Shown here: piece by piece, positions 1 through 63,210 of the stretch | Numbering within the stretch: position 1 is the stretch's first letter | How the letters are laid out: every line of letters starts with the position of its first letter | DNA from: an uncultured Lachnospiraceae bacterium | GTDB lineage: Bacteria > Bacillota > Clostridia > Lachnospirales > Lachnospiraceae | Length of the DNA: 63,210 nucleotides | Direction: 5' to 3' | Assembly (NCBI GenBank): GCA_947623805.1 | Contig: CANQHZ010000007.1 | Coordinates: 1-63,210, forward strand | The notes under the pieces: model-generated | Told to the model about the DNA's origin: nothing | Databases searched by the model: none | What the model saw: the letters and a program-made list of their open reading frames with translations, nothing else | Translations under genes and position numbers: made by a program

Positions 1-2511
1 GGCGATGTGGAAAAGCCCTATGATGACGCGCTGGCAGAGGTGCGAGAGGCCATTAAGAGCCATGAGCGCACTATTACACTTTCTTGCGGAAAGCTCACCA
101 CCGGTGTTACTGTCAAGGAGTGGACGGGTGTGATGCTTCTGTCCGGTTCTTCCAGCACTGGCGCGGCGGGATATATGCAGACGATTTTCCGTGTCCAATC
201 TGCCGGAAACATTGACGGCAAGCAAAAAATGGTCTGCTATGCATTTGACTTTGCCCCTGATCGGGCACTGAAAGTGTTAGCGGAAGTTCATAAGTTGAAA
301 AAATCCGCTGTGGGAACGGACGATGTGGGGCGCGTGGCGCTGGGTGAATTTTTGAATTTCTGTTCGGTTCTGGCGGAAACAGAGACTGGTATGGAGCCTT
401 ACGATGTATCGAAAATGATGCGTCAGCTAAAGAAAATCACGGTTGATGCTGCTATAAAAAGCGGTTTTGACGATGATAGCATTTATAAGGCTGATGCCGG
501 TATTGTGATGGATAAAGAGAAACTTAGTCTTGTTGATCTTTTGAAAAAGCGTTTGACTCCGCAGAAGAAAGAGAAGAAACAGACTACGGTTGATGTGAAC
601 CACCAGGGACTGTCTCCAGAGGAATACAAAAAAGCGCAGGATGCCAAGCATAAACCAAAACGAGAGCGCACCCCGGAGGAACAGGCAGCTTTGGATAAGG
701 AAAAAGAGCAAAGAAAACAGCAGCAAGGTCTCTTTGACCTGTTGCGAAACGTCTCCATCCGGTTGCCACTTTTGATTTTCGGTACTGCTACAGATTTTGA
801 CGAAGCTATTCGTCTTGCAGAATTTGTAGACAAGGTTGATGCAGCTTCCTGGCAGGAGTTCATGCCGAATGAGGTAGACAAGGATTTATTCTTGAAACTG
901 CTGATTTTCTATGATGAGGATGTCATTGAGGGTGCAGGTATGCGTATCCGCCGCATGGCGAAGGCCGCAGATGAGTTGATGCCAACACGTCGTGTTATGA
1001 AGATTGCCGAAATATTTACCTATTTCAAAAATCCTGCGAAAGAGACTGTGTTGACCCCATGGCGTGTGGTGAATATGCACATGGGTGATACTATCGGCGG
1101 CTACAACTTCTATAAAGAGGGATACCCTGTACAGGATGGTCTGCTGGATGAACCACGTCTGATTGAGCAAGGCGAGGTAACTAGTGACCTATTTTTGAAT
1201 GATAAAGTTCGCATTTTGGAGATGAATTCTAAATCAGGCCTCTATCCGCTGTATGTGGCTTATAGCATCTACCGCATGATGCTCCCGAAGGACGAGGAGC
1301 AGATGACACTGGAGGAAGCTCAGACATGGTGGCAGCGGGCTCTCTGCGACCATCTCTTTGTACTGTGCCAGACTACTATGGCTGTAGCTATCACGAAACG
1401 CACGCTGGCAGGATACACTGGCGCGGAGGTAAATGCCATTTATCTAACAAAACTGCTTGACCGCATGGAGGACAAACAGCGACTTGCACGGAAACTAACA
1501 AATCCAGAGACATGGAAGAAAGAGGGTGAGCGTTTGAAATTTGATGCTGTTGTAGGTAATCCGCCGTATCAATTTGAAACCGGTGGCGGAGCAAGGCAAG
1601 CCAAACCAATTTATAATCAATTTGTTTTAACAGGAAAAAGTCTGCATCCTTCTTACATGTCTATGATAACGCCGTCCCGTTGGTTTGCAGGTGGTATCGG
1701 ACTGGATGATTACCGCGAAACCATGATAAATGACAAAACGATAGCTAAAATCGTTGATTTCACAAACTCAAAGGATTGTTTTCCAACCATCAGCATAAGT
1801 GGCGGGGTAAACTATTTCCTGATGATTTCTGACAATGTTAAAAGTTGCGATTTTACAAATTATTTTAACGGCACAAAATCAAGAATGCAGCGAACATTAA
1901 ATGAATTTCCAGTTTTAGTGCGATACAATGAAGCTGTTAGCATTTTGAGGAAGGTACGCGCATTAAACGAGCATATGCTGTCTGAGAAAGTTAGCCCAAT
2001 TAGTCCTTTTGGTTTGGCTACAAAGGTTCGTGGTATACAAAATAAGAAATTAGGAAATGATGTATCTTTATTCTCAAGTGATGGTGTAACTTATATTTCA
2101 CATGAATTGATAGAGAAGGGCTTTGAATTGCTTGATAAATATAAAGTTATGATAAGTCAGACTAGCGCAGAACATGCTGGCGAACCTTCAAAAGATGGTA
2201 CATACCGCGTTCTTACAAATACTATGCGAGTATTAAATCCAAATGAGGCCTGCACTCACTCGTATATTGTGATTGGAAATTACACGACGAAAGAAAGTGC
2301 AGAGAATTTACTTGATTATTTGAAAACAAAATTTGTTAGATTCCTATTGCTACAGGCGCTTTCTTCAATTCATATTTCAAAATCGACTTTTATTTTTGTT
2401 CCCATGCAGGATTTTTCGAAGTCGTGGACAGACGAGGAGCTGTATGCGAAGTACGGGCTGACGAATGAGGAAGTTGTGTTTATCGAAGCAATGATTAAAC
2501 CGATGGAGTGA
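1..2511 (+). CDS. Helicase/N6-adenine methyltransferase restriction enzyme, 5' partial
   Basis: The reading frame is open from base 1, so the true start and an upstream nuclease/helicase part lie outside the window. The first 65 residues look like the end of a superfamily 2 helicase (motif KLTTGVTVKEWTG followed by AAGYMQTIFRVQS, a motif VI-like arginine stretch). Around residue 405 is a SAM-binding motif I (ILEMNSKSGLYPLY), and around residue 520 is the catalytic NPPYQ of an N6-adenine methyltransferase. The remaining 300 residues would hold the target recognition domain and end in a tail typical of Eco57I-like enzymes (WTDEELYAKYGLT). Helicase and methyltransferase in one chain recalls single-polypeptide type I (LlaGI-like) or type IIG systems, and which one needs the missing N-terminus. 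It probably modifies host DNA and cuts unmodified phage DNA. The next gene starts 6 bp downstream. Confidence 0.85.
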   Translation, partial: GDVEKPYDDALAEVREAIKSHERTITLSCGKLTTGVTVKEWTGVMLLSGSSSTGAAGYMQTIFRVQSAGNIDGKQKMVCYAFDFAPDRALKVLAEVHKLKKSAVGTDDVGRVALGEFLNFCSVLAETETGMEPYDVSKMMRQLKKITVDAAIKSGFDDDSIYKADAGIVMDKEKLSLVDLLKKRLTPQKKEKKQTTVDVNHQGLSPEEYKKAQDAKHKPKRERTPEEQAALDKEKEQRKQQQGLFDLLRNVSIRLPLLIFGTATDFDEAIRLAEFVDKVDAASWQEFMPNEVDKDLFLKLLIFYDEDVIEGAGMRIRRMAKAADELMPTRRVMKIAEIFTYFKNPAKETVLTPWRVVNMHMGDTIGGYNFYKEGYPVQDGLLDEPRLIEQGEVTSDLFLNDKVRILEMNSKSGLYPLYVAYSIYRMMLPKDEEQMTLEEAQTWWQRALCDHLFVLCQTTMAVAITKRTLAGYTGAEVNAIYLTKLLDRMEDKQRLARKLTNPETWKKEGERLKFDAVVGNPPYQFETGGGARQAKPIYNQFVLTGKSLHPSYMSMITPSRWFAGGIGLDDYRETMINDKTIAKIVDFTNSKDCFPTISISGGVNYFLMISDNVKSCDFTNYFNGTKSRMQRTLNEFPVLVRYNEAVSILRKVRALNEHMLSEKVSPISPFGLATKVRGIQNKKLGNDVSLFSSDGVTYISHELIEKGFELLDKYKVMISQTSAEHAGEPSKDGTYRVLTNTMRVLNPNEACTHSYIVIGNYTTKESAENLLDYLKTKFVRFLLLQALSSIHISKSTFIFVPMQDFSKSWTDEELYAKYGLTNEEVVFIEAMIKPME

Positions 2512-2517
2512 TGAAAG

Positions 2518-3381
2518 ATGAAGTCAGAAAATATATTCACATCCACAAGTCATAGTCAGTCTATTCGGCAAATTAACGCTGAGTGTGTGAAAAGAGACGA
2601 TAAGTGTCAATATATTATTAGCAAACTGAGGGAGATTGAATATTTCCTTGGGCAATTTGGCTTTTTGACATTTGGTAGGGACTATGTGGTTAAGATTATT
2701 GATCAAAAGATAACATATTTCTCTATTAATGGTGTCATGACATCCTTGGAATTGACCATGGGAAATATAGTTTCTTGTTGTGAGAGTGCTTGTATTGCGG
2801 ATGCCAATACGCTTTTGCGGAAATATCGTGATGATTTGTTCTTTTATCTCTATATTTCTGCCTATAATAGTTTGAGCGAAGATTCAAAACAGGCAAAGTC
2901 TATGGGAATCCAAGTTACGAAATGGTTAAAGAACGATTTAGCAGACTTTCAGATTGGGCAGGTCTTAAAAGCTGTTGCGTCAGTTCCTAAGCTTCAAAAC
3001 GCTGTTACAAAGTACCGTCTAAAAGAAAGTTTTCAAAGAATCAGCGAAAACCTTAACAACTATGTTCACAGTAATGGATATACTTTTTACAATCGCAATA
3101 TCAATGCCTATAAAGAAGATGAGATGAGTAACGAACTACGAATGCTCGAAAACAATGCGCGCTACATGACCATCGTATTCTTATTCCTGATGATTATATG
3201 TTCTCCATTGTCGGTCATGTCTGTAGATTATATTGATTATCTTGATTGCAATGAAACTCCCCCAGAGAACTCTCAATATTGGGTTGCTCCGTTTGTAGAA
3301 CATTTTGTAAAGGATAATATTTCACTCATAGATTCAAACTGCCTTGAATATCTTCGGGAAAATACGACGATGCAGATATAA
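2518..3381 (+). CDS. Unknown protein coupled to the restriction enzyme, C-terminal membrane segment
   Basis: A 287-residue protein that I do not recognise. It starts 6 bp after the methyltransferase stop, so the two are probably translated together and it may be an accessory or regulator of the restriction system. The first 215 residues are soluble-looking and mixed helical. Residues about 219-240 (IVFLFLMIICSPLSVMS) form one strong hydrophobic segment, followed by a short polar tail. The gene is AT-rich and uses codons unlike glnS and guaB, which fits horizontal transfer. A second open frame continues for about 35 codons past the stop, so the C-terminus may have been changed by a frameshift. 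Confidence 0.6.
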   Translation: MKSENIFTSTSHSQSIRQINAECVKRDDKCQYIISKLREIEYFLGQFGFLTFGRDYVVKIIDQKITYFSINGVMTSLELTMGNIVSCCESACIADANTLLRKYRDDLFFYLYISAYNSLSEDSKQAKSMGIQVTKWLKNDLADFQIGQVLKAVASVPKLQNAVTKYRLKESFQRISENLNNYVHSNGYTFYNRNINAYKEDEMSNELRMLENNARYMTIVFLFLMIICSPLSVMSVDYIDYLDCNETPPENSQYWVAPFVEHFVKDNISLIDSNCLEYLRENTTMQI

Positions 3382-3470
3382 CAAAATGTTATAAAGTTTA
3401 TGAAAATGTTGAAGTTGAGCAATATTCATACACCGAGGTGGAAGACTTTAAGAATAGTTAGGTGAATTAA

Positions 3471-3516
3471 ATGGAAATTGGAAGCGAAGAATATACATTC
3501 AAAAACGGAAACTATA
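3471..3516 (+). pseudogene. Possible 5' stub of a disrupted gene
   Basis: An ATG at 3471 opens a frame reading MEIGSEEYTFKNGNYK, then runs straight into sequence that is antisense to the Fic remnant and stops at 3569. The first 16 codons look like a real protein start and the rest does not. It has no obvious ribosome site. I read it as the broken beginning of a gene cut off at a recombination joint near 3515, but it is too short to assign. Confidence 0.3.
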
Positions 3517-4039
3517 AGTCTTTATTCTTTGCGACTTTTGCTTCAAGCGAAATATATTTTCCGACATAGAAGCCACTTCTGTATAAAAGCAGAGTTGTCA
3601 GTAGCCGGCTCATTCTGCCGTTCCCGTCGTTGAAAGGGTGGATGCAAAGAAAGTCGTGAATGAAAACAGGAATCGCGATAAGCGGTTCTATTTCCATATT
3701 TCCGATGACTCGGTTGTATTCTGCGCAGATTCTATCCAGCGCCTCCGGCGTCTCATATGGCGGTAGCGGCGTAAACAGAATTTCCACATGACCGTCCAGA
3801 TGAGTTGCGCTAATATAATTTTGCACGTTTTTCGTTTTGTCTGCCATCGGGTTGTTCATGTGACTGTACAGGATTTTATGAAGTTGAAGGATGTAATTCT
3901 GCGTGATTGGAATTACATCAAAACTTTCAAGGATCAGACTCAGCACATCGCGGTATCCGGCGATTTCCTGTTCGTCACAATTTTTTGGCGTCGTTTTTTC
4001 TTCAACCAATTGTCGTATGCGCGCATTGGTTGTAACAAT
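3512..4039 (-). pseudogene. Fic-family AMP-transferase remnant, truncated at both ends
   Basis: The frame encodes an intact Fic catalytic core, HPFNDGNGRMSRLL, which is the FIC motif HPFx(D/E)GNGR, about 40 residues before its end. Full-length clostridial Fic proteins of this type are about 350 residues. They begin about 100 residues earlier and continue about 100 residues beyond KYISLEAKVAKNKDL, where this copy hits a stop. The homology begins at about IVTTNARIRQ with no ATG; the only start is an internal TTG at 4009, and the frame is closed by a stop at 4079-4081. Because the N-terminal helix carrying the inhibitory/anchor region and the C-terminal helices are gone, I call it a pseudogene. 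It lies head to head with the toxin-antitoxin promoter. Confidence 0.75.
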
Positions 4040-4063
4040 TGGGTATATAACTTTGTTTTTTGC

Positions 4064-4092
4064 TTGACAATGCTTTCTTTATAAGTTATAAT
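4064..4092 (+). promoter_or_regulatory. Sigma-A promoter of the relB/yafQ operon
   Basis: Perfect -35 TTGACA (4064-4069), a 17-bp spacer and perfect -10 TATAAT (4087-4092). It drives the antitoxin gene that starts 62 bp further on. The -10 touches the left end of the operator palindrome. Confidence 0.9.
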
Positions 4093-4130
4093 TCATTCAC
4101 TTAGTAAACTTAGTTTACTAAGTGAATGAA
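4092..4130. promoter_or_regulatory. 39-bp operator palindrome of the toxin-antitoxin operon
   Basis: Two perfect 19-bp arms (4092-4110 and 4112-4130) flank a single central base. The palindrome starts at the last base of the -10 and covers the predicted transcription start. This is where a RelB/DinJ-type antitoxin dimer or the toxin-antitoxin complex would bind to repress its own operon. As RNA it would also be a strong 5' hairpin just before the ribosome site AAGGAG. Confidence 0.8.
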
Positions 4131-4153
4131 ACAACCAAAAAAGGAGCAATTTT

Positions 4154-4411
4154 ATGAAATCTGATTTAATTACCTGCTCGTTTGTTATGGACAGGAACGT
4201 TTACAACACATTCAAAAGCATTGTCAGCAAGCGGGGGCAGAACGTAAAAGGGAATATCGTGAAGTATATGCAAAGTGTTATCCAATATGACAATCCCAAT
4301 GCTGACACTATTTTAGCTATTCAGGAGGTAGAAACCTTAAAAAAAGACCCAAACAAGAAAGTTTACGGTTCTTTCAGTGAGGTGTTGGAGGATTTAACAG
4401 ACGATGAATAA
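4154..4411 (+). CDS. RelB/DinJ-family antitoxin
   Basis: An 85-residue protein with an N-terminal ribbon-helix-helix-like region (about residues 3-45; ITCSFVMDRNVYNTFKSIV) for dimerisation and operator binding, and an acidic C-terminal tail (SFSEVLEDLTDDE) suited to wrapping the toxin. An AAGGAG ribosome site precedes the ATG. The gene overlaps the downstream toxin by 8 bp, the usual arrangement for a coupled RelBE-type pair in which antitoxin comes first. The autoregulatory operator lies directly upstream. Confidence 0.8.
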   Translation: MKSDLITCSFVMDRNVYNTFKSIVSKRGQNVKGNIVKYMQSVIQYDNPNADTILAIQEVETLKKDPNKKVYGSFSEVLEDLTDDE

Positions 4412-4691
4412 TGAATCGAAGTACGGTATCGTTCTTACTTCAATGTTCAAAAAGGATTTGAAATTAGCTAAAAAGAGAGGGTACGATTTATCCTTGTTAA
4501 GTAACGTTGTTGATGTGCTTGCAATGGGGCAGCCATTAAATGAAAAGCACAAAGACCATGGTTTGCTTGGAAATTATAAAGGCTGCCGAGAATGTCATAT
4601 CACACCTGACTGGCTTTTGATTTATGAAATAGTGAATAATGAGCTCATTCTTTATCTCACCAGAACAGGAACACACAGCGATTTATTCTAA
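4404..4691 (+). CDS. YafQ-type mRNA interferase toxin
   Basis: A 95-residue RelE-superfamily toxin of the YafQ branch, which cleaves mRNA on the ribosome. The family signature is clear: KHKDHGLLGNYKGCRECHI, then PDWLLIYEI, then TRTGTHSDLF. These hold the His, Asp-Trp and terminal His-x3-Phe residues that form the YafQ active site. The length is normal and no key residue is lost, so it should be active. It is translationally coupled to the antitoxin by an 8-bp overlap. No terminator is evident before glnS. Confidence 0.88.
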   Translation: MNNESKYGIVLTSMFKKDLKLAKKRGYDLSLLSNVVDVLAMGQPLNEKHKDHGLLGNYKGCRECHITPDWLLIYEIVNNELILYLTRTGTHSDLF

Positions 4692-4869
4692 AATAATATT
4701 TATATAATAAACTAAGCTTTCCTGACAACAAATTTTTATAGACCTTTGTGTTCACTTGTGTTATATTAATATAGAGTAAATTTGAAAAGTCATATAAGCG
4801 GAGGAAATTTAGGCGCACACATAAATTCAGTCACTGCTAAGCCGTTTAAATGACAGGAAAGAGGTAAAA

Positions 4870-6567
4870 ATGGGCGAAACAGAAACAAACACGAATGACA
4901 GCGTAGAGGGCGAGGTGGTTTCCAGAAATTTTATAGAGCAGATTATAGACAAGGATTTGGCGGAAGGTACGTATGATACCGTAGTGACGCGTTTTCCGCC
5001 GGAGCCGAACGGCTATCTTCATATAGGACATGCAAAGAGTATTCTTTTAAATTACGGGCTTGCTCAACAGTACCACGGCAAATTCAACGTGCGTTTTGAC
5101 GACACAAACCCTACAAAGGAAAAAGAGGAGTTTGTCGAATCAATCAAGGCGGATACTGAATGGCTTGGCGCAGACTGGGAGGACAGGCTGTTTTTTGCGT
5201 CTGATTATTTTGACAAGATGTATGAAGTCGCCGTCAAGCTTATCAAAAAAGGAAAGGCTTATGTGTCTGACCTTTCAGCGGATGAGATAAGAGAGTACCG
5301 CGGCACGCTCACAGAGGCGGGCAAGGAGGATCCTTACAGCACGAGAAGCATAGAGGAAAATCTGAAACTCTTTGAGGAGATGAAAGCGGGCAAGTACGCT
5401 GATGGGGAAAAGGTATTGAGGGCAAGGATAGATATGGCATCCCCAAACATGAATATGCGAGACCCCGTAATTTACCGCGTGGCGCATATGTCGCACCACA
5501 GGACAGGCGATAAGTGGTGCATTTATCCGATGTATGACTTTGCTCACCCGATAGAGGACGCGATAGAGGGGGTGACACATTCAATTTGCACCCTTGAGTT
5601 TGAGGACCACAGACCGCTCTATGATTGGGTGGTGCGTGAGGCGGAATTTCCTCATCCCCCCAAGCAGATAGAGTTTGCAAAACTTTATCTCACAAACGTG
5701 GTGACAGGCAAACGCTACATCAAGAAGCTTGTCGAGGAGGGTATAGTTGACGGCTGGGACGACCCGAGGCTCGTGTCAATTGCGGCGCTCAAAAGACGCG
5801 GATTTACGCCGGAATCAATAAAGAAATTCGTGGAATTGTGCGGCGTGAGCAAGGCAAATTCGTCGACAGACTATGCCATGCTTGAATATTGCATAAGGGA
5901 AGATTTGAAACTCAAAAAGCCCAGAATGATGGCGGTACTTGACCCGATAAAGCTTATCATAGACAATTATCCTGAAGACAAGACAGAGTACCTCGAGATA
6001 CCAAACAACCTTGAAAACGAAGCGCTTGGCACAAGGCAGGTACCGTTTTGTCGGGAGCTTTATATTGACAGGGACGATTTTATGGAAATACCGCCAAAGA
6101 AATATTTCAGACTTTTCCCGGGAAATGAGGTACGCCTTATGAGCGCGTATTTCGTAAAATGCATTGGCTTTGAGAAAGATGATAGCGGCAAAGTGACGAC
6201 CGTACACTGTACCTATGACCCTGAGACGAAACAGGGCAGCGGCTTTAACGCCAGAAAAGTGAAAGGCACAATCCACTGGGTACCCGTTCCGTACGCGGTA
6301 AAGGCAGAAGTAAGGCTGTACGAAAACATCATTGACGAGGAAAAGGGCGTATACAATGAGGACGGCTCGCTAAACCTCAATCCCAATTCGCTTACCGTGC
6401 TGAAAGACTGCTGCCTGGAGCCTGCCCTAAAGGACGTAAAACCGTATGACAGTTTTCAGTTTGTAAGACAAGGTTTCTTCAATGTGGACAGCAGAGATTC
6501 CAAGCCCGATGCGCTTGTGTTCAACAGGATAGTATCGCTCAAGAGCTCGTTTGTCCTTCCTAAATAG
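4870..6567 (+). CDS. glnS: Glutamine--tRNA ligase
   Basis: A 565-residue cytosolic class I aminoacyl-tRNA synthetase that charges tRNA-Gln directly. The Rossmann signature HIGH is at residues 51-54 in [16 protein letters not shown], and DGWDDPRL and the GlnRS anticodon-binding beta-barrels follow. The second signature normally reads VMSKRKL, but here the same place reads [10 protein letters not shown] (about residues 277-286), so the MSK part is replaced by TGK while a basic residue is kept. I remember the same variant from other Lachnospiraceae. The ribosome site is GAAAGAGG. No T-box is visible in the 178-bp leader. The HAD gene follows after 65 bp that contain a GC hairpin without a T tract. 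Confidence 0.95.
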
Positions 6568-6632
6568 GACTGTATAGGCTTGTGCCAGCGCTGCCGGCAC
6601 AGGACCGACATGCATAAAAAGGCAGCGCAGAA

Positions 6633-7301
6633 ATGATGGAAAATATGAATTATAAATGCTTGATTTTGGACCATGACGATACAGTGGTCGACAGCACGGC
6701 GGCAGTGCATTACCCCGCGTTTTTGGAAGCGCTAAAGCTTTTGCGTCCCAATGTCACCATATCGCTGGACGATTATTTTCGCGAAAATTTTTCACCCGGC
6801 TTTACCGAATATTGTACGCAAAAGCTCCATATGAATGACGAGGAAATGGAGATAGAGGTAAACTGCTGGAAAGAATATGTATCAAAGCACACTTCGCACG
6901 CATATGAGGGTATACGTGAAATAATAGAGCGTCAGCGGGCGGAAGGCGGATATATATGTGTAATCTCACATTCCTTTGATTTCAACATAAAACGCGACTA
7001 TGAGGCAAACAATCTTCCCATGCCAGACATGATTTTTGGCTGGGAATGTCCTCCTGAGCAGCGCAAGCCCAATACCTATGCGCTGGATATAATCGCAAAA
7101 AAGTACGGTTTAAAGCCGTCGGAGATGGTAGTAGTAGACGACCTGAAACCGGGCTACGATATGGCAAGAGCATACAATGTCCCTTTTGTCGGCGCAGGCT
7201 GGTCAAACGACATTCCCGAAATACGCGAATTTATGAAGAAAAACAGCGATTATTATTTTACCAAGGTATCGGAACTGTATAGTTTCCTGTTTACCTCTTA
7301 A
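6633..7301 (+). CDS. HAD-superfamily phosphatase
   Basis: A 222-residue soluble phosphatase of the haloacid dehalogenase superfamily. Motif I is LDHDDTVVDST at residues 12-22, with nucleophile Asp13 and acid/base Asp15, and there is a helical cap. Motif II lies near ICVISHS, and motifs III/IV near KYGLKPSEMVVVDDLKPG, which supplies the Mg-binding aspartates. The layout matches phosphoglycolate-phosphatase or beta-phosphoglucomutase-like enzymes, but the substrate cannot be read from sequence. The ribosome site is weak, and two ATGs in tandem (6633, 6636) plus one at 6645 are possible starts. It ends at a strong bidirectional terminator. Confidence 0.8.
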   Translation: MMENMNYKCLILDHDDTVVDSTAAVHYPAFLEALKLLRPNVTISLDDYFRENFSPGFTEYCTQKLHMNDEEMEIEVNCWKEYVSKHTSHAYEGIREIIERQRAEGGYICVISHSFDFNIKRDYEANNLPMPDMIFGWECPPEQRKPNTYALDIIAKKYGLKPSEMVVVDDLKPGYDMARAYNVPFVGAGWSNDIPEIREFMKKNSDYYFTKVSELYSFLFTS

Positions 7302-7335
7302 TCTTATGTTTTTTAGTCTTATCTTTTAATGTAAA

Positions 7336-7376
7336 AAAACCTCTGCATTTAGGATAAATCCTTTTGCAGAGGTTTT
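7336..7376. terminator. Bidirectional terminator between convergent genes
   Basis: A perfect 12-bp stem (7336-7347 with 7365-7376) with A-rich and T-rich outer ends. The 17-nt loop holds a further AGGAT/ATCCT stem. It can end both the HAD transcript and the opposite-strand acidic membrane protein transcript. Confidence 0.9.
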
Positions 7377-7392
7377 GCAATTCTAACCGCGC

Positions 7393-7857
7393 CTATTTGT
7401 CGGAATCGTCAAAAAATTCTTCCGTAGTACCATCAGCCTCAGACGATTGTGCCGTCTCTTTTTTTACTGCCTCGGTCTTCGGAGCTTCCTCAACCTTTTT
7501 TTCCTCTTTCTCCTCACGGGAAGGCAAGTCCACCTTTGTATAAGCAGGCTCTGAGCTGCCGCTCGAAGTCACCTCACCGATAAATTCCTTTGCCTTGTCA
7601 AGTGTCTCAATAACCTTGCCCCCGATTTTTTCCTTAGCGCTGTCGATGTCGATAGGTACATGCGGGTGGCTTTTTGGTGTGACGGCGGCATCGTCAATAT
7701 CATCGTCCAAATCTTCATCAAAGTCATCAAAATCGTCAGCGTCAAAGTTGTCTTCAGGTACGACATCCTTCTTGCCCTTGAGATAATAGTAGATGCCTGC
7801 GCCTGCCGCAGCTCCGATGCTGCTCATCAAAATAAACTTTCCAAATTTCTTAGCCAT
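7393..7857 (-). CDS. Small acidic membrane-anchored protein
   Basis: A protein of 154 residues from the ATG at 7857, which has the ribosome site AAAGGAGGATACG; a longer frame to 8043 has no ribosome site and is rejected. Residues 7-27 (GKFILMSSIGAAAGAGIYYYL) make a glycine-rich transmembrane helix. It is followed by a very acidic run of Asp/Phe repeats (about 36-57), an amphipathic stretch (DSAKEKIGGKVIETLDKAKEF) and a charged, low-complexity Glu/Lys tail. This resembles YtxH-like envelope proteins of Firmicutes, but I assign no function. Confidence 0.7.
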   Translation of the reverse strand: MAKKFGKFILMSSIGAAAGAGIYYYLKGKKDVVPEDNFDADDFDDFDEDLDDDIDDAAVTPKSHPHVPIDIDSAKEKIGGKVIETLDKAKEFIGEVTSSGSSEPAYTKVDLPSREEKEEKKVEEAPKTEAVKKETAQSSEADGTTEEFFDDSDK

Positions 7858-7966
7858 CGTATCCTCCTTTTGGTAAGTGGGTTTCAAATTCCTTCCATTA
7901 TATTCTAATACTATTTTATGAAAATGAAAAGATAATATGTGTAAAAATTTATTGAAAAAAATTTTA

Positions 7967-7995
7967 TTGAACAGTTTATAAATTTGTGATAATAT
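7967..7995 (+). promoter_or_regulatory. Probable promoter of the TetR-family gene, with a possible operator
   Basis: TTGAAC (7967-7972), 17-bp spacer, TAATAT (7990-7995). An interrupted inverted repeat AATTTGT (7981-7987)/ACAAATT (8016-8022), with GACT/AGTC nested inside, spans the start region and could be the regulator's own operator. Confidence 0.5.
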
Positions 7996-8065
7996 ATAAT
8001 CGACTGAAAAAGTCAACAAATTGGAATATAAATAATTAATCATACAAGCTGAGAGGAAATTTTTG

Positions 8066-8692
8066 ATGAACGAGAAATTTTTTGATTTGCCGCGTGAGAA
8101 ACAGGACCGAATGATAAACGGGGCTTTGGAAGTGTTTGCAAAAAACGGCTATAAGCACGCAAGCACTGATGATATGGTTAAAGCTGTAGGAGTAAGCAAA
8201 GGTTTATGGTTTCATTATTTTGGCTCTAAGGCAGGTCTTTATATATTTACATATGATTACAGCGTTAAATATCTGCTGCTGGAGATTTCTACAGTTATTG
8301 ATGAGGGTGAAAAGAATTTTTTCGAGCTTACAAAGCAGATGGAGCTTGCCAAAAACCGTGTGATAAGGACCTATCCGTATCTGCTTTGGTTTTTGGAGAC
8401 CGCGGAGGGGGAGAATGCCGCGGAGGTTGCCGCTCAGACCGAGCAGGCGCGGCAAAACCTTATCGGAAAGTTTGGCGAGCTTATCAAGAACACGGAAATA
8501 AAAGGTGTGGCAGACCGGGCAAGGCGTGACAAGATAAAGAGACTTACAACATTGACGATAAACGGTATCATAAAAGAAAGGACAGTCTCAGGCACGGAGC
8601 CGGAGGCTGTCTATAGGGAGATAAAAGCGTATATCGAGCTAATCAGGGAAATGGCGGAGCGGACAGGTACAGAGGAAACACCTATTTCTTAA
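8066..8692 (+). CDS. TetR/AcrR-family transcriptional regulator
   Basis: A 208-residue DNA-binding repressor. Residues about 8-55 are the TetR helix-turn-helix (MINGALEVFAKNGYKHASTD, then VGVSKGLWFHYFGSKAGLY), including the characteristic FHYFxSKxxLY tail. The remaining helical domain would bind a ligand and dimerise. The ATG at 8066 is preferred over the TTG three bases earlier because it sits 9 bp after GAGAGG. It is divergent from the acidic membrane protein and converges on the DUF6062 gene, overlapping it by 11 bp at the 3' ends. Its target is unknown; no efflux pump or enzyme is adjacent. Confidence 0.85.
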   Translation: MNEKFFDLPREKQDRMINGALEVFAKNGYKHASTDDMVKAVGVSKGLWFHYFGSKAGLYIFTYDYSVKYLLLEISTVIDEGEKNFFELTKQMELAKNRVIRTYPYLLWFLETAEGENAAEVAAQTEQARQNLIGKFGELIKNTEIKGVADRARRDKIKRLTTLTINGIIKERTVSGTEPEAVYREIKAYIELIREMAERTGTEETPIS

Positions 8693-9443
8693 ACTGATAT
8701 GCAGGGGCGGCAGGATATCCGCCCTTTAATTTTTGCATACCGCGCTGAATGGCGTCTTTTGAATTTTTCCAGTCAGCATCTTGGTTGCGGTAGTCAAATT
8801 TTTCCACAAGCCAGCTTACGTCACCCTTGATGCGCTCCATATTTTCCTGCATAAGAGCAAAAATCATCTCAAAAAATTCGTCTTTCTGCTTTTCAGGGAG
8901 CTTTTCTACGGCAGCCTGACACAAATCACCGAAATGCACGAGGCAAAATCCCTTGCTTTGCGCCACTTTCTGTCTAAAAGCCTCATCTTTCTTGTACATA
9001 AAGAAAAACGTATCTATATAGCGTGCATAGGTGTCGTCATACTGTTTGCAGATATAGCACGACTTCTGCTTTTCAAGGCACCACGCCGTCATGGAATTGT
9101 TTACCTCACGCGAACGCTTTAGCTTGTCCATAAACGAGAGCTTTACAGGCTTAAAGTGCTTTACCTCGTCGGCAAGCTCACGTCCCATTTTCTCATAATG
9201 CGTCTTTAATATCCACGCGTTGCCCAGCGTATTGCCATACTGGAACATCTTGTGGAAGTGATAGCGGCAGAATCCCTCCCTGTCAGTCTGCTCACGTATG
9301 TCGCTCTCCATATATGATGAGGACGAGCCAAGCGTGAAGTCAAGCAGGTCGTTTTCAAGCTTTTGTTCAATAAAGCAGAACGGACACTCATCATTGGCGG
9401 AAAACGCGTCATTTAAAGGAATCGTATATAGTTGCTCTTTCAT
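8682..9443 (-). CDS. DUF6062-family cysteine-rich protein
   Basis: A 253-residue soluble protein that I recognise as the DUF6062 family of Clostridia, with no known function. Cysteine pairs recur: CPFCFIEQ near residue 20, a single Cys-x3-His (CRYHFHKMF) near 59, CYICKQYD near 131, and CLVHFGDLC near 167. The CxxC plus Cys/His spacing suggests a metal site, probably zinc, or a redox role (inference). The start is supported by ACGGAGGG upstream of the ATG. It is monocistronic and overlaps the end of the TetR gene tail to tail. Confidence 0.75.
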   Translation of the reverse strand: MKEQLYTIPLNDAFSANDECPFCFIEQKLENDLLDFTLGSSSSYMESDIREQTDREGFCRYHFHKMFQYGNTLGNAWILKTHYEKMGRELADEVKHFKPVKLSFMDKLKRSREVNNSMTAWCLEKQKSCYICKQYDDTYARYIDTFFFMYKKDEAFRQKVAQSKGFCLVHFGDLCQAAVEKLPEKQKDEFFEMIFALMQENMERIKGDVSWLVEKFDYRNQDADWKNSKDAIQRGMQKLKGGYPAAPAYQFKK

Positions 9444-9637
9444 GAAAACCCTCCGTTTTTGATATATCGTGATAATTATTGCTTATTATAAATTCTATCA
9501 TATACAGAGCGGGTTCGGCAAAACAATTTTGAGAAAAATTTGACAAAACCGTTAAAAACTATACCAAACAATCGGAAAATGTGATACACTTAAAATAATT
9601 AGGCATAGAAAAATGCCGATGAGAATGGAGGGTAAAG

Positions 9638-11008
9638 ATGTTTGGCCTAAAAAAAGAACAGCAGACAAAGGTTATATACGACAATAATCAGTCTGCCGCG
9701 CTGAAAAATCTTTCAAAGGCGGCTCAGGAGTTTGTAAAGGCGTCCAGCAATCTGAGCAGTTTAGGCGTGGAAATGAATTTTGTTTCAAACAAGATGCTCA
9801 AGTACGCTCAGGAGATGAGCCAAATGAGTGCGGAAAACGAGGACATGATACGCGAGACAGAGGCGGAGATGGAGGAGGTAGACCTGACGGTAGAAAGCGC
9901 GTCCGATATTCTGCAGCAGCTTCACGCAAACACAAACGACCTTGTAAGCTGCAATCATGACAGCACGGAGCTCCTAAATGAAGTAGATACATACAAAAAT
10001 CAGGTAATGGAGGACAGCCGCCTGATGGAAGACAAAATCGAGCGCCTCGTGTCGCTTGCGGGCGAGGTGGATAAGTTTGTTGAGAGTGTGCAGAGTATAG
10101 CCAATCAGACAAACCTGCTGGCGCTCAACGCTTCAATCGAGGCGGCAAGAGCAGGCGAGCACGGCAGAGGCTTTGCGGTGGTCGCCGATGAGATAAGGGC
10201 GCTTTCGGACGAAACAAAACAGAACCTGGTGGGTATGAGAAATTTCCTAAACAGCATCAAAGAGACCGCAAATGACAGCAAGACCAGCATTGAAGGTTCG
10301 GTTAAGTCCACAGGCAGCATGAGCGAGAAGATAGATTTAGTCAAGGCGGCGATGGATAAAAACACGCAGATGCTCTCGGCAGTGTCAAAGGAAGTAGCCG
10401 ATGTCGACGACATGATAGTCGGCATAAAGGATTCTACAGCGCACATGAAACAGGCGATGCTGCAAAACAGCGAAGGCGCGCACAATATAATACTAAAGAC
10501 AGAATCAGTCATCACGCGCGCGGAGGCAAACGCGGAGTGTGCAAAGCAGATAGAGAAGATAGACGACGAGCTCACAAATATATCCGGGACGATTTTTACG
10601 GAGCTTGAAAAGGGCGGAGAAGTGATATCCGCAGATTCGGTCAAGGTAATTCTTGGCAATGCCAAAAAGGCGCATATGGCATGGCTTGAAAAGCTAAAGG
10701 CGATGGTATCGGAGATGAAAGAACAGCCCCTGCAGCTAAATTCAAACCGTTGCGCATTTGGACATTATTATCTCGTAATAGATGTAAACAATCCCAGGAT
10801 TAAGGACGAATGGAATCAAATCGGCACACTTCACGCCGCTTTCCACAAGACTGGCGGCACGGTAATCAAAGCGATAGCAAGGCAGGACGAACAGTCGGCA
10901 AGAGACATGTGCGCAGAGGCGGAGGATATGTCGAGAAAACTGCTCTTGGCAATTGATGCGGTTGAAAGAAAGCTTGACGAGCTGGCGGCGGCCGGCGAAA
11001 GCATATAA
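9638..11008 (+). CDS. Soluble methyl-accepting chemotaxis protein with C-terminal zinc-binding (CZB) domain
   Basis: A 456-residue chemoreceptor with no transmembrane helix, so cytosolic. The first 140 residues are coiled coil. The conserved signalling hairpin tip occurs around residues 155-195 ([19 protein letters not shown], then [16 protein letters not shown]), which contacts CheA/CheW. The last 110 residues form a CZB domain with [17 protein letters not shown] and [10 protein letters not shown], the His/Cys/His-x3-His set that binds zinc in this family. It probably senses cytosolic zinc or an oxidant such as hypochlorite (family knowledge). GGAGGG precedes the ATG. No other chemotaxis gene is nearby, so it is an orphan receptor feeding a remote array. 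Confidence 0.9.
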
Positions 11009-11056
11009 ATGGCATGAATGATGGCGGCATACATCTAAAGAAAGAAGGGTATTGAT

Positions 11057-11968
11057 ATGGGAAAATTTATGGTGGCTGGCTTCGTGCAGCATGAAACAAT
11101 AGTGAAGGTCGATGAGCTGCCGGTGCCTTACAAGCAGTTTGAAAGTTCACATGACCTGATAAATACCGACATAGGCGGCACAGGTTTTGACGAGGCGATG
11201 GCACTGCGCTGGCTTGGCAACGAGGTTGACTTTATGAGCATGGTGTCAAGAAATATGTCAAGCAGGCAGATAACGGCATATCTCCACATAAACAATGTAG
11301 ATTTGAAGACCGACTATGTGCTCCCCATGCTTGAGGGCATGCCGACCTCCGTGGTTTTGTACTGCAGGGGCAAGAAACAGACCTTTGAGGACGTGAAAGA
11401 CATAAGGACAGTAGAGTATGACTATGATTTGTTTGAAAATCAGATAAAAGACAAGGATATGGTGCTCATATCAAACTGCAATTTCTGCCGTCCGATTATA
11501 GGCTTAGCTCAAAAATACAATAAGCCGCTTGCCGTAAATGTGAGAAGTATGCGTGCGGAAAAAATCGAACAGAAAAAGGATTTTTTAGCCGCGGCGGATA
11601 TCCTTTACATAAGTGACGACGACCTTGACAGTGACCCGTATGAATGCATAAACGAGTGCAGGGAAAAATACAACTCTCAGATAATAGTGATGGGGATAGG
11701 CGCAAAGGGAGTGATACTCTATACCAGAGAAGATAATTCAGTGCTTGAATACAAACCGGTAAAAACCAATGAAGTCGTAAATACCGTGGGTGCGGGCAAC
11801 GCGCTGTTTTCCGCCTTTCTTCACTATTATGTAAAAACAAAGGACGCAAAGGAGTCCATAAAAAACGCACTTCTCTTTGCATCCTACAAAATAGGCTTTG
11901 TCGGTACGACAAACGGTTTCATGACCGAGGAACAGATAGAACAGTGGAAAAGGTTAATCTGGCAGTAA
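11057..11968 (+). CDS. PfkB/ribokinase-fold protein with altered active site
   Basis: A 303-residue carbohydrate-kinase (PfkB) fold. An N-terminal substrate region with a glycine pair (NTDIGGTGFDEAMALRWLG, about 36-54) matches the PfkB motif 1 position. The C-terminal signature, normally D(T/S)xGAGD, reads NTVGAGNALFSAFL here (about residues 237-250). Both acidic positions, including the catalytic base Asp, are Asn. Activity may therefore be lost or changed, and a sugar- or nucleotide-binding regulatory role is possible (inference). An AAGAAGGG ribosome site precedes the ATG. It lies 48 bp after the chemoreceptor and overlaps the opposite-strand gene by 15 bp at the 3' end. Confidence 0.8.
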   Translation: MGKFMVAGFVQHETIVKVDELPVPYKQFESSHDLINTDIGGTGFDEAMALRWLGNEVDFMSMVSRNMSSRQITAYLHINNVDLKTDYVLPMLEGMPTSVVLYCRGKKQTFEDVKDIRTVEYDYDLFENQIKDKDMVLISNCNFCRPIIGLAQKYNKPLAVNVRSMRAEKIEQKKDFLAAADILYISDDDLDSDPYECINECREKYNSQIIVMGIGAKGVILYTREDNSVLEYKPVKTNEVVNTVGAGNALFSAFLHYYVKTKDAKESIKNALLFASYKIGFVGTTNGFMTEEQIEQWKRLIWQ

Positions 11969-12655
11969 AAACTCCAAAAAGGCAAGGGCATTGTCAAGCT
12001 TGTCGGAGTTTACGATGAATGTAAGTATAGGTTCACTTTTAAACTGATAATAATTTTTAAGTTTTTCTGAGCTGTCAACATAAATTCCTACAGGGACAAG
12101 CTCTCCGCTTTCACCGTATTCGGCATAGTAGAGCTTGTCCTTGTATTTTTCAAGCAAATCTTCGGGAAGTATGTCCGTCAGATTGCCCAGATACTCGGCA
12201 CGTGTGAAATAGTCTATTGCGGTTTTGTCTCCGACGATGACATCTAAATCATTTGCGGCGATTACCGCTACGGTTTTTTCGATGCTCATGTATGTTTCGC
12301 CGCTGTTTATTCCCTCCTCAATGCGCATCGAGGAATCGATATACACATCTTCTTTGCTTGTGTCAATGCCCATCTGCTCGGCAAAGCTGTCCGCAAGCTC
12401 AGAATTTGAAAAATCACTATAGCAGTTGTAAAAGAATGCGGCAAACGCTGTATCGTGCGGAGCTGTCATCACGGAATAAAGCATCCAGCCAATGAGCACG
12501 GCAATTATAACGACAACCATCGTCGTCTTAAAGTAATACTCCTTAAAATAAGACAGTTTTTCCTTAAAAGGCGCGCCCTTTAGCTTGGCATTCTGCTCGC
12601 GTATCTCGTCATGCATTGACTGGTTTTTGTCGCGGTTTTTGTTGTAAACTTCCAT
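11954..12655 (-). CDS. Membrane-anchored extracytoplasmic protein, unknown
   Basis: A 233-residue protein. A charged N-terminus (about 1-42) is followed by one strong transmembrane helix (about 44-66, TTMVVVIIAVLIGWMLYSV). About 165 residues lie outside the membrane. The outer part has alternating helix/strand segments such as VAVIAANDLDVIVGDK and YFTRAEYLGNLTDILP, which recall solute-binding-protein folds (the VDVVVGD-like pattern). I do not assign a family. The ribosome site is weak. It converges on the PfkB-fold gene. Confidence 0.6.
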   Translation of the reverse strand: MEVYNKNRDKNQSMHDEIREQNAKLKGAPFKEKLSYFKEYYFKTTMVVVIIAVLIGWMLYSVMTAPHDTAFAAFFYNCYSDFSNSELADSFAEQMGIDTSKEDVYIDSSMRIEEGINSGETYMSIEKTVAVIAANDLDVIVGDKTAIDYFTRAEYLGNLTDILPEDLLEKYKDKLYYAEYGESGELVPVGIYVDSSEKLKNYYQFKSEPILTFIVNSDKLDNALAFLEFLLPD

Positions 12656-12775
12656 ATATATTCACTCTTTTCTTGGCTTGCAAAGCATTTGTTTATGCGT
12701 TACTTCTATTAATATATCTTTTCATAGAGTACCCTGTCAATCGGATTAGTATTAATTTTTTCTAAACCTTGAATA

Positions 12776-12802
12776 TTGTCCGGATTTGTAATAAGATATA
12801 AT
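12776..12802 (+). promoter_or_regulatory. Weak promoter before the DUF6106 gene
   Basis: Good -10 TATAAT (12797-12802), with a poor -35 TTGTCC (12776-12781) at a short 15-bp spacing. It lies about 40 bp before the DUF6106 gene. Confidence 0.4.
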
Positions 12803-12840
12803 AAATATGAAAATAAAAAATAATTAACGGAAGGAATTGG

Positions 12841-13353
12841 TTGATTGTTATGAATGAAAGCTATAAGGAATTATTAGTAAAAAAAGAGCGGGGACTTATG
12901 CAGAATGTTTTGAGAATTGTATGCGTTGTTCCTACGGTTTTTCTTTTTTTGGCGTCGTTTCTTGGTTTAGGTATAATCGGTCTTATAATTACCATCATAC
13001 TCGGTGTGATTGATTATTTTGTATTTTTGTTCACGGACATTGAATACGAATATCTGTATCTTGATAAGGAAATATCGGTTGACAAGATTATGGCAAAGAC
13101 GCGCAGGAAAAAGGTCGCCACGCTTGATATAGGCAAGATTGAGATAGCGGCTCCCGCCAATTCTCATCAGCTTGATTCTTACAAAAACAGACAGATTAAA
13201 AAGACCGTGGACTACAGTGCAGGACACGACATCCCCGACCAGAAGCTCTACATTGTCTATTACGAGGGCAGTCAAAAATATATGTTTAATTTTGACGACG
13301 ATTTTGTGAAGGCAATAAGGGGCATTATTCCGAGAAAAATATTTACGGATTAA
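12841..13353 (+). CDS. DUF6106-family membrane protein
   Basis: A protein of about 168 residues that I recognise as DUF6106 of Clostridia, function unknown. Two adjacent transmembrane helices (about 22-42 and 43-65; VPTVFLFLASFLGLGIIG and IITIILGVIDYFVFLF) are followed by a cytosolic PH-like domain: YEYLYLDKEISVDKIMAK, an IAAPANSHQLDSYKN strand-turn, and a conserved end (PRKIFTD). The start is ambiguous. TTG at 12841 has AAGGA at ideal distance, while ATG at 12850 is nine bases downstream. It is followed by the guaB promoter. Confidence 0.7.
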   Translation: MIVMNESYKELLVKKERGLMQNVLRIVCVVPTVFLFLASFLGLGIIGLIITIILGVIDYFVFLFTDIEYEYLYLDKEISVDKIMAKTRRKKVATLDIGKIEIAAPANSHQLDSYKNRQIKKTVDYSAGHDIPDQKLYIVYYEGSQKYMFNFDDDFVKAIRGIIPRKIFTD

Positions 13354-13364
13354 GTGTTTGGTGC

Positions 13365-13393
13365 TTGACAACAGGCGGCGGCTCTTGTATAAT
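13365..13393 (+). promoter_or_regulatory. Sigma-A promoter of guaB
   Basis: Perfect TTGACA (13365-13370), 17-bp spacer, perfect TATAAT (13388-13393). The leader is about 60 nt and shows no purine-riboswitch architecture. Confidence 0.92.
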
Positions 13394-13411
13394 TTTGAAC
13401 AATTAAAATAA

Positions 13412-14914
<1,503 letters not shown>

Positions 14915-14921
14915 GTGATTA

Positions 14922-14953
14922 AAAACGCTGTCACTAAGCTGTGGCAGCGTTTT
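14922..14953 (+). terminator. Terminator of guaB
   Basis: A 13-bp stem (14922-14934 with 14941-14953, one G.T pair) and a 6-nt loop, with A's on the left and T's on the right arm. It starts 8 bp after the guaB stop. Confidence 0.8.
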
Positions 14954-14991
14954 GTATGTGAAAAGTCAGAAGGCGATGGGGGGAAACAAAG

Positions 14992-16491
14992 TTGCGCTTA
15001 AAGGACTTAGAAATCTATAAATCCGTTACGATTCAGGCACACGATAATCCCGACGCGGATGCGATAGCATCGGGCTATGCCCTTTACAGGTATTTTAAAA
15101 GCAAGGGGAAAAAAGTATCGCTCATATACAGCGGCAGATACCGCATAAAGAAGACGGACTTGAAGCTCATGATAGAGAAACTTCATATTCCGATAAAATA
15201 CCGTGCGGCGCGTGATGAAAAAATAGAAGGCGTACTGCTGACGGTAGACTGTCAGTACGGCGCGGGAAACGTGCAAAAACTCAATGCCGAAAATATGGCA
15301 GTTATAGACCATCACGAAAGGGAAATTTCTACAGCGGGATTAGTCGGCTATGAGATAAATCCCAATCTGGGGAGCTGCGCCACGCTGGTGTGGCAGCTCC
15401 TTGTGAGTGAGGGCTATCCGATAAACGACGATAAAAAGCTTGGTACGGCGCTTTACTATGGGCTTTACCGTGATACAAACCAGTTTACGGAGCTTTTTTA
15501 TCCGCTTGACAGGGATATGCGAGAGGCAGTCACGACGGACAAAAATGTGCTGCATCTTTTGAAAAACTCAAACCTGACGCTTGAGGAGCTGGAGATAGCG
15601 GGTATAGCGCTTATCAAATACATATATAACAACGATTTTCACTACGCCATTATCCAGACAAAGCCTTGTGACCCCAATCTCCTTGGCATAATAAGCGATT
15701 TCATCATCCAGGTTGACGAGATTTACACATGCGTAGTGTTTAATCACACGCCGGAGGGATACAAATATTCCGTGAGGAGCTGCATCAGGGAAGTGCGGGC
15801 AAACGAGCTTGCGCAGTTTCTTGCGCAGGACATAGGCACGGGCGGCGGACATACAGAGCGCGCAGGCGGTTTTTTGAGTGAAAGAAAATATGAGCAGTAT
15901 TATCCCGTGCTGCATTCCGAGGCGTACTTTGGCAATAAAATGAATGAGTATTTTGAGAGCTACGATATAATAGACCTTGGAAAATGCAAGCCTGATATAG
16001 AGGGCATGGACGTGTACGAGAGCAAAAAGAACAATATCGGCTACGTGGAGGCGGCGGCGCTTTTGCCGGTCGGCGCGCAATGCGTTTTGAGGTCTCTTAG
16101 CGGTGATATGGAGCTTTTGATTGACGAGGATATCTATATTTTGGTGGGAGAGAACAGCAGAGTGCGGGTGACGTCAAAGACTGAATTTGAGTCGGAGTAC
16201 CGGAAACTTTCTGACAACTATGATGAGACGCTTGAGTATGCGCCTAAGTTAAAGGTCAAAGATTCTGCTGATGACATAGACCTTTTAGACTATATGAAGC
16301 TTTGCACGAACAAAAAAATAACAAAGGTGTATGCGAAACAGCTTACAAGAGGCGTCAAGCTGTTTGTGCCAAAGTCGGACGAATATATGCTTGGCAAGAT
16401 AGGGGACTACCTGATTGCGGACTGCGAGCGCACACATAGCATGAGAATAGTGGAGCAGGGAATGTTTGGCAGGCTTTACCAAAAGATATGA
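14992..16491 (+). CDS. DHH/DHHA1 phosphoesterase with extra C-terminal region
   Basis: A 499-residue protein starting at TTG (14992) behind GGGGGGAAACAAAG. The DHH domain shows AHDNPDADAIASGYALY (motif I), a metal-binding Asp in VLLTVDCQYG, and DHHERE (motif III). The DHHA1 domain carries GTGGGHTERAGG near residue 282. These are the features of nanoRNase/pAp phosphatase-like enzymes and Mn-dependent phosphoesterases of short oligonucleotides or cyclic dinucleotides (family knowledge). About 170 C-terminal residues beyond DHHA1 are unusual and unassigned. It is the first gene of a run to 21.1 kb: 26 bp to the next gene, then overlaps. There are no membrane helices. Confidence 0.85.
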   Translation: MRLKDLEIYKSVTIQAHDNPDADAIASGYALYRYFKSKGKKVSLIYSGRYRIKKTDLKLMIEKLHIPIKYRAARDEKIEGVLLTVDCQYGAGNVQKLNAENMAVIDHHEREISTAGLVGYEINPNLGSCATLVWQLLVSEGYPINDDKKLGTALYYGLYRDTNQFTELFYPLDRDMREAVTTDKNVLHLLKNSNLTLEELEIAGIALIKYIYNNDFHYAIIQTKPCDPNLLGIISDFIIQVDEIYTCVVFNHTPEGYKYSVRSCIREVRANELAQFLAQDIGTGGGHTERAGGFLSERKYEQYYPVLHSEAYFGNKMNEYFESYDIIDLGKCKPDIEGMDVYESKKNNIGYVEAAALLPVGAQCVLRSLSGDMELLIDEDIYILVGENSRVRVTSKTEFESEYRKLSDNYDETLEYAPKLKVKDSADDIDLLDYMKLCTNKKITKVYAKQLTRGVKLFVPKSDEYMLGKIGDYLIADCERTHSMRIVEQGMFGRLYQKI

Positions 16492-16517
16492 TTAAAGGGT
16501 GGCATAGGTGAATCGGT

Positions 16518-16994
16518 GTGCTGTACAAAAAATACATGATATATGAGGATGCAATGGAAATAATGGTGCCTGCCTTTTTGAAAATGGAGCGTGAGCGTTT
16601 TTTGTCAGGCTACAACTGGTTTTCCGAGGACAGGAAGATGGCGATAAACGTCGCAAGGGGCAGTGACGCTTTGAACGACGAGCGGCTGTATTTGCGCATG
16701 GGTGAGTATTATAAGCGGTTTAGCTCAAATATGGCAGGTTTTGAGTGCAATAAGATAAGCAGACGCGAAATATACGGGCGTTCATATGGGGAAATGCGTT
16801 ATACTACGGATGTTTCGGGCTATTGCTTTTACAATGTTTTTATGCTCGGACGTCTGAAAGGACGGGAGCTTGTGATAAATTTGCAGGGCGTGGAAGACGG
16901 CGGCGATGAAATCGGCCATATATTTGACAACGTTTCGGCGTCTGTGAAGATTTTTGACAAAAAAGGTGACGGAGGCAGCGCAAATGATAGTTAG
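16518..16994 (+). CDS. Unknown protein, possibly DcrB-like fold
   Basis: A 158-residue protein read from GTG at 16518 (an internal ATG at 16536 is also possible). No family is recognised with confidence. The C-terminal half (YGEMRYTTDVSGYCFYNVF then RELVINLQGVEDGGDEI) has the alternating strands and terminal helix of DcrB-type domains, but this is only a resemblance. It has no signal peptide or membrane segment. It overlaps the FHA gene by 11 bp, so the two are probably co-translated and may interact. Confidence 0.6.
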   Translation: MLYKKYMIYEDAMEIMVPAFLKMERERFLSGYNWFSEDRKMAINVARGSDALNDERLYLRMGEYYKRFSSNMAGFECNKISRREIYGRSYGEMRYTTDVSGYCFYNVFMLGRLKGRELVINLQGVEDGGDEIGHIFDNVSASVKIFDKKGDGGSANDS

Positions 16995-17901
16995 GGAAAA
17001 TGACCGGCAGCTCTCTTTTTTGTTTCAGGAGCCTGCATTGTGTTTTGAGATGAGCTGCAAAATCCTGGAGCAGGAAAAAATATCGAATATGCTGCCGTTT
17101 GAGGTAAAACATGGCGACAGCGGCGAGGAGCTTATATTCAGTCTTGAATTGCCAAATATAGCACATTTGTCGGAGGTACTTGACAAATTTAGTGATAATG
17201 ATATTATAGATTTGCTTTATGAATTGTTTTTTGTCTGTGAAAAGGTTGAGGAAAACGGCTTTTTAAAGAAAGAATGTGTCTGGTACAAGTACGAGCATAT
17301 ATTTTATGATTTGGAGAACAGACGTCCTATGCTTGCGCTGCTACCCATAACAGGGGAGTTTCGTTATGGCGAAAGCTTAGACTGGGGCGGGCGGCTTGAA
17401 CAGACCGTAGAGCATATAGCGGCATTTCTTTCGGCAAACAAGGCGCGGCGTGTAGTTGATATTGCGTCAATGTTTGCGGGAGGGCATCTTGGCATAAGCG
17501 ATGCGCTATGCGAGATAAATAAGCTTGGTCTGGGGACTTCCGATTTGCTCGTAGAAAAAAAAGTTTCGGAGCCGAATGCCGTGCTCAGGCTTTTGTATGT
17601 AAGCAGAGATGGCGAGCTTGTTTTTAACATAGACGAGAGCGACTTCGTCATCGGGAAAAAAGAAAGCGATGCAAGCGGAGGCATACCGGATACTGTCTCA
17701 AGGGCAGTCAGCAGGCGTCACTGCAATATAATAAAGCTCAACAATAAATATTTTGTACAGGATTTGGACAGCACGAACCACACATTTGTAAACGGCGAGT
17801 TTATTCCGCCATATGAGATAATGGAGCTTGCGGACAATGATATATTGAGCGTGGCGGATGTGGAGTTTAGGGTCAGCATTTTAAAAGGAGGACTATTATG
17901 A
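16984..17901 (+). CDS. DUF6382-FHA domain protein
   Basis: A 305-residue protein from the ATG at 16984, with GGAGG 8 bp upstream; a TTG 30 bp earlier is rejected. The N-terminal 170 residues match what I know as DUF6382. The C-terminal 90 residues are a forkhead-associated domain with the expected Ser-Arg-His core (VSRAVSRRHCNIIKLNN) and the VQDLDSTNHTFVNGE signature (canonical DLxSxNGTFVNG). FHA domains bind phosphothreonine, so it is likely an adaptor for Ser/Thr kinase signalling. Its stop overlaps the porC start by 4 bp (ATGA). Confidence 0.82.
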   Translation: MIVRENDRQLSFLFQEPALCFEMSCKILEQEKISNMLPFEVKHGDSGEELIFSLELPNIAHLSEVLDKFSDNDIIDLLYELFFVCEKVEENGFLKKECVWYKYEHIFYDLENRRPMLALLPITGEFRYGESLDWGGRLEQTVEHIAAFLSANKARRVVDIASMFAGGHLGISDALCEINKLGLGTSDLLVEKKVSEPNAVLRLLYVSRDGELVFNIDESDFVIGKKESDASGGIPDTVSRAVSRRHCNIIKLNNKYFVQDLDSTNHTFVNGEFIPPYEIMELADNDILSVADVEFRVSILKGGLL

Positions 17902-18476
17902 AAAATACAGTCGAAATCAGATGGCACGGCCGCGGAGGGCAAGGCGCGAAGACGGCGGCGCTTTTGCTTGCCGATGTCGCGTTTAAGACGGGAAAGTATG
18001 TGCAGGGCTTTCCGGAGTACGGACCTGAAAGAATGGGAGCGCCGATTACGGCATACAACCGCATAAGCGAAGACGAGATAACGGTTCATTCAAATATCTA
18101 TGAGCCTGATTATGTGGTTGTGGTTGACGAGACTTTGCTTGACAGCATTGACGTGACAAAGGGATTAAAGACGGAGGGCGCTGTCATCGTCAATACGGAG
18201 CATACAAAGGAGGAGATAATGCGCCATTTGAATGGATACGAGGGGACGGTCTATACTGTGGACGCAAAGAGTATTTCGATGAAGGCGCTTGGCAAAAACT
18301 ATCCCAATTCGCCTATGCTTGCCGCGACTGTAGCAGTGTCGGGCATTATGGGGGAGGAGGAGTTTTTGTCGGAGATGGAAAGTTCTTTTCAGCATAAATT
18401 TGCTAAAAAGCCGGAGGTTATTGACGGAAATATGCAGGCGTTGAAGATGGCGTTTGATACAATAAAAAAACATTAA
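17898..18476 (+). CDS. porC: 2-oxoacid (pyruvate):ferredoxin oxidoreductase, gamma subunit
   Basis: A 192-residue gamma subunit of the four-subunit oxidoreductase that converts pyruvate, CoA and oxidised ferredoxin to acetyl-CoA, CO2 and reduced ferredoxin. The family start IRWHGRGGQGAKTAA, the EYGPERMGAPI segment and YPNSPMLAATVAVSGI are all present and close to thermotogal PorC. AAAGGAGGA precedes the ATG, which overlaps the FHA stop. Gene order is porC, porD, a hairpin element, porA, porB. I favour pyruvate as substrate from porA; branched-chain 2-oxoacids (vor) cannot be excluded. Confidence 0.9.
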   Translation: MKNTVEIRWHGRGGQGAKTAALLLADVAFKTGKYVQGFPEYGPERMGAPITAYNRISEDEITVHSNIYEPDYVVVVDETLLDSIDVTKGLKTEGAVIVNTEHTKEEIMRHLNGYEGTVYTVDAKSISMKALGKNYPNSPMLAATVAVSGIMGEEEFLSEMESSFQHKFAKKPEVIDGNMQALKMAFDTIKKH

Positions 18477-18501
18477 TGTTTTTGGTTAGTGGGAGGTTAG
18501 T

Positions 18502-18816
18502 ATGGCGATACATGATAGGATAAATGAAAAGAGTCCCTGGACGGATATAACGGAAGGGAACAAGATATATGAGGCGGCGACTTCGAGGGACTTTTGTACG
18601 GGCGAGTGGAGGACCTCGACGCCGATTTGGGATGATGAAAAGTGCAGGCAGTGCTTGCTGTGTGCGCCTGTATGTCCTGATTCGTCAATTCCTGTGAGAA
18701 AAGGGGAGAGGATGGATTTTGACTATATGCATTGTAAGGGGTGCGGTATATGTGCGAAGGTGTGTCCGTTTGGGGCGATATATATGAGAGAGGGAAAGAA
18801 TGAAAAGATTTTCTAA
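18502..18816 (+). CDS. porD: 2-oxoacid (pyruvate):ferredoxin oxidoreductase, delta subunit (2 x 4Fe-4S)
   Basis: A 104-residue ferredoxin-like subunit that takes electrons from the thiamine-bound intermediate through two 4Fe-4S clusters. Both cluster motifs are complete: CRQCLLCAPVCP (about 47-58) and CKGCGICAKVCP (about 76-87), each C-x2-C-x2-C-x3-CP. The N-terminal 45 residues match the PorD extension that packs on the core (KSPWTDITEGNK, then CTGEWRT). GGAGG precedes the ATG. The stop TAA (18814-18816) lies inside the left stem of the AAAAGAC hairpin element. Confidence 0.93.
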   Translation: MAIHDRINEKSPWTDITEGNKIYEAATSRDFCTGEWRTSTPIWDDEKCRQCLLCAPVCPDSSIPVRKGERMDFDYMHCKGCGICAKVCPFGAIYMREGKNEKIF

Positions 18817-18873
18817 GGCACTAAAAGACGGTGCCTAAGAAAATCTAAGTTTCATTCTGAGAAAAGATTTTCT
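18806..18873 (+). other. AAAAGAC hairpin element, copy 1, with competing third strand
   Basis: A 41-nt hairpin (18806-18846): 9-bp outer stem AGATTTTCT/AGAAAATCT, an A.A mismatch, a 6-bp inner stem AGGCAC/GTGCCT, a T.G closing pair and loop AAAAGAC. It overlaps the end of porD. A second AGATTTTCT (18865-18873) can compete for the right arm, so two folds exclude each other. It sits between porD and porA and could set subunit ratios by termination or RNA processing (inference). Confidence 0.7.
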
Positions 18874-18874
18874 A

Positions 18875-18898
18875 AATTCTATGTTGTTGAATAAAGTG
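18875..18898. repeat. Solo end of the palindromic repeat family 1
   Basis: AATTCTATGTTGTTGAATAAAGT matches the right flank of full copies (for example 23479-23500). The downstream 45 bp also resemble the sequence between copy A and clpB. The left half of the element is absent and replaced by the AAAAGAC hairpin. Confidence 0.6.
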
Positions 18899-18941
18899 AA
18901 TAAAGTAAAAAAATGTTTATTGTAAAAAGGAGAAAGTAAGG

Positions 18942-20126
18942 ATGGCCATTAGGGAGAGATTGTCTGGAAATGAGGCTGTGGCGTATGCGATTAAGCAGAT
19001 TAATCCGGATGTGATGCCGGCATTTCCGATTACGCCGTCTACGGAGATACCGCAGTATGTGGCAAATTACATAGCAAACGGCGAGATAGATACGGAGTTT
19101 ATACATGTGGAGAGTGAACATAGTGCGATGAGTGCGACTGTGGGGGCGTCGGCAGCGGGTGCGAGGGCTGTGACGGCGACTTCATCATGTGGCATGGCGC
19201 TTATGTGGGAGGAGCTTTATGTGGCGGCGTCAAACAGGCTGCCTATAGTGCTGGCTCTTGTAAACAGGGCGCTTTCGGGGCCGATAAATATTAATGCGGA
19301 CCATTCGGACAGTATGGGCGCGAGGGATTCTGGTTGGATTCAGATTTATGCGGAGTCAAATCAGGAGGTGTATGATAATTATATTCAGGCGTTTCCGATT
19401 GCGGAAAACAAAAAAGTGCATCTTCCTGTGATGGTATGTCAGGACGGCTTTATTACAAGCCATGGTGTGGAGAACATTATGCTTATCGAAGATGATAAGG
19501 TTAAGGCGTTTGTGGGCGAGTATGAACCTGAACACTATCTTTTAAATGCTGACGAGCGCATTGCAGTGGGACCGTATGCTGTATCAAATTATTATATGGA
19601 AACAAAGCGCGGACAGCGTGAGGCTATGCTGAATGCGCGCGAGGTCATTCTTGAAGTGGCGGAAAAATTCGAGAAAATGACGGGGCGGAAATACGGTTTC
19701 TTTGAGGAATATCGTATGGAAGATGCCGAGTATGCGGTAGTAATCATAGGCTCTGCGGCAGGTACGTGTAAGGCGGCGATAGAGCATATCAGAAGTACCA
19801 CTGGGAAAAAGGTCGGTCTTATCAAAATAAGGGTATTCAGGCCGTTTCCGGAGGAGGAGATAGCACGCGCCCTTGCCAATGTCAAGGCTGTGGCGATTAT
19901 GGACAGAAGCGAGATGTTTGCGGGCACGAGCGGACCGCTTGGCGCGGAAGTGCGTGCGGCAATGTATCAGGCGCATGCCAAGGCGGAGGTCGTAAATTAT
20001 TTCTACGGACTTGGCGGCAGGGATATCACTGTTTCTGATTTTGAAAGAGTATATGAAAATCTTGAAAAGATGGCTGAAACACATACGGTTATCGGAATGT
20101 ATGATTATATAGGATTGCGTGAATAA
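18942..20126 (+). CDS. porA: 2-oxoacid (pyruvate):ferredoxin oxidoreductase, alpha subunit
   Basis: A 394-residue alpha subunit containing the pyrimidine-binding domain and the 2-oxoacid pocket. FPITPSTEIPQYVANYI near the start, the catalytic-type EHSAMSATVGASAAGARA stretch (Glu-His), and the PorA hallmark NADHSDSMGARDSGWIQ are all visible. The last favours pyruvate over branched-chain acids (inference from PorA sequences). The C-terminal domain has VGLIKIRVFRPFPEEE and MDRSEMFAG. AAAGGAGAAAG precedes the ATG. It partners with porB 50 bp downstream. Confidence 0.93.
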   Translation: MAIRERLSGNEAVAYAIKQINPDVMPAFPITPSTEIPQYVANYIANGEIDTEFIHVESEHSAMSATVGASAAGARAVTATSSCGMALMWEELYVAASNRLPIVLALVNRALSGPININADHSDSMGARDSGWIQIYAESNQEVYDNYIQAFPIAENKKVHLPVMVCQDGFITSHGVENIMLIEDDKVKAFVGEYEPEHYLLNADERIAVGPYAVSNYYMETKRGQREAMLNAREVILEVAEKFEKMTGRKYGFFEEYRMEDAEYAVVIIGSAAGTCKAAIEHIRSTTGKKVGLIKIRVFRPFPEEEIARALANVKAVAIMDRSEMFAGTSGPLGAEVRAAMYQAHAKAEVVNYFYGLGGRDITVSDFERVYENLEKMAETHTVIGMYDYIGLRE

Positions 20127-20150
20127 TAGCGTTTTTCGTTATGATTTATA

Positions 20151-20164
20151 GCCGCTAAAGCGGC
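20151..20164 (+). other. Short GC hairpin before the porB ribosome site
   Basis: A perfect 6-bp stem GCCGCT/AGCGGC with AA between, ending 3 bp before the ATGGAGG that holds the porB ribosome site. It may influence porB translation or processing of the porA-porB mRNA (inference). Confidence 0.45.
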
Positions 20165-20176
20165 ATGGAGGATAGT

Positions 20177-21124
20177 ATGGAACAGGTTTGGGAAAAAGCA
20201 TATGATTTTAAGAAAGTTTTGAGTAAGCCTGAGCGTCTTGCGGGCGGGCATAGGATGTGCGCGGGATGTGGCGGTACAGTTACTGTGCGGACTGTGTTAA
20301 GAGCATTGGAGGAGGGCGACAGGGCTGTAATCGGAAATGCGACAGGCTGCCTTGAGGTTTCCTCGTTTATGTATCCTTATACGGCATATGAGGACAGTTA
20401 CATACACAACGCGTTTGAAAACGCGGGCGCGACGCTTTCAGGCGTTGAAACCGCTTATAATGTGCTTAAGAAAAAAGGCAAAATAAAGGAAAACTTTAAG
20501 TTTATTACTTTTGGCGGTGACGGCGGCACATATGATATAGGCTTTCAGTCATTATCAGGGGCAATGGAGCGCGGTCACGACATGGTGTATGTGTGCTATG
20601 ATAACGGCGCGTATATGAATACCGGTACGCAGCGTTCATCTGCCACGCCGCAGTATGCCGATACTACTACAACTCCCGCAGGAAAGGTTTCGGCGGGGAA
20701 AGTTCAGGTGCGTAAGGATTTGGCAGCTATCATAGCGGAGCATCACGTACCGTATGTGGGGCAAAGTACATTTACGGCAAATTTCAAGGACTTGTATACA
20801 AAGGCGCAGAAAGCGATTTATACGCCTGGCCCCGCTTTCTTAAATGTAATGTCACCGTGTCCGAGGGGCTGGGGATATGAGCCGAGCGAGATGATGAATA
20901 TTTGCAAGCTTGCGATAGATACCTGCTACTGGACAATGTTTGAAGTGATTGACGGCAAATGGGTACTTAATTATGAGCCAAAGAATAAGCTGCCGATAGA
21001 GGACTTTTTAAGGCCGCAGAGACGCTTTAAGCATCTTTTCAAAAAGGAGAATGAGGAGCTTATACCGCTGTTCCAGGCAGAGGTTGACAAGCGCTGGGAG
21101 GAGCTCAGGAATAGGTGCGAGTAG
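20177..21124 (+). CDS. porB: 2-oxoacid (pyruvate):ferredoxin oxidoreductase, beta subunit
   Basis: A 315-residue beta subunit binding thiamine pyrophosphate and one 4Fe-4S cluster. The start at 20177 has GGAGGATAGT upstream; the ATG at 20165 would place this ribosome site inside the gene. Cluster cysteines appear in HRMCAGCGGT and ATGCLEVSS. The TPP motif is GGDGGTYDIGFQSLSGA followed by YVCYDNGAYMNTGTQ (GDG...N). The PCPRGW motif follows. The length is normal for PorB. It ends the operon, and the next coding frame begins 60 bp later. Confidence 0.93.
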   Translation: MEQVWEKAYDFKKVLSKPERLAGGHRMCAGCGGTVTVRTVLRALEEGDRAVIGNATGCLEVSSFMYPYTAYEDSYIHNAFENAGATLSGVETAYNVLKKKGKIKENFKFITFGGDGGTYDIGFQSLSGAMERGHDMVYVCYDNGAYMNTGTQRSSATPQYADTTTTPAGKVSAGKVQVRKDLAAIIAEHHVPYVGQSTFTANFKDLYTKAQKAIYTPGPAFLNVMSPCPRGWGYEPSEMMNICKLAIDTCYWTMFEVIDGKWVLNYEPKNKLPIEDFLRPQRRFKHLFKKENEELIPLFQAEVDKRWEELRNRCE

Positions 21125-21183
21125 GTATAGACATCGGGGTGTCAGGCAGAATATTTGATGATATTAATAGGATGAGGCAAAAT

Positions 21184-22377
21184 ATGAATAAAAAATTTAT
21201 TTTTGCGACATTGATTTTTACTCTTGTATTTGGCTATGGCATAACTGCATATGCGCAGCCTGAGATGATGTCGGACGGTACTGTTTTTGACGCTGAATAT
21301 TATGCGGCGGCATATCCCGATGTGGCGGCTGCGGTGGGACATGATAAGGAAGCCTTGTATCTGCATTATACTACTTTCGGAAAATCAGAGGGTCGTTTGG
21401 CGACTAATCCGGATGACGCCGAAAAGGTGGCAAAAATGCAGTCAGAAATCAAGACAGTTACGATATCTTTTGCGGGAGACTGTACATTGGGCGGCTACAA
21501 GGGGCAGGGCAGAGGGAACCAATGGCGTGATTACTACGAGCTGTATGGCAATGATTATTTCTTTAAAAATGTAAAGGAAATTTTTGAAAATGATGATATT
21601 ACGTTTGTAAATCTTGAGGGCGCGCTGACACAACATGAGCAGGTTGTTGAAAAGACATATCCAATCAAGGGCGAGCCAGAGCACGTAGGAGCCTTGCTTA
21701 GCGGCTCGATAGAGGCTGTAAGCATGGCAAACAATCACACATATGACTGCGGGCAGTCAGGCTATGATTCGTGCAGACAGTTATTGACTGACAATGGCAT
21801 TGCATACTGTGGCGGGACGCAAACATGTACTTTGGAGCGAAACGGCGTGAAAGTGGGCTTTATAGGGCTTAACTGTCTGGGAAACAGCGTCAGTTCATTG
21901 ACGGGCAGCCTAAAAAGACTTACAGCGGATTTGCGGGGCAATGGGTGCAGCATTATTTGTGTTATGTTCCATGGCGGAATTGAGGGCGAATATGAAAGCA
22001 ACGCTGCAACGGAGGCATTTGCGCATAGCGCTGTGGATTGCGGAGCCGATATTGTTATCGGTGCACACCCTCATGTGGTACAGGGCATTGAGATATATAA
22101 CGGAAAGGTTATCTGCTATAGCTTAGGCAATTTCAGTTTTGGAGCAAACAGAAATCCGCAGGATAAAGACACATTTATATTTCAGCAGACATTTATGGTA
22201 GGAAACGACGGTAAGGCGTTTTACGGTAAAAGCAATGTAATTCCATGCAAAATATCGTCTACGGACACAAAGAATGATTACTGTCCGACGCCTCAGACGG
22301 GAGCAGAGTATGACCGCATAATGCAGAAGTTGGAAAGAAGCAGCAGAAAATATTCTGTAAGTTATTTTGATATGTAA
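21184..22377 (+). CDS. Secreted CapA-like metallophosphatase-fold protein
   Basis: A 397-residue protein from the ATG at 21184 (MNKKFIFATLIF), which begins a clear signal peptide ending about AYA (residue 22). A 45-residue module FDAEYYAAAYPDVAAAVG...HYTTFGKSEGR follows, a repeat unit often found in clostridial surface proteins. The rest is a CapA/PgsA-type calcineurin-like fold: ISFAGDCTLGG, VNLEGALT, MANNHTYDCG, MFHGGIEGEY and GAHPHVVQGIE with SLGNFSFG. CapA proteins act in poly-gamma-glutamate capsule synthesis, but no capB/capC is here, so the substrate is unknown. It ends at a terminator. Confidence 0.85.
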   Translation: MNKKFIFATLIFTLVFGYGITAYAQPEMMSDGTVFDAEYYAAAYPDVAAAVGHDKEALYLHYTTFGKSEGRLATNPDDAEKVAKMQSEIKTVTISFAGDCTLGGYKGQGRGNQWRDYYELYGNDYFFKNVKEIFENDDITFVNLEGALTQHEQVVEKTYPIKGEPEHVGALLSGSIEAVSMANNHTYDCGQSGYDSCRQLLTDNGIAYCGGTQTCTLERNGVKVGFIGLNCLGNSVSSLTGSLKRLTADLRGNGCSIICVMFHGGIEGEYESNAATEAFAHSAVDCGADIVIGAHPHVVQGIEIYNGKVICYSLGNFSFGANRNPQDKDTFIFQQTFMVGNDGKAFYGKSNVIPCKISSTDTKNDYCPTPQTGAEYDRIMQKLERSSRKYSVSYFDM

Positions 22378-22388
22378 ATAATAAAATC

Positions 22389-22443
22389 AAAAAGGTCTGA
22401 GCTTTGTAAAAAAGTTTCGGACCTTTTTACAAAACTCAGACCT
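22389..22443. terminator. Bidirectional terminator with two overlapping hairpins
   Basis: Hairpin 1 pairs 22389-22399 with 22418-22428 (AAAAAGGTCTG/CGGACCTTTTT, one G.T). Hairpin 2 pairs 22393-22411 with 22425-22443 over 19 bp with one mismatch. The two cannot form together. The element separates convergent genes. Confidence 0.8.
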
Positions 22444-22469
22444 GTAAAATCATGAAAGCGGCTGAATGA

Positions 22470-23183
22470 TTACGATGTGAGCGAAGCCTCAAATTCCTGT
22501 CTGGCAGCCTCTATCTCAGCCTGTTTTTTTGCTTCGTCTTCTGCGGCCTCGCGCATGAGACGTTCATATATGGCGTTTGCCTCTTTTATTATCTCGTCCT
22601 GTTCGGGCGGGAGCACTACCTCTTTTGTGTTTCTGGAGCTGTATATTGAGCTGCTACTGGCACTTTGGACGGGTGCAAAATTTTGCACGCCGCCGGATAT
22701 CAGCGAATCGACATTGCCTTGATTGCTTGATATGCTTAAGATAGCATCGAGAGCTGCCTGAGTATCGGCATCTACGGGTTTCTGACCGTACAGTCCTGAA
22801 TATGAACCTGTGGTGGCATTATATGCGGAGCTGTCCTCTATTGACATATCGGATGCTGCCATATCTGCTGCCGAAGCCTCAGCTTCTTTTTGTTCGAGTG
22901 CGAGCCGTTCTTCTTCGGCTTCAATGCGCAGAGCTTCTTCTTTTTCTTCGGGAGAAGGCCATATACGGAATACTTCGGGATTATATGTAACTAACCACCA
23001 TTTTATCACATGGGGATAATATCTCTTGAAAAAACAAGCTGTGGCAACGTCCGTCATCTGATTACACCATCTTTCACACATATATATACCTATTTTAACA
23101 TATATCGGCAAAAATCCATAGACCAAAAAGAATATTTGTATAAATTTTATAAAAATTTTCCACAATTCCGATGTTTTTTTCAT
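22470..23183 (-). CDS. Membrane-anchored coiled-coil protein, unknown
   Basis: A 237-residue protein. One or two hydrophobic stretches at the N-terminus (about 8-36, IFIKFIQIFFLVYGFLPIYV) are followed by an aromatic/basic juxtamembrane part. A low-complexity region rich in Glu/Ala/Ser and a C-terminal helical charged segment (about 195-235, likely coiled coil) complete it. I recognise no family. The start is uncertain: the ATG at 23183 lacks a good ribosome site, and a later Met (MCERW) is possible but would lose the membrane helix. Confidence 0.5.
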   Translation of the reverse strand: MKKTSELWKIFIKFIQIFFLVYGFLPIYVKIGIYMCERWCNQMTDVATACFFKRYYPHVIKWWLVTYNPEVFRIWPSPEEKEEALRIEAEEERLALEQKEAEASAADMAASDMSIEDSSAYNATTGSYSGLYGQKPVDADTQAALDAILSISSNQGNVDSLISGGVQNFAPVQSASSSSIYSSRNTKEVVLPPEQDEIIKEANAIYERLMREAAEDEAKKQAEIEAARQEFEASLTS

Positions 23184-23272
23184 GTGCGCGGTAATAAGGA
23201 TTATGTGTTAAGTCAAGCTGTGCGAGGAATTGTAAATTAAAAATAAAAACAATGATAATAATATAAATTGAA

Positions 23273-23300
23273 TTGACAATATGAAAAACTATGTTATAGT
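23273..23300 (+). promoter_or_regulatory. Sigma-A promoter upstream of clpB
   Basis: Perfect TTGACA (23273-23278), 16-bp spacer, TATAGT (23295-23300). The transcript would carry palindromic repeat copy A in its 240-nt leader. No CIRCE and no clear CtsR direct repeat is seen, so how clpB is heat-induced here is unclear. Confidence 0.75.
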
Positions 23301-23370
23301 AGATATAGAACAGATGAAACAATGACAACTTTATATTTCCTTGATTTTAAAATTGAGGGATATGTATTAG

Positions 23371-23511
23371 GTGTTGCGAAAGGTTTTCTAAGCCGGCCGA
23401 ATTTAGTCAAAATATATAAAAAATCGGCTAGGTGCAGCAAGCTGCAAGACGCCGCTTATTTTATATATTTTGACTAAATTCTATGTTGTCGAATAGAGTT
23501 TCGCAAATGCC
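23371..23511 (+). repeat. Palindromic MITE-like repeat family 1, copy A
   Basis: Core arms GAATTTAGTCAAAATATATA and its complement, ending TGACTAAATTC, enclose CGGC...GCCG and an inner TGCAGC/GCTGCA hairpin. Terminal inverted ends are TTGCGAAA (left) and TTTCGCAA (right). It lies in the clpB leader, between promoter and gene. Confidence 0.85.
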
Positions 23512-23546
23512 TGGAGAGATTTATTGTAAAGAAAAGGAGGATAGTT

Positions 23547-26135
23547 ATGAACATACAGAAATTTACGCAGAAATCAATGGAGGCGGTTAATGCTTGTGAG
23601 AAGATTGCTATGGAATATGGCAATCAGGAGCTTGAGCAGGAGCATTTGCTTTATGCTCTGCTTACGATTGATGACAGTCTGATATTAAAGCTTACGGAGA
23701 AAATGGAGATAAACAGCTCATATTTTTTGGAGCGCGTGCAAAAGGCGCTTGAAAAGAGGGTGAAGGTTCAGGGGGGGCAGCCTTATGTTGGGCAGTATCT
23801 TAATAAGGTGCTTATAAACGCTGAGGATGAGGCGAAGCGTATGGGCGACGAGTATGTGTCGGTTGAGCATCTTTTCCTTGCGATGCTTCAAAATCCGAAT
23901 AAGGAGATAAAGGAGATTTTCAGGGAATACGGCATTACTAGGGAGCGTTTTTTGAAGGCGCTTTCTGAGGTGCGGGGTAATCAGCGTGTCACGAGTGATA
24001 ATCCGGAGGCGACGTACGATACGCTTGAAAAATACGGGCAGGATTTGGTGGAGAGGGCGAGAAATCAAAAACTTGACCCTGTAATCGGCAGGGATAATGA
24101 GATAAGGAACATTATTCGTATACTTTCCAGGAAGACGAAGAACAATCCTGTGCTGATAGGCGAGCCGGGCGTCGGTAAGACGGCTGTTGTGGAAGGGCTT
24201 GCGCAGCGTATTGTGAGGGGCGATGTGCCGCAGGGGCTTAAAGACAAGAAGGTATTTTCGCTTGATATGGGCGCGCTTGTGGCGGGGGCGAAGTACCGCG
24301 GAGAGTTTGAGGAGCGCCTTAAGGCTGTGCTGGAAGATGTGAAAAACAGTGACGGTCAGATTATACTTTTCATAGACGAGTTGCACACTATAGTCGGCGC
24401 GGGCAAGAGCGAGGGCGCGATGGACGCGGGAAATATGCTTAAGCCAATGCTTGCAAGAGGCGAGCTGCACTGCATAGGCGCGACTACGCTTGACGAGTAC
24501 AGACAGTATATTGAAAAAGACCCAGCTCTGGAGCGGCGTTTCCAGCCAGTGATGGTTGACGAGCCGACTGTGGAGGATACAATCAGCATTTTGAGAGGGT
24601 TAAAGGAGCGCTACGAGGTATTTCACGGCGTAAAGATAATGGACAATGCGCTCGTGAGCGCGGCTGTGCTATCAAACAGGTATATTTCGGACAGATTCCT
24701 GCCCGATAAGGCGATAGACTTGGTTGACGAGGCGTGCGCTATGATAAAGACGGAGCTTGATTCGCTCCCCGCCGAGCTTGACGAGCTGCAGAGGCGCATT
24801 ATGCAGATGGAGATAGAGGTCGCCGCCCTCAAAAAAGAGGAGGACCATTTAAGCCAGGAAAGGCTTGAGGCGCTGCAGGCTGAGCTTGCGGGGCAAAAGG
24901 AGGAGTTTGCCAACAGGAAAGCTCAGTGGGACAATGAGAAGGCGTGCGTTGAGCGTCTTTCAAAGCTCAGGGAGGACATAGAGGAGTTAAACAATCAGAT
25001 ACAGATAGCGCAGCGTGAGGGCAATCTCGAAAAGGCGGCGGAGCTAAGCTATGGAAAGCTGCCGGAGCTTAAGCGTCAGCTTGAGGCTGAGGAGCAGCAG
25101 GTAAACGCGCGTGAAATGTCGCTTGTGCATGAGAGCGTTTCTGAGGAGGAAATCGCAAAGATTATATCGCGCTGGACGGGTATTCCCGTGGCAAAGCTCA
25201 ATGAGAGCGAGCGCAGCAAGACGCTTCATCTTGACGAGGAGCTGCACAAGAGGGTTATCGGACAAAATGAAGGCGTCACCAAAGTGACAGAGGCGATAAT
25301 ACGCTCAAAGGCGGGCATAAAAGACCCTGAAAAACCGATTGGCTCGTTCCTGTTTCTCGGGCCTACAGGTGTGGGCAAGACTGAGCTTGCCAAAGCGCTG
25401 GCGGCGTCGCTCTTTGATGATGAGACAAATATGGTGCGAATTGATATGAGCGAATATATGGAGAAACATTCCGTATCAAGGCTTATCGGAGCGCCTCCCG
25501 GATATGTCGGCTATGACGAGGGCGGGCAGCTTACGGAGGCAGTGCGCAGAAAGCCTTACAGCGTAGTGCTTTTTGATGAGGTCGAGAAAGCTCACCCTGA
25601 TGTGTTCAATATCCTTTTGCAGGTGCTTGATGACGGGCGCATCACGGATTCGCAGGGGCGCACTGTGGATTTTAAAAACACGATACTGATAATGACTTCA
25701 AATATAGGAGCGCATTATCTTCTGGAGGGCATAGATGCCAATGGCGAGATAGAGCAGTCTGCGCAGGATATGGTTATGGGCGAGCTGAGGAACCATTTCA
25801 GACCTGAGTTTTTGAACCGCCTTGATGAGATAATAATGTTTAAGCCGCTTACAAAGGACAATATCGGAGGCATTATCAAGCTTATCCTGAATGACATTAA
25901 TGCAAGGCTTGCCGACAGGGAGCTTAGCATAGAGATAGACGAGCAGGCGCAGCGGTTTATTGTGGAAAACGGTTACGACCCTGTATACGGTGCAAGGCCG
26001 CTGAAACGTTATATCCAGAAATATGTGGAGACGCTTGCCGCGAAGTTGATACTTTCGGAGGAGGTAAGGATGGGCGATACCATACTGATAGAGCTTGATG
26101 CTGATAAGCAGGAGTTGACGGCGCGGCGGAAGTAA
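23547..26135 (+). CDS. clpB: ATP-dependent disaggregase ClpB
   Basis: An 862-residue Hsp100 chaperone that rescues aggregated proteins with DnaK. It has an N-terminal double Clp-N domain (about 1-145) and a first AAA+ module with Walker [14 protein letters not shown] and Walker [10 protein letters not shown]. The middle coiled-coil region (about 400-525, e.g. [18 protein letters not shown]) distinguishes ClpB from ClpC/ClpA. The second AAA+ module has [14 protein letters not shown] and [17 protein letters not shown], and a C-terminal arginine-rich helix closes it. Length and motifs are complete. The ribosome site is AAAGGAGGATAGTT. It ends at a strong terminator. Confidence 0.97.
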
Positions 26136-26147
26136 TGATGGATTTTG

Positions 26148-26183
26148 AAAAACGCACTTGCGGGGATTGCAGGTGCGTTTTTT
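26148..26183 (+). terminator. Terminator of clpB
   Basis: A 14-bp stem (26148-26161 with 26169-26182, one G.T pair), a 7-nt loop and a T run that forms the right arm. It starts 12 bp after the clpB stop. Confidence 0.9.
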
Positions 26184-26365
26184 GTATGCTTTGACTTTGA
26201 TATGTGGCCGTAGCATATGAAATTTTATTGTAATTTACCTCATATTTTAGTAAGTGAATTAATATTTTTTATGTTTGAATATAGATAATGATGTTACCAT
26301 ATCTAAACAAAATTTTAAAAAGTTGTATTAATTTTGACATTTCAGCATTTATTTTTGCTAAATGC
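26184..26365. other. AT-rich spacer without recognised features
   Basis: About 180 bp of AT-rich sequence between the clpB terminator and the next promoter. I see no gene, repeat or strong hairpin in it. Confidence 0.5.
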
Positions 26366-26394
26366 TTGTCAAAAATCTGTTGTTTTGTTAGAAT
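26366..26394 (+). promoter_or_regulatory. Promoter of the Rpn-family gene
   Basis: TTGTCA (26366-26371), 17-bp spacer, TAGAAT (26389-26394). The leader is about 230 nt before the Rpn-family start and contains a coupled small open frame. Confidence 0.7.
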
Positions 26395-26560
26395 GGAAAA
26401 TGCAGCAGACAGCGTAGGTCTGATGCGCAATCTAAATTTCGCAAATGGATACAGGCTTTAATTTTCTGAAAATTTCAAGCACAAAATCCCAGCAAATAAA
26501 CGATAAAAAATAATATAGCGAAGTTATCATAGTTTATGAAGAAAGCGAGGAGGACAAAAT

Positions 26561-26635
26561 TTGGCATCAAAACACAGGCAGGCTATTGTAAAACTTATTA
26601 AAACATCATATAATAAAGGCAGGCAGGGCATATGA
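26561..26635 (+). CDS. Possible 24-residue leader peptide coupled to the Rpn-family gene
   Basis: An open frame of 24 codons starting at TTG, with a strong AGGAGG (26548-26553) 7 bp upstream and a basic product beginning MASKHRQAIVKLIK. Its stop TGA overlaps the ATG of the Rpn gene (ATGA at 26632-26635). The Rpn start has only a weak site of its own, so its translation may depend on ribosomes finishing this peptide. It could instead be a remnant of an older N-terminus. Confidence 0.4.
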   Translation: MASKHRQAIVKLIKTSYNKGRQGI

Positions 26636-27444
26636 AAATAAAGAAATTTGAGGAGCTGACATTTGCCGACAGGTTTATCTTTTTCAAGGTAATGCAGGAC
26701 GCGGATATATGCAAGAGGCTGCTTGAAATTATTTTAAATATCGAAATTGACTATATCAAGTATCTTGAGGGTGAAAAAACTATTGAGTCGGCATATGCTG
26801 CAAAGAGCATACGTCTGGACATATATGTGAAGGACGGTAATGGCACAGCATATAATGTGGAAATGCAGACGGCGTATATGCTTAATCTGCCGCCTAGAAG
26901 CCGCTATTACCAGAGCATAATCGATGCAGAATTGCTTGAAAAGGGTACTCCATATGAAAGCCTTGGCAAAAGCTTTGTTATATTCATATGCCTATCGGAT
27001 ATTTTTCACAGGGGACGTCACATTTATACTTTTGAGAACAGATGTATTGAGGACACGGGGCTTGCTTTGGGTGACGGCACAAGGAAGATATTCCTCAATC
27101 CGTACTCAGATATGGACGATGTCACGTCCGAGCTTGCAAATTTTTTGAAGTATCTCGCTACAGGCGAGGCGGTTGACAATTTCACGGAAAGGCTGGTGAA
27201 TGCAGTGGAAACAGCAAAAAGAAATCCGCGGCTGATGGTAGAATACATGTCGTATTACGCAGACCAGGAAGACCGCAAGGCGGAGCAGGAGAGAGTACGA
27301 AAGGAAGCACGTATGGAAGCTAAGGCAGAGATTATAGTCCAGATGCTCAAAGGTGGTCTTAGCTATGAGGATATTGCAAAAATATTAAGCATATCAACTG
27401 ACGAGGTAAAAGAAATGGAAGGCTTTGCACCGACAAATATTTGA
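26632..27444 (+). CDS. Rpn-family PD-(D/E)XK nuclease / transposase-like protein
   Basis: A 270-residue protein of the PD-(D/E)XK nuclease family (Rpn, formerly 'transposase_31'). The N-terminus FADRFIFFKVMQDADICKRL is characteristic. The active site lies in IRLDIYVKDGNGTAYNVEMQ (Asp...Glu-x-Gln, about 61-80), and a YYQSIIDAELLEKG helix follows. The C-terminus has a charged helix (EDRKAEQERVRKEARMEAKA) and a short HTH-like tail (LSYEDIAKILSISTDEVKEM). Rpn proteins cut DNA and promote RecA-independent recombination, and they are often expanded in gut bacteria. No flanking inverted repeats were found, so it does not look like a mobile insertion sequence in itself. Confidence 0.85.
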   Translation: MKIKKFEELTFADRFIFFKVMQDADICKRLLEIILNIEIDYIKYLEGEKTIESAYAAKSIRLDIYVKDGNGTAYNVEMQTAYMLNLPPRSRYYQSIIDAELLEKGTPYESLGKSFVIFICLSDIFHRGRHIYTFENRCIEDTGLALGDGTRKIFLNPYSDMDDVTSELANFLKYLATGEAVDNFTERLVNAVETAKRNPRLMVEYMSYYADQEDRKAEQERVRKEARMEAKAEIIVQMLKGGLSYEDIAKILSISTDEVKEMEGFAPTNI

Positions 27445-27694
27445 TAGGTTTTTGGCTGGTTTACAAATTTAGATGTACTACAGCTTGGCGGAAAATTTGT
27501 TGTGGTAAATCTTTCATTTGGTAAAATGAGAAGAGAATGTAACCTTCAGCCGTTTTGAGGAAAAAATTCATAAAGTGCATTTTGATTATCTATGGAGTGT
27601 GCTTTGAGCTGCGGTTGAGCATGATGATAAAAAATAACACGAATTATTTTATAAAGGTGTCTGTAAATAAGCGGGCATCTTTTTTTGTGCCTTT
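27445..27694. other. Spacer before the Pho box, no gene seen
   Basis: About 250 bp after the Rpn-family gene. An open frame of 73 codons starts at 27555 but has no ribosome site and an implausible composition. I see no terminator of standard form. Confidence 0.45.
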
Positions 27695-27754
27695 TTTACA
27701 TAGATTTTACAATACTGCGGTAATAGATTTAACACACGGATTTTATCATATAAC
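27695..27754 (+). promoter_or_regulatory. Pho box and promoter of pstS
   Basis: Tandem half-sites with helical phasing: TTTACA (27695), TTTACA (27706), a degenerate GCGGTA (27717) and TTAACA (27729), spaced 11, 11 and 12 bp. This matches the PhoP direct-repeat pattern TT(A/T/C)ACA of Firmicutes. A -10-like TATAAC is at 27749-27754, about 45 bp before the pstS start. The cognate regulator is probably the PhoB-like protein encoded at 32.5 kb. Confidence 0.7.
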
Positions 27755-27800
27755 CATAGCCGGCAAGGCTAAATAAAAACAAAGTGAATAAAGGAGAATT

Positions 27801-28628
27801 ATGAAAATGAAAACAGGAAACACGAAAAGATTTGCACTTACGGCTGTTATAGCGGCAGTGGCTTTCGCAATGCTTACGGGTTGCTCAAAGAGCGAGGCGG
27901 GTACGGTATCGACTGATGGCTCTACCTCTATGGAGGAGGTAATCGGCGTGCTTGGCGAGGCGTTTATGGAGGAGAACAAAAATATCACATTTACATACAA
28001 CCCTACAGGTTCAGGCTCGGGCATACAGGCTGTACAGGAGGGACGCTGCGACATAGGGCTTTCGAGCAGGAGCTTAAAGGACGATGAAAAGGCGGGCGGA
28101 CTTACGGAAACGGTGCTTGCCTATGACGGTATAGCAGTGATAGTAAACAATGAAAATGCTGTGAATGATTTGGACTTGGACACAATCGCAAAGATTTACA
28201 AGGGCGAGATTACAAACTGGTCCGAGGTCGGCGGCAATGACACGCAGATAGTCCTGATTGGGCGCGAGGCGGGCAGTGGCACGAGAGACGGCTTTGAGTC
28301 GATTACAGGCACGGAGGACGAGTGCCAGTACAGACAGGAGCTTACATCTACAGGCGACGTAATCACTACGGTGTCGCAAAATCCCGACGCAATCGGTTAC
28401 GCTTCGCTTTCTGCGGTAAGCGACAGCATAAAGGCTTTGACGGTCGGAGGGGTTGCGCCGAATGAGGCTACGGTAAAGGACGGCTCATATGTGATACAGC
28501 GTCCGTTTGTGCTTGTCACAAAAAATGACACAAAGCTTTCTGCAGCCGCTCAGAAGTTCTTTGATTTTGCAACGTCGGCTGATGCCGTGGAGCTTATTTC
28601 AAGCGCGGGCGTTGTGGCAGCAAAGTAA
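27801..28628 (+). CDS. pstS: Phosphate ABC transporter, substrate-binding lipoprotein
   Basis: A 275-residue lipoprotein that captures phosphate outside the cell for PstCAB. It has a signal peptide with lipobox LTGC and lipidated Cys28. The binding-site elements of PstS are present: STDGSTSMEEV (about 37-47), NPTGSGSGIQAV, GLSSRSLKDDE, and GREAGSGTRDGFE, which supplies the phosphate-binding Arg/Ser/Thr. AAAGGAG precedes the ATG. It is the first gene of pstSCAB-phoU behind the Pho box. An attenuator-like hairpin follows, which would let pstS be made in excess over the membrane subunits. Confidence 0.95.
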   Translation: MKMKTGNTKRFALTAVIAAVAFAMLTGCSKSEAGTVSTDGSTSMEEVIGVLGEAFMEENKNITFTYNPTGSGSGIQAVQEGRCDIGLSSRSLKDDEKAGGLTETVLAYDGIAVIVNNENAVNDLDLDTIAKIYKGEITNWSEVGGNDTQIVLIGREAGSGTRDGFESITGTEDECQYRQELTSTGDVITTVSQNPDAIGYASLSAVSDSIKALTVGGVAPNEATVKDGSYVIQRPFVLVTKNDTKLSAAAQKFFDFATSADAVELISSAGVVAAK

Positions 28629-28638
28629 AACAATAAAA

Positions 28639-28691
28639 GCTGCATATTGATAATTTCCTAGTGCTTAGAGAAACTCAGTGCAGCATTTTTT
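28639..28691 (+). terminator. Attenuator-type terminator between pstS and pstC
   Basis: GCTGCA (28639-28644) pairs with TGCAGC (28679-28684) around an inner imperfect stem, followed directly by ATTTTTT. Partial read-through would lower pstC and downstream expression relative to pstS. Confidence 0.55.
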
Positions 28692-28704
28692 CAGATTTAC
28701 TTTA

Positions 28705-28722
28705 GGTAACTATGGTCGAATA
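28705..28722. repeat. Possible degraded end of repeat family 1
   Basis: AACTATGGTCGAATAGGC resembles the right flank TCTATGTTGTCGAATAGAG of full copies with a 2-bp gap. It is too short to be certain. Confidence 0.3.
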
Positions 28723-28800
28723 GGCAATTTGGCAATTTGACAACCCATTAAATTAAAAAAATAGAAGTTAGTTTGAATATGGCAGCATGGAGGGATTGCA

Positions 28801-29670
28801 ATGAAGAATAAAAAGGCATTTGGAAAAATATTTGAGGCGGTAATGCATGCCGTATTTTTGCTGCTTGGATTAGTCACTGTGGGCTGTGTCCTGCTGATTA
28901 CGGTTTATCTGGTTATCGCAGGGCTGCCCGCGATACGCAAGATAGGCATAGTTAATTTTGTGTGCGGGGACACTTGGCGCTCTACGGCAAATCCGCCGTC
29001 GTTTGGTATTTTGCCGTTTATCATGACGAGTATATATGGGACGGCGGGCGCTATAGTGATTGGAGTGCCTGTAGGCTTTTTGACAGCTGTGTATTTGGCA
29101 AAGCTTGCTAAGCCTGCGGTAAGGTCAGTGGTGTCAGGCGCTGTGAGCCTTTTGGCGGGCATTCCGTCTGTAGTTTACGGGCTTGTGGGCATGCTCGTAT
29201 TAGTGCCGAATATACGCAGGCTTTTCCACATTCCCGACGGTTCAAGCCTCTTTGCGGCGATAATAGTGCTTGCGATTATGATTTTGCCGTCGATAATAAA
29301 TGTGTCGGTTACGGCGCTGGAGGCTGTGCCGAGGGAGTATGAGGACGCTTCGCTTGCGCTTGGAGCTACGCCTGTGGAAACGTATTTCAGGGTGTCTGTG
29401 CCAGCGGCAAAGAGTGGTATCGCGGCGGCTGTGGTGCTTGGCGTGGGTAGGGCGATAGGCGAGGCGATGGCGGTCATGATGGTTTCAGGCAATGCGCCGA
29501 ATATGCCGTCGCTTTTCCAGAGTGTGCGTTTTTTGACTACGGCTGTGGCAAGTGAGATGGCGTATGCGAGCGGTCTGCAGCGGGAGGCTCTGTTTTCTAT
29601 CGCGCTGGTGCTGTTTTTGTTTATTATGCTGATAAATGCGGCGCTGAATTTTTTCTTGAAGAAACGGTAA
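28801..29670 (+). CDS. pstC: Phosphate ABC transporter permease PstC
   Basis: A 289-residue inner-membrane permease subunit with about six transmembrane helices, beginning VFLLLGLVTVGCVLLITVY. The binding-protein-dependent permease (EAA) signature, which docks on PstB, is seen in EYEDASLALGATPVETYFR...VPAAKSGI. PSFGILPFIMTSIYGT and AIGEAMAVMMVSGNA are PstC hallmarks. GGAGG precedes the ATG. It is separated from pstA by 208 bp containing repeat copy B, which is unusual for cotranscribed partners. Confidence 0.93.
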   Translation: MKNKKAFGKIFEAVMHAVFLLLGLVTVGCVLLITVYLVIAGLPAIRKIGIVNFVCGDTWRSTANPPSFGILPFIMTSIYGTAGAIVIGVPVGFLTAVYLAKLAKPAVRSVVSGAVSLLAGIPSVVYGLVGMLVLVPNIRRLFHIPDGSSLFAAIIVLAIMILPSIINVSVTALEAVPREYEDASLALGATPVETYFRVSVPAAKSGIAAAVVLGVGRAIGEAMAVMMVSGNAPNMPSLFQSVRFLTTAVASEMAYASGLQREALFSIALVLFLFIMLINAALNFFLKKR

Positions 29671-29680
29671 GAAAGCGGGT

Positions 29681-29844
29681 ATTTGCGAAGGTTAGTCTAA
29701 TGAGTCCGAATTTAGTCAAAATATATAAAAATCGCATCAATGTACTGTATCGCAGATACAGTACATATGTGCAGCAAGCTGCAAGACGCTGCTTATTTTA
29801 TATATTTTGCCTAAATTCTATGTTATGGAAAGAGTTTTGTAAAT
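29681..29844 (+). repeat. Palindromic repeat family 1, copy B, with loop insert
   Basis: About 164 bp starting 10 bp after the pstC stop. The core arms are as in copy A. The loop carries an extra perfect 11-bp hairpin, TGTACTGTATC/GATACAGTACA around GCA (29741-29765), before the usual GCAGCAAGCTGC. Terminal ends are ATTTGCGAAG and TTTTGTAAAT. Confidence 0.88.
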
Positions 29845-29878
29845 GTTTAATTAAAAATTGTACGGAGGTTTAGTCTGA

Positions 29879-30736
29879 ATGAATGGTCGTGTTTCCGTTA
29901 AAAGAAGGGCATATATATGCTTTATGCGCGTGGTGATGGCGATTTGTGCCGCGCTTACGTGTATGCTGGTGCTTTTTATGGTGTGTTATGTGCTGATTAA
30001 GGGCATACCGAATATTTCATGGGCGCTGCTGTCTACCAAGCCAAGCTACCTGTCGGGGCAGATAGGGATTTTGCCTGATATATTGAATACGGTCTACATA
30101 ATAATAGCGTCGCTTGTGCTTGTGATACCGTTTGGCGCGGGTGCGGCTGTGTATTTGACGGAGTATGCCAAGAATAAAAAAATAGTCGCGGTAATTGAGT
30201 ATGCGGCGGAGACGCTTTCGGGCATCCCGTCAATCATATACGGGCTTGTGGGTATGCTTGTGTTTTGTGAGTTCTTTAATATGAAAACATCGTTGCTTGC
30301 GGGGGCACTTACGCTTGTGGTGATGAATTTGCCTACTATTATGAGGACGACGCAGGAGAGTCTTAAAACTGTGCCGCAAAGATACAGGGAGGGTGCGTTT
30401 GGGCTTGGTGCGGGTAAATGGCGTGTGATACGCACTGTGGTGCTTCCAGGGTGTGTGGACGGAATTGTGACGGGGTGCATTTTGTGCTCGGGCAGGATTT
30501 TGGGAGAGTCGGCGGCGCTGCTGTTTACGGCGGGGTTTGCGCATGCTTTGAATGGATTTATAGACGGGCTGGGGAGTGCGGGGGCGACGCTTACTGTGGC
30601 GCTTTATGTGTATGCGAAGGAGCAGGGGGAGTTTGGGGTTGCGTTTGCGATCGCGGCGATACTTATGGTGTTGACTTTGATTATAAATATGCTGGCTGTG
30701 TTCGTTGGAAAATATTTCAGAAAAAAGAACAGCTAA
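29879..30736 (+). CDS. pstA: Phosphate ABC transporter permease PstA
   Basis: A 285-residue permease, the second membrane subunit. About six transmembrane helices are visible, beginning VMAICAALTCMLVLFMVCYV. The PstA pattern GILPDILNTVYIIIASL, the EYAAETLSGIPSIIYGLVGM segment, and the coupling-loop signature RYREGAFGLGAGKWRVIR are all present. ACGGAGG lies 10 bp before the ATG. The gene is bracketed by two nearly identical repeat copies (B and C), both with the loop insert, about 1.07 kb apart. Recombination between them would remove exactly pstA. Confidence 0.93.
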   Translation: MNGRVSVKRRAYICFMRVVMAICAALTCMLVLFMVCYVLIKGIPNISWALLSTKPSYLSGQIGILPDILNTVYIIIASLVLVIPFGAGAAVYLTEYAKNKKIVAVIEYAAETLSGIPSIIYGLVGMLVFCEFFNMKTSLLAGALTLVVMNLPTIMRTTQESLKTVPQRYREGAFGLGAGKWRVIRTVVLPGCVDGIVTGCILCSGRILGESAALLFTAGFAHALNGFIDGLGSAGATLTVALYVYAKEQGEFGVAFAIAAILMVLTLIINMLAVFVGKYFRKKNS

Positions 30737-30744
30737 CAGAGCTG

Positions 30745-30908
30745 CTGCGGAATGTGTTCTAAGCCGTCCGAATTTAGTCAAAATATATAAAAATCGCATC
30801 AATGTACTGTATCGCAGATACAGTACATATGTGCAGCAAGCTACAAGACGCTGCTTATTTTATATATTTTGCCTAAATTCTACGTTGTCGAGTAGAGTGC
30901 GGTAAACA
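30745..30908 (+). repeat. Palindromic repeat family 1, copy C, with loop insert
   Basis: It starts 8 bp after the pstA stop and is nearly identical to copy B, including the 25-nt hairpin insert (30802-30826). A few substitutions distinguish it (GCTACA for GCTGCA, TACGTTGTCG in the right flank). It lies between pstA and pstB. Confidence 0.88.
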
Positions 30909-30940
30909 CTTGATTAAAAAATGGCAGAAAGGAGAATGTT

Positions 30941-31696
30941 ATGGGTGATATTATTACTGTAAAGGATATGTGCCTGTGGTACGGAAGTGTTCAGGCGCTT
31001 AAAAATATAAATATGTCGATTCCCGAGAAAAACATTACGGCGCTGATAGGACCGTCGGGATGCGGAAAATCTACATTTTTAAAAACGCTTAACAGAATGA
31101 ATGATTTAGTGCCGTCGGTAAAAATAACGGGTGAAATTTGTTATAATGGGGAGGATATTTTTGCTCCGTCTGTGGATGTCAACATGCTTAGAAAAGAGGT
31201 GGGAATGGTGTTCCAAAAGCCAAACCCGTTTCCAATGAGCATTTACGACAACATAGCGTATGGACCGAGGACGCATGGGATTACGAGCCGCGTAAGGCTT
31301 GATGATATTGTGGAGAGGTCGCTTAGGGACGCGGCGATATGGGACGAGGTAAAGGACAGGCTTAAAAAGAACGCGCTGGGACTTTCGGGCGGGCAGCAGC
31401 AGAGGCTTTGCATTGCGAGGGCGCTTGCGGTCAAGCCGCGCGTGCTGCTGATGGATGAGCCTACTAGTGCACTTGACCCTATTTCCACGTCAAAGATAGA
31501 GGACTTGGCGATTTCGCTAAAGGAAAAGTATACGATAATCATAGTTACACACAATATGCAGCAGGCTGTGCGCATATCCGACAGGACGGCGTTTTTCCTG
31601 CTGGGTGAGTTGATTGAGTATGGCGATACGGAGAGATTGTTTTCGCAGCCTGCCGACAAGCGGACGGAGGACTATATTACGGGGAGGTTTGGATGA
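30941..31696 (+). CDS. pstB: Phosphate ABC transporter ATP-binding protein PstB
   Basis: A 251-residue ATPase that powers phosphate import. Walker A is GPSGCGKST (about 34-42), the Q-loop is [15 protein letters not shown] (diagnostic of PstB), the signature motif LSGGQQQR, Walker [13 protein letters not shown] and the H-loop His in [17 protein letters not shown] precedes the ATG. Its stop overlaps the phoU start (ATGATG), so the two are translationally coupled. Confidence 0.96.
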
Positions 31697-32334
31697 TGAG
31701 GGATAAATTTAACGAACAGCTTGCATTGCTTAAACAGGAGCTTATGGAAATGGGTGAACTCTGCGAAAAGGTGATAGAACTTGTCGCGTCGGCGCTTTCT
31801 CAGGGCGGCGGCGAGGAAACGGCGGAAGTGGCGGCGCTTGACAGGGAGATTGACGAAAAAGAGAGAAATATTGAGGCGATATGCCTTAGGCTTTTACTGC
31901 AGCAGCAGCCTGTCGCGGGTGATTTGAGGCAGGTTTCGGCGGCGCTTAAAATGGTGACGGATATGGAGCGCATAGGCGACCAGGCGGAGGATATAGCGGA
32001 AATCATAGTATATCTTGGCGGGCGCGTGCCAGAAGAAAGCATACAAATCCGCGAGATGGCGGCTGCCGCGATAAAAATGGTGACAGACAGCGTGAATGCC
32101 TATGTAAAGCAGGACGTGGCGGCAGCCGAGGAGGTTATCGCGTCGGATGATATCGTGGACAATTATTTCGGGAGCGTGCGAAAAAGCCTTATCGGAGTTA
32201 TCGCGCAAAATCCGTCGGATGGAGAGTATGCGCTTGACTTGCTTATGATTGCCAAATATTTTGAACGAATTGGCGACCATGCGGCGAACATCGCGGAATG
32301 GGTGCTGTTTTCGATTACTGGCAAAAAAAATTAA
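31693..32334 (+). CDS. phoU: Phosphate signalling protein PhoU
   Basis: A 213-residue all-helical protein with two PhoU repeats (about 10-95 and 110-200). Metal-binding-type motifs are [14 protein letters not shown] (about 95) and [14 protein letters not shown] (about 190), the E-R-x-G-D pair typical of the family. PhoU links PstB to the PhoR kinase and holds the Pho response off when phosphate is plentiful (family knowledge). The start overlaps the pstB stop. The stop lies 11 bp before AAAAGAC hairpin copy 2. Confidence 0.95.
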
Positions 32335-32345
32335 GAAAAAAATTA

Positions 32346-32420
32346 AGAAACACTAAGGCTGTAAAAGACGCAGCCTAAGTGTTTCTAAATTTTTAGAAAA
32401 ACGCAAGGGCGGCGTTTTTC
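32346..32420 (+). other. AAAAGAC hairpin element, copy 2, with second hairpin
   Basis: Hairpin 32346-32386: outer AGAAACACT/AGTGTTTCT (9 bp), A.A mismatch, inner AGGCTG/CAGCCT, T.G pair, loop AAAAGAC. It is followed by CTAAATTTTTAG and a second hairpin GAAAAACGC/GCGTTTTTC (32396-32420). It stands at the end of the pst operon and may end or protect the transcript. Confidence 0.75.
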
Positions 32421-32467
32421 CTGAATATATGAGTGTATTTGAGTTGAATTGCTGTTTGAGCGGATTA

Positions 32468-32496
32468 TTGAAATATGAATGTAGGCGCGTTATAAT
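32468..32496 (+). promoter_or_regulatory. Sigma-A promoter of the phoBR-like pair
   Basis: TTGAAA (32468-32473), 17-bp spacer, perfect TATAAT (32491-32496), 39 bp before the regulator start. No clear Pho box was seen here. Confidence 0.8.
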
Positions 32497-32534
32497 TGAT
32501 ATGTATTGAGTAGTAGTGTTTGTGGAGGTTCACT

Positions 32535-33218
32535 ATGATTTTTTGCGTAGAAGATGACAGCGGAATACGTGATTTGATGATTTACGCTTTAGGCTCGGCG
32601 GGATTTGAGGCGCAGGGCTTTACTCGTGGGAGCGAGCTGTTTGACGCACTAAAATGCGGCGAGCCTGAACTTATTATGCTTGACATAATGCTGCCCGGTG
32701 AGGACGGCATCGAGATTTTAAAGCACCTGCGCCAAAACGCCGCTACCGCCGAAATCCCAATAATTATGGCGACAGCCAAAGGCACTGAATATGACAAAGT
32801 GATAGGACTTGACCTAGGCGCGGACGACTATCTTGCCAAGCCTTTTGGAATGATGGAAATGGTGTCGCGCGTGCGGGCAGTCCTGCGGCGGGCGAAAAAC
32901 AGCAGTACAGCTAAAATCCTGCGCATAGACGGCTTAGAGCTTGACACAGGCGGACATACAGTCACAGTAGACAGCGAGAGAGTACAGCTTACCCTAAAGG
33001 AATATGAACTGCTAAAAATTTTTATGGAAAACACAGGGCTTGTCTTTACCCGCGAGCAGCTTTTGCAAAGCGTGTGGGACACAGATTATATAGGTGAAAC
33101 AAGGACCGTAGATGTGCATATCGGCATGCTGCGCACAAAACTTGGCAAGTACGGCGATTATATCGAAACTGTGCGCGGTGTAGGATACAGATTTTGCAAG
33201 AGAACTAATAAAGTTTAA
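32535..33218 (+). CDS. phoB: OmpR-family response regulator, PhoB/PhoP-like
   Basis: A 227-residue regulator from the ATG at 32535 with TGGAGG upstream; a TTG frame 15 bp earlier is rejected. The receiver domain (1-118) has acidic pocket residues near the start (FCVEDDSGIRD), the phospho-acceptor Asp in LIMLDIMLPGEDG (about 51), and switch/K residues in MATAKGTEYDKV and DDYLAKPFG. The C-terminal winged-helix domain carries LTLKEYELLKIFMEN and RTVDVHIGMLRTKLG. Its place after pstSCAB-phoU and before a PhoR-like kinase makes it the likely phosphate regulator. The name is by context and family. Confidence 0.9.
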   Translation: MIFCVEDDSGIRDLMIYALGSAGFEAQGFTRGSELFDALKCGEPELIMLDIMLPGEDGIEILKHLRQNAATAEIPIIMATAKGTEYDKVIGLDLGADDYLAKPFGMMEMVSRVRAVLRRAKNSSTAKILRIDGLELDTGGHTVTVDSERVQLTLKEYELLKIFMENTGLVFTREQLLQSVWDTDYIGETRTVDVHIGMLRTKLGKYGDYIETVRGVGYRFCKRTNKV

Positions 33219-33235
33219 ATGCAAAACATTGCAAA

Positions 33236-33376
33236 TGTATGCGAAGTTTTATTCGATAACATAGAATTTAGGCAAAATATATAAAATAAGCGGCGTCTTG
33301 CTGCGTAGCAGCACCTAGCCGCGTTTTTATATATTTTGCCTAAATTCGGACGGTTGAGAAAACATTTCGCAAATAC
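33236..33376 (-). repeat. Palindromic repeat family 1, copy D (inverted)
   Basis: The element is inverted relative to copies A-C, between the regulator and kinase genes, starting 18 bp after the regulator stop. It shows the best terminal inverted ends (TATGCGAAG and TTTCGCAAATA). The inner loop reads TGCTGC GTA GCAGCA, a compensated variant of the usual TGCAGC AA GCTGCA. Confidence 0.88.
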
Positions 33377-33414
33377 CATAACAAAGGGAACATGAGGGAG
33401 AGTGGCATAGAATC

Positions 33415-34746
33415 ATGACAAAACGCATATTTCATTCAATCTGCTTTGTAGCGCTGGGCGTATTCCTTGCGTCAGTCGTGCTGTTTATGGGCGTTCTGTA
33501 TGACTATTTTTCAGGCGTGCAAAAAGAGCAGCTTAGAACGCAGACAGAGCTTACAGCCAAAGCTGTTTCAGATGAGGGGATAAAATATTTTGACGGGCTT
33601 AATGAGCAGGCATACAGGATTACGTGGATTGACGCGGACGGCCATGTACTGTACGATAATCAGTCAAGCGCTGATGAAATGGAAAACCACCTTGAACGCG
33701 AGGAAATAAAAGAGGCACTTTCGTCAGGCACAGGCGAAAGCTCGCGATATTCTGTGACACTTATGGAGCGCTCGCTTTACTACGCCAAAAAGCTACCAGA
33801 CGGCACAGTGATAAGGCTTTCAGTCCTGCAAAACACGCTGCTCACCTTGCTTTTAGGCATGCTGCATCCCATAAGCATGATTTTTATATGCGCAGTCGTC
33901 TTCGCGCTTGTATTCGCCATGCGCCTTGCAAAAAAAATCGTCGCGCCGCTAAACAGCTTAAACCTTGAAGAACCCCTCAGCAATGAAGGCTATGACGAGC
34001 TTTCCCCGCTTTTAAGGCGCATAGACGCGCAGCAGCGCCAGATAAGGCAGCAGAATGATGAGCTAAAGCAGAATGAACGCCTGCGCAGGGAGTTTACCGC
34101 AAACGTTTCACACGAGCTAAAAACCCCGCTGCACACCATAGCAGGCTGCGCGGAGCTTTTGTCCAACAATATGGTAAAGGAGGAAGACAAGGCGGATTTC
34201 ATAGCGCGTATAAATACGGAGGCGCAGCGCATGATTGCGCTTGTTGAGGATATTATCGGGCTCTCGCAGCTTGACGAAGGCGCTGCTGGCATGAAACGAG
34301 AGGACGTGGATTTGTATGAATTGGCATCAGATGAAGTAAAGGCATTGTCTCAGGCAGCACAGAAAGCGCAGGTTGAAATTACGCTTTCCGGTGAAAGCGC
34401 TGTAATATACGGGATACCGCGCCTGTTGCAGAGCATAATCCATAACCTTTGCGACAACGCCATAAAATACAATCGCGCGGGCGGCACAGTTACAGTGTCG
34501 GTAAAAAATAACAGGGACTTTTTAATGCTGGTGGTGACGGACACAGGCATAGGCATACCGCCAGAGCATCAGGAGCATGTCTTTGAGCGCTTTTACAGAG
34601 TGGACAAAAGCCGCTCAAAGGAGCTTGGCGGCACAGGACTTGGACTTTCCATAGTAAAGCACGCCGCAAGGCTGCATGACGCGGAAATCAAGCTGAACAG
34701 TGATGTAAATAAAGGAACAACGGTCACAATCATTTTCCCAAAATGA
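33415..34746 (+). CDS. phoR: Sensor histidine kinase, PhoR-like
   Basis: A 443-residue membrane kinase. TM1 is about residues 7-30 (FVALGVFLASVVLFMGVLY), an extracellular domain of about 110 residues follows, and TM2 is about 142-168. After a short HAMP-like linker (KKIVAPLNSLNLEEPL) come the His box NVSHELKTPLHTIAG, the N box NLCDNAIKYN, G1 DTGIGIPPEHQ and G2 GGTGLGLSIVKHA. It should phosphorylate the regulator encoded upstream. The last codons and stop lie in a 17-bp hairpin. Confidence 0.93.
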   Translation: MTKRIFHSICFVALGVFLASVVLFMGVLYDYFSGVQKEQLRTQTELTAKAVSDEGIKYFDGLNEQAYRITWIDADGHVLYDNQSSADEMENHLEREEIKEALSSGTGESSRYSVTLMERSLYYAKKLPDGTVIRLSVLQNTLLTLLLGMLHPISMIFICAVVFALVFAMRLAKKIVAPLNSLNLEEPLSNEGYDELSPLLRRIDAQQRQIRQQNDELKQNERLRREFTANVSHELKTPLHTIAGCAELLSNNMVKEEDKADFIARINTEAQRMIALVEDIIGLSQLDEGAAGMKREDVDLYELASDEVKALSQAAQKAQVEITLSGESAVIYGIPRLLQSIIHNLCDNAIKYNRAGGTVTVSVKNNRDFLMLVVTDTGIGIPPEHQEHVFERFYRVDKSRSKELGGTGLGLSIVKHAARLHDAEIKLNSDVNKGTTVTIIFPK

Positions 34747-34775
34747 ATGTGACCGTAAATAACAGAAGTTATTTT
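34720..34775. terminator. Hairpin over the phoR stop codon plus small terminator
   Basis: A 17-bp stem with one mismatch and a CCC loop (34720-34756) covers the kinase stop codon. A second stem AAATAAC/GTTATTT (34757-34774) leads into a T-rich run that is also the end of the opposite-strand SGNH gene. Confidence 0.6.
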
Positions 34776-35740
34776 ATTATCGCATGCTGCAGCAAAAAGT
34801 CTTTCCATATCTCATAGTATTGCGCCTTGATATGCACTTGGTCCCAAGTATATTCTGGGACGAGCGCATTGTCTTCGCATAGTTCGCTTTCGTTTACGTC
34901 TATATAAAAAATATTCTTTTTGTCTGCAAGAGTTGATATTGCATTATTTCTGTTTGCAATATTGTCGTTTGTGAATGAGCTGCTTTCTCTTGACTTTCTT
35001 TCCGTCACAAAAAGGTTTCCCTGTATGAATATAAGTGCGTTGGGCTGCAGGTTTCGTATATCATCGACTACCTTTTTGTAGTTCTCGCAGAAACTTTCGG
35101 GCGTGCCTGTACCGCACTCGTTTATGCCGACCATTATATAAATCTTGCCAAACTGCCTTTCACTCAATACGTCTCTTACAGAAGTCGTTTTACCCTCATA
35201 GCTGATTTTGGGCTTGTCGTAGTCATAAATCGTGAGAGATGATTTGCACAAAAATGTCGCACCCTCAATTCCGGCGTAATCCTTTATTCCCACTGTACGC
35301 GAGTCGCCGATAAAGCAGGCGTCATTGAAATAATCGTCAGTGGCGGATGTAAAGTTATAGGTCCTGTTTGCCACCACTTCGGCGGCGGCAGAGCCTATTG
35401 ATGAAAGCAGTGCCATTGCCGAATCGCGCGACGAAACCCTTAGCTGCGATGAGATATCGGGCTGTTCAAGCGCCGCTTGGATTATGTCACTGCATTTTGC
35501 AATGGACAAATCAGGCTTTAGCAGACTTTCCGTGTTGTATTTTTGAAAAAAATGGAAATCATTTATGTATAGTCCGTCATGAAAACCTTGCATGGCGACT
35601 GCCACGGGTATGTTTTCAATCGAAAAAGTATTCTTTCCGTAATGCCTTATCCCTGCGTAAATACCAAGCGCGGTAAATAAGACCGCTGACACTAATATGA
35701 GGATTGTCAGCGTATATGGTTTTTGGCTGTTGTTGTTCAT
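34769..35740 (-). CDS. Membrane-anchored SGNH/GDSL hydrolase-like protein
   Basis: A 323-residue protein with one N-terminal transmembrane helix (about 9-29, TLTILILVSAVLFTALGIY) and an outside SGNH fold. Block I is ACFIGDSRTVGI (catalytic Ser in GDSR, about 142), block III-like is YIMVGINECG (Gly/Asn oxyanion), and block V is TWDQVHIKAQYY with the Asp-x2-His pair (about 300). Such proteins add or remove acyl groups on cell-surface glycans and often pair with an MBOAT acyltransferase, which is exactly the upstream gene on the same strand. AGAGGG precedes the ATG. Confidence 0.85.
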   Translation of the reverse strand: MNNNSQKPYTLTILILVSAVLFTALGIYAGIRHYGKNTFSIENIPVAVAMQGFHDGLYINDFHFFQKYNTESLLKPDLSIAKCSDIIQAALEQPDISSQLRVSSRDSAMALLSSIGSAAAEVVANRTYNFTSATDDYFNDACFIGDSRTVGIKDYAGIEGATFLCKSSLTIYDYDKPKISYEGKTTSVRDVLSERQFGKIYIMVGINECGTGTPESFCENYKKVVDDIRNLQPNALIFIQGNLFVTERKSRESSSFTNDNIANRNNAISTLADKKNIFYIDVNESELCEDNALVPEYTWDQVHIKAQYYEIWKDFLLQHAIIK

Positions 35741-35769
35741 TAAAATCCCTCTTATTTTATTAATAATTA

Positions 35770-35901
35770 CGAATGTGTTCTAAGCCGTCCGAATTTAGTC
35801 AAAATATATAAAAAAGCGGCTAGGTGCAGCAAGCTGCAAGACGCCGCTTATTTTATATATTTTGACTAAATTCTATGTTGTCGAATAGAGTTTCGCAAAC
35901 G
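35770..35901 (+). repeat. Palindromic repeat family 1, copy E
   Basis: It lies between the MBOAT gene (stop at 35963, minus strand) and the SGNH gene, which it separates within a probable operon. Arms and the TGCAGC/GCTGCA loop match copy A closely. Confidence 0.88.
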
Positions 35902-35962
35902 TCTATAATATATAGAAAACGGAGCCTATGATGTAGTTTGTGGCAATGCCATTTGTCGGGCG

Positions 35963-37360
35963 TTAAAAGTTAAAGTATAAAAACGGATTGTTCATGCCAA
36001 TGGAGAGATAGTACACTGAGCACCAGAAAATCACGAGTGCGAGTATCACTCCAAGTTTCGTGTGGCATATATTCCTGTAAATTCGCTCAGGATAATGCGT
36101 GGCGAATATAATGCTTATTATCAGCAGCGGCGCGTATTCTGAAAGCAGACTGGCAAAATCATAAGGGTTTATAACCCTGCCAACCCCGAAAAACGGAAAC
36201 ATGCGGCCAAGATACGTGCCAAGCTCATGAAAATCGCTTATCGCAAACAATGTCCAGCTTACCAGAATATACAAAAACATATACAAATGCGAAAATACCC
36301 ACGAAAAGAAGTTTTTTGCGGTAAGCCATTTGAGCGTCAGGTTTTTCTCTATAATCTGCAGCACGAATACGAAAAGCCCCCACAAAATAAAGTTCCAAGC
36401 GGCCCCATGCCAAAAGCCCACCAAAAGCCAGACGACAAGCAGGTTAAAAGCAGTGCGAAGCTTTCCTTTTCTGTTACCGCCAAGCGGGATATATACATAT
36501 TCCTTAAACCATGTCCCGAGCGTGATATGCCATCGGCGCCAGAAATCCGTGACGCTCCTTGCCATATAAGGGTGCCTAAAGTTTGCGGGTATCTTGAAAC
36601 CGAGCATGTCGCCAAGTCCCATTGCCATAAGCGAATATCCGCAGAAATCAAAGTAGAGCTGCATTGAATACGCCAGCGCGCCAAGCCATGCGAGCGGCGT
36701 CGAAATGCTTTCAAAGCCTATGGTGCACACTTCGTTCCAGAGTGTGCCGATGCGGTTTGCGATAATGACTTTGTAGCCAAGTCCTATAATAAAGGTTTTT
36801 AAGCCGTTGTCAAGATTATTTGCGGAAATGTCACGTTTTGCCAGCGCGCCGCGGATATTTGAATAGACCACGATAGGCCCCGCGATAAGCTGCGGGAACA
36901 TGCACAAATACGCGCCGAGATTGATAATTGATTTTTCGGCCTCTGTTTTTTGGCGGTAAACGTCTATTATATAGGAAACAATCTGAAACGTATAAAAGCT
37001 TATGCCGAGCGGCAGCGCAAGCTCGAGCAGATAAAAATGCCAGTTTATTCCGCATGCCGCGAGTGCATAGTTAATATTTTCTATGAAAAAGTTCGTGTAT
37101 TTAAAGTAAAGCAGCACGCCAAAGTTGTAAACCAGCGCCGCCAAAAGGACTATGCGCCGTCCTGACACAATCCTCCCGAGAAAGTAATTGACGAAAAGCG
37201 AAAGCAGTATCAGAAATAAATATACCGGCTCGCCCAGCGCGTAAAATATCAGGCTCCCAAAAAACAGCAGCGCGTTACGTCTTTGCGGCGGGACTATATA
37301 ATATAAAATTAAAAAAATGGGCAAAAAAATAAAAATAAACGTCAGGCTGCTGAAAACCAT
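35963..37360 (-). CDS. MBOAT-family membrane O-acyltransferase (DltB/AlgI-like)
   Basis: A 465-residue polytopic membrane protein of about 10-11 helices, from the ATG at 37360 with GGGAG upstream; an ATG 21 bp earlier is less likely. It has MBOAT hallmarks: FLPIFLILYYIVP near the N-terminus, LALPLGISFYTFQIVSYIID, PQLIAGPIV, FRHPYMARSVTDFWRRWHITLG with the conserved His, and the catalytic His in LVGFWHGAAWNF. It moves acyl (often acetyl) groups across the membrane to surface polysaccharides, acting with the SGNH partner downstream. The polymer target cannot be told from here. Confidence 0.93.
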   Translation of the reverse strand: MVFSSLTFIFIFLPIFLILYYIVPPQRRNALLFFGSLIFYALGEPVYLFLILLSLFVNYFLGRIVSGRRIVLLAALVYNFGVLLYFKYTNFFIENINYALAACGINWHFYLLELALPLGISFYTFQIVSYIIDVYRQKTEAEKSIINLGAYLCMFPQLIAGPIVVYSNIRGALAKRDISANNLDNGLKTFIIGLGYKVIIANRIGTLWNEVCTIGFESISTPLAWLGALAYSMQLYFDFCGYSLMAMGLGDMLGFKIPANFRHPYMARSVTDFWRRWHITLGTWFKEYVYIPLGGNRKGKLRTAFNLLVVWLLVGFWHGAAWNFILWGLFVFVLQIIEKNLTLKWLTAKNFFSWVFSHLYMFLYILVSWTLFAISDFHELGTYLGRMFPFFGVGRVINPYDFASLLSEYAPLLIISIIFATHYPERIYRNICHTKLGVILALVIFWCSVYYLSIGMNNPFLYFNF

Positions 37361-37489
37361 AGTTAATCTCCCAATAAACAAAATATGTCATTGATTAGGG
37401 TTTTATTATAACAAATACCGATTAATAATTCCACCGCATTTTTATAAAAAAAATAGTAAGCGGCAAAGCAATGAGTAGACCACAAAATA

Positions 37490-37518
37490 TTGACACGCCA
37501 CTTAATCTTTTGTAGAAT
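37490..37518 (+). promoter_or_regulatory. Sigma-A promoter of the PrsA-like gene
   Basis: Perfect TTGACA (37490-37495), 17-bp spacer, TAGAAT (37513-37518), 37 bp before the start. Confidence 0.85.
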
Positions 37519-37554
37519 AACAATGGCAAGCTGATTATATGGAGGCATAGTCTT

Positions 37555-38649
37555 ATGGCAGTGAAAAAAAATGTGATGTCTGTTTTACTTATGACGGCAG
37601 TATGCGCAATACTTCTGTCAGGTTGTCAATATATTGAAAGCATGAAACAGGAAAAGGACGCAAAAACAAGAGTAGTGCTTACCGTAGGCTTTGATGATGA
37701 CGAGATTTTTCGCATTGAAAAATCTTCATGCAGGATTGCGGAGCTGATGGTATATCTCACGAACACAAAAAACAGGTACGAAAACGTATACGGCAAGGAG
37801 ATATGGAACGCCTCATATGACGGTGAGACCTTGGAGGACAATATAAAAGACACGGTGCTTGCAAGTATAGCGAGAGTAAAGGCTATGAACCTGCTTGCTA
37901 CAAAGTACAATATAACACTTTCTACAGACGAGCAGCAGAGGGTACAGCAGGCGGCGGCAGAGTATTTTTCATCACTGTCCGAGCATGAATGCGAGCGGCT
38001 TAACGTAAACGAGGAGCTTATCAAAAACATGTACGTGGAGTACGCGCTTGCCGGAAAAGTGTACGGACATTTAATCGCGGACATAAACCCCGAAATCAGC
38101 GATGACGAGGCAAGGACGATAACCGTGCAGCATATTTTCATCAAGACTTATACACTGAATGAAAACGGCGAGCAGATACCGTATTCCGAGGCGGCGAAAG
38201 AGAACGCGTACAAGCGCGCGCAGGAGGCGCTTGAGAGAGCCAAGAGCGGCGACGAGTTTACAAGCCTTGTAGCCGAGTACAGCGACGACAGCACACCGAC
38301 CGTTTCTTTCGGAAAAGGCGATGTGGAAAGCGCGATAGAGGAGGCGGCGTTTAATCTTGGAAAAGACGAGATAAGCGGCATAGTGGAAACGTCTCAGGGA
38401 TATCACATCATAAAGTGCATAAGCACCTTTAACCGAGATGAGACCGACCGCAACAAGGTTAAGATTATCGAGAAACGGCGCACGGAGGTATTCAACGAGG
38501 AGTATTCGGGCTTTGTCGATGGGCTTACAAAAAATTTCAACGAGGAGCTTTGGGAAAGCGTGAGCTTTATTGATGATGACGAGGTGACGACGGACAGCTT
38601 TTTTGGAATATACCACAAATATTTTGACGAGGAAGAAGAAAATAATTAA
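37555..38649 (+). CDS. PrsA-like lipoprotein foldase (parvulin peptidyl-prolyl isomerase)
   Basis: A 364-residue extracytoplasmic lipoprotein with lipobox LSGC at Cys24. An N-terminal SurA/PrsA-like helical domain (about 35-180) precedes a parvulin domain (about 180-300): VQHIFIKTY, EFTSLVAEYSDDSTP, FGKGDVESAIEEAAFNL and ETSQGYHIIKCIS. A charged tail follows. It helps secreted proteins fold outside the membrane. The ribosome site is TGGAGG. It is followed by CIRCE and htpG, so two folding factors are neighbours under different control. Confidence 0.88.
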   Translation: MAVKKNVMSVLLMTAVCAILLSGCQYIESMKQEKDAKTRVVLTVGFDDDEIFRIEKSSCRIAELMVYLTNTKNRYENVYGKEIWNASYDGETLEDNIKDTVLASIARVKAMNLLATKYNITLSTDEQQRVQQAAAEYFSSLSEHECERLNVNEELIKNMYVEYALAGKVYGHLIADINPEISDDEARTITVQHIFIKTYTLNENGEQIPYSEAAKENAYKRAQEALERAKSGDEFTSLVAEYSDDSTPTVSFGKGDVESAIEEAAFNLGKDEISGIVETSQGYHIIKCISTFNRDETDRNKVKIIEKRRTEVFNEEYSGFVDGLTKNFNEELWESVSFIDDDEVTTDSFFGIYHKYFDEEEENN

Positions 38650-38674
38650 AATTGTATAAATAAAGTATTAATTA

Positions 38675-38701
38675 TTAGCACTCAATGCGTTTGAGTGCTA
38701 A
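38675..38701. promoter_or_regulatory. CIRCE element (HrcA operator)
   Basis: A perfect TTAGCACTC (38675-38683), 9-bp spacer, GAGTGCTAA (38693-38701). This is the invariant 27-bp inverted repeat bound by the heat-shock repressor HrcA. It lies just upstream of the htpG promoter. Confidence 0.97.
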
Positions 38702-38708
38702 TTTTATC

Positions 38709-38737
38709 TTGACTTTTATAAAATAGGGGACTAATAT
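38709..38737 (+). promoter_or_regulatory. Sigma-A promoter of htpG
   Basis: TTGACT (38709-38714), 17-bp spacer, TAATAT (38732-38737). The -35 starts 8 bp after CIRCE. Confidence 0.8.
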
Positions 38738-38765
38738 ATACTATGAAATTAATAAAAGGCGCGAC

Positions 38766-38794
38766 GGACGGCTTAGAAACGTTTCGCATATGCC
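38766..38794. repeat. Solo end of repeat family 1 in the htpG leader
   Basis: GGACGGCTTAGAAACGTTTC followed by GCATATGCC matches the outer end of inverted copies D and H (GGACGGTTGAGAAAACATTTC then GCAAATACC in D). The palindromic core is absent. It lies in the transcribed leader between the CIRCE promoter and the htpG start. Confidence 0.65.
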
Positions 38795-38829
38795 TGATAA
38801 AAGCTAAAAGGAAAGGAATGTGAATTTTT

Positions 38830-40962
38830 ATGTCAGAAAAGAAAGGCAGCTTGTCAATCAACAGTGAAAATATTTTCCCCATTATCAAGAAGTGGCTGTA
38901 TTCAGACCACGATATATTTTACAGGGAGCTTATCTCAAACGGGTGCGACGCCATCACAAAGCTTAAAAAGCTCGAGATGATGGGCGAGTATGAATTTCCC
39001 GACGGAGTTAAAAAAGACATCCATGTAATTGCCAATCCCGAGGCGAAGACGCTCAAATTCATAGATACAGGTCTTGGCATGACGGCGGACGAGGTAGAGG
39101 AGTACATCAACCAGATAGCGTTTTCGGGCGCGACGGACTTTATCGAGAAGTACAAGGACAAGACAAATGACGACCAGATTATAGGTCACTTCGGACTTGG
39201 CTTTTATTCGGCGTTTATGGTAGCCGACGAGGTGCATATCGACACGCTTTCCTATAAGAAAGACGCAAAGCCCGTACATTGGGAGTGTGACGGCGGTACA
39301 GAATTTACTATGACAGAGGGCACAAGAGACGCAGTCGGCACGGAGATTACGCTTTTCATCAATGAGGATTGCCTTGAATTTTGCAACGAGTACAAGGCAA
39401 GAGAGGTTATAAAGAAATACTGCGGATTTATGCCGTATGAAATTTACCTTGAAAAGGCAAACGCGCCGGAGGAGTTTGAGACTATAGACCCTGCCGACAA
39501 GAAAGACGACGACGTAGTGGTAGAAACTCTTGAGGAAGAAAAAGAGATACCTGCAAAGGACGGCGAGGAGGCAAAGAAAGAAAAGGTCACAAAGCTTAAG
39601 ATTAAAAAACGCCCCGTGCCTTTAAACGACGTGAACCCGCTTTGGACAAAGCACCCCAATGAGTGTACGGACGACGATTACCGCGACTTTTACCGCAAGG
39701 TATTTATGGATTACAAGGAGCCGCTTTTCTGGATACATCTGAATATGGATTATCCGTTTAATATGAAAGGTATCCTGTATTTCCCCAAGATTAATATGGA
39801 GTACGAGTCAATCGAGGGTACGATTAAGCTTTACAACAATCAGGTATTTATCGCCGACAATATTAAAGAGGTTATACCGGAGTTTCTGCTTTTGCTTAAG
39901 GGCGTAATCGACTGTCCTGACCTGCCGCTCAACGTGTCAAGAAGTGCGCTGCAAAATGACGGATTTGTCACAAAGATAAGCGAATACATCACAAAGAAAG
40001 TGGCGGACAAGCTTTCAGGCATGTGCAAGACGGACAAGGAAAATTACGAGAAATACTGGGACGATATCAGCCCGTTCATCAAGTTTGGCTGCTTAAAGGA
40101 TGACAAGTTCTGCGAGAAGATGACTGACTATATCCTGTTTAAGAACCTTGACGGCAAGTATATGACGCTGCCCGAGTGCCTTGACGTAAAGAAGATTGAC
40201 CCTGACGATAAGGAGGAGAACGGCGAGAATACGGCAGCGGCTACGGACGCTGAGACAGGCGAGAAGATTGAGGCGGAGGTAGTAAGCGACGGCGGCGAAA
40301 GTGCGGACGAGGACGAGGCGGTTGACATACCGACAGAGGACGCGGAGACAAACAAGAAAATCATTTACTATGTTACGGACCTTGTACAGCAGAGCCAGTA
40401 TGTAAATATGTTCAAGAAAGCGAAGATGGACGCCGTAGTCCTGCCCGACAGGATAGACCAGCCATTTGTATCGCAGCTTGAGGCAAAGAACGAGGGCATC
40501 AAGTTCTCTCGTATAGACGCGGACCTTACGGATACTTTCAAGACAAAGAACTCAAAGAAAGTCGAGGAGGAGCTTGCGAAAAAGAGCGAGGAGATTTCAA
40601 AGCTCTTTAAGAAAGCGATAAAGAAAGACAACATTACTGTCAAGGTTGAGAAGCTCAAAAATAAGGACATTTCCTCGATGATAACGGTTTCTGAGGAGAC
40701 GCGCAGAATGCAGGATATGATGAAGATGTATTCTATGCCTGGTATGGATTTTGGGATGAACAAGGAGGGCGAGACGCTTATCCTCAATGCAAACAATCAG
40801 CTTGTGGAGTATGTGCTTGAGCATCAGGATGGCGAGAATGTAGGCCTTATTTGCGAACAGCTTTATGACCTTGCGCTGCTGCAGCAGGCGCCGTTGCAGC
40901 CGGAGGCTATGACGAAGTTTGTGAACAGGAGTAATAAGATAATGATGCTGCTTACGAAATAA
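38830..40962 (+). CDS. htpG: Hsp90 chaperone HtpG
   Basis: A 710-residue bacterial Hsp90. The GHKL ATPase domain shows ELISNGCDAITKLKKL (usually ELISNASDA), the DTGLGMTADE loop, and IGHFGLGFYSAFMVAD. The middle domain has LYFPK...VFIADN, PLNVSRSALQND and the catalytic-loop Arg. It is 70-80 residues longer than E. coli HtpG because of acidic insertions at about 215-260 (DKKDDDVVVETLEEEKEI) and at about 455-510 (ENGENTAAATDAETGEK), plus a Met-rich C-terminus (MQDMMKMYSMPGMDFGM). A CIRCE-linked promoter drives it. Confidence 0.95.
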   Translation: MSEKKGSLSINSENIFPIIKKWLYSDHDIFYRELISNGCDAITKLKKLEMMGEYEFPDGVKKDIHVIANPEAKTLKFIDTGLGMTADEVEEYINQIAFSGATDFIEKYKDKTNDDQIIGHFGLGFYSAFMVADEVHIDTLSYKKDAKPVHWECDGGTEFTMTEGTRDAVGTEITLFINEDCLEFCNEYKAREVIKKYCGFMPYEIYLEKANAPEEFETIDPADKKDDDVVVETLEEEKEIPAKDGEEAKKEKVTKLKIKKRPVPLNDVNPLWTKHPNECTDDDYRDFYRKVFMDYKEPLFWIHLNMDYPFNMKGILYFPKINMEYESIEGTIKLYNNQVFIADNIKEVIPEFLLLLKGVIDCPDLPLNVSRSALQNDGFVTKISEYITKKVADKLSGMCKTDKENYEKYWDDISPFIKFGCLKDDKFCEKMTDYILFKNLDGKYMTLPECLDVKKIDPDDKEENGENTAAATDAETGEKIEAEVVSDGGESADEDEAVDIPTEDAETNKKIIYYVTDLVQQSQYVNMFKKAKMDAVVLPDRIDQPFVSQLEAKNEGIKFSRIDADLTDTFKTKNSKKVEEELAKKSEEISKLFKKAIKKDNITVKVEKLKNKDISSMITVSEETRRMQDMMKMYSMPGMDFGMNKEGETLILNANNQLVEYVLEHQDGENVGLICEQLYDLALLQQAPLQPEAMTKFVNRSNKIMMLLTK

Positions 40963-40976
40963 TCGGAAGTAATGTA

Positions 40977-41023
40977 AAAAGCCAAATCTCTCTGCAGATT
41001 TAATGTAGGAGTATTTGGCTTTT
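40977..41023 (+). terminator. Terminator of htpG
   Basis: An 11-bp stem AAAAGCCAAAT (40977-40987)/ATTTGGCTTTT (41013-41023) with a 25-nt loop containing a CTGCAG core, located 14 bp after the stop. Confidence 0.8.
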
Positions 41024-41040
41024 GGTTGTATTAGGTGATT

Positions 41041-41172
41041 GTGAAATGTGTTCTAAACAGTCCGAATTTAGTCAAAATATATAAAAACGCGGCTAGGTGC
41101 AGCAAGCTGCAAGACGCCGCTTATTTTATATATTTTGCCTAAATTCTATGTTGTCGAATAAAGTTTCGCAAG
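41041..41172 (+). repeat. Palindromic repeat family 1, copy F
   Basis: Between htpG and the GH106-like gene. Left arm GAATTTAGTCAAAATATATA, right arm ending TGCCTAAATTC. It has the inner GCGGC/GCCGC stem and the TGCAGC/GCTGCA loop, with terminal GTTTCGCAAGTG. Confidence 0.88.
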
Positions 41173-41206
41173 TGGTTATTTTTGATGTATTATAAGGAGG
41201 GGAAAG

Positions 41207-43420
41207 GTGGCAGGTGGAATTGAAACTTTGGAGATGAATGAACAGGAGGCGTTTTTGGAAAGGTTGTTTTCGGCAAATGATGAGTTTTCGCCGATTCCGT
41301 TTTGGTTTTTCAATGATACTCCTGATGAAGGTAAAATAAGAGCGCAGCTTAGGGATTATTTGGAGAAAGGCGTAAACGGGTTTGTATTGCATCCGCGAAT
41401 TGGACTTCCTGTAGATTTGCCGTATTTGTCAGGTGAGTATTTTAAGGTTGTGAGATTTATTGTCAAAACGGCGGCTGAGCTTGGGATGAAAATTGTTTTA
41501 TATGATGAGGGGATGTACCCGTCGGGCTCGGCTCATGGAATGGTTGTGGAGAAAAATCCTGATTTTGCGGCAAAGGGAATTGCGCTGCGGGAGAAGAATG
41601 ACGAGGGCGAGGTTTTGGTAAAGCTTTCCGAAAATCGTTATATTGTAAAGGATTTTACGCGCGGCACAATCAGGGGAATACATTTTGGCGAGGACGATGG
41701 CGAAAAGGGGGCTCCGCCTGCTGCTGACATACTTAATCCCGAGGCGGTAAGGCTTTTTATCAGTCTTACGCATGACAGGTATTATGAAAATTTAAAGGAG
41801 TATTTTGGCAATACTGTAATTGCGTTTTTCACTGATGAGCCTTGTCCTTTGGGGAGGAATGCGGGGGACTTTCGCGAGTGGGCTGACGGCATGGAAAATG
41901 AGATAGAGGAGCAAGGCGGTCGGCTTGATGAGCTTGAGGCTTTGTTTACGGGCGGGGAAAATAGGACTACGGAGATTTACGGCAGGCTGGTTAAAAAGCA
42001 TTTACGGGAGAGTTTTTATGCCCAGATTTCGGCGTGGTGCGAAAATCATGGTATTGCGCTTATGGGGCATCCTGCCGAGAGTGATGACGTGGAGGAGGAG
42101 TTTTATTTTCATATTCCGGGGCAGGATTTGATAATGCGCAGGATTGAACCGCTAAAAGGCGGGATTACAGGGATGGAGTCCGTGCAGGCAAGGCTTGCGG
42201 CTGATATAGCAAGGCACTTGAATAGGCGCAGGAATATGAATGAGTGTTTTGGCGTGTGCAGTCGCGGCAATATTCCATGGTATTTTACAGGCGGGGATAT
42301 GAAGTGGTATATTGACTGGCTGGGAATACGCGGTGTAAATCTGTTTGTGCCGCATGCGTTTTATTACAGTGTGGAGGGGGAAAGAAGCGGGGAAAGGCCG
42401 CCTGATGTGGGACCGAATAATATATGGTGGAAATATTACAATTATTTTTCGGACTATATCAAGCGGATATCTTTTCTTATGACCGATTCGGCAAACGGTG
42501 CGCGGATTGCTGTGCTTTGTGATAATAACAATGTGCCGTATGACGAGGTTGTGCCTTTGTATGAAAATCAGATAGAGTTTAATTATCTGCCGATACAGCT
42601 GTTGGGTAGAGGGCATGTGGAAAATGGCGGATTTTGCATAGGTGGATATTGCTATGAGATAGTATTGGATTTTATTGGTGCGGCGGAAAAAAGTGATAAT
42701 TTTAACGTGATTAATTCGCTGCGGGATGTAACGGTTTTTAACTCGGTAACAGATGTTATTGAATTGAGCAAAAAACGTGACATAGATGGTAAGGCAGGTA
42801 TTAATGCTGTTTTGTGCTTTGACTTAAATGACAAGCCTGATTTGCAGGTAGCGTTAAGGGCGACGCATCTAAAAAAAGAAGGAACGGAATATTGGCTGTT
42901 GTCAAATGAGGGATATGAATTGCTCTCTACATATGTGAAGTTACCGACGTCCTGTGACATGCCTGCCGCTATGATTGATTTGTGGAGTGGTGAATATCTT
43001 GACGCTGTACATAGGGCGGACGAAAAAATGCGGCTTATCTTAAATCCCTTTGAAACAAGGCTTATTGTTGCAGGTTTGGACTATGGTGAGATGAAAAATA
43101 GGATAAAACAGCGCAAGTTCCTTGGTGACTGGACGCATTTGTTTGTATTGGTTAAAAAAGGTGATAATCAGGTGGAATATGTTTACCATTACTATGCAGA
43201 GCAGGTAGAACCGGAGGGATATTTTAAGGTGCGTGGGGAGGAAATGGCAGAGTGTTGGTGCAATGGTGAATTTGTAGGGGTCAGTTTTTGGAATGACCAT
43301 TGTTTTGATATTGGAGGAAAGCTGCGTAGCGGAGATAATGAAATATGCTTGCGGTTTACTGGCAATATGGCGAATGTATATGCGGGGGCGGATATTTATT
43401 TTGGGTTGCTGTATAAGTAG
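41207..43420 (+). CDS. GH106-like glycoside hydrolase, putative alpha-L-rhamnosidase
   Basis: A 737-residue protein from GTG (41207) behind AAGGAGGGG. No signal peptide or membrane helix is present, so it is cytosolic. The N-terminal barrel shows PIPFWFFNDTPDEGKI, GVNGFVLHPRIGLP and IVLYDEGMYPSGSAHGM, with acidic residues in AFFTDEP. This layout is shared by GH106 rhamnosidases and related unclassified glycosidases. A C-terminal beta-sandwich follows (about 640-737, CWCNGEFVGVSFWNDHCFDI). Together with the adjacent GH28 gene it points to rhamnogalacturonan breakdown. Substrate and family are by resemblance only. Confidence 0.65.
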   Translation: MAGGIETLEMNEQEAFLERLFSANDEFSPIPFWFFNDTPDEGKIRAQLRDYLEKGVNGFVLHPRIGLPVDLPYLSGEYFKVVRFIVKTAAELGMKIVLYDEGMYPSGSAHGMVVEKNPDFAAKGIALREKNDEGEVLVKLSENRYIVKDFTRGTIRGIHFGEDDGEKGAPPAADILNPEAVRLFISLTHDRYYENLKEYFGNTVIAFFTDEPCPLGRNAGDFREWADGMENEIEEQGGRLDELEALFTGGENRTTEIYGRLVKKHLRESFYAQISAWCENHGIALMGHPAESDDVEEEFYFHIPGQDLIMRRIEPLKGGITGMESVQARLAADIARHLNRRRNMNECFGVCSRGNIPWYFTGGDMKWYIDWLGIRGVNLFVPHAFYYSVEGERSGERPPDVGPNNIWWKYYNYFSDYIKRISFLMTDSANGARIAVLCDNNNVPYDEVVPLYENQIEFNYLPIQLLGRGHVENGGFCIGGYCYEIVLDFIGAAEKSDNFNVINSLRDVTVFNSVTDVIELSKKRDIDGKAGINAVLCFDLNDKPDLQVALRATHLKKEGTEYWLLSNEGYELLSTYVKLPTSCDMPAAMIDLWSGEYLDAVHRADEKMRLILNPFETRLIVAGLDYGEMKNRIKQRKFLGDWTHLFVLVKKGDNQVEYVYHYYAEQVEPEGYFKVRGEEMAECWCNGEFVGVSFWNDHCFDIGGKLRSGDNEICLRFTGNMANVYAGADIYFGLLYK

Positions 43421-43452
43421 GTGATTGCAAAGGGCTTTTTGGTGATAGGTAA

Positions 43453-43590
43453 TTGCTAAATGTGTTCTAAGCCGTCCGAATTTAGTCAAAATATATAAAA
43501 ACGCGGCTAGGTGCAGCAAGCTGCAAGACGCCGCTTATTTTATATATTTTGCCTAAATTCTATGTTGTTGAATAGAGTTTTGTAAATGCC
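43453..43590 (+). repeat. Palindromic repeat family 1, copy G
   Basis: Between two convergent glycosidase genes, 33 bp after the GH106-like stop. Its core is nearly identical to copy F. The right end reads GAGTTTTGTAAATGCC, and the flank is duplicated 73 bp further on. Confidence 0.88.
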
Positions 43591-43642
43591 TATTTCTGAT
43601 GATAAGTGCAGGCGTCAGAAATTTACCCAATAGTAATCAAAA

Positions 43643-43679
43643 GAATAGAGTTTCGCAAATGCCTATTTCTGATGATAAG
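43643..43679 (+). repeat. Duplicate of the right flank of copy G
   Basis: These 37 bp repeat 43570-43606 (GAATAGAGTTT...GATAAG) with the end in its commoner form TTTCGCAAATGCC. It is a direct duplication of one repeat end plus the adjoining unique sequence. Confidence 0.75.
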
Positions 43680-43694
43680 GGTAGGAGGAGGCGG

Positions 43695-46223
43695 TTATAA
43701 AACTGTCGCCTCTATTGTTATGCTTTCGGGTATTATGCCGTCGTCTGCTGTAAAAATCAGATTGTAAGTGCCTTTTTGCGTTTCTGTCGTATGCCATTCA
43801 AAGATACGTTTGTCTGCGTCAAATACGGCGTTTTCAGGAAGATTTTCGCAGTATACATTAAGCGAAACCTTAGCGCCTTTTACGCTTGGGTTGAGCATAG
43901 TCATTTCATTGTACACAATCCCGTCGTCCGCTTTGTCGGATATGTCAGTCGCAGGATTTCTGACAATGAGGGAAAGCTTAATTGTCTCGCCTGCCTGAAC
44001 TTTGACAGGTTCTATCGGCTGTATGAAAGGTCTGTGGACTGTGAGCGGCAGGGGATATTTGTCTGTGGGAGTTTTAAAGCTGTAGCCTGTTTCCACGCAT
44101 GGAACAGTCGGATAGCCGTATAAGCTGTCAGGCGGAGTGGCGGGAGCGGGGCAGTTTATTGTAATTTTTACTATATCGGGCTGTGTCGATGATGTCGATA
44201 GACCTTTGATATTCAGGTTTTCAACGCTTGTCGTAAAATATGGCTCATTGGGGACGTTTTCCATATTTGTGTGGCGGCGGAAATTGTCTGTGATTATGGC
44301 AATCGGGGAGATATTTTCCGCGCAGTATGCGTCCATATTTAAGATGTCAATTCCGTTTGCGTCATCAAACACGCACACATGTCTCTTGTCGGGAACTTTG
44401 CATGTAATGCTTATATTTTTGAGTGTCAGGTTATCGACGTGCTTTGCAAAAATGCCGTATGCGGGTAAGATGCCACAGTTGCTGGGTTCGGGGTACACGT
44501 CGGGAAGTTCGGGCACATTGTACGGATTATCGCGCCAGCAGTTGTTTTCGGCGTCCCAGTCCGCGCGCGGGAGAAGTCCCTCATTTTTGAGGAAAAAGGT
44601 ATTTACAAGCCATGGGATATTCTGTACTCTCGTTTTGGCGTGAAATTGCGAGTATTTCCATTCTGTGTTTAGCTGTCTTTGTTCTATGGCGTGCTCCATA
44701 TCAAGTCCGCCTCTGTACTCAACGTTGATATTTTCAAGGATAACATTCTGTATATGCGAGTCTGTGAGCCCCATAAGCAAAATGGGGTAGCGGGGGTCGG
44801 CGTTTGTAATCCGTATATTTCCGATATAAATATTTTTTACCGACGCCATTTCGTCGCTGCCTATCGCATTGGCATTGAGATTGCCAGATATAGGCGCGTC
44901 TGGAGACACTACACTGAAATAGGCATGTCCGTCAACAGTTACCTCTTTGGAGCGGTTGTAATGAGGCGCGTAGCGTTTGGCGGGGAAGGACTGGTAAGCG
45001 TCACTTCGCGGCAGCACCCAGTTTGGATTGTCAATCCGCACGTCATTCTTACAGGGAAAAGCATTACTTTCTGAATTGCCCGTGACGGGAAAACGTGCCC
45101 GCTCGCCTGCCCTTATAAATATCGGCGAGTTTGAAACATTGTCAAGCTCGCAGTCCGTAAAAATCACGTCTGTAAGCGGCGAACAGTCCACGGCCTCGAG
45201 CGCAAAACCGCGGGAACGGTCAAATTTAACGCGCCGTATTGTAACCTGATGATAGCCGCATGTAGATTCTGTGCCGAATTTCACGCGCCCTGTCGGACCG
45301 CATCTGTCTTGTGCCACAAGCTTGTCGCGTGTATATTTTTTGGCATAGACGCTGCCCGCGTCGTAGCCGCTTACGGTACAGTCCTCAATAAGCACATTTT
45401 TTACAGGCATAAATTTCCCCGCGCCGAAAGACGATTTTAGGCAGATGGCATCGTCTGTGAGCGAGTTGCAGACTGTGCTTTTAACTGTGACATTCTGGCA
45501 GCAGTCGATGTCGAGCGCGTCGCGGGTGGTGTCTATCAGCACTTTGTCGATGTACATATTTTCGCAGCCCTCGGCAATAACGGCGAAATGTCCTCCAATA
45601 GTCAGGGAAAAATCGGAAAGCACTATATTTTTGCAGCGCACAAGCGCAATTGCCTTGTTGCCAAACCACTCTCCCTTGTGACCGTTTTTATCGCGGAATA
45701 AAGGCTCGGCAGGGTCGCCGCCCTGCAATACATATTCGAGTATTCCGCTCTCTTTGTCAAAGCGTCCGCCTGTAATCAATCCTTTGCCATAAATCATTAT
45801 GTTTTCTAAGTCCGCGCCGTAAATCAGGCTGTTGGCAAAATATGAGTGGCCGTGGTCTTGCAGGCCGACATACAGGTTGATTTCAGGCTCGTCGTAATTG
45901 CCGCCCTCACCAAGCTGCTTTTCATATGAGCTGCGTATGTCAGTCTTTGCCGCGGCGATGACGGCGCCGTTTTCGAGAAACAGATTGACATTGCTTTTGA
46001 GCCTTATCGTATAAAAAGTGAATTTTCCCTTTGGTATGACGACAGTGCCGCCCATAAGCGCCGCCGCTTTTTTGATTGCCTCATTTATGGCGTATGTGTT
46101 GGAGGCAGGGCTTGCGTCAGGCGACGCGCCGAAGTCTGTGATATAAAAATGTGTCTTTTTTTCAAGCATTTCAGGGCGTATAGACGCGCCTGCAGCCTCT
46201 AAAATCTGCGATTTGGAAAACAT
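43695..46223 (-). CDS. GH28-family pectin hydrolase (polygalacturonase-like)
   Basis: An 842-residue protein without a signal peptide. The N-terminal 480 residues form a right-handed parallel beta-helix of GH28 type: DFGASPDASPASNTYAINEA at the start, GGTVVIPKGKF, then the acidic catalytic region RDALDIDCCQNV...LTDDAICLKSS (the paired Asp of GH28), GTESTCGYHQ and RGFALEAVDC. The C-terminal 350 residues include beta-rich modules and are longer than usual. It would cleave galacturonan or rhamnogalacturonan oligomers in the cytosol. GGGAG precedes the ATG. It is divergent from pilT and convergent with the GH106-like gene. Confidence 0.85.
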   Translation of the reverse strand: MFSKSQILEAAGASIRPEMLEKKTHFYITDFGASPDASPASNTYAINEAIKKAAALMGGTVVIPKGKFTFYTIRLKSNVNLFLENGAVIAAAKTDIRSSYEKQLGEGGNYDEPEINLYVGLQDHGHSYFANSLIYGADLENIMIYGKGLITGGRFDKESGILEYVLQGGDPAEPLFRDKNGHKGEWFGNKAIALVRCKNIVLSDFSLTIGGHFAVIAEGCENMYIDKVLIDTTRDALDIDCCQNVTVKSTVCNSLTDDAICLKSSFGAGKFMPVKNVLIEDCTVSGYDAGSVYAKKYTRDKLVAQDRCGPTGRVKFGTESTCGYHQVTIRRVKFDRSRGFALEAVDCSPLTDVIFTDCELDNVSNSPIFIRAGERARFPVTGNSESNAFPCKNDVRIDNPNWVLPRSDAYQSFPAKRYAPHYNRSKEVTVDGHAYFSVVSPDAPISGNLNANAIGSDEMASVKNIYIGNIRITNADPRYPILLMGLTDSHIQNVILENINVEYRGGLDMEHAIEQRQLNTEWKYSQFHAKTRVQNIPWLVNTFFLKNEGLLPRADWDAENNCWRDNPYNVPELPDVYPEPSNCGILPAYGIFAKHVDNLTLKNISITCKVPDKRHVCVFDDANGIDILNMDAYCAENISPIAIITDNFRRHTNMENVPNEPYFTTSVENLNIKGLSTSSTQPDIVKITINCPAPATPPDSLYGYPTVPCVETGYSFKTPTDKYPLPLTVHRPFIQPIEPVKVQAGETIKLSLIVRNPATDISDKADDGIVYNEMTMLNPSVKGAKVSLNVYCENLPENAVFDADKRIFEWHTTETQKGTYNLIFTADDGIIPESITIEATVL

Positions 46224-46312
46224 GGCTATTTCTCCCGATAAAAAATATTATGCTTGAATTATACAATAAAATCGCATAAATATAAACGATAAAAACTTAA
46301 AAATCTTAATTC

Positions 46313-46341
46313 TTGCTAAAAACCGGATAGAGTGTTAAAAT
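46313..46341 (+). promoter_or_regulatory. Likely promoter of pilT
   Basis: TTGCTA (46313-46318), 17-bp spacer, TAAAAT (46336-46341), about 75 bp before the start. Confidence 0.5.
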
Positions 46342-46414
46342 GAAATAGTATGTTTTGCAGGCGCAGAGCTTTTCATTACTATTTGAGCCGTGACAGGCGG
46401 CATGGAGGGTTGAG

Positions 46415-47473
46415 ATGATACAGACAATAGAGGAGATTTTAACGGAGGCAAAGAGAAATAAAGCATCTGACGTACATATCACTGTCGGTATACCACCGAA
46501 GATGAGAGTAAACGGAAGACTTATCACAATGGAGGGCGAAAGGCTCCTGCCCGAAGACACGTCAAAAATGGCATACGGCATAATGAACGAGCACCAGCAA
46601 AGCCGCTTTGAGGAAAACGGTGAGGTCGACATGTCATTTGCGATAGCGGGCGAGGGCAGGTACAGGGTGAATATCTTCAAGCAGAGAGGCTCTGTAGCGA
46701 TGTCATTTCGTCTGGTTGACACTGTGGTGCCGTCTCCAGAAGTGCTTGGAGTGCCCGAGTCGGTCATAAATCTGTATCAGAAAAAGAGAGGGCTTATCCT
46801 GGTTACAGGTCCCACGGGAAGCGGCAAATCCACGACGCTTGCCGCTATAATAGATAAGATAAACAACAACCGCGATGCGCACGTAATCACGCTCGAAGAC
46901 CCGATAGAGTATCTTCACCAGCATAAACTTTCAATGGTAAACCAAAGGGAAATAGGTCTTGACTCGATGAGCTATGCAAATGCGTTGAGGGCGGCATTGC
47001 GCGAAGACCCTGACGTAATTCTTGTGGGCGAGATGCGTGACTTTGAGACGATAAGTGTGGCAATTACGGCGGCTGAGACAGGTCATCTTGTGCTCTCCAC
47101 GCTCCATACCATAGGCGCGGCAAGTACGGTAGACCGTGTGATAGACGTATTCCCTCCGCATCAGCAGCAGCAGATAAGGGTGCAGCTTGCAAACGTGCTT
47201 GAAGCCGTAATATCGCAGCAGCTTGTCCCAGTAATAGGCGGGAAGGGGCGTGTGGCGGCATTTGAAGTCATGCATACTACATCGGCGGTCAGAAATCTTA
47301 TACGAGAGGGCAAGACGCACCAGCTTATGAGTGTAATGCAGACAAACCGCAAGCTGGGTATGATAACGATGGACGACGCGCTTGTACAGCTTTTCCGTGA
47401 CTACAAAATCGACAGAGAGATGGCCCTGCAGTTTGCGCAGGATGTGGAGAGCATAAAGACAAAGCTTTACTAG
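46415..47473 (+). CDS. pilT: Type IV pilus retraction ATPase PilT
   Basis: A 352-residue hexameric ATPase that powers pilus retraction. The N-terminal PAS-like domain (about 1-100; ASDVHITVGIPPKMRVNG) precedes the secretion-ATPase core. Walker A is GPTGSGKSTT (about 130), the Asp box HVITLEDPIEYLH, Walker B ALREDPDVILVGEMRD, the His box TGHLVLSTLHTIGA, and the PilT-specific AIRNLIREGK-like C-terminal motif (AVRNLIREGKTHQL). It is complete. No other pilus gene lies in the window, so the pilus it serves is encoded elsewhere. GGAGGGTTGAG precedes the ATG. Confidence 0.95.
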   Translation: MIQTIEEILTEAKRNKASDVHITVGIPPKMRVNGRLITMEGERLLPEDTSKMAYGIMNEHQQSRFEENGEVDMSFAIAGEGRYRVNIFKQRGSVAMSFRLVDTVVPSPEVLGVPESVINLYQKKRGLILVTGPTGSGKSTTLAAIIDKINNNRDAHVITLEDPIEYLHQHKLSMVNQREIGLDSMSYANALRAALREDPDVILVGEMRDFETISVAITAAETGHLVLSTLHTIGAASTVDRVIDVFPPHQQQQIRVQLANVLEAVISQQLVPVIGGKGRVAAFEVMHTTSAVRNLIREGKTHQLMSVMQTNRKLGMITMDDALVQLFRDYKIDREMALQFAQDVESIKTKLY

Positions 47474-47579
47474 TATGTAAATATAATATTATTTTAATAT
47501 GTTGGCAGACTAAAGGTATGAGGCGGCGTTTTCATTATCGCTTGCGCCGTCAGCCAAGGACGGAGGAATGGAGATTTTT

Positions 47580-48134
47580 ATGAGAGAGTATCCTAAGCCA
47601 CAAGAAATATATCGTCATTTTAAGGGCAATTACTATCAGATAGTCACTCTGGCAAGAAATTCCGAGACAAAGGAGCGCATGGTGGTATACCAGCAGCTGC
47701 ACGAGCCTTACGAGGTGTATGTGCGTCCACTCGATATGTTTATGAGCAGAGTTGACACAAATAAATACCCACATGAAAAACAGAAATACCGCTTTGAACT
47801 TCAGAATGTAAAGAGCGAAAAGGCAGCGGATGAAAAGGACGTGAAAGAAACGGCGGTATCTGACATATCCGGTACGAAAGCGCAGCAGGACGATGTTCAG
47901 GAGGATATTTCTCAGCTCAATCCGCGGCTTATAGAGTTTCTTGACGCGGACACATACGAGCGCAAGCTTGAAATTTTGAGCACTATGCATCCGATAGTGA
48001 CAGACGATATGATAGACACCATGGCGGCGAGCCTTGACACTGAGGTTAAGGCGGGCGACATAGAGCAGAGGTACGCTGAGATAAGGAACTGCCTGATTAT
48101 GATGGAGCGCTTTGAGTGCAACAGGCTTAGATAA
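47580..48134 (+). CDS. DUF1653-containing protein
   Basis: A 184-residue protein from the ATG at 47580, where GGAG is 6 bp upstream; the ATG at 47568 sits on top of its ribosome site. Residues 5-68 are a DUF1653 domain (IYRHFKGNYYQIVTLARNSE, MVVYQQLHEPYEVYVRPLDM), a small beta fold of unknown role common in Firmicutes. An acidic linker and a C-terminal helical region follow (LIEFLDADTYERKLEILSTM). The GT2 gene starts 23 bp downstream and may be cotranscribed. Confidence 0.8.
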   Translation: MREYPKPQEIYRHFKGNYYQIVTLARNSETKERMVVYQQLHEPYEVYVRPLDMFMSRVDTNKYPHEKQKYRFELQNVKSEKAADEKDVKETAVSDISGTKAQQDDVQEDISQLNPRLIEFLDADTYERKLEILSTMHPIVTDDMIDTMAASLDTEVKAGDIEQRYAEIRNCLIMMERFECNRLR

Positions 48135-48157
48135 TAAATAATGGGGGATTTTTTTGT

Positions 48158-49183
48158 ATGAAATTATTGACTGTGACTATTCCATGCTACAATTCCGCGG
48201 AATATATGAGAAGATGTATAGATTCCCTGCTTGTGGGCGGTGAGGACGTGGAGCTTATCATTGTCAATGACGGTTCGACGGATAACACGCTTGATATTGC
48301 CGAGGAATACGCGCAGCGCTTTCCGGGCATTGTACGTGTCATAGATAAGGAAAACGGCGGTCATGGCTCTGCCGTAAACGCGGGGATTGAAAATGCGAAC
48401 GGGCTTTATTTCAAGGTGGTTGACAGCGACGACTGGGTGAGCCAGAGCGCTTACGAGAAAATTTTGAACTGTCTGCGCAATCTGCTTGATGACGGCAAAT
48501 CCGTGGATATGTTCATAAGCAATTTTGTCTATGAAAAAGAGGGTGAAAAACGCAAAAAGGTTATGAAGTATCACCATGCCTTGCCGCAGGATAAGATTTT
48601 TACATGGAAAGATGTGCGGCATTTCATGGTGGGGCAGTATATACTTATGCATTCTGTGATTTACCGTACAAAGCTTTTGCGTGAGTGCGGGCTTAAGCTG
48701 CCTGAGCATACTTTTTATGTTGACAATATTTTTGTGTTCAATCCTCTGCCTTATGTGAAGACGATGTATTATCTTGACGTTAATTTTTACCGTTATTATA
48801 TCGGGCGGGCTGACCAGTCTGTGAATGAGGAGGTCATGATAAGCAGGATAGACCAGCAGATTAAGGTGAATGAGCTTATGGTGGACTATTATGTCTCGGA
48901 GTTTTCGAGGATATGCGCTAATGGCAAGGTGAGAAGGTATATGGTTAATTACCTTGATATAATTACGACGGTTTCGTCTGTGTTGCTTATTCGGTCGGGG
49001 AGAGAGGAAAATCTTGAGAAGAAGAAAGAGCTTTGGGGGTATATACGTGGTAAGGATAAGTGGCTTTGGGCGCGGCTTAGGTCTGGGATACTTGGGAATG
49101 CGATGAATTTGCCCGGGAAGCTGGGGAGGAAGATTACTGTGGATGGGTATAAGATTTGTCAGAGGATTTTTCATTTTAATTGA
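48158..49183 (+). CDS. Family 2 glycosyltransferase
   Basis: A 341-residue GT-A-fold glycosyltransferase without membrane helices. The start is LLTVTIPCYNSAEYMRRCID; the nucleotide-binding motif is LIIVNDGSTDNTLDIAEEYA; the acceptor region has KENGGHGSAVNAGIENANG; and the metal-binding DXD-type motif is KVVDSDDWVSQSAYE (about 90). It probably adds a sugar to a cell-surface glycan. The substrate is unknown and no polysaccharide cluster surrounds it. GGGGGA precedes the ATG. Confidence 0.9.
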   Translation: MKLLTVTIPCYNSAEYMRRCIDSLLVGGEDVELIIVNDGSTDNTLDIAEEYAQRFPGIVRVIDKENGGHGSAVNAGIENANGLYFKVVDSDDWVSQSAYEKILNCLRNLLDDGKSVDMFISNFVYEKEGEKRKKVMKYHHALPQDKIFTWKDVRHFMVGQYILMHSVIYRTKLLRECGLKLPEHTFYVDNIFVFNPLPYVKTMYYLDVNFYRYYIGRADQSVNEEVMISRIDQQIKVNELMVDYYVSEFSRICANGKVRRYMVNYLDIITTVSSVLLIRSGREENLEKKKELWGYIRGKDKWLWARLRSGILGNAMNLPGKLGRKITVDGYKICQRIFHFN

Positions 49184-49191
49184 GATTGGGG

Positions 49192-49220
49192 TTGTAAATG
49201 GAGGGGAAAACAAGTATACT
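49192..49220 (+). promoter_or_regulatory. Promoter of glyA
   Basis: TTGTAA (49192-49197), 17-bp spacer, TATACT (49215-49220). The leader of about 270 nt includes the 167-bp palindrome. Confidence 0.6.
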
Positions 49221-49257
49221 ATAAGACAAATTGTGTGTGTGGTGGTGGCGGCAGTCC

Positions 49258-49424
49258 GCCCGAGCAGGGGCATACATCCCCTTCAGACTCGCTTGCGCTC
49301 TGTGGGAAGCGTAGCGGACACTAAGCTCGGCGGCGCTGTAAAAGGAGCTACGCTTTTACAGCTTGTTTCGCTAAGTGCCGACGCTTCCCAAGGGTCTTCA
49401 GGGGATGTATGCCCCTGCTCGGGC
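49258..49424. repeat. 167-bp GC-rich nested palindrome in the glyA leader
   Basis: The outer arms pair GCCCGAGCAGGGGCATACAT (from 49258) with its exact complement ending at 49424, continuing CCCCTTCAGAC/TCTTCAGGGG. The middle arms pair GGGAAGCGT with ACGCTTCCC. The apex is GCTGTAAAAG/CTTTTACAGC. It is single copy here and unlike families 1 and 2. It could be another mobile palindrome or a leader structure of glyA. Confidence 0.85.
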
Positions 49425-49496
49425 TATGTTGTTGGTGCTGCGTAATAGATATAAAAGTAAGGGAAACTAATTATTAAAATTTTATGGAGGTAGGAT

Positions 49497-50735
49497 ATGT
49501 ATTCATTGGATGATGTGAGAAATGTAGACCCGCAGATAGCTGATGCGATTGTGGGGGAGCAGGAGAGGCAGAACAGTCATATTGAGCTGATTGCGTCTGA
49601 AAACTGGGTGAGCAAGGCTGTGATGGCTGCTATGGGTAGTCCGCTTACGAACAAATATGCTGAGGGGTATCCGGGTAAGAGGTATTATGGCGGCTGTGAG
49701 TGTGTGGATGTGGTGGAAAATCTGGCGATTGAGCGCGCGAAAGAGCTTTTTGGATGTGATTATGCCAATGTGCAGCCTCATTCCGGAGCGCAGGCGAATA
49801 TGGCTGTGCAATTTGCGGTATTGCAGCCGGGCGATACTATTATGGGCATGAATCTTGACCATGGCGGGCATCTTACGCATGGTTCGCCTGTAAATATGTC
49901 GGGAAAGTATTTTAAGGTTGTGCCTTATGGTGTGAATGATGACGGTTTTCTTGATTATGACAAGATGAGGGAGCTTGCGCTTGAGTGCAGGCCTAAGATG
50001 ATTATCGCGGGCGCGAGTGCGTATGCGAGAACTATTGATTTTAAGCGGTTTAGAGAGGTCTGCGATGAGGTGGGCGCTGTGTTGATGGTGGATATGGCGC
50101 ATATTGCGGGTCTTGTGGCGGCGGGACTTCATCCTAGTCCTATACCTTATGCGGATGTGGTGACTACTACTACGCACAAGACGCTCAGGGGTCCTAGAGG
50201 CGGGCTTATTCTTGCGAATAAAGAGGCGGCGGAGAAGTACAACTTTAACAAGGCTATTTTCCCTGGTATTCAGGGTGGTCCGCTTATGCATGTGATAGCG
50301 GCAAAGGCGGTATGTTTCAAGGAGGCGCTCGGTGATGACTTTAAGGTTTATCAGCAGCAGATTATAAAGAATGCGCAGGCGCTTTGCAAGGGGCTGATGA
50401 GCAGGGATATTAAGATTGTTTCCGGCGGTACGGATAACCACCTGATGCTTGTTGACCTTACTACATATGACCTTACGGGCAAGGCGGTAGAGAAGCTTTT
50501 GGACGAGGCGCATATTACTTGCAATAAGAACACTATCCCCAACGACCCTAAGTCGCCGTTTGTCACGAGCGGCATCAGGCTTGGTACGCCTGCAGCGACG
50601 AGCCGTGGCATGAAAGAGGACGACATGGACAAGATTGCGGAGGCAATCGCTCTGGTGATAAAGGGACAGGAGAGCGCTATACCGCAGGCGCGAGAGATTG
50701 TACAGACGCTTACGGACAAGTATCCTTTAATATAG
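49497..50735 (+). CDS. glyA: Serine hydroxymethyltransferase
   Basis: A 412-residue PLP enzyme that converts serine and tetrahydrofolate to glycine and 5,10-methylene-THF, the one-carbon donor for ThyA. Family motifs are [71 protein letters not shown], and the Schiff-base Lys in [16 protein letters not shown] (about 231). [11 protein letters not shown] and SGIRLGTPA follow. Length and motifs are normal. TGGAGGTAGGAT precedes the ATG. Confidence 0.97.
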
Positions 50736-50785
50736 GATTGTTAAACACTAAACAATAATTGGCAAAACAGACGACGGGAAGATTT

Positions 50786-52087
50786 ATGAGAGACGAATTG
50801 GAAAACAAGCTAAAAAGGCGGCGCAGGCGTATAAGAAACCAGATACTGGCTTATGCCGTTACCGTGGTGATTATAGCGCTTGTGATAATGGGCGGATATT
50901 TGGGCATAAAGGCCGCTGTTAAAAACTTTAGAAATTATAATGAAAAAGTGTCGGAGGCAATCGAGGAGGCTGAGGCGAACGCAAGCGCGGCGGCAGAGCA
51001 GGAAAGCGCCGAAGTATCCGCGGCTGTGACACAAGAAAGTACAGAGCCGCAGACTGAAAATACTGATACTGAGAGCGATGCAGACCCTATTGACGAGCTG
51101 GTGGAGGCGCTTATAAACGAGATGTCCATAGAGCAGATGGTTGCGGGAATGTTTATGGTTTCCCCTGAATCGCTTACGGGGGTAAGCAAGGTCATTCAGG
51201 CGGGCGAGAGCACCAAAAACGCGATAACCCAAAATCCTGTGGGGGGGCTTGTCTACAGTGCTGCGAGTTATCAGTCGGATGAGCAGTTTTCGGAAATGCT
51301 TGCGAATACGATGAGCTTTTCGGAGTTTCCGCTGTTTTTGGCTGTGTCTAGGGAGTGCGGAGCACAAGATTTATATGGCGTTGATGGGGGGAAAAATGCC
51401 TCAGAGCTTACGGATAGCGACAGCGTGTATGAGGAGTATTCCGCAATAGCGCAGAAACTTTCATCTTATGGCGTAAATATGAATCTGGCGCCTGTGGCGG
51501 AAGTGGTGTCTGAGGACGGCGATGCCTCGCTCCAGGGGCGGACATTTGGTTCGGACGCTTCGACTGCCGCGCCTCTTGTAAATGCTGCGGTTCAGTCTAT
51601 GCAGGAAAACGGAGTGAGCGCCGTGCTGCAGAAGTTCCCCGGTATATCGGACAAGGCGGGGGCGAAGTCATTAGAGGAGCTTAATAACAGTGAGTTCCTT
51701 GTGTACAGTATGGCAATACAAAACGGTGTTGACTGCATAATGGTGTCACATGTCAGCGCGGAGGGAGCGACGGGCGAGGACAAGCCAAGCTCGCTTTCGG
51801 AGGCTATGATTACCGATATACTTAGAGGGAGCCTCGGCTATGACGGCATAGTGATGACGGACAGGCTGAATGATGAGGCAGTCACGTCAAAATATACCCC
51901 AGCAGAGGCGGCAGTGCAGGCAGTGCAGGCGGGAGCGGATATTCTTCTTGAGCCGCAGGACTATACGGAGGCTTACGAGGGCGTTTTGCAGGCTGTACAG
52001 GACGGCACTATATCGACTGAACGTATACATGAATCAATTTATAGGATATATCGCGTGAAATATAAAAATGTGCTGGAAGAAAGCTGA
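50786..52087 (+). CDS. GH3 (NagZ-like) domain protein, membrane-anchored, active site altered
   Basis: A 433-residue protein from the ATG at 50786; a TTG 27 bp earlier has no ribosome site. The basic N-terminus (RRRRRIRNQ) and one transmembrane helix (about 20-40, AVTVVIIALVIMGGYLGI) give a type II anchor. An Ala/Glu-rich linker follows, then a GH3 N-terminal barrel outside (about 105-430). The nucleophile region IVMTDRLNDEAV keeps the Asp. The NagZ acid/base loop KHFPGHGDT...DSH reads LQKFPGISDKAGAKSLEEL here, without either His. It may be a non-hydrolytic peptidoglycan binder or have a changed mechanism (inference). Confidence 0.75.
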   Translation: MRDELENKLKRRRRRIRNQILAYAVTVVIIALVIMGGYLGIKAAVKNFRNYNEKVSEAIEEAEANASAAAEQESAEVSAAVTQESTEPQTENTDTESDADPIDELVEALINEMSIEQMVAGMFMVSPESLTGVSKVIQAGESTKNAITQNPVGGLVYSAASYQSDEQFSEMLANTMSFSEFPLFLAVSRECGAQDLYGVDGGKNASELTDSDSVYEEYSAIAQKLSSYGVNMNLAPVAEVVSEDGDASLQGRTFGSDASTAAPLVNAAVQSMQENGVSAVLQKFPGISDKAGAKSLEELNNSEFLVYSMAIQNGVDCIMVSHVSAEGATGEDKPSSLSEAMITDILRGSLGYDGIVMTDRLNDEAVTSKYTPAEAAVQAVQAGADILLEPQDYTEAYEGVLQAVQDGTISTERIHESIYRIYRVKYKNVLEES

Positions 52088-52093
52088 ATATCT

Positions 52094-52117
52094 GCCTGTC
52101 ACTTGCAAATGACAGGC
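52094..52117 (+). other. Hairpin after the GH3-like gene
   Basis: GCCTGTC and GACAGGC pair around ten bases, just after the stop codon. It has no T tract and may stabilise the 3' end ahead of the terminator at 52135. Confidence 0.45.
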
Positions 52118-52134
52118 GGTAACAATGAGGGAAA

Positions 52135-52171
52135 CAAGGGTGTTTTCTAATGGGGACACCCTTGCTTTTTT
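52135..52171 (+). terminator. Rho-independent terminator after the GH3-like gene
   Basis: A 9-bp stem CAAGGGTGT (52135-52143)/ACACCCTTG (52156-52164), a 12-nt loop, then C and six T's. Confidence 0.9.
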
Positions 52172-52217
52172 ATAAAATTATATTTATCAATTATGATAGA
52201 AAATGGAGGGATTTAAT

Positions 52218-52925
52218 ATGGTTCAAGGTTCTGTGGTTGCAAACAGTCCGCTGCTGTACATATTAATAGCTATCGGACTTATCTTCGTCGTTTGTATCGC
52301 GGTAGTCAGCGCCCTGCGCGCGTCAAAACGCTGTCAGGAGCTTGGCATCAGCAAAGAAACAATCAAAAATGTAGTGAAAGCAAGCATCACTACGGCCATC
52401 GTGCCAAGTATCGCCGTGCTTTTGGGATTCGTCACTTTGAGCGTGTCCTTGGGGGCGGCGTGGCCTTGGTGGAGGCTGTCGGTAATAGGCTCGCTTTCCT
52501 ATGAAGTCATGGCGTCGCAGTATACGGCTGACGGTATGGGGATTGCGCTTTCAGAGGTTTTGACGTCAAATGCGGATATATTCGGGGCGATTATCATGGT
52601 TATGACGATTGGAGTTATGATTGAGCCCCTTGCTGTAGTGTTTGTCGCACGCAAATACTCCACGGGCTTGATGAAAGCAAGCGGCTCAAGCGACTGGGGA
52701 CAGATTTTGTCGGGCGTATTTTTCCTTGGAATGTTCGCCGTCTATCTTCCCATTCTGCTGTTCACGGACATTCCGACCACGATGACGCTCATAACCAGCC
52801 TCGTCGTCACTGTACTCTGCGGAATAGCATCCAAGAAAGTACCATGGCTTGGCAACTTCACTATGGCCGCAGCGCTGATAGTCTCCATGTGCTCAAGCGT
52901 TTTGTGGGTTTCTTTGGTATCATAA
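52218..52925 (+). CDS. DUF5058-family membrane protein
   Basis: A 235-residue polytopic protein that I recognise as DUF5058, function unknown. The start is the ATG at 52218 with GGAGG 9 bp upstream; the ATG at 52203 overlaps that site. About six transmembrane helices are visible (LYILIAIGLIFVVCIAVVS; ITTAIVPSIAVLLGFVTL; AIIMVMTIGVMIEPLAVVF; and three more). The conserved AAWPWWRLSVIGS loop stands out. It is followed by a second six-helix gene, and the two probably form a heteromeric transporter or channel (inference), although a repeat copy lies between them. Confidence 0.75.
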   Translation: MVQGSVVANSPLLYILIAIGLIFVVCIAVVSALRASKRCQELGISKETIKNVVKASITTAIVPSIAVLLGFVTLSVSLGAAWPWWRLSVIGSLSYEVMASQYTADGMGIALSEVLTSNADIFGAIIMVMTIGVMIEPLAVVFVARKYSTGLMKASGSSDWGQILSGVFFLGMFAVYLPILLFTDIPTTMTLITSLVVTVLCGIASKKVPWLGNFTMAAALIVSMCSSVLWVSLVS

Positions 52926-52935
52926 GTCGTATTAG

Positions 52936-53064
52936 GCATTTGCGAAACTTTATTCGACAACATAGAATTTAGGCAAAATATATAAAATAAGCGGCGTCTC
53001 GCGGAGCGCCTAGCCGCGTTTTTATATATTTTGACTAAATTCGGACGGTTTAGAACACGCATAG
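52936..53064 (-). repeat. Palindromic repeat family 1, copy H (inverted, short loop)
   Basis: Between the DUF5058 gene and its partner, starting 11 bp after the stop. The inverted arms are GAATTTAGGCAAAATATATA and ATATATTTTGACTAAATTC. The loop is shortened to GTCTCGCGGAGCGCC. Terminal ends are GGCATTTGCGAAACT and AGAACACGCATAGC. Confidence 0.88.
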
Positions 53065-53086
53065 CAATGTAAGGAGGAAAATAAAA

Positions 53087-53833
53087 ATGGCTAAGAAAAA
53101 TAAGAATAATGAAAATGTAAAATTAGACCCCTTTGTAGAATGGGCACATCGTTTCGGACGCATTACGCTTTCGGTTTTTATCGTATATATGCTGCTTGTA
53201 CCCATCATTACATGCCTCGTCTATAAATGCTTTCCCGATGTTTCAACAATGGTTCCTGGCCTGATTACCATCTTGATTATCATGGTTCCGACAGGAATAG
53301 CCGAGGTAGGCGGATACACACCGATTTTGGGCTCGTCCAGCTATCTGACATTTGCCACGGGCAACCTCATGAATTTGAAAATGCCATGCGTAATCAATGC
53401 GCAGAAACTTGCAAAAGTCGAGCAAGGTACACCGGAAGGCGACGCGATTGCGCTTATCGCTACAGCCGTATCTTCAATAGTGACAATTATCATCATGGCA
53501 GTCGGACTTTTGCTGATAGTGCCGCTGCAGCCGCTGATGAATAATGAGTACGTGGCGACAGCAGCAAATTATATAATGCCCGCGCTGTTTGGCTGCATGG
53601 CGCTTAGCCTTTTCGGAAAAGGGAGCGGTAAAACATATGTTAAAAACCGTCTGCTTTCCGTAGCTTTGCCCGCGCTGCTCGTGTCCGTGCTTACAATTGT
53701 CGGTATCGCCAATGCGGGAATGGCAAGCTGGCTCATGCTTGTCATGATTCCGCTGAGTATCTTGTGTGCGCGGATATTGTGGAAGAAAGGCATTGTAAAA
53801 GTGGTGCCCGTGGAGGAAGACAAGAAAGCGTAA
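53087..53833 (+). CDS. Polytopic membrane protein, partner of DUF5058
   Basis: A 248-residue protein with a short basic N-terminus (MAKKNKNNENVK) and about six transmembrane helices (LSVFIVYMLLVPIITCLVY; LITILIIMVPTGIAEVGGY; IVTIIIMAVGLLLIVPL; and three more). A conserved-looking loop PTGIAEVGGYTPILGSSSYL lies between helices 2 and 3, a Gly/Ser-rich segment of the kind that lines transport pathways. I cannot name a family. GGAGG precedes the ATG. Its pairing with DUF5058 suggests a two-subunit membrane complex. Confidence 0.6.
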   Translation: MAKKNKNNENVKLDPFVEWAHRFGRITLSVFIVYMLLVPIITCLVYKCFPDVSTMVPGLITILIIMVPTGIAEVGGYTPILGSSSYLTFATGNLMNLKMPCVINAQKLAKVEQGTPEGDAIALIATAVSSIVTIIIMAVGLLLIVPLQPLMNNEYVATAANYIMPALFGCMALSLFGKGSGKTYVKNRLLSVALPALLVSVLTIVGIANAGMASWLMLVMIPLSILCARILWKKGIVKVVPVEEDKKA

Positions 53834-53869
53834 AACGGAAAATATGCGGAAAATATGCAAAAATAACGA

Positions 53870-53898
53870 TTGACACGGTAAAAATAATGCGATATACT
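53870..53898 (+). promoter_or_regulatory. Promoter of tRNA-Gly
   Basis: Perfect TTGACA (53870-53875), 17-bp spacer, TATACT (53893-53898), 34 bp before the tRNA. Confidence 0.9.
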
Positions 53899-53932
53899 AT
53901 ATCTTGTCCGTGAAAAGCGGACAGGATATAAT

Positions 53933-54005
53933 GCGATAGTGGCGTAGTTGGTAACGCGCGACCTTGCCAAGGTCGAGACCGCGGGTTCGAGCCCCGTCTA
54001 TCGCT
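53933..54005 (+). tRNA. tRNA-Gly (anticodon GCC)
   Basis: A complete cloverleaf. The acceptor stem GCGATAG/CTATCGC is perfect with discriminator T. The anticodon stem CGACC/GGTCG surrounds loop TTGCCAA (anticodon GCC at 53966-53968). The T loop is TTCGAGC. CCA is not encoded. Confidence 0.95.
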
Positions 54006-54019
54006 CTTGTATGAAATGA

Positions 54020-54052
54020 GGAAAGCCTGTAAATAAGGGGCTTTTCTTTTTT
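54020..54052 (+). terminator. Terminator of tRNA-Gly
   Basis: An 8-bp stem GGAAAGCC (54020-54027)/GGCTTTTC (54039-54046) with one G.T pair, followed by six T's. Confidence 0.85.
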
Positions 54053-54150
54053 GTCTATGTTTGTTTTGTCTGAAAATATTTTAAGCTCTTTTTTGAAGTA
54101 GGGCGACTTGTGCATTTCAGAAATGAGAAAATGATTTTAAAGAGTTTATT

Positions 54151-54177
54151 AAAAGGTGTTCATTTTGGACACCTTTT
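54151..54177. terminator. Hairpin before the AAA-ATPase gene
   Basis: A 9-bp stem AAAAGGTGT/ACACCTTTT with a 9-nt loop. It has the look of a weak terminator. I found no strong promoter between it and the gene, so it may act as an attenuator. Confidence 0.5.
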
Positions 54178-54218
54178 ATGTTATTATAAATAAAAAGCCG
54201 CAAGCAGGGAGGCAGGAC

Positions 54219-55931
54219 ATGTCAAGGACCGTCGCCATCGGTGTTCAGGATTTTGAGACCGTTATAACAAACGACTACTTTTATATAGATAAGACACATT
54301 TCATAAAAGAATGGTGGGAGAGCGGTGACAGTGTGACGCTTATCACGCGTCCGCGCCGTTTTGGGAAAACGCTCACTATGAGTATGCTGGAAAAGTTTTT
54401 TTCGTTGAAGTATTCGGGCAGGTGCGATTTGTTTGAAGGGTTGTCTGTTTGGAACGATGAAAAATACCGCGCGCTGCAGGGCACATATCCTGTGATAAGC
54501 CTGAGTTTCGCTAATATAAAAGAAACAGATTATCAGACAACAAGAGAAAAGGTATGCATGATTTTGGCAAAGACTTATTCACGGTATGAGTTTTTGACAG
54601 AAGAAGAAATGCTTACAGAAGGGGAGAAAAAGTATTTTAAAAGCGTGTCGCCTGATATGGATAACACTACGGCAACCATGGCGTTATACCAATTGTCGGA
54701 TTTCCTGTACAGATATTATGGGAAAAAAGTAATAATATTGCTTGATGAATATGATACGCCAATGCAGGAGGCATATGTAAACGGCTATTGGAACGAAATG
54801 GCAGCTTTTATGCGAAGCCTTTTCAATTCAGCATTTAAGACAAACCCATGGCTTGAGCGTGGCATAATGACAGGCATAACGCGGATAAGTAAAGAATCGA
54901 TTTTTTCCGACTTGAACAATTTGGAGGCAGTAACCACAACAACGGAGAAATATGAGACCGCGTTTGGCTTTACGGAGGCAGAAGTATTTGCTGCTATGGA
55001 CGAGTGCGACATAGAGGGCAGGGATAAGGTAAAAGCATGGTACGACGGCTTTACTTTTGGAAGTACGACGGATATATATAATCCATGGTCGATTTTGAAC
55101 TTTTTGAAACATAAAAAATTTGCAGCCTACTGGGCAAATACAAGCTCAAACAGCCTTGTGGCAAGGTTGGTAAGCGAAGCCGGTCCCAATATAAAAGAAA
55201 GTTTTGAAACCCTGCTGTCGGGACATACAATAAAGAGCCAGGTTGATGAGCAAATTGTGTATAATCAGTTGGAAAATGACGAAAATGCCATATGGAGCTT
55301 TCTGTTAGCAAGCGGATATCTCAGGGTTGAAAAGGCGGGGAAATTTGAAGATGTTGACTGGTGGAGCGGTCAGATGCCGGAGTATGAGCTTGCACTTACC
55401 AATCTGGAAGTCAGATATATGTTTGACAATATGGTAAGGCAGTGGTTTGCGGCAGTCAAATCTTCTTATAATACTTTTGTCAAGGCACTTCTTTCAGACA
55501 ATACAAAGGCGATGAACGAATATATGAACCGCGTGTCGAGCGAGGTATTCAGCTGTTTTGATACTGGCAGGAGAAAGTCAGGCAAATCAGAACCGGAACG
55601 CTTTTATCATGGCTTTGTTCTTGGATTGTTGGTAGAGCTTAGGGGCAGGTATCATCTCACATCAAACCGTGAAAGCGGCTTTGGCAGATATGACGTAATG
55701 CTCGAGCCATTGAACAAGAGCGATAATGCGATTATCATAGAGTTTAAGGTGCGTGACACGGATGATGAGCGGACGCTTGCGGACACTGTGAACGCGGCGC
55801 TTGCCCAGATAGATGAAAGACGCTATACCCAAACGCTGACGGATAAGGGCATACCCATGGAAAAAATTAAAAAATACGGCTTTGCATTTGAGGGAAAAAC
55901 AGTCCTGATAAGCGGGCATGAACTGTTATGA
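54219..55931 (+). CDS. AAA-ATPase-like protein with PD-(D/E)XK nuclease domain (DUF1703 type)
   Basis: A 570-residue protein from the ATG at 54219 (MSRTVAIGVQDFE) with GGGAGG upstream. The N-terminus shows YFYIDKTHFIKEWW and the P-loop ITRPRRFGKTLTMSML (about 42-57). A Walker B-like IILLDEYDTPMQEAY follows (about 175), then a sensor GIMTGITRISKESIFSDLNN. The C-terminal 100 residues are a DUF1703/PD-(D/E)XK nuclease-like domain with GFGRYDVMLEP...AIIIEFKV, keeping Asp and Glu-x-Lys. The family is greatly expanded in gut anaerobes; its role is unproven, with mobility or defence suggested. Two small genes follow on the same strand. Confidence 0.88.
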   Translation: MSRTVAIGVQDFETVITNDYFYIDKTHFIKEWWESGDSVTLITRPRRFGKTLTMSMLEKFFSLKYSGRCDLFEGLSVWNDEKYRALQGTYPVISLSFANIKETDYQTTREKVCMILAKTYSRYEFLTEEEMLTEGEKKYFKSVSPDMDNTTATMALYQLSDFLYRYYGKKVIILLDEYDTPMQEAYVNGYWNEMAAFMRSLFNSAFKTNPWLERGIMTGITRISKESIFSDLNNLEAVTTTTEKYETAFGFTEAEVFAAMDECDIEGRDKVKAWYDGFTFGSTTDIYNPWSILNFLKHKKFAAYWANTSSNSLVARLVSEAGPNIKESFETLLSGHTIKSQVDEQIVYNQLENDENAIWSFLLASGYLRVEKAGKFEDVDWWSGQMPEYELALTNLEVRYMFDNMVRQWFAAVKSSYNTFVKALLSDNTKAMNEYMNRVSSEVFSCFDTGRRKSGKSEPERFYHGFVLGLLVELRGRYHLTSNRESGFGRYDVMLEPLNKSDNAIIIEFKVRDTDDERTLADTVNAALAQIDERRYTQTLTDKGIPMEKIKKYGFAFEGKTVLISGHELL

Positions 55932-55950
55932 GAGGTGTGGAGGGATTAAG

Positions 55951-56307
55951 ATGAAAACCATATCATACTTATTAAACGATAATCTGATTATCATAGAGAA
56001 AGGGGCGTACAGGGTTGCCATTATATACCAGCTCAATTATGTAGTGGTGGTCAGCCTTACATATGATGTGGAGGGCAAGCCGTTTGTCCCGTTGGCCAAA
56101 TCGTGCAGTAATGCGGGCGGGGCATATTATGAGTGGCTCCACATTATCGGCAGGTTCATCTGCAAAAATGAGAACAGCAAATATTTCGGCAATCCCAAAA
56201 TAAATGAGCATCTTACAAACGGAAATTTGCGATTTGACGAGTTTCCAAGAGTTTTGCATATTGCGGAGATGGCTATTCAGGAGTGCAAGAAAAACCAGAT
56301 TCTTTAA
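55951..56307 (+). CDS. Small protein of unknown function (118 residues)
   Basis: It starts at the ATG (55951) behind GGAGGGATTAAG, 19 bp after the AAA-ATPase stop; a longer frame beginning inside the ATPase gene is rejected. It is a mixed alpha/beta protein with strands (NLIIIEKGAYRVAIIYQL, YVVVVSLTYDVEG) then helices (AYYEWLHIIGRFICK, PRVLHIAEMAIQECKK). It has no membrane segment. I do not recognise the family. Confidence 0.65.
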   Translation: MKTISYLLNDNLIIIEKGAYRVAIIYQLNYVVVVSLTYDVEGKPFVPLAKSCSNAGGAYYEWLHIIGRFICKNENSKYFGNPKINEHLTNGNLRFDEFPRVLHIAEMAIQECKKNQIL

Positions 56308-56347
56308 TTTTAGCATTATGATAACTTAAGGCGTTGCAGGGGGAAAA

Positions 56348-56554
56348 ATGGAAGATAAAAAGACATTTAAGGAACTATATATTTCAGGAGAAATTGAGTT
56401 TGAAGCGATAGACGATTACAGCTATGAATGGGGAATGAGTGACAATGATTGCACGCTGGCGCAATATCTCGGTCTAAATGCCGATGAGGAGGACGCTTGG
56501 GTGAGTGAGAGCGATGAGGCGCTGCAGGCACTTTTGGACGCGCAGAGACAGTGA
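56348..56554 (+). CDS. Small acidic protein (68 residues), unknown
   Basis: It starts at ATG 56348 with AGGGGGAAAA upstream. The product is very acidic (FEAIDDYSYEWGMSDNDCTL; LNADEEDAWVSESDEAL) and probably helical. It sits 40 bp after the 118-residue gene and 25 bp before the GH95 gene. A ribosome site and plausible codons support it as real, and no function is assigned. Confidence 0.6.
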   Translation: MEDKKTFKELYISGEIEFEAIDDYSYEWGMSDNDCTLAQYLGLNADEEDAWVSESDEALQALLDAQRQ

Positions 56555-56579
56555 GAAATGTAAGCGACAAGAGGGAAAA

Positions 56580-58880
56580 ATGGATATAACATCAGCATAT
56601 AAGGCTAACAAAGCCTGCAGTACAGTAATGTGGTATGGTGCTCCTGCAAGCGACTGGAACGAGGCGCTGCCGCTTGGTAACGGCAGGCTTGGCGCAATGG
56701 TGTTTGGAGGCATAAACGGAGAACATCTTCAGGTAAATGAAGAAAGCATATGGTACGGCGGACCTATGGACAGAAACAATCCAAGCGCTAAGGAAAAACT
56801 TCCGCTAATAAGAAAGCTTATAATGTCAGGGAAGATACATGAGGCAGAGCGGCTATGCAGGCAGGCGCTTGGCGGCACGCCGCAGGGGATGAGAATATAT
56901 CAGACGCTCGGAGATGTTGAGATAAACTATGACTTTGGAAAGCGGATAGAGTATAGTCAGGTCGCACAATATGAGAGAGGACTTGACGTGTCGCGTGCGC
57001 TCGCATATACGCATTTCTTCTATGACGACACAAGCTATGACAGGGAAATATTCATAAGCGCCTCCGATGACGTATGCGTGGCGCATCTAAAGGCGGACGG
57101 CAAAAACAAGCTCTGCCTTGACATAATGCAAACCAGACACCACATATACGAATATTCGCGCAAGGCAGCGGCGGACAGCATAATTCTGGGCGGAAATCTG
57201 GGACGTGACGGCATTGACTACGCCATGATGTGCAAGGCAAAGACGCCTGACGGCAGCATAGAGGTAATAGGCGAGAGTATATCGGTTACAAATGCCTCGG
57301 AGGTATGGATATATTGGAGTGCCGCCACCACATACCGCATAGCTTCGGAAAGCAAGACGCTTGAAGCGGCTTTGATGGAGATTCTTGAAAAAGCATCGCA
57401 GAAAAGCTATACAGAGCTAAAAAGCAGCCATATAAATGACTACAAATCGTACTTTGACAGAGTAAGCCTGACATTGTGCGATGAAAAGACGCAGGAAATA
57501 CAAGGCAAAATACCGACCGATGTAAGACTTAAAAATATCGCGGAGGGTAAGGACGACCCCGCGTTGGAGCAGCTTTATTTCAATTTTGGCAGATACCTAC
57601 TCATAAGCTGCAGCCGCCCTGGCACACTTCCCGCGACGCTCCAGGGCTTATGGAACAAGGACATGGAAGCGCCCTGGGATTCAAAATACACAATCAACAT
57701 AAACACGGAGATGAATTATTGGTGTGCCGAGCCGTGTGATTTGGGCGACTGCCACACGCCGCTTTTTGACCTGATGAAAAGAATGCTGCCAAACGGCAGA
57801 AAAACCGCGCAGGTCATGTACGGCTGCCGCGGCTTTGTCGCTCATCACAATACGGATATATGGGGAGACACGGCACCGCAGGATTTGTGGATTCCGGGCA
57901 GCTTCTGGGTTATGGGAGGCGCGTGGCTATGTACCCATATATGGATGCATTACGAATATACAGGCGATGAAGCTTTTTTAGCCGAAATGTTTCCTATGAT
58001 GCGCGAAGCTGCGCTGTTTTTCCTTGATTTTATGGTAGAATATGAGCTTGACGGCAAAAAATACCTTTGCACTTGTCCCAGCGTATCGCCTGAAAATACG
58101 TTTATCCTGCAAAATGGCGAGCAGGGCGCAAATACTATAGGCGTGACGATGGACAATCAGATATTGCGCGACTTGTTTACGCAGTGCAATAAAGCGGCAA
58201 AGGTACTTGGCATATCAGACGACCTCGACAGACAGATAAAGGAGGCATGCGATAGGCTGATACCGACGCGCATAGGCAGTGACGGCAGAATACTTGAATG
58301 GTGCGAAGAATATGCGGAAAAAGAGCCCGGACACCGCCACATTTCACATCTTTACGGGCTGCATCCGTCAACGCAGATAACAAAGGACGGTACGCCAAAG
58401 CTTGCGGAAGCGGCGGCGCTTACTCTCCAAAAACGTCTTGAAAGCGGAGGAGGTCATACAGGCTGGAGCAGGGCATGGATAATGAACCATTACGCCAAGC
58501 TTTGGGATGGTGAAAAAGCTCACGAAAACTTAAGACAGCTTTTTATAAATTCAACATTGCCAAATCTTTTTGATAACCACCCGCCTTTTCAAGTCGACGG
58601 TAATTTTGGCTCGATAGCGGCAATGACGGAAATGCTTGTCCAGAGCGACGACAGGCGTATAGTGCTTTTGCCCGCACTGCCTGCGGCGTGGAGAAATGGC
58701 AGGGTAAATGGAATAAAAGTGCGCGGCAATGCTAAAATAAACATAGAATGGAGCGATTTACGATTGGAAAGTGCGCAGATATGCAGCGGAAAGGATTGTA
58801 TGAGGCGTGTGATGTATGATGGAAAGGTGATTGAGCTTGAACTTAAAAAAGACAGGTTGACGGAAATTAAATTTGATTAA
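56580..58880 (+). CDS. GH95 alpha-L-fucosidase (or alpha-L-galactosidase)
   Basis: A 766-residue cytosolic enzyme from the ATG at 56580 (MDITSAYKANKA), with GAGGG upstream. Family signatures are WNEALPLGNGRLGAMVFGG (about 23-41), VNEESIWYGGPMDRNNP, NINTEMNYWCAEPCDLGD with the catalytic-site asparagines, GFVAHHNTDIWGD, EPGHRHISHLYGLHP near the general acid region, and QVDGNFGSIAAMTEML at the end of the alpha/alpha barrel. GH95 enzymes invert alpha-1,2-L-fucosides, and some act on L-galactose in plant xyloglucan or rhamnogalacturonan. The lack of a signal peptide means its substrate is imported. Confidence 0.92.
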   Translation: MDITSAYKANKACSTVMWYGAPASDWNEALPLGNGRLGAMVFGGINGEHLQVNEESIWYGGPMDRNNPSAKEKLPLIRKLIMSGKIHEAERLCRQALGGTPQGMRIYQTLGDVEINYDFGKRIEYSQVAQYERGLDVSRALAYTHFFYDDTSYDREIFISASDDVCVAHLKADGKNKLCLDIMQTRHHIYEYSRKAAADSIILGGNLGRDGIDYAMMCKAKTPDGSIEVIGESISVTNASEVWIYWSAATTYRIASESKTLEAALMEILEKASQKSYTELKSSHINDYKSYFDRVSLTLCDEKTQEIQGKIPTDVRLKNIAEGKDDPALEQLYFNFGRYLLISCSRPGTLPATLQGLWNKDMEAPWDSKYTININTEMNYWCAEPCDLGDCHTPLFDLMKRMLPNGRKTAQVMYGCRGFVAHHNTDIWGDTAPQDLWIPGSFWVMGGAWLCTHIWMHYEYTGDEAFLAEMFPMMREAALFFLDFMVEYELDGKKYLCTCPSVSPENTFILQNGEQGANTIGVTMDNQILRDLFTQCNKAAKVLGISDDLDRQIKEACDRLIPTRIGSDGRILEWCEEYAEKEPGHRHISHLYGLHPSTQITKDGTPKLAEAAALTLQKRLESGGGHTGWSRAWIMNHYAKLWDGEKAHENLRQLFINSTLPNLFDNHPPFQVDGNFGSIAAMTEMLVQSDDRRIVLLPALPAAWRNGRVNGIKVRGNAKINIEWSDLRLESAQICSGKDCMRRVMYDGKVIELELKKDRLTEIKFD

Positions 58881-58960
58881 AGTTTGAAATCATAATGATA
58901 ATTTTATAATATTTTTTATGAAAGATGTGGTAAAATTATATTATGATATAGAACATGCAA

Positions 58961-59094
58961 TTGCGGAATGTGTTTTCAACTGTCCAAGTTTGTGTGAAAT
59001 ATACAAAAACGCGACTTGGTGCGCGATGCGAATCGTCGCTTATTTTGTATATTTCACCCAAACTCTATGTTACTGAGTAGAGTTTCGCAAACAT
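58961..59094 (+). repeat. Palindromic repeat family 1, copy I (diverged, compensated)
   Basis: Between GH95 and the MBL gene. The arms read CCAAGTTTGTGTGAAATATA and TGTATATTTCACCCAAACT. They differ from the consensus at about eight left-arm positions, yet at least five changes are matched in the other arm. The terminal TTTCGCAAAC end is kept. Confidence 0.85.
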
Positions 59095-59134
59095 CTAATA
59101 ATCTAATAATATAAAAGCAAAAGGAGGGATTTCA

Positions 59135-60736
59135 ATGAAATTAACCTTTGTAGGGGCGGACCATCAGGTTACGGGGAGTTGTCATTGTATACAGGCGTGT
59201 GGTAAAAATATTTTGGTTGACTGCGGTATGCAGCAGGGGGCGAATGTTTTTGAGAATTGCGAGCTTCCCGTGGCGGAGTCGGAGATTGACTATGTGTTTT
59301 TGACACATGCGCATATTGACCATTCGGGTAATCTGCCGCTTTTGTACGCTAGGGGTTTTAAGGGAAATGTATATACTACGGAGGCGTCGGCTGATTTATG
59401 CTCGATAATGCTGCGTGATTGCGCTCACATACAGATGCAGGAGGCGGAGTGGAAAAACCGCAAGGCAAAGCGTCATTCAGGGCTTGAAGCTGTAGAGCCG
59501 CTTTATACCATGGAGGATGCTGACGGCATTATCAAGCGAATTGTCCCATGCTCATACAACAGCACTATACAGATATGCGACGGAATTGCGATAAAATTTA
59601 CCGATGTAGGTCATCTTCTTGGTTCGGCGAGTATAGAGGTGTGGCTTACAGAAGATGGTGTTACCAAAAAGATAGTATTTTCAGGTGATATTGGCAACAA
59701 AAACCAGCCGCTTATCAAAGACCCGATTTATACCAGACAGGCGGATTATGTGGTCATGGAGTCGACTTACGGCGACAGGCTGCATACGGACAAAAAGCCT
59801 GAATATGTCAAGGACTTGGCGGATGTCATAGCAAAAACCTTTGCGCGCGGCGGCAATGTGGTAATACCGTCATTTGCCGTAGGCAGGACGCAGGAAATGC
59901 TTTATTTTCTGCGCAAAATCAAGGAGGATAATCTTGTTCCTGATTTCCCGGGGTTTGAGGTATATGTCGACAGTCCGCTTGCGGTTGAGGCGACGGGCGT
60001 TTTCCAGAAAAATATATACACTTGCTTTGACGAGGACGCGATGGAGCTTGTGCGGCGCGGTATAAATCCGATTGCGTTTCCGGGCTTAAAGCTTGCGATT
60101 ACGAGCGATGAGTCGAAAGAAATTAACTTTGACGATACGCCCAAAGTAATTATTTCAGCAAGCGGCATGTGTGAGGCAGGACGTATCAGGCATCATTTGA
60201 AACATAATTTGTGGCGTCCCGAATGTACCATACTGTTTGTAGGTTATCAGGCGGCGGGCACGCTTGGGCGTATACTTGTGGAGGGTACTGATGAAGTCAA
60301 GCTCTTTGGCGAGGTTGTAGAAGTGCGCGCCGAGATAATGCAGCTTCCGGGCATGAGTGGTCACGCCGATAAAAACGGACTTCTCGAGTGGGTAAACGCT
60401 TTTGACAAAAAGCCCGAGCGCGTGTTTGTAGTTCACGGTGAGGACAGCGTTTGCAACGCTTTTGTTGACTGCCTTAAAGATGAATACGGACACAATGCCT
60501 ATGCGCCATACTCGGGTACGCGGGTTGACCTTTTGACGAACACGGTAGAGTACGAGGCGGAGCCTGTTCTTATCAAGAAACGCGCACATGCGGTTTCAGA
60601 CGTATTTGCAAGGCTTTTGGCGGCAGGACAGCGGCTGCTTAATGTTATCCGCAAGAATGAGGGCGGCTCAAATAAGGATTTGGCGCGCTTTGCAGACCAG
60701 ATAAATTCGCTTGCTGACCGGTGGGAAAAAAACTAA
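59135..60736 (+). CDS. MBL-fold/beta-CASP nuclease-like protein
   Basis: A 533-residue metallo-beta-lactamase-fold protein of the beta-CASP (CPSF73-like) RNA-processing group. Metal motifs are complete: THAHIDHSGNLPLL (HxHxDH, about 57), DVGHLLGSASIEVW, and VFSGDIGN (Asp). The beta-CASP domain has VVMESTYGDRLH (motif A), VVIPSFAVGRTQEMLY, ISASGMCEAGRIRHHL (motif B, His), and LPGMSGHADKNGLLEW (motif C, His). It probably cleaves or trims RNA. AGGAGGG precedes the ATG. The stop overlaps AAAAGAC hairpin copy 3. Confidence 0.92.
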   Translation: MKLTFVGADHQVTGSCHCIQACGKNILVDCGMQQGANVFENCELPVAESEIDYVFLTHAHIDHSGNLPLLYARGFKGNVYTTEASADLCSIMLRDCAHIQMQEAEWKNRKAKRHSGLEAVEPLYTMEDADGIIKRIVPCSYNSTIQICDGIAIKFTDVGHLLGSASIEVWLTEDGVTKKIVFSGDIGNKNQPLIKDPIYTRQADYVVMESTYGDRLHTDKKPEYVKDLADVIAKTFARGGNVVIPSFAVGRTQEMLYFLRKIKEDNLVPDFPGFEVYVDSPLAVEATGVFQKNIYTCFDEDAMELVRRGINPIAFPGLKLAITSDESKEINFDDTPKVIISASGMCEAGRIRHHLKHNLWRPECTILFVGYQAAGTLGRILVEGTDEVKLFGEVVEVRAEIMQLPGMSGHADKNGLLEWVNAFDKKPERVFVVHGEDSVCNAFVDCLKDEYGHNAYAPYSGTRVDLLTNTVEYEAEPVLIKKRAHAVSDVFARLLAAGQRLLNVIRKNEGGSNKDLARFADQINSLADRWEKN

Positions 60737-60814
60737 GCAACTCTAAGGACGCAAAAGACGCGTCCTAAGACTTGCTAAGTTTTTTAGAAGAACGCCCTTT
60801 ATGGGGCGTTCTTC
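60736..60814 (+). other. AAAAGAC hairpin element, copy 3, with second hairpin
   Basis: Hairpin 60736-60776: outer AGCAACTCT/AGACTTGCT (8 of 9 paired), A.A mismatch, inner AGGACG/CGTCCT, C-G pair, loop AAAAGAC. It is followed by CTAAGTTTTTTAG and a second hairpin GAAGAACGCCC/GGGCGTTCTTC (60787-60814). The left arm starts at the last base of the MBL stop codon. Confidence 0.75.
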
Positions 60815-60930
60815 CCGCTTTAGCGTGGGGTGTTGGAAATAAGGTAAATGGCGGATATTGGGTTATGGATGAGTGTGAATAGGTGGTAATTGGGGAAATA
60901 TTATTATGAGAAGTTGGAGGAAGATTTGGG

Positions 60931-61779
60931 ATGAGTTATGCGGATAGGGTTTTTATAGATATGTGCAGGGATATATTGGAGAACGGCACTAGTACGGAGG
61001 GCGAGAGGGTGCGCCCTCATTGGGAGGACGGTACATCTGCTTATACGATTAAGAAATTTGGAGTTGTGAACAGGTATGACTTGGGAAAGGAGTTTCCGGC
61101 GCAGACTATAAGGAAGACGCCTATCAAGGGAGCGACGGACGAGCTTTTGTGGATATGGCAGAAGAAATCAAACAATATCAAGGATTTAGGCACGCATATC
61201 TGGGATTTGTGGGCTGATGAGGACGGCTCTATCGGGAAAGCGTATGGCTATCAGCTCGGTGTAAAGCATGAATACAAGGAGGGCATGATGGACCAGGTGG
61301 ACAGGGTTATCTACGACCTCAAAAATAATCCGTTCAGCCGCCGCATACTCACAAATATTTATGTTCATCAGGATTTAAGCAAGATGCGTCTTTATCCTTG
61401 TGCGTATAGCATGACTTTCAATGTGACGCAGAAAAAAGGCGAGGATAAGCTCACGCTGAACGCCGTACTGAACCAGCGTTCTCAGGACGTGCTTGCCGCA
61501 AATAATTGGAACGTGGTGCAGTATGCCGTGCTTGTACATATGCTTGCGCAGTGCTGCGATATGAAAGTGGGCGAGCTTGTGCACGTGATTGCGGATGCCC
61601 ATATCTATGACAGGCACATCGACATAGTCAAAGAGCTTATCGCACGTCCCGTCCACGATGCACCGCAGTTTTGGCTTAATCCTGAGATACACGATTTTTA
61701 CAAATTTACAAAGGACGACGTAAGGCTTGATAATTATGTGTGCGAGCCGAATATTAAGGATATTCCTATGGCAATTTAG
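60931..61779 (+). CDS. thyA: Thymidylate synthase
   Basis: A 282-residue enzyme making dTMP from dUMP with methylene-THF, giving DHF. Motifs are LLWIWQKKSNNIKDLG near the N-terminus, the catalytic-Cys loop RLYPCAYSMTFNV (about 155), LNAVLNQRSQDVLAANNWNV (Arg-Ser-x-Asp of the phosphate and dUMP site), and ADAHIYDRHID (His/Tyr contacting dUMP). The catalytic loop has PCAY where E. coli ThyA has PCHA, a variant I remember from Clostridia. AGGAAG precedes the ATG. folA follows after 12 bp and recycles the DHF made here. Confidence 0.95.
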   Translation: MSYADRVFIDMCRDILENGTSTEGERVRPHWEDGTSAYTIKKFGVVNRYDLGKEFPAQTIRKTPIKGATDELLWIWQKKSNNIKDLGTHIWDLWADEDGSIGKAYGYQLGVKHEYKEGMMDQVDRVIYDLKNNPFSRRILTNIYVHQDLSKMRLYPCAYSMTFNVTQKKGEDKLTLNAVLNQRSQDVLAANNWNVVQYAVLVHMLAQCCDMKVGELVHVIADAHIYDRHIDIVKELIARPVHDAPQFWLNPEIHDFYKFTKDDVRLDNYVCEPNIKDIPMAI

Positions 61780-61791
61780 GAGGATAGGAAC

Positions 61792-62286
61792 ATGAACATA
61801 ATGGTAGCAGTTGACGCAAACTGGGCGATAGGTTATCAGAATAAGCTTTTGGTGCGCATACCAAACGACCACAAGCGTATGCGAGAACAGACGACGGGCA
61901 AGGTTATTGTGATGGGAAGAAAGACGCTCGAGTCTTTTCCGCAGGGGCAGCCTTTAAAGAACCGCACAAATATAGTGCTTACTACAGACAAGAACTACAG
62001 CGTAAATGGCGCGACAGTAGTGCACTCAATAGATGAGCTGAAGGAAGAACTAAATCAGTACAATAGCGAAGATATTTACATTTTCGGCGGCGAGAGCGTA
62101 TATAGGCAGCTCCTTGACCTATGTGACACGGCATATGTCACAAAGATAAACTATTCGTATCAGGCTGATACATATTTTCCTAACCTTGACGAAAACGATG
62201 ATTGGGAGCTTGTATCGGAAAGCGAGGAGCAGACATATTTTGATTTGGAATATACATTTTTGGAATATAAGCGCAAATGTGGTTGA
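61792..62286 (+). CDS. folA: Dihydrofolate reductase
   Basis: A 164-residue enzyme reducing DHF to THF with NADPH, coupled to thyA upstream (12-bp gap, GGAGG in it). Typical elements are MVAVDANWAIGYQNKLLVRI (substrate and Met20-like loop), IPNDHKRMREQTTG with the substrate-contacting Asp and Phe/Met region, VIVMGRKTLESFP, and IYIFGGESVYRQLLDL, the NADPH-binding GG segment. The length is normal. The stop codon lies in the ilvE promoter. Confidence 0.95.
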   Translation: MNIMVAVDANWAIGYQNKLLVRIPNDHKRMREQTTGKVIVMGRKTLESFPQGQPLKNRTNIVLTTDKNYSVNGATVVHSIDELKEELNQYNSEDIYIFGGESVYRQLLDLCDTAYVTKINYSYQADTYFPNLDENDDWELVSESEEQTYFDLEYTFLEYKRKCG

Positions 62287-62311
62287 CTTTTGAGTTTTTT
62301 AGTATGATAAT
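62283..62311 (+). promoter_or_regulatory. Likely promoter of ilvE
   Basis: TTGACT (62283-62288) overlapping the folA stop, 17-bp spacer, GATAAT (62306-62311). A leader of about 50 nt follows, with no T-box seen. Confidence 0.6.
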
Positions 62312-62369
62312 TGTAAAGAAGTCGTACAGGCTAATTAAAACTATTAAATAGAAAGGGAGTTAGTCAACT

Positions 62370-63210
62370 ATGGAAAAGAAAAATCTTGACTGGTCAAGTC
62401 TTGGCTTTGGCTATAGACAGACCGACAAAAGGTACGTCAGCAATTATAAAGATGGCGCTTGGGACGAGGGCTGTCTTACAGAGGACGCGAACATTGTCAT
62501 AAACGAGTGCGCAGGTGTCCTACAGTACGCGCAGACCTGCTTTGAGGGCTTAAAGGCTTACACGACGCAGGATGGCAAGACAGTAGTATTTCGCCCCGAC
62601 TTAAACGAGCAGCGTCTTCATGACAGTTGCCTGCGTCTTGAGATGCCTGCTCTTCCCGACGGACGTTTTGTAGAGGCGGTAAAAAAGGTGGTAAAGGCAA
62701 ACGAGGCATATGTTCCCCCTTACGGCTCAGGCGCTACGCTCTATGTGAGACCGTATATGTTTGGCTCTAATCCTGTCATCGGTGTAAAACCCGCGGACGA
62801 GTACCAGTTCAGAATTTTCTGCACGCCCGTAGGACCTTATTTCAAGGGCGGAGCTAAGCCCCTCACGATAAAGGTAAGCGATTTTGACCGCGCCGCGCCA
62901 AACGGTACTGGTCATATCAAGGCAGGTTTAAATTATGCCATGAGTCTTCACGCGATAGTAACGGCGCACAATGAGGGCTTTGACGAGAATATGTACCTTG
63001 ACCCTGCCACACGCACAAAGGTAGAGGAGACAGGCGGCGCCAACTTCCTGTTCGTGACAAAGGACAACAAGGTAGTTACGCCTAAGTCAAACAGCATTCT
63101 TCCGTCAATCACAAGACGCTCGCTCATGGTAGTAGCCAAAGAGTACCTTGGCTTAGAAGTAGAGGAAAGAGAAGTGCTCTTTGACGAGGTAAAGGATTTT
63201 GCCGAATGCG
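62370..63210 (+). CDS. ilvE: Branched-chain amino acid aminotransferase, 3' partial
   Basis: The frame is open from ATG 62370 (ribosome site AAGGGAG) to the window end: 280 codons of a protein usually about 340-360. It is a fold-type IV PLP aminotransferase of the long IlvE form: LQYAQTCFEGLKAYTTQDGK, VVFRPDLNEQRLHDSCLRL, GSGATLYVRPYMFGSNPVIG, and the Schiff-base Lys in GTGHIKAGLNYAMSL (about 193). KVEETGGANFLFV and NSILPSITRRSLM follow. It interconverts Leu, Ile and Val with their 2-oxoacids, using glutamate/2-oxoglutarate. Confidence 0.93.
   Translation, partial: MEKKNLDWSSLGFGYRQTDKRYVSNYKDGAWDEGCLTEDANIVINECAGVLQYAQTCFEGLKAYTTQDGKTVVFRPDLNEQRLHDSCLRLEMPALPDGRFVEAVKKVVKANEAYVPPYGSGATLYVRPYMFGSNPVIGVKPADEYQFRIFCTPVGPYFKGGAKPLTIKVSDFDRAAPNGTGHIKAGLNYAMSLHAIVTAHNEGFDENMYLDPATRTKVEETGGANFLFVTKDNKVVTPKSNSILPSITRRSLMVVAKEYLGLEVEEREVLFDEVKDFAEC

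Follow-up and report, generated by a model that had tools for sequence, protein, structure and literature searches.

REPs lie within 20 bp of the ends of upstream open reading frames (ORFs) and often supply the stop codon (accessible text of PMC3733652), and compensatory changes in the stems of REPINs are reported in the accessible part of PMC3116915. The word Firmicutes is absent from the accessible text of a survey of GTAG/CGTC REPs. The pneumococcal SPRITE is located close to gene 3′ ends and has AAAA/TTTT ends, and BOX, RUP and SPRITE follow the coding bias (~61–63% on the leading strand) and are overrepresented between convergent genes (PMC3049150, accessible sections). LoaP antitermination involves a UNCG-type hairpin in 5′ leaders (PMC12691694, accessible sections).

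The window analyzed here is a 63,210-nt stretch of DNA from an uncultured Lachnospiraceae bacterium. It contains three copies of an element that we assign, with a probability of roughly 0.6, to a family of short non-coding dispersed DNA palindromes, a REP/BOX-like repeat family that has an unusual sense bias and is found here almost only in Lachnospiraceae. An earlier note on this DNA described three 41-nt hairpins at gene ends, and all three were present when the sequence was read directly (Table 1). The 41-nt core stood as described, but the hairpin is longer than had been stated, and a further helix of 7–8 bp had been missed. On folding, the full hairpin consists of helices of 7–8, 9 and 7 bp below an AAAAGAC loop. 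In copies 2 and 3, A·A mismatches part the three helices, and the full hairpins span 57 and 59 nt with the second A·A mismatch included. In copy 1, a 3-nt bulge on the 3′ side replaces the outer A·A mismatch. Pairing is kept with the one C·C exception that had been noted, and this single mismatch is located in copy 3. Each hairpin had been said to start near or over a stop codon; indeed, the upstream stop codons lie inside hairpins 1 and 3, and that of phoU (32332–32334) is separated by 3 nt from the start of the full copy 2 hairpin. The second hairpin reported after copies 2 and 3 is real, and a terminator scan called no terminator at either of these second hairpins, in agreement with the reported lack of a T tract. 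The pattern CTAAGG-N4-AAAAGACG-N3-CCTAAG, scanned at a tolerance of three or fewer mismatches, occurs 3 times in the window versus a mean of 0.01 in shuffled sequences. RNA folding z-scores are −8.5, −7.6 and −9.8 for copies 1, 2 and 3, respectively, with the second hairpin included in the calculation for copies 2 and 3.

Table 1. Hairpins, stop codons and an empty site located in the window.
Feature	Position	Strand	Basis
Copy 1, full hairpin in the porD/porA interval; core 18806-18846, loop AAAAGAC 18823-18829	18798..18857	+	sequence, fold, pattern, flanking genes
porD stop codon TAA, provided by the hairpin CTAAGG	18814..18816	+	sequence; compared with porD ends of relatives
Copy 2, full three-helix hairpin 3′ of phoU; core 32346-32386, loop 32363-32369	32338..32394	+	sequence, pattern, fold, flanking genes
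Second hairpin of copy 2, GAAAAACGC/GCGTTTTTC	32396..32420	+	stem search, fold
Copy 3, full three-helix hairpin 3′ of a beta-CASP metallo-hydrolase gene; core 60736-60776, one C·C	60727..60785	+	sequence, pattern, fold, flanking genes
Hydrolase stop codon within the 5′ arm of copy 3	60734..60736	+	sequence
Second hairpin of copy 3, GAAGAACGCCCC arm; T runs of 2 or fewer in the 3′ arm	60787..60814	+	sequence, stem search, fold
Empty site directly 3′ of the thymidylate synthase gene; copy present here in close relatives G019 and G028	61779..61780	.	locus comparison

The fixed core of the element is CTAAG-N5-AAARNAC-N5-CTAAG and forms the tip of a longer palindrome. The letters that stay constant in 77 diverse type A windows are the CTAAG motifs on both arms, which generate the A·A mismatch, and the AAARNAC loop, which reads AAAAGAC in 106 and AAAGGAC in 17 of 145 windows. 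Type A corresponds to the long hairpin of the window, and a second hairpin frequently follows it. A stem for this second hairpin was found in 94 of 130 copies using a search that allowed G·T pairs and accepted any stem of at least 7 bp nearby, and some of these 94 stems are unrelated. The genome from which the window derives (own genome) has 16 places with the GAANAACGC...GCGTTNTTC stem, and an R1 match adjoins 13 of these. The type A palindrome measures ~60 nt, or ~85–125 nt with the second and third hairpins, and has the size and form of a MITE (inverted-repeat ends, non-coding, <200 bp). Type B displays the same tip atop a long palindrome (CGYAGCGGTA...) in Eisenbergiella, Butyrivibrio and others, and type C is located upstream of genes in Faecalicatena and Muricomes, at times in tandem; the three types were assigned by a simple flank rule that misfiles a few copies. 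In UBA7205-like strains, a three-hairpin module ends at the apparent ribosome-binding site (RBS) of the next gene, and some copies of the module have no sense ORF upstream.

The expectation that more copies with preserved geometry exist was borne out in the own genome and in same-genus relatives using a covariance model and pattern searches. The own genome (3.96 Mb) contains 25 matches to the core pattern at two or fewer mismatches and none to a reversed control pattern. A covariance model built from 24 of its copies (L010 was excluded for a deletion) returned 59 rows. As 15 of these report the same palindrome read from the opposite strand, the rows correspond to 44 distinct places. Near-identical copies are observed at unrelated loci, such as L004 and L007. 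Among 60 relatives, the element was found in 33 of the 36 same-genus genomes, the own genome included, and 1 of the 24 genomes from other families of the order had a match. Among the species compared, G003, G005, G013, G019 and G028 are copy-rich, and G001, G020 and G029 are copy-free. When 200 genomes were sampled evenly across the family, the element matched in 35 of them, representing 34 of 199 genera. A pattern scan of named genomes matched at least 117 stretches. The matches listed are mostly from Lachnospiraceae, or from Faecalicatena, Eisenbergiella, Muricomes, Butyrivibrio, Parablautia and Anaerocolumna, and less exact titles among them are Ruminococcus sp., Clostridia, Clostridiaceae or Bacillota MAGs, Acetivibrio sp. 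and [Clostridium] symbiosum. One Chitinophagales match among those listed looks like a chance occurrence. Cultured carriers include Lachnospiraceae bacterium COE1, Parablautia intestinalis and Faecalicatena contorta. The exact core was not found in viral contigs; the second-hairpin pattern alone matched 20 viral stretches. An exact Rfam match had been named as a possible refutation, and no family reaches its gathering score for the element: a tRNA is the sole Rfam match above gathering in the window, and ten further loci gave none. Weak miRNA matches were seen below the gathering score. A published description of this repeat was not found in the accessible full-text literature, and supplementary lists of candidate RNAs (e.g. 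PMC8040213) could hold one.

The element sites show fast turnover. Within the genus, the hairpin is present at 2 of 30 porD–porA junctions (own genome and G019), and G028 contains an apparent remnant. At 19 of the remaining 27 junctions, as counted by eye, the stop and start codons are no more than a few bases apart; in the own genome, the hairpin now contributes the porD stop. The phoU hairpin is present at 3 of 18 loci, one locus being cut by a contig end. At the copy 3 site of G026, the hydrolase stop codon abuts the start region of the next gene, and the core is absent even at six mismatches. At the thyA 3′ site, a tandem pair that starts at the stop codon is found in G019 and G028 but is missing from the own genome and G026. 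This case may represent a loss in the own genome because G019 is closer to the own genome than G028 is, as judged by protein identities. The comparison of filled and empty sites at thyA, possibly a loss here, revealed no target-site duplication and no clean insertion boundary. G026 is empty at all four sites (por, phoU, copy 3 and thyA). Between other strains, element positions are conserved mainly at high protein identity.

Type A copies are oriented predominantly in the sense direction of the preceding gene and often provide its stop codon. The upstream ORF, as defined by a crude longest-frame caller, runs in the same direction as the copy in 132 of the 148 cases where one was called, and copies between co-directional genes are sense in 110 cases and antisense in 6. 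A side test that is independent of the ORF caller examined 143 copies for open frames (≥200 codons) that terminate at the element. Such a frame is present on the sense side in 88 copies and on the other side in 8, with both sides occupied in 5; at 150, 200 and 250 codons, the sense and opposite counts are 95/11, 88/8 and 69/5 of 143 copies. These lengths replaced a first antisense control with 80-codon frames (114 versus 46 of 156), a weak one, given that real genes have long spurious frames on the opposite strand. Of 156 copies, 114 are preceded by an open frame of at least 80 codons; in 80 of these 114, the stop codon falls inside CTAAGG or no more than 17 nt upstream of it, and the three commonest stop positions relative to the element account for 19, 14 and 21 copies. 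Further copies from G028 and G019 follow a sense ORF in 26 of 29 cases, a set from which two chance matches (L258) were dropped and in which L286 has no match at four mismatches. In four G028 contigs that carry copies on both strands, all 9 listed places are sense to the preceding ORF. Replication direction alone therefore does not explain the bias, and a strictly replication-locked orientation was rejected as its cause. Type B copies in a complete Eisenbergiella genome have 11 sense and 9 antisense upstream ORFs (20 of 28 places fetched). Convergent neighbors occur at 10 of 135 copies versus 68 of 676 in the local background; these shares do not differ, and selection for one gene arrangement over others is thus not indicated. 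Neighboring copies within 300 nt of each other point in the same direction in 23 of 23 pairs. The feature that favors some link to transcription is the sense orientation at stop codons.

Covariation of the stems persisted in a wider alignment, where it is far above shuffled and slid controls. In 77 type A windows, the covariation score is 0.487 versus 0.137, and doubly changed cells number 224 versus 59.7 in shuffles; 91.5% of the cells pair, and two-sided changes occur at 13 of 16 pairs. From this alignment (A2), 10 of 87 non-redundant windows, consisting of nine type B/C windows recognized by eye and the Chitinophagales match, had been excluded before counting. Strong covariation alone says nothing on which nucleic acid is constrained. 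Selection on a transcribed RNA predicts more G·U than A·C pairs, and this premise underlies a strand test. The G·U/A·C counts are 30/43 in 127 type A 41-mers retained by a symmetric filter from 145 windows, 27/32 in the same set without the closing pair, 36/31 in the 77 unfiltered non-redundant type A windows, 13/15 in the second hairpin and 4/6 in the third helix. Type B gave 4/2, counts too small to tell. All element counts are compatible with a 1:1 ratio. In contrast, tRNAs of the same loci gave 44/11 (26 of 27 tRNAs used, possibly with some misregistered stems), which indicates that the test has power here. Fisher p values against the tRNAs are 1e-5 (filtered), 0.004 (unfiltered), 0.003 (second hairpin) and 0.015 (third helix), and are weakened because related copies were counted as independent. 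A reading of the covarying stems as RNA structure is not supported by these counts, and the strand-symmetric pairing looks like that of a DNA palindrome.

A mobile or recently mobile DNA palindrome is preferred because an RNA-binding role lacks the expected strand asymmetry. In an RNA-based explanation, the hairpin transcribed after the stop codon would bind a conserved protein through the internal A·A mismatch of CUAAG/CUAAG and the AAARNAC loop. The sense bias at gene ends, seen in the open-frame test and in the both-strand G028 contigs, agrees with such a role, as do the sequence-conserved loop and CTAAG over variable stems, the intercistronic positions (por included) and the UBA7205-like module that ends at the apparent RBS. 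The sense bias and the constant loop leave protein binding an appreciable, albeit minor, chance, and it is similarly unlikely, though worth serious consideration, that the bound hairpin sets mRNA decay, processing or readthrough between genes. Against both stand the absence of a G·U preference in any of the three stems, the lack of site conservation past close relatives at the four loci compared and the same core without a sense bias in one Eisenbergiella genome. The 110 sense versus 6 antisense copies between co-directional genes are not explained by a pure DNA parasite alone. It is conceivable but doubtful that a transcription-coupled mobile element inserts on the coding strand at stop codons, and the accompanying proposal, in which the machinery recognizes the CTAAG/AAARNAC hairpin either in RNA or in exposed non-template DNA, is likewise rather doubtful.

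A terminator or terminator-like 3′ end signal composed of hairpins 1 and 2 is improbable, and the suggestion of a new terminator class is unsupported as a general function by the T runs, the convergent pairs and the por context. The placement just after stop codons suits a terminator, as do a T run of four or more in the 3′ arm in 40 of 94 second hairpins and a promoter-like sequence (11/12) 3′ of copy 2 at 32468–32496. The other 54 of the 94 have three or fewer T in a row in that arm, and four or more T just after the stem are found in 1 of 94. The terminator scan passed over both second hairpins in the window and made a single call at the inner stem of copy 2, which arises because the outer stem of this copy is T-rich. 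Moreover, convergent pairs are not enriched, and copy 1 separates two por subunit genes. It is very improbable that the element is a REP/REPIN family in the strict sense, moved by a RAYT-type Y1 transposase. The gene-end placement and stop codons of REPs (PMC3733652, accessible text) and their compensatory hairpin changes (PMC3116915, accessible text) are shared. However, in a search reaching 20 nt from both feet of the 41-mer, GTAG is present in 18 and CGTC in 1 of 171 type A copies, and inverted neighbors are found in 0 of 23 pairs. Searches of 13 genomes gave no Y1 transposase match in 4, including the copy-rich G005, G013 and G019; none of the 22 Y1 loci fetched contains an element copy, none is beside the own-genome Y1, and the sole Y1 match of the own genome has an in-frame stop. 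Y1/RAYT mobilization was rejected on these genome searches and neighborhood scans and is largely refuted. No recurrent carrier gene was found beside the copies, and an all-versus-all comparison of 1062 ORFs yielded mainly common families, such as ABC transporters. Integron attC sites also follow stop codons in one direction, and an attC reading was set aside on the basis of attC motifs.

For the dispersed DNA palindrome, we infer that the conserved tip may act as a recognition mark on single-stranded or cruciform DNA for a candidate copy-spreading enzyme. Insertions in antisense or in mid-gene positions would be lost or would not arise in the first place, so that copies persist at gene ends. 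Transcribed copies would fold into stable hairpins, which may secondarily insulate or stabilize the upstream message; on the best reading, any effect of the element on mRNA is secondary. An apparently undescribed repeat family is thereby added to a major gut bacterial family. The results suggest that strong stem covariation without an Rfam match can arise from a dispersed DNA palindrome, and the G·U versus A·C count offers a cheap check for structured-RNA screens. Strong sense orientation at stop codons is not seen in the accessible descriptions of the compared repeats, and its origin is directly testable. If insertion were transcription-coupled, genes would gain ready-made 3′ ends, complete with a stop codon and hairpins and, for some lineages, also the RBS of the following gene.

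Compared with known systems, the element resembles the LoaP hairpin, a small RNA hairpin upstream of terminators in a Firmicute, but has an AAARNAC loop at gene 3′ ends instead of UNCG in 5′ leaders; identity with the LoaP hairpin was rejected on the UNCG loop given in the accessible sections of PMC12691694. It shares with Firmicute intrinsic terminators a hairpin after the stop codon and a 3′-arm T run in some of its second hairpins. Unlike these terminators, it has no T tract after the stem, a conserved loop, internal mismatches and copies inside operons. Like REPs and REPINs, as far as their accessible descriptions go, it is a dispersed intergenic palindrome present in tens of copies at ORF ends, sometimes providing the stop codon. 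It differs from them in the missing GTAG/CGTC tag, in neighbors that point in the same direction rather than forming inverted doublets, in the absence of a detected RAYT and in its strong sense bias. BOX, RUP and SPRITE, in their accessible descriptions, have other sequences and another host family, and the Lachnospiraceae element lacks their enrichment between convergent genes. They are likewise small interspersed Firmicute repeats with folded transcripts and, on the accessible text, are the nearest Firmicute analogues among the repeats compared.

At the site that copy 3 of the core hairpin (a dispersed palindromic repeat with the loop AAAAGAC) occupies after the beta-CASP metallo-hydrolase gene, the relative G026 has no copy (L267), and its hydrolase gene ends in GGGAAAGAAACTAG. 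This gene end closely resembles GGGAAAAAAACTAAG, the sequence of copy 3's first arm (window region 60722–60736); copy 3 may therefore have been inserted using matching letters at the hydrolase stop codon. At the porD–porA junction, two species that lack the core hairpin (L230 and L231, upstream of porA) have other palindrome-like stretches, as judged by eye.

Between copy 2, which follows phoU, and the response-regulator gene, a sigma-70-like promoter match (11/12) is located at window positions 32468–32496 and suggests that this gene may have its own promoter.

The window also contains another dispersed repeat family of ∼115–170 bp that is distinct from the core hairpin, with tens of matches, in both orientations, in the same genome and its relatives.

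Copies of the second repeat family in the window
Feature	Position
Second repeat family	23363–23506
Second repeat family	29704–29837
Second repeat family	30740–30898
Second repeat family	33240–33372
Second repeat family	35772–35898
Second repeat family	41017–41150
Second repeat family	43433–43601
Second repeat family	52940–53058
Second repeat family	58959–59115

The type B element of Eisenbergiella (L289–L308, L104 and L143) is a near-perfect palindrome of >100 nt that carries the same core on top. It occurs in several loop variants, at 28 places in one complete Eisenbergiella genome and at 95 in E. tayi (≤2 mismatches). Type C hairpins, with ATAAGCA, lie immediately upstream of genes in Faecalicatena and its relatives (L087, L139, L096 and L200), and part of them are arranged in tandem. 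The genome that contains the window has a single Y1_Tnp match (L202; G000:C60:2874-3230), which, because of an internal TAG, looks like a broken IS200-like transposase.
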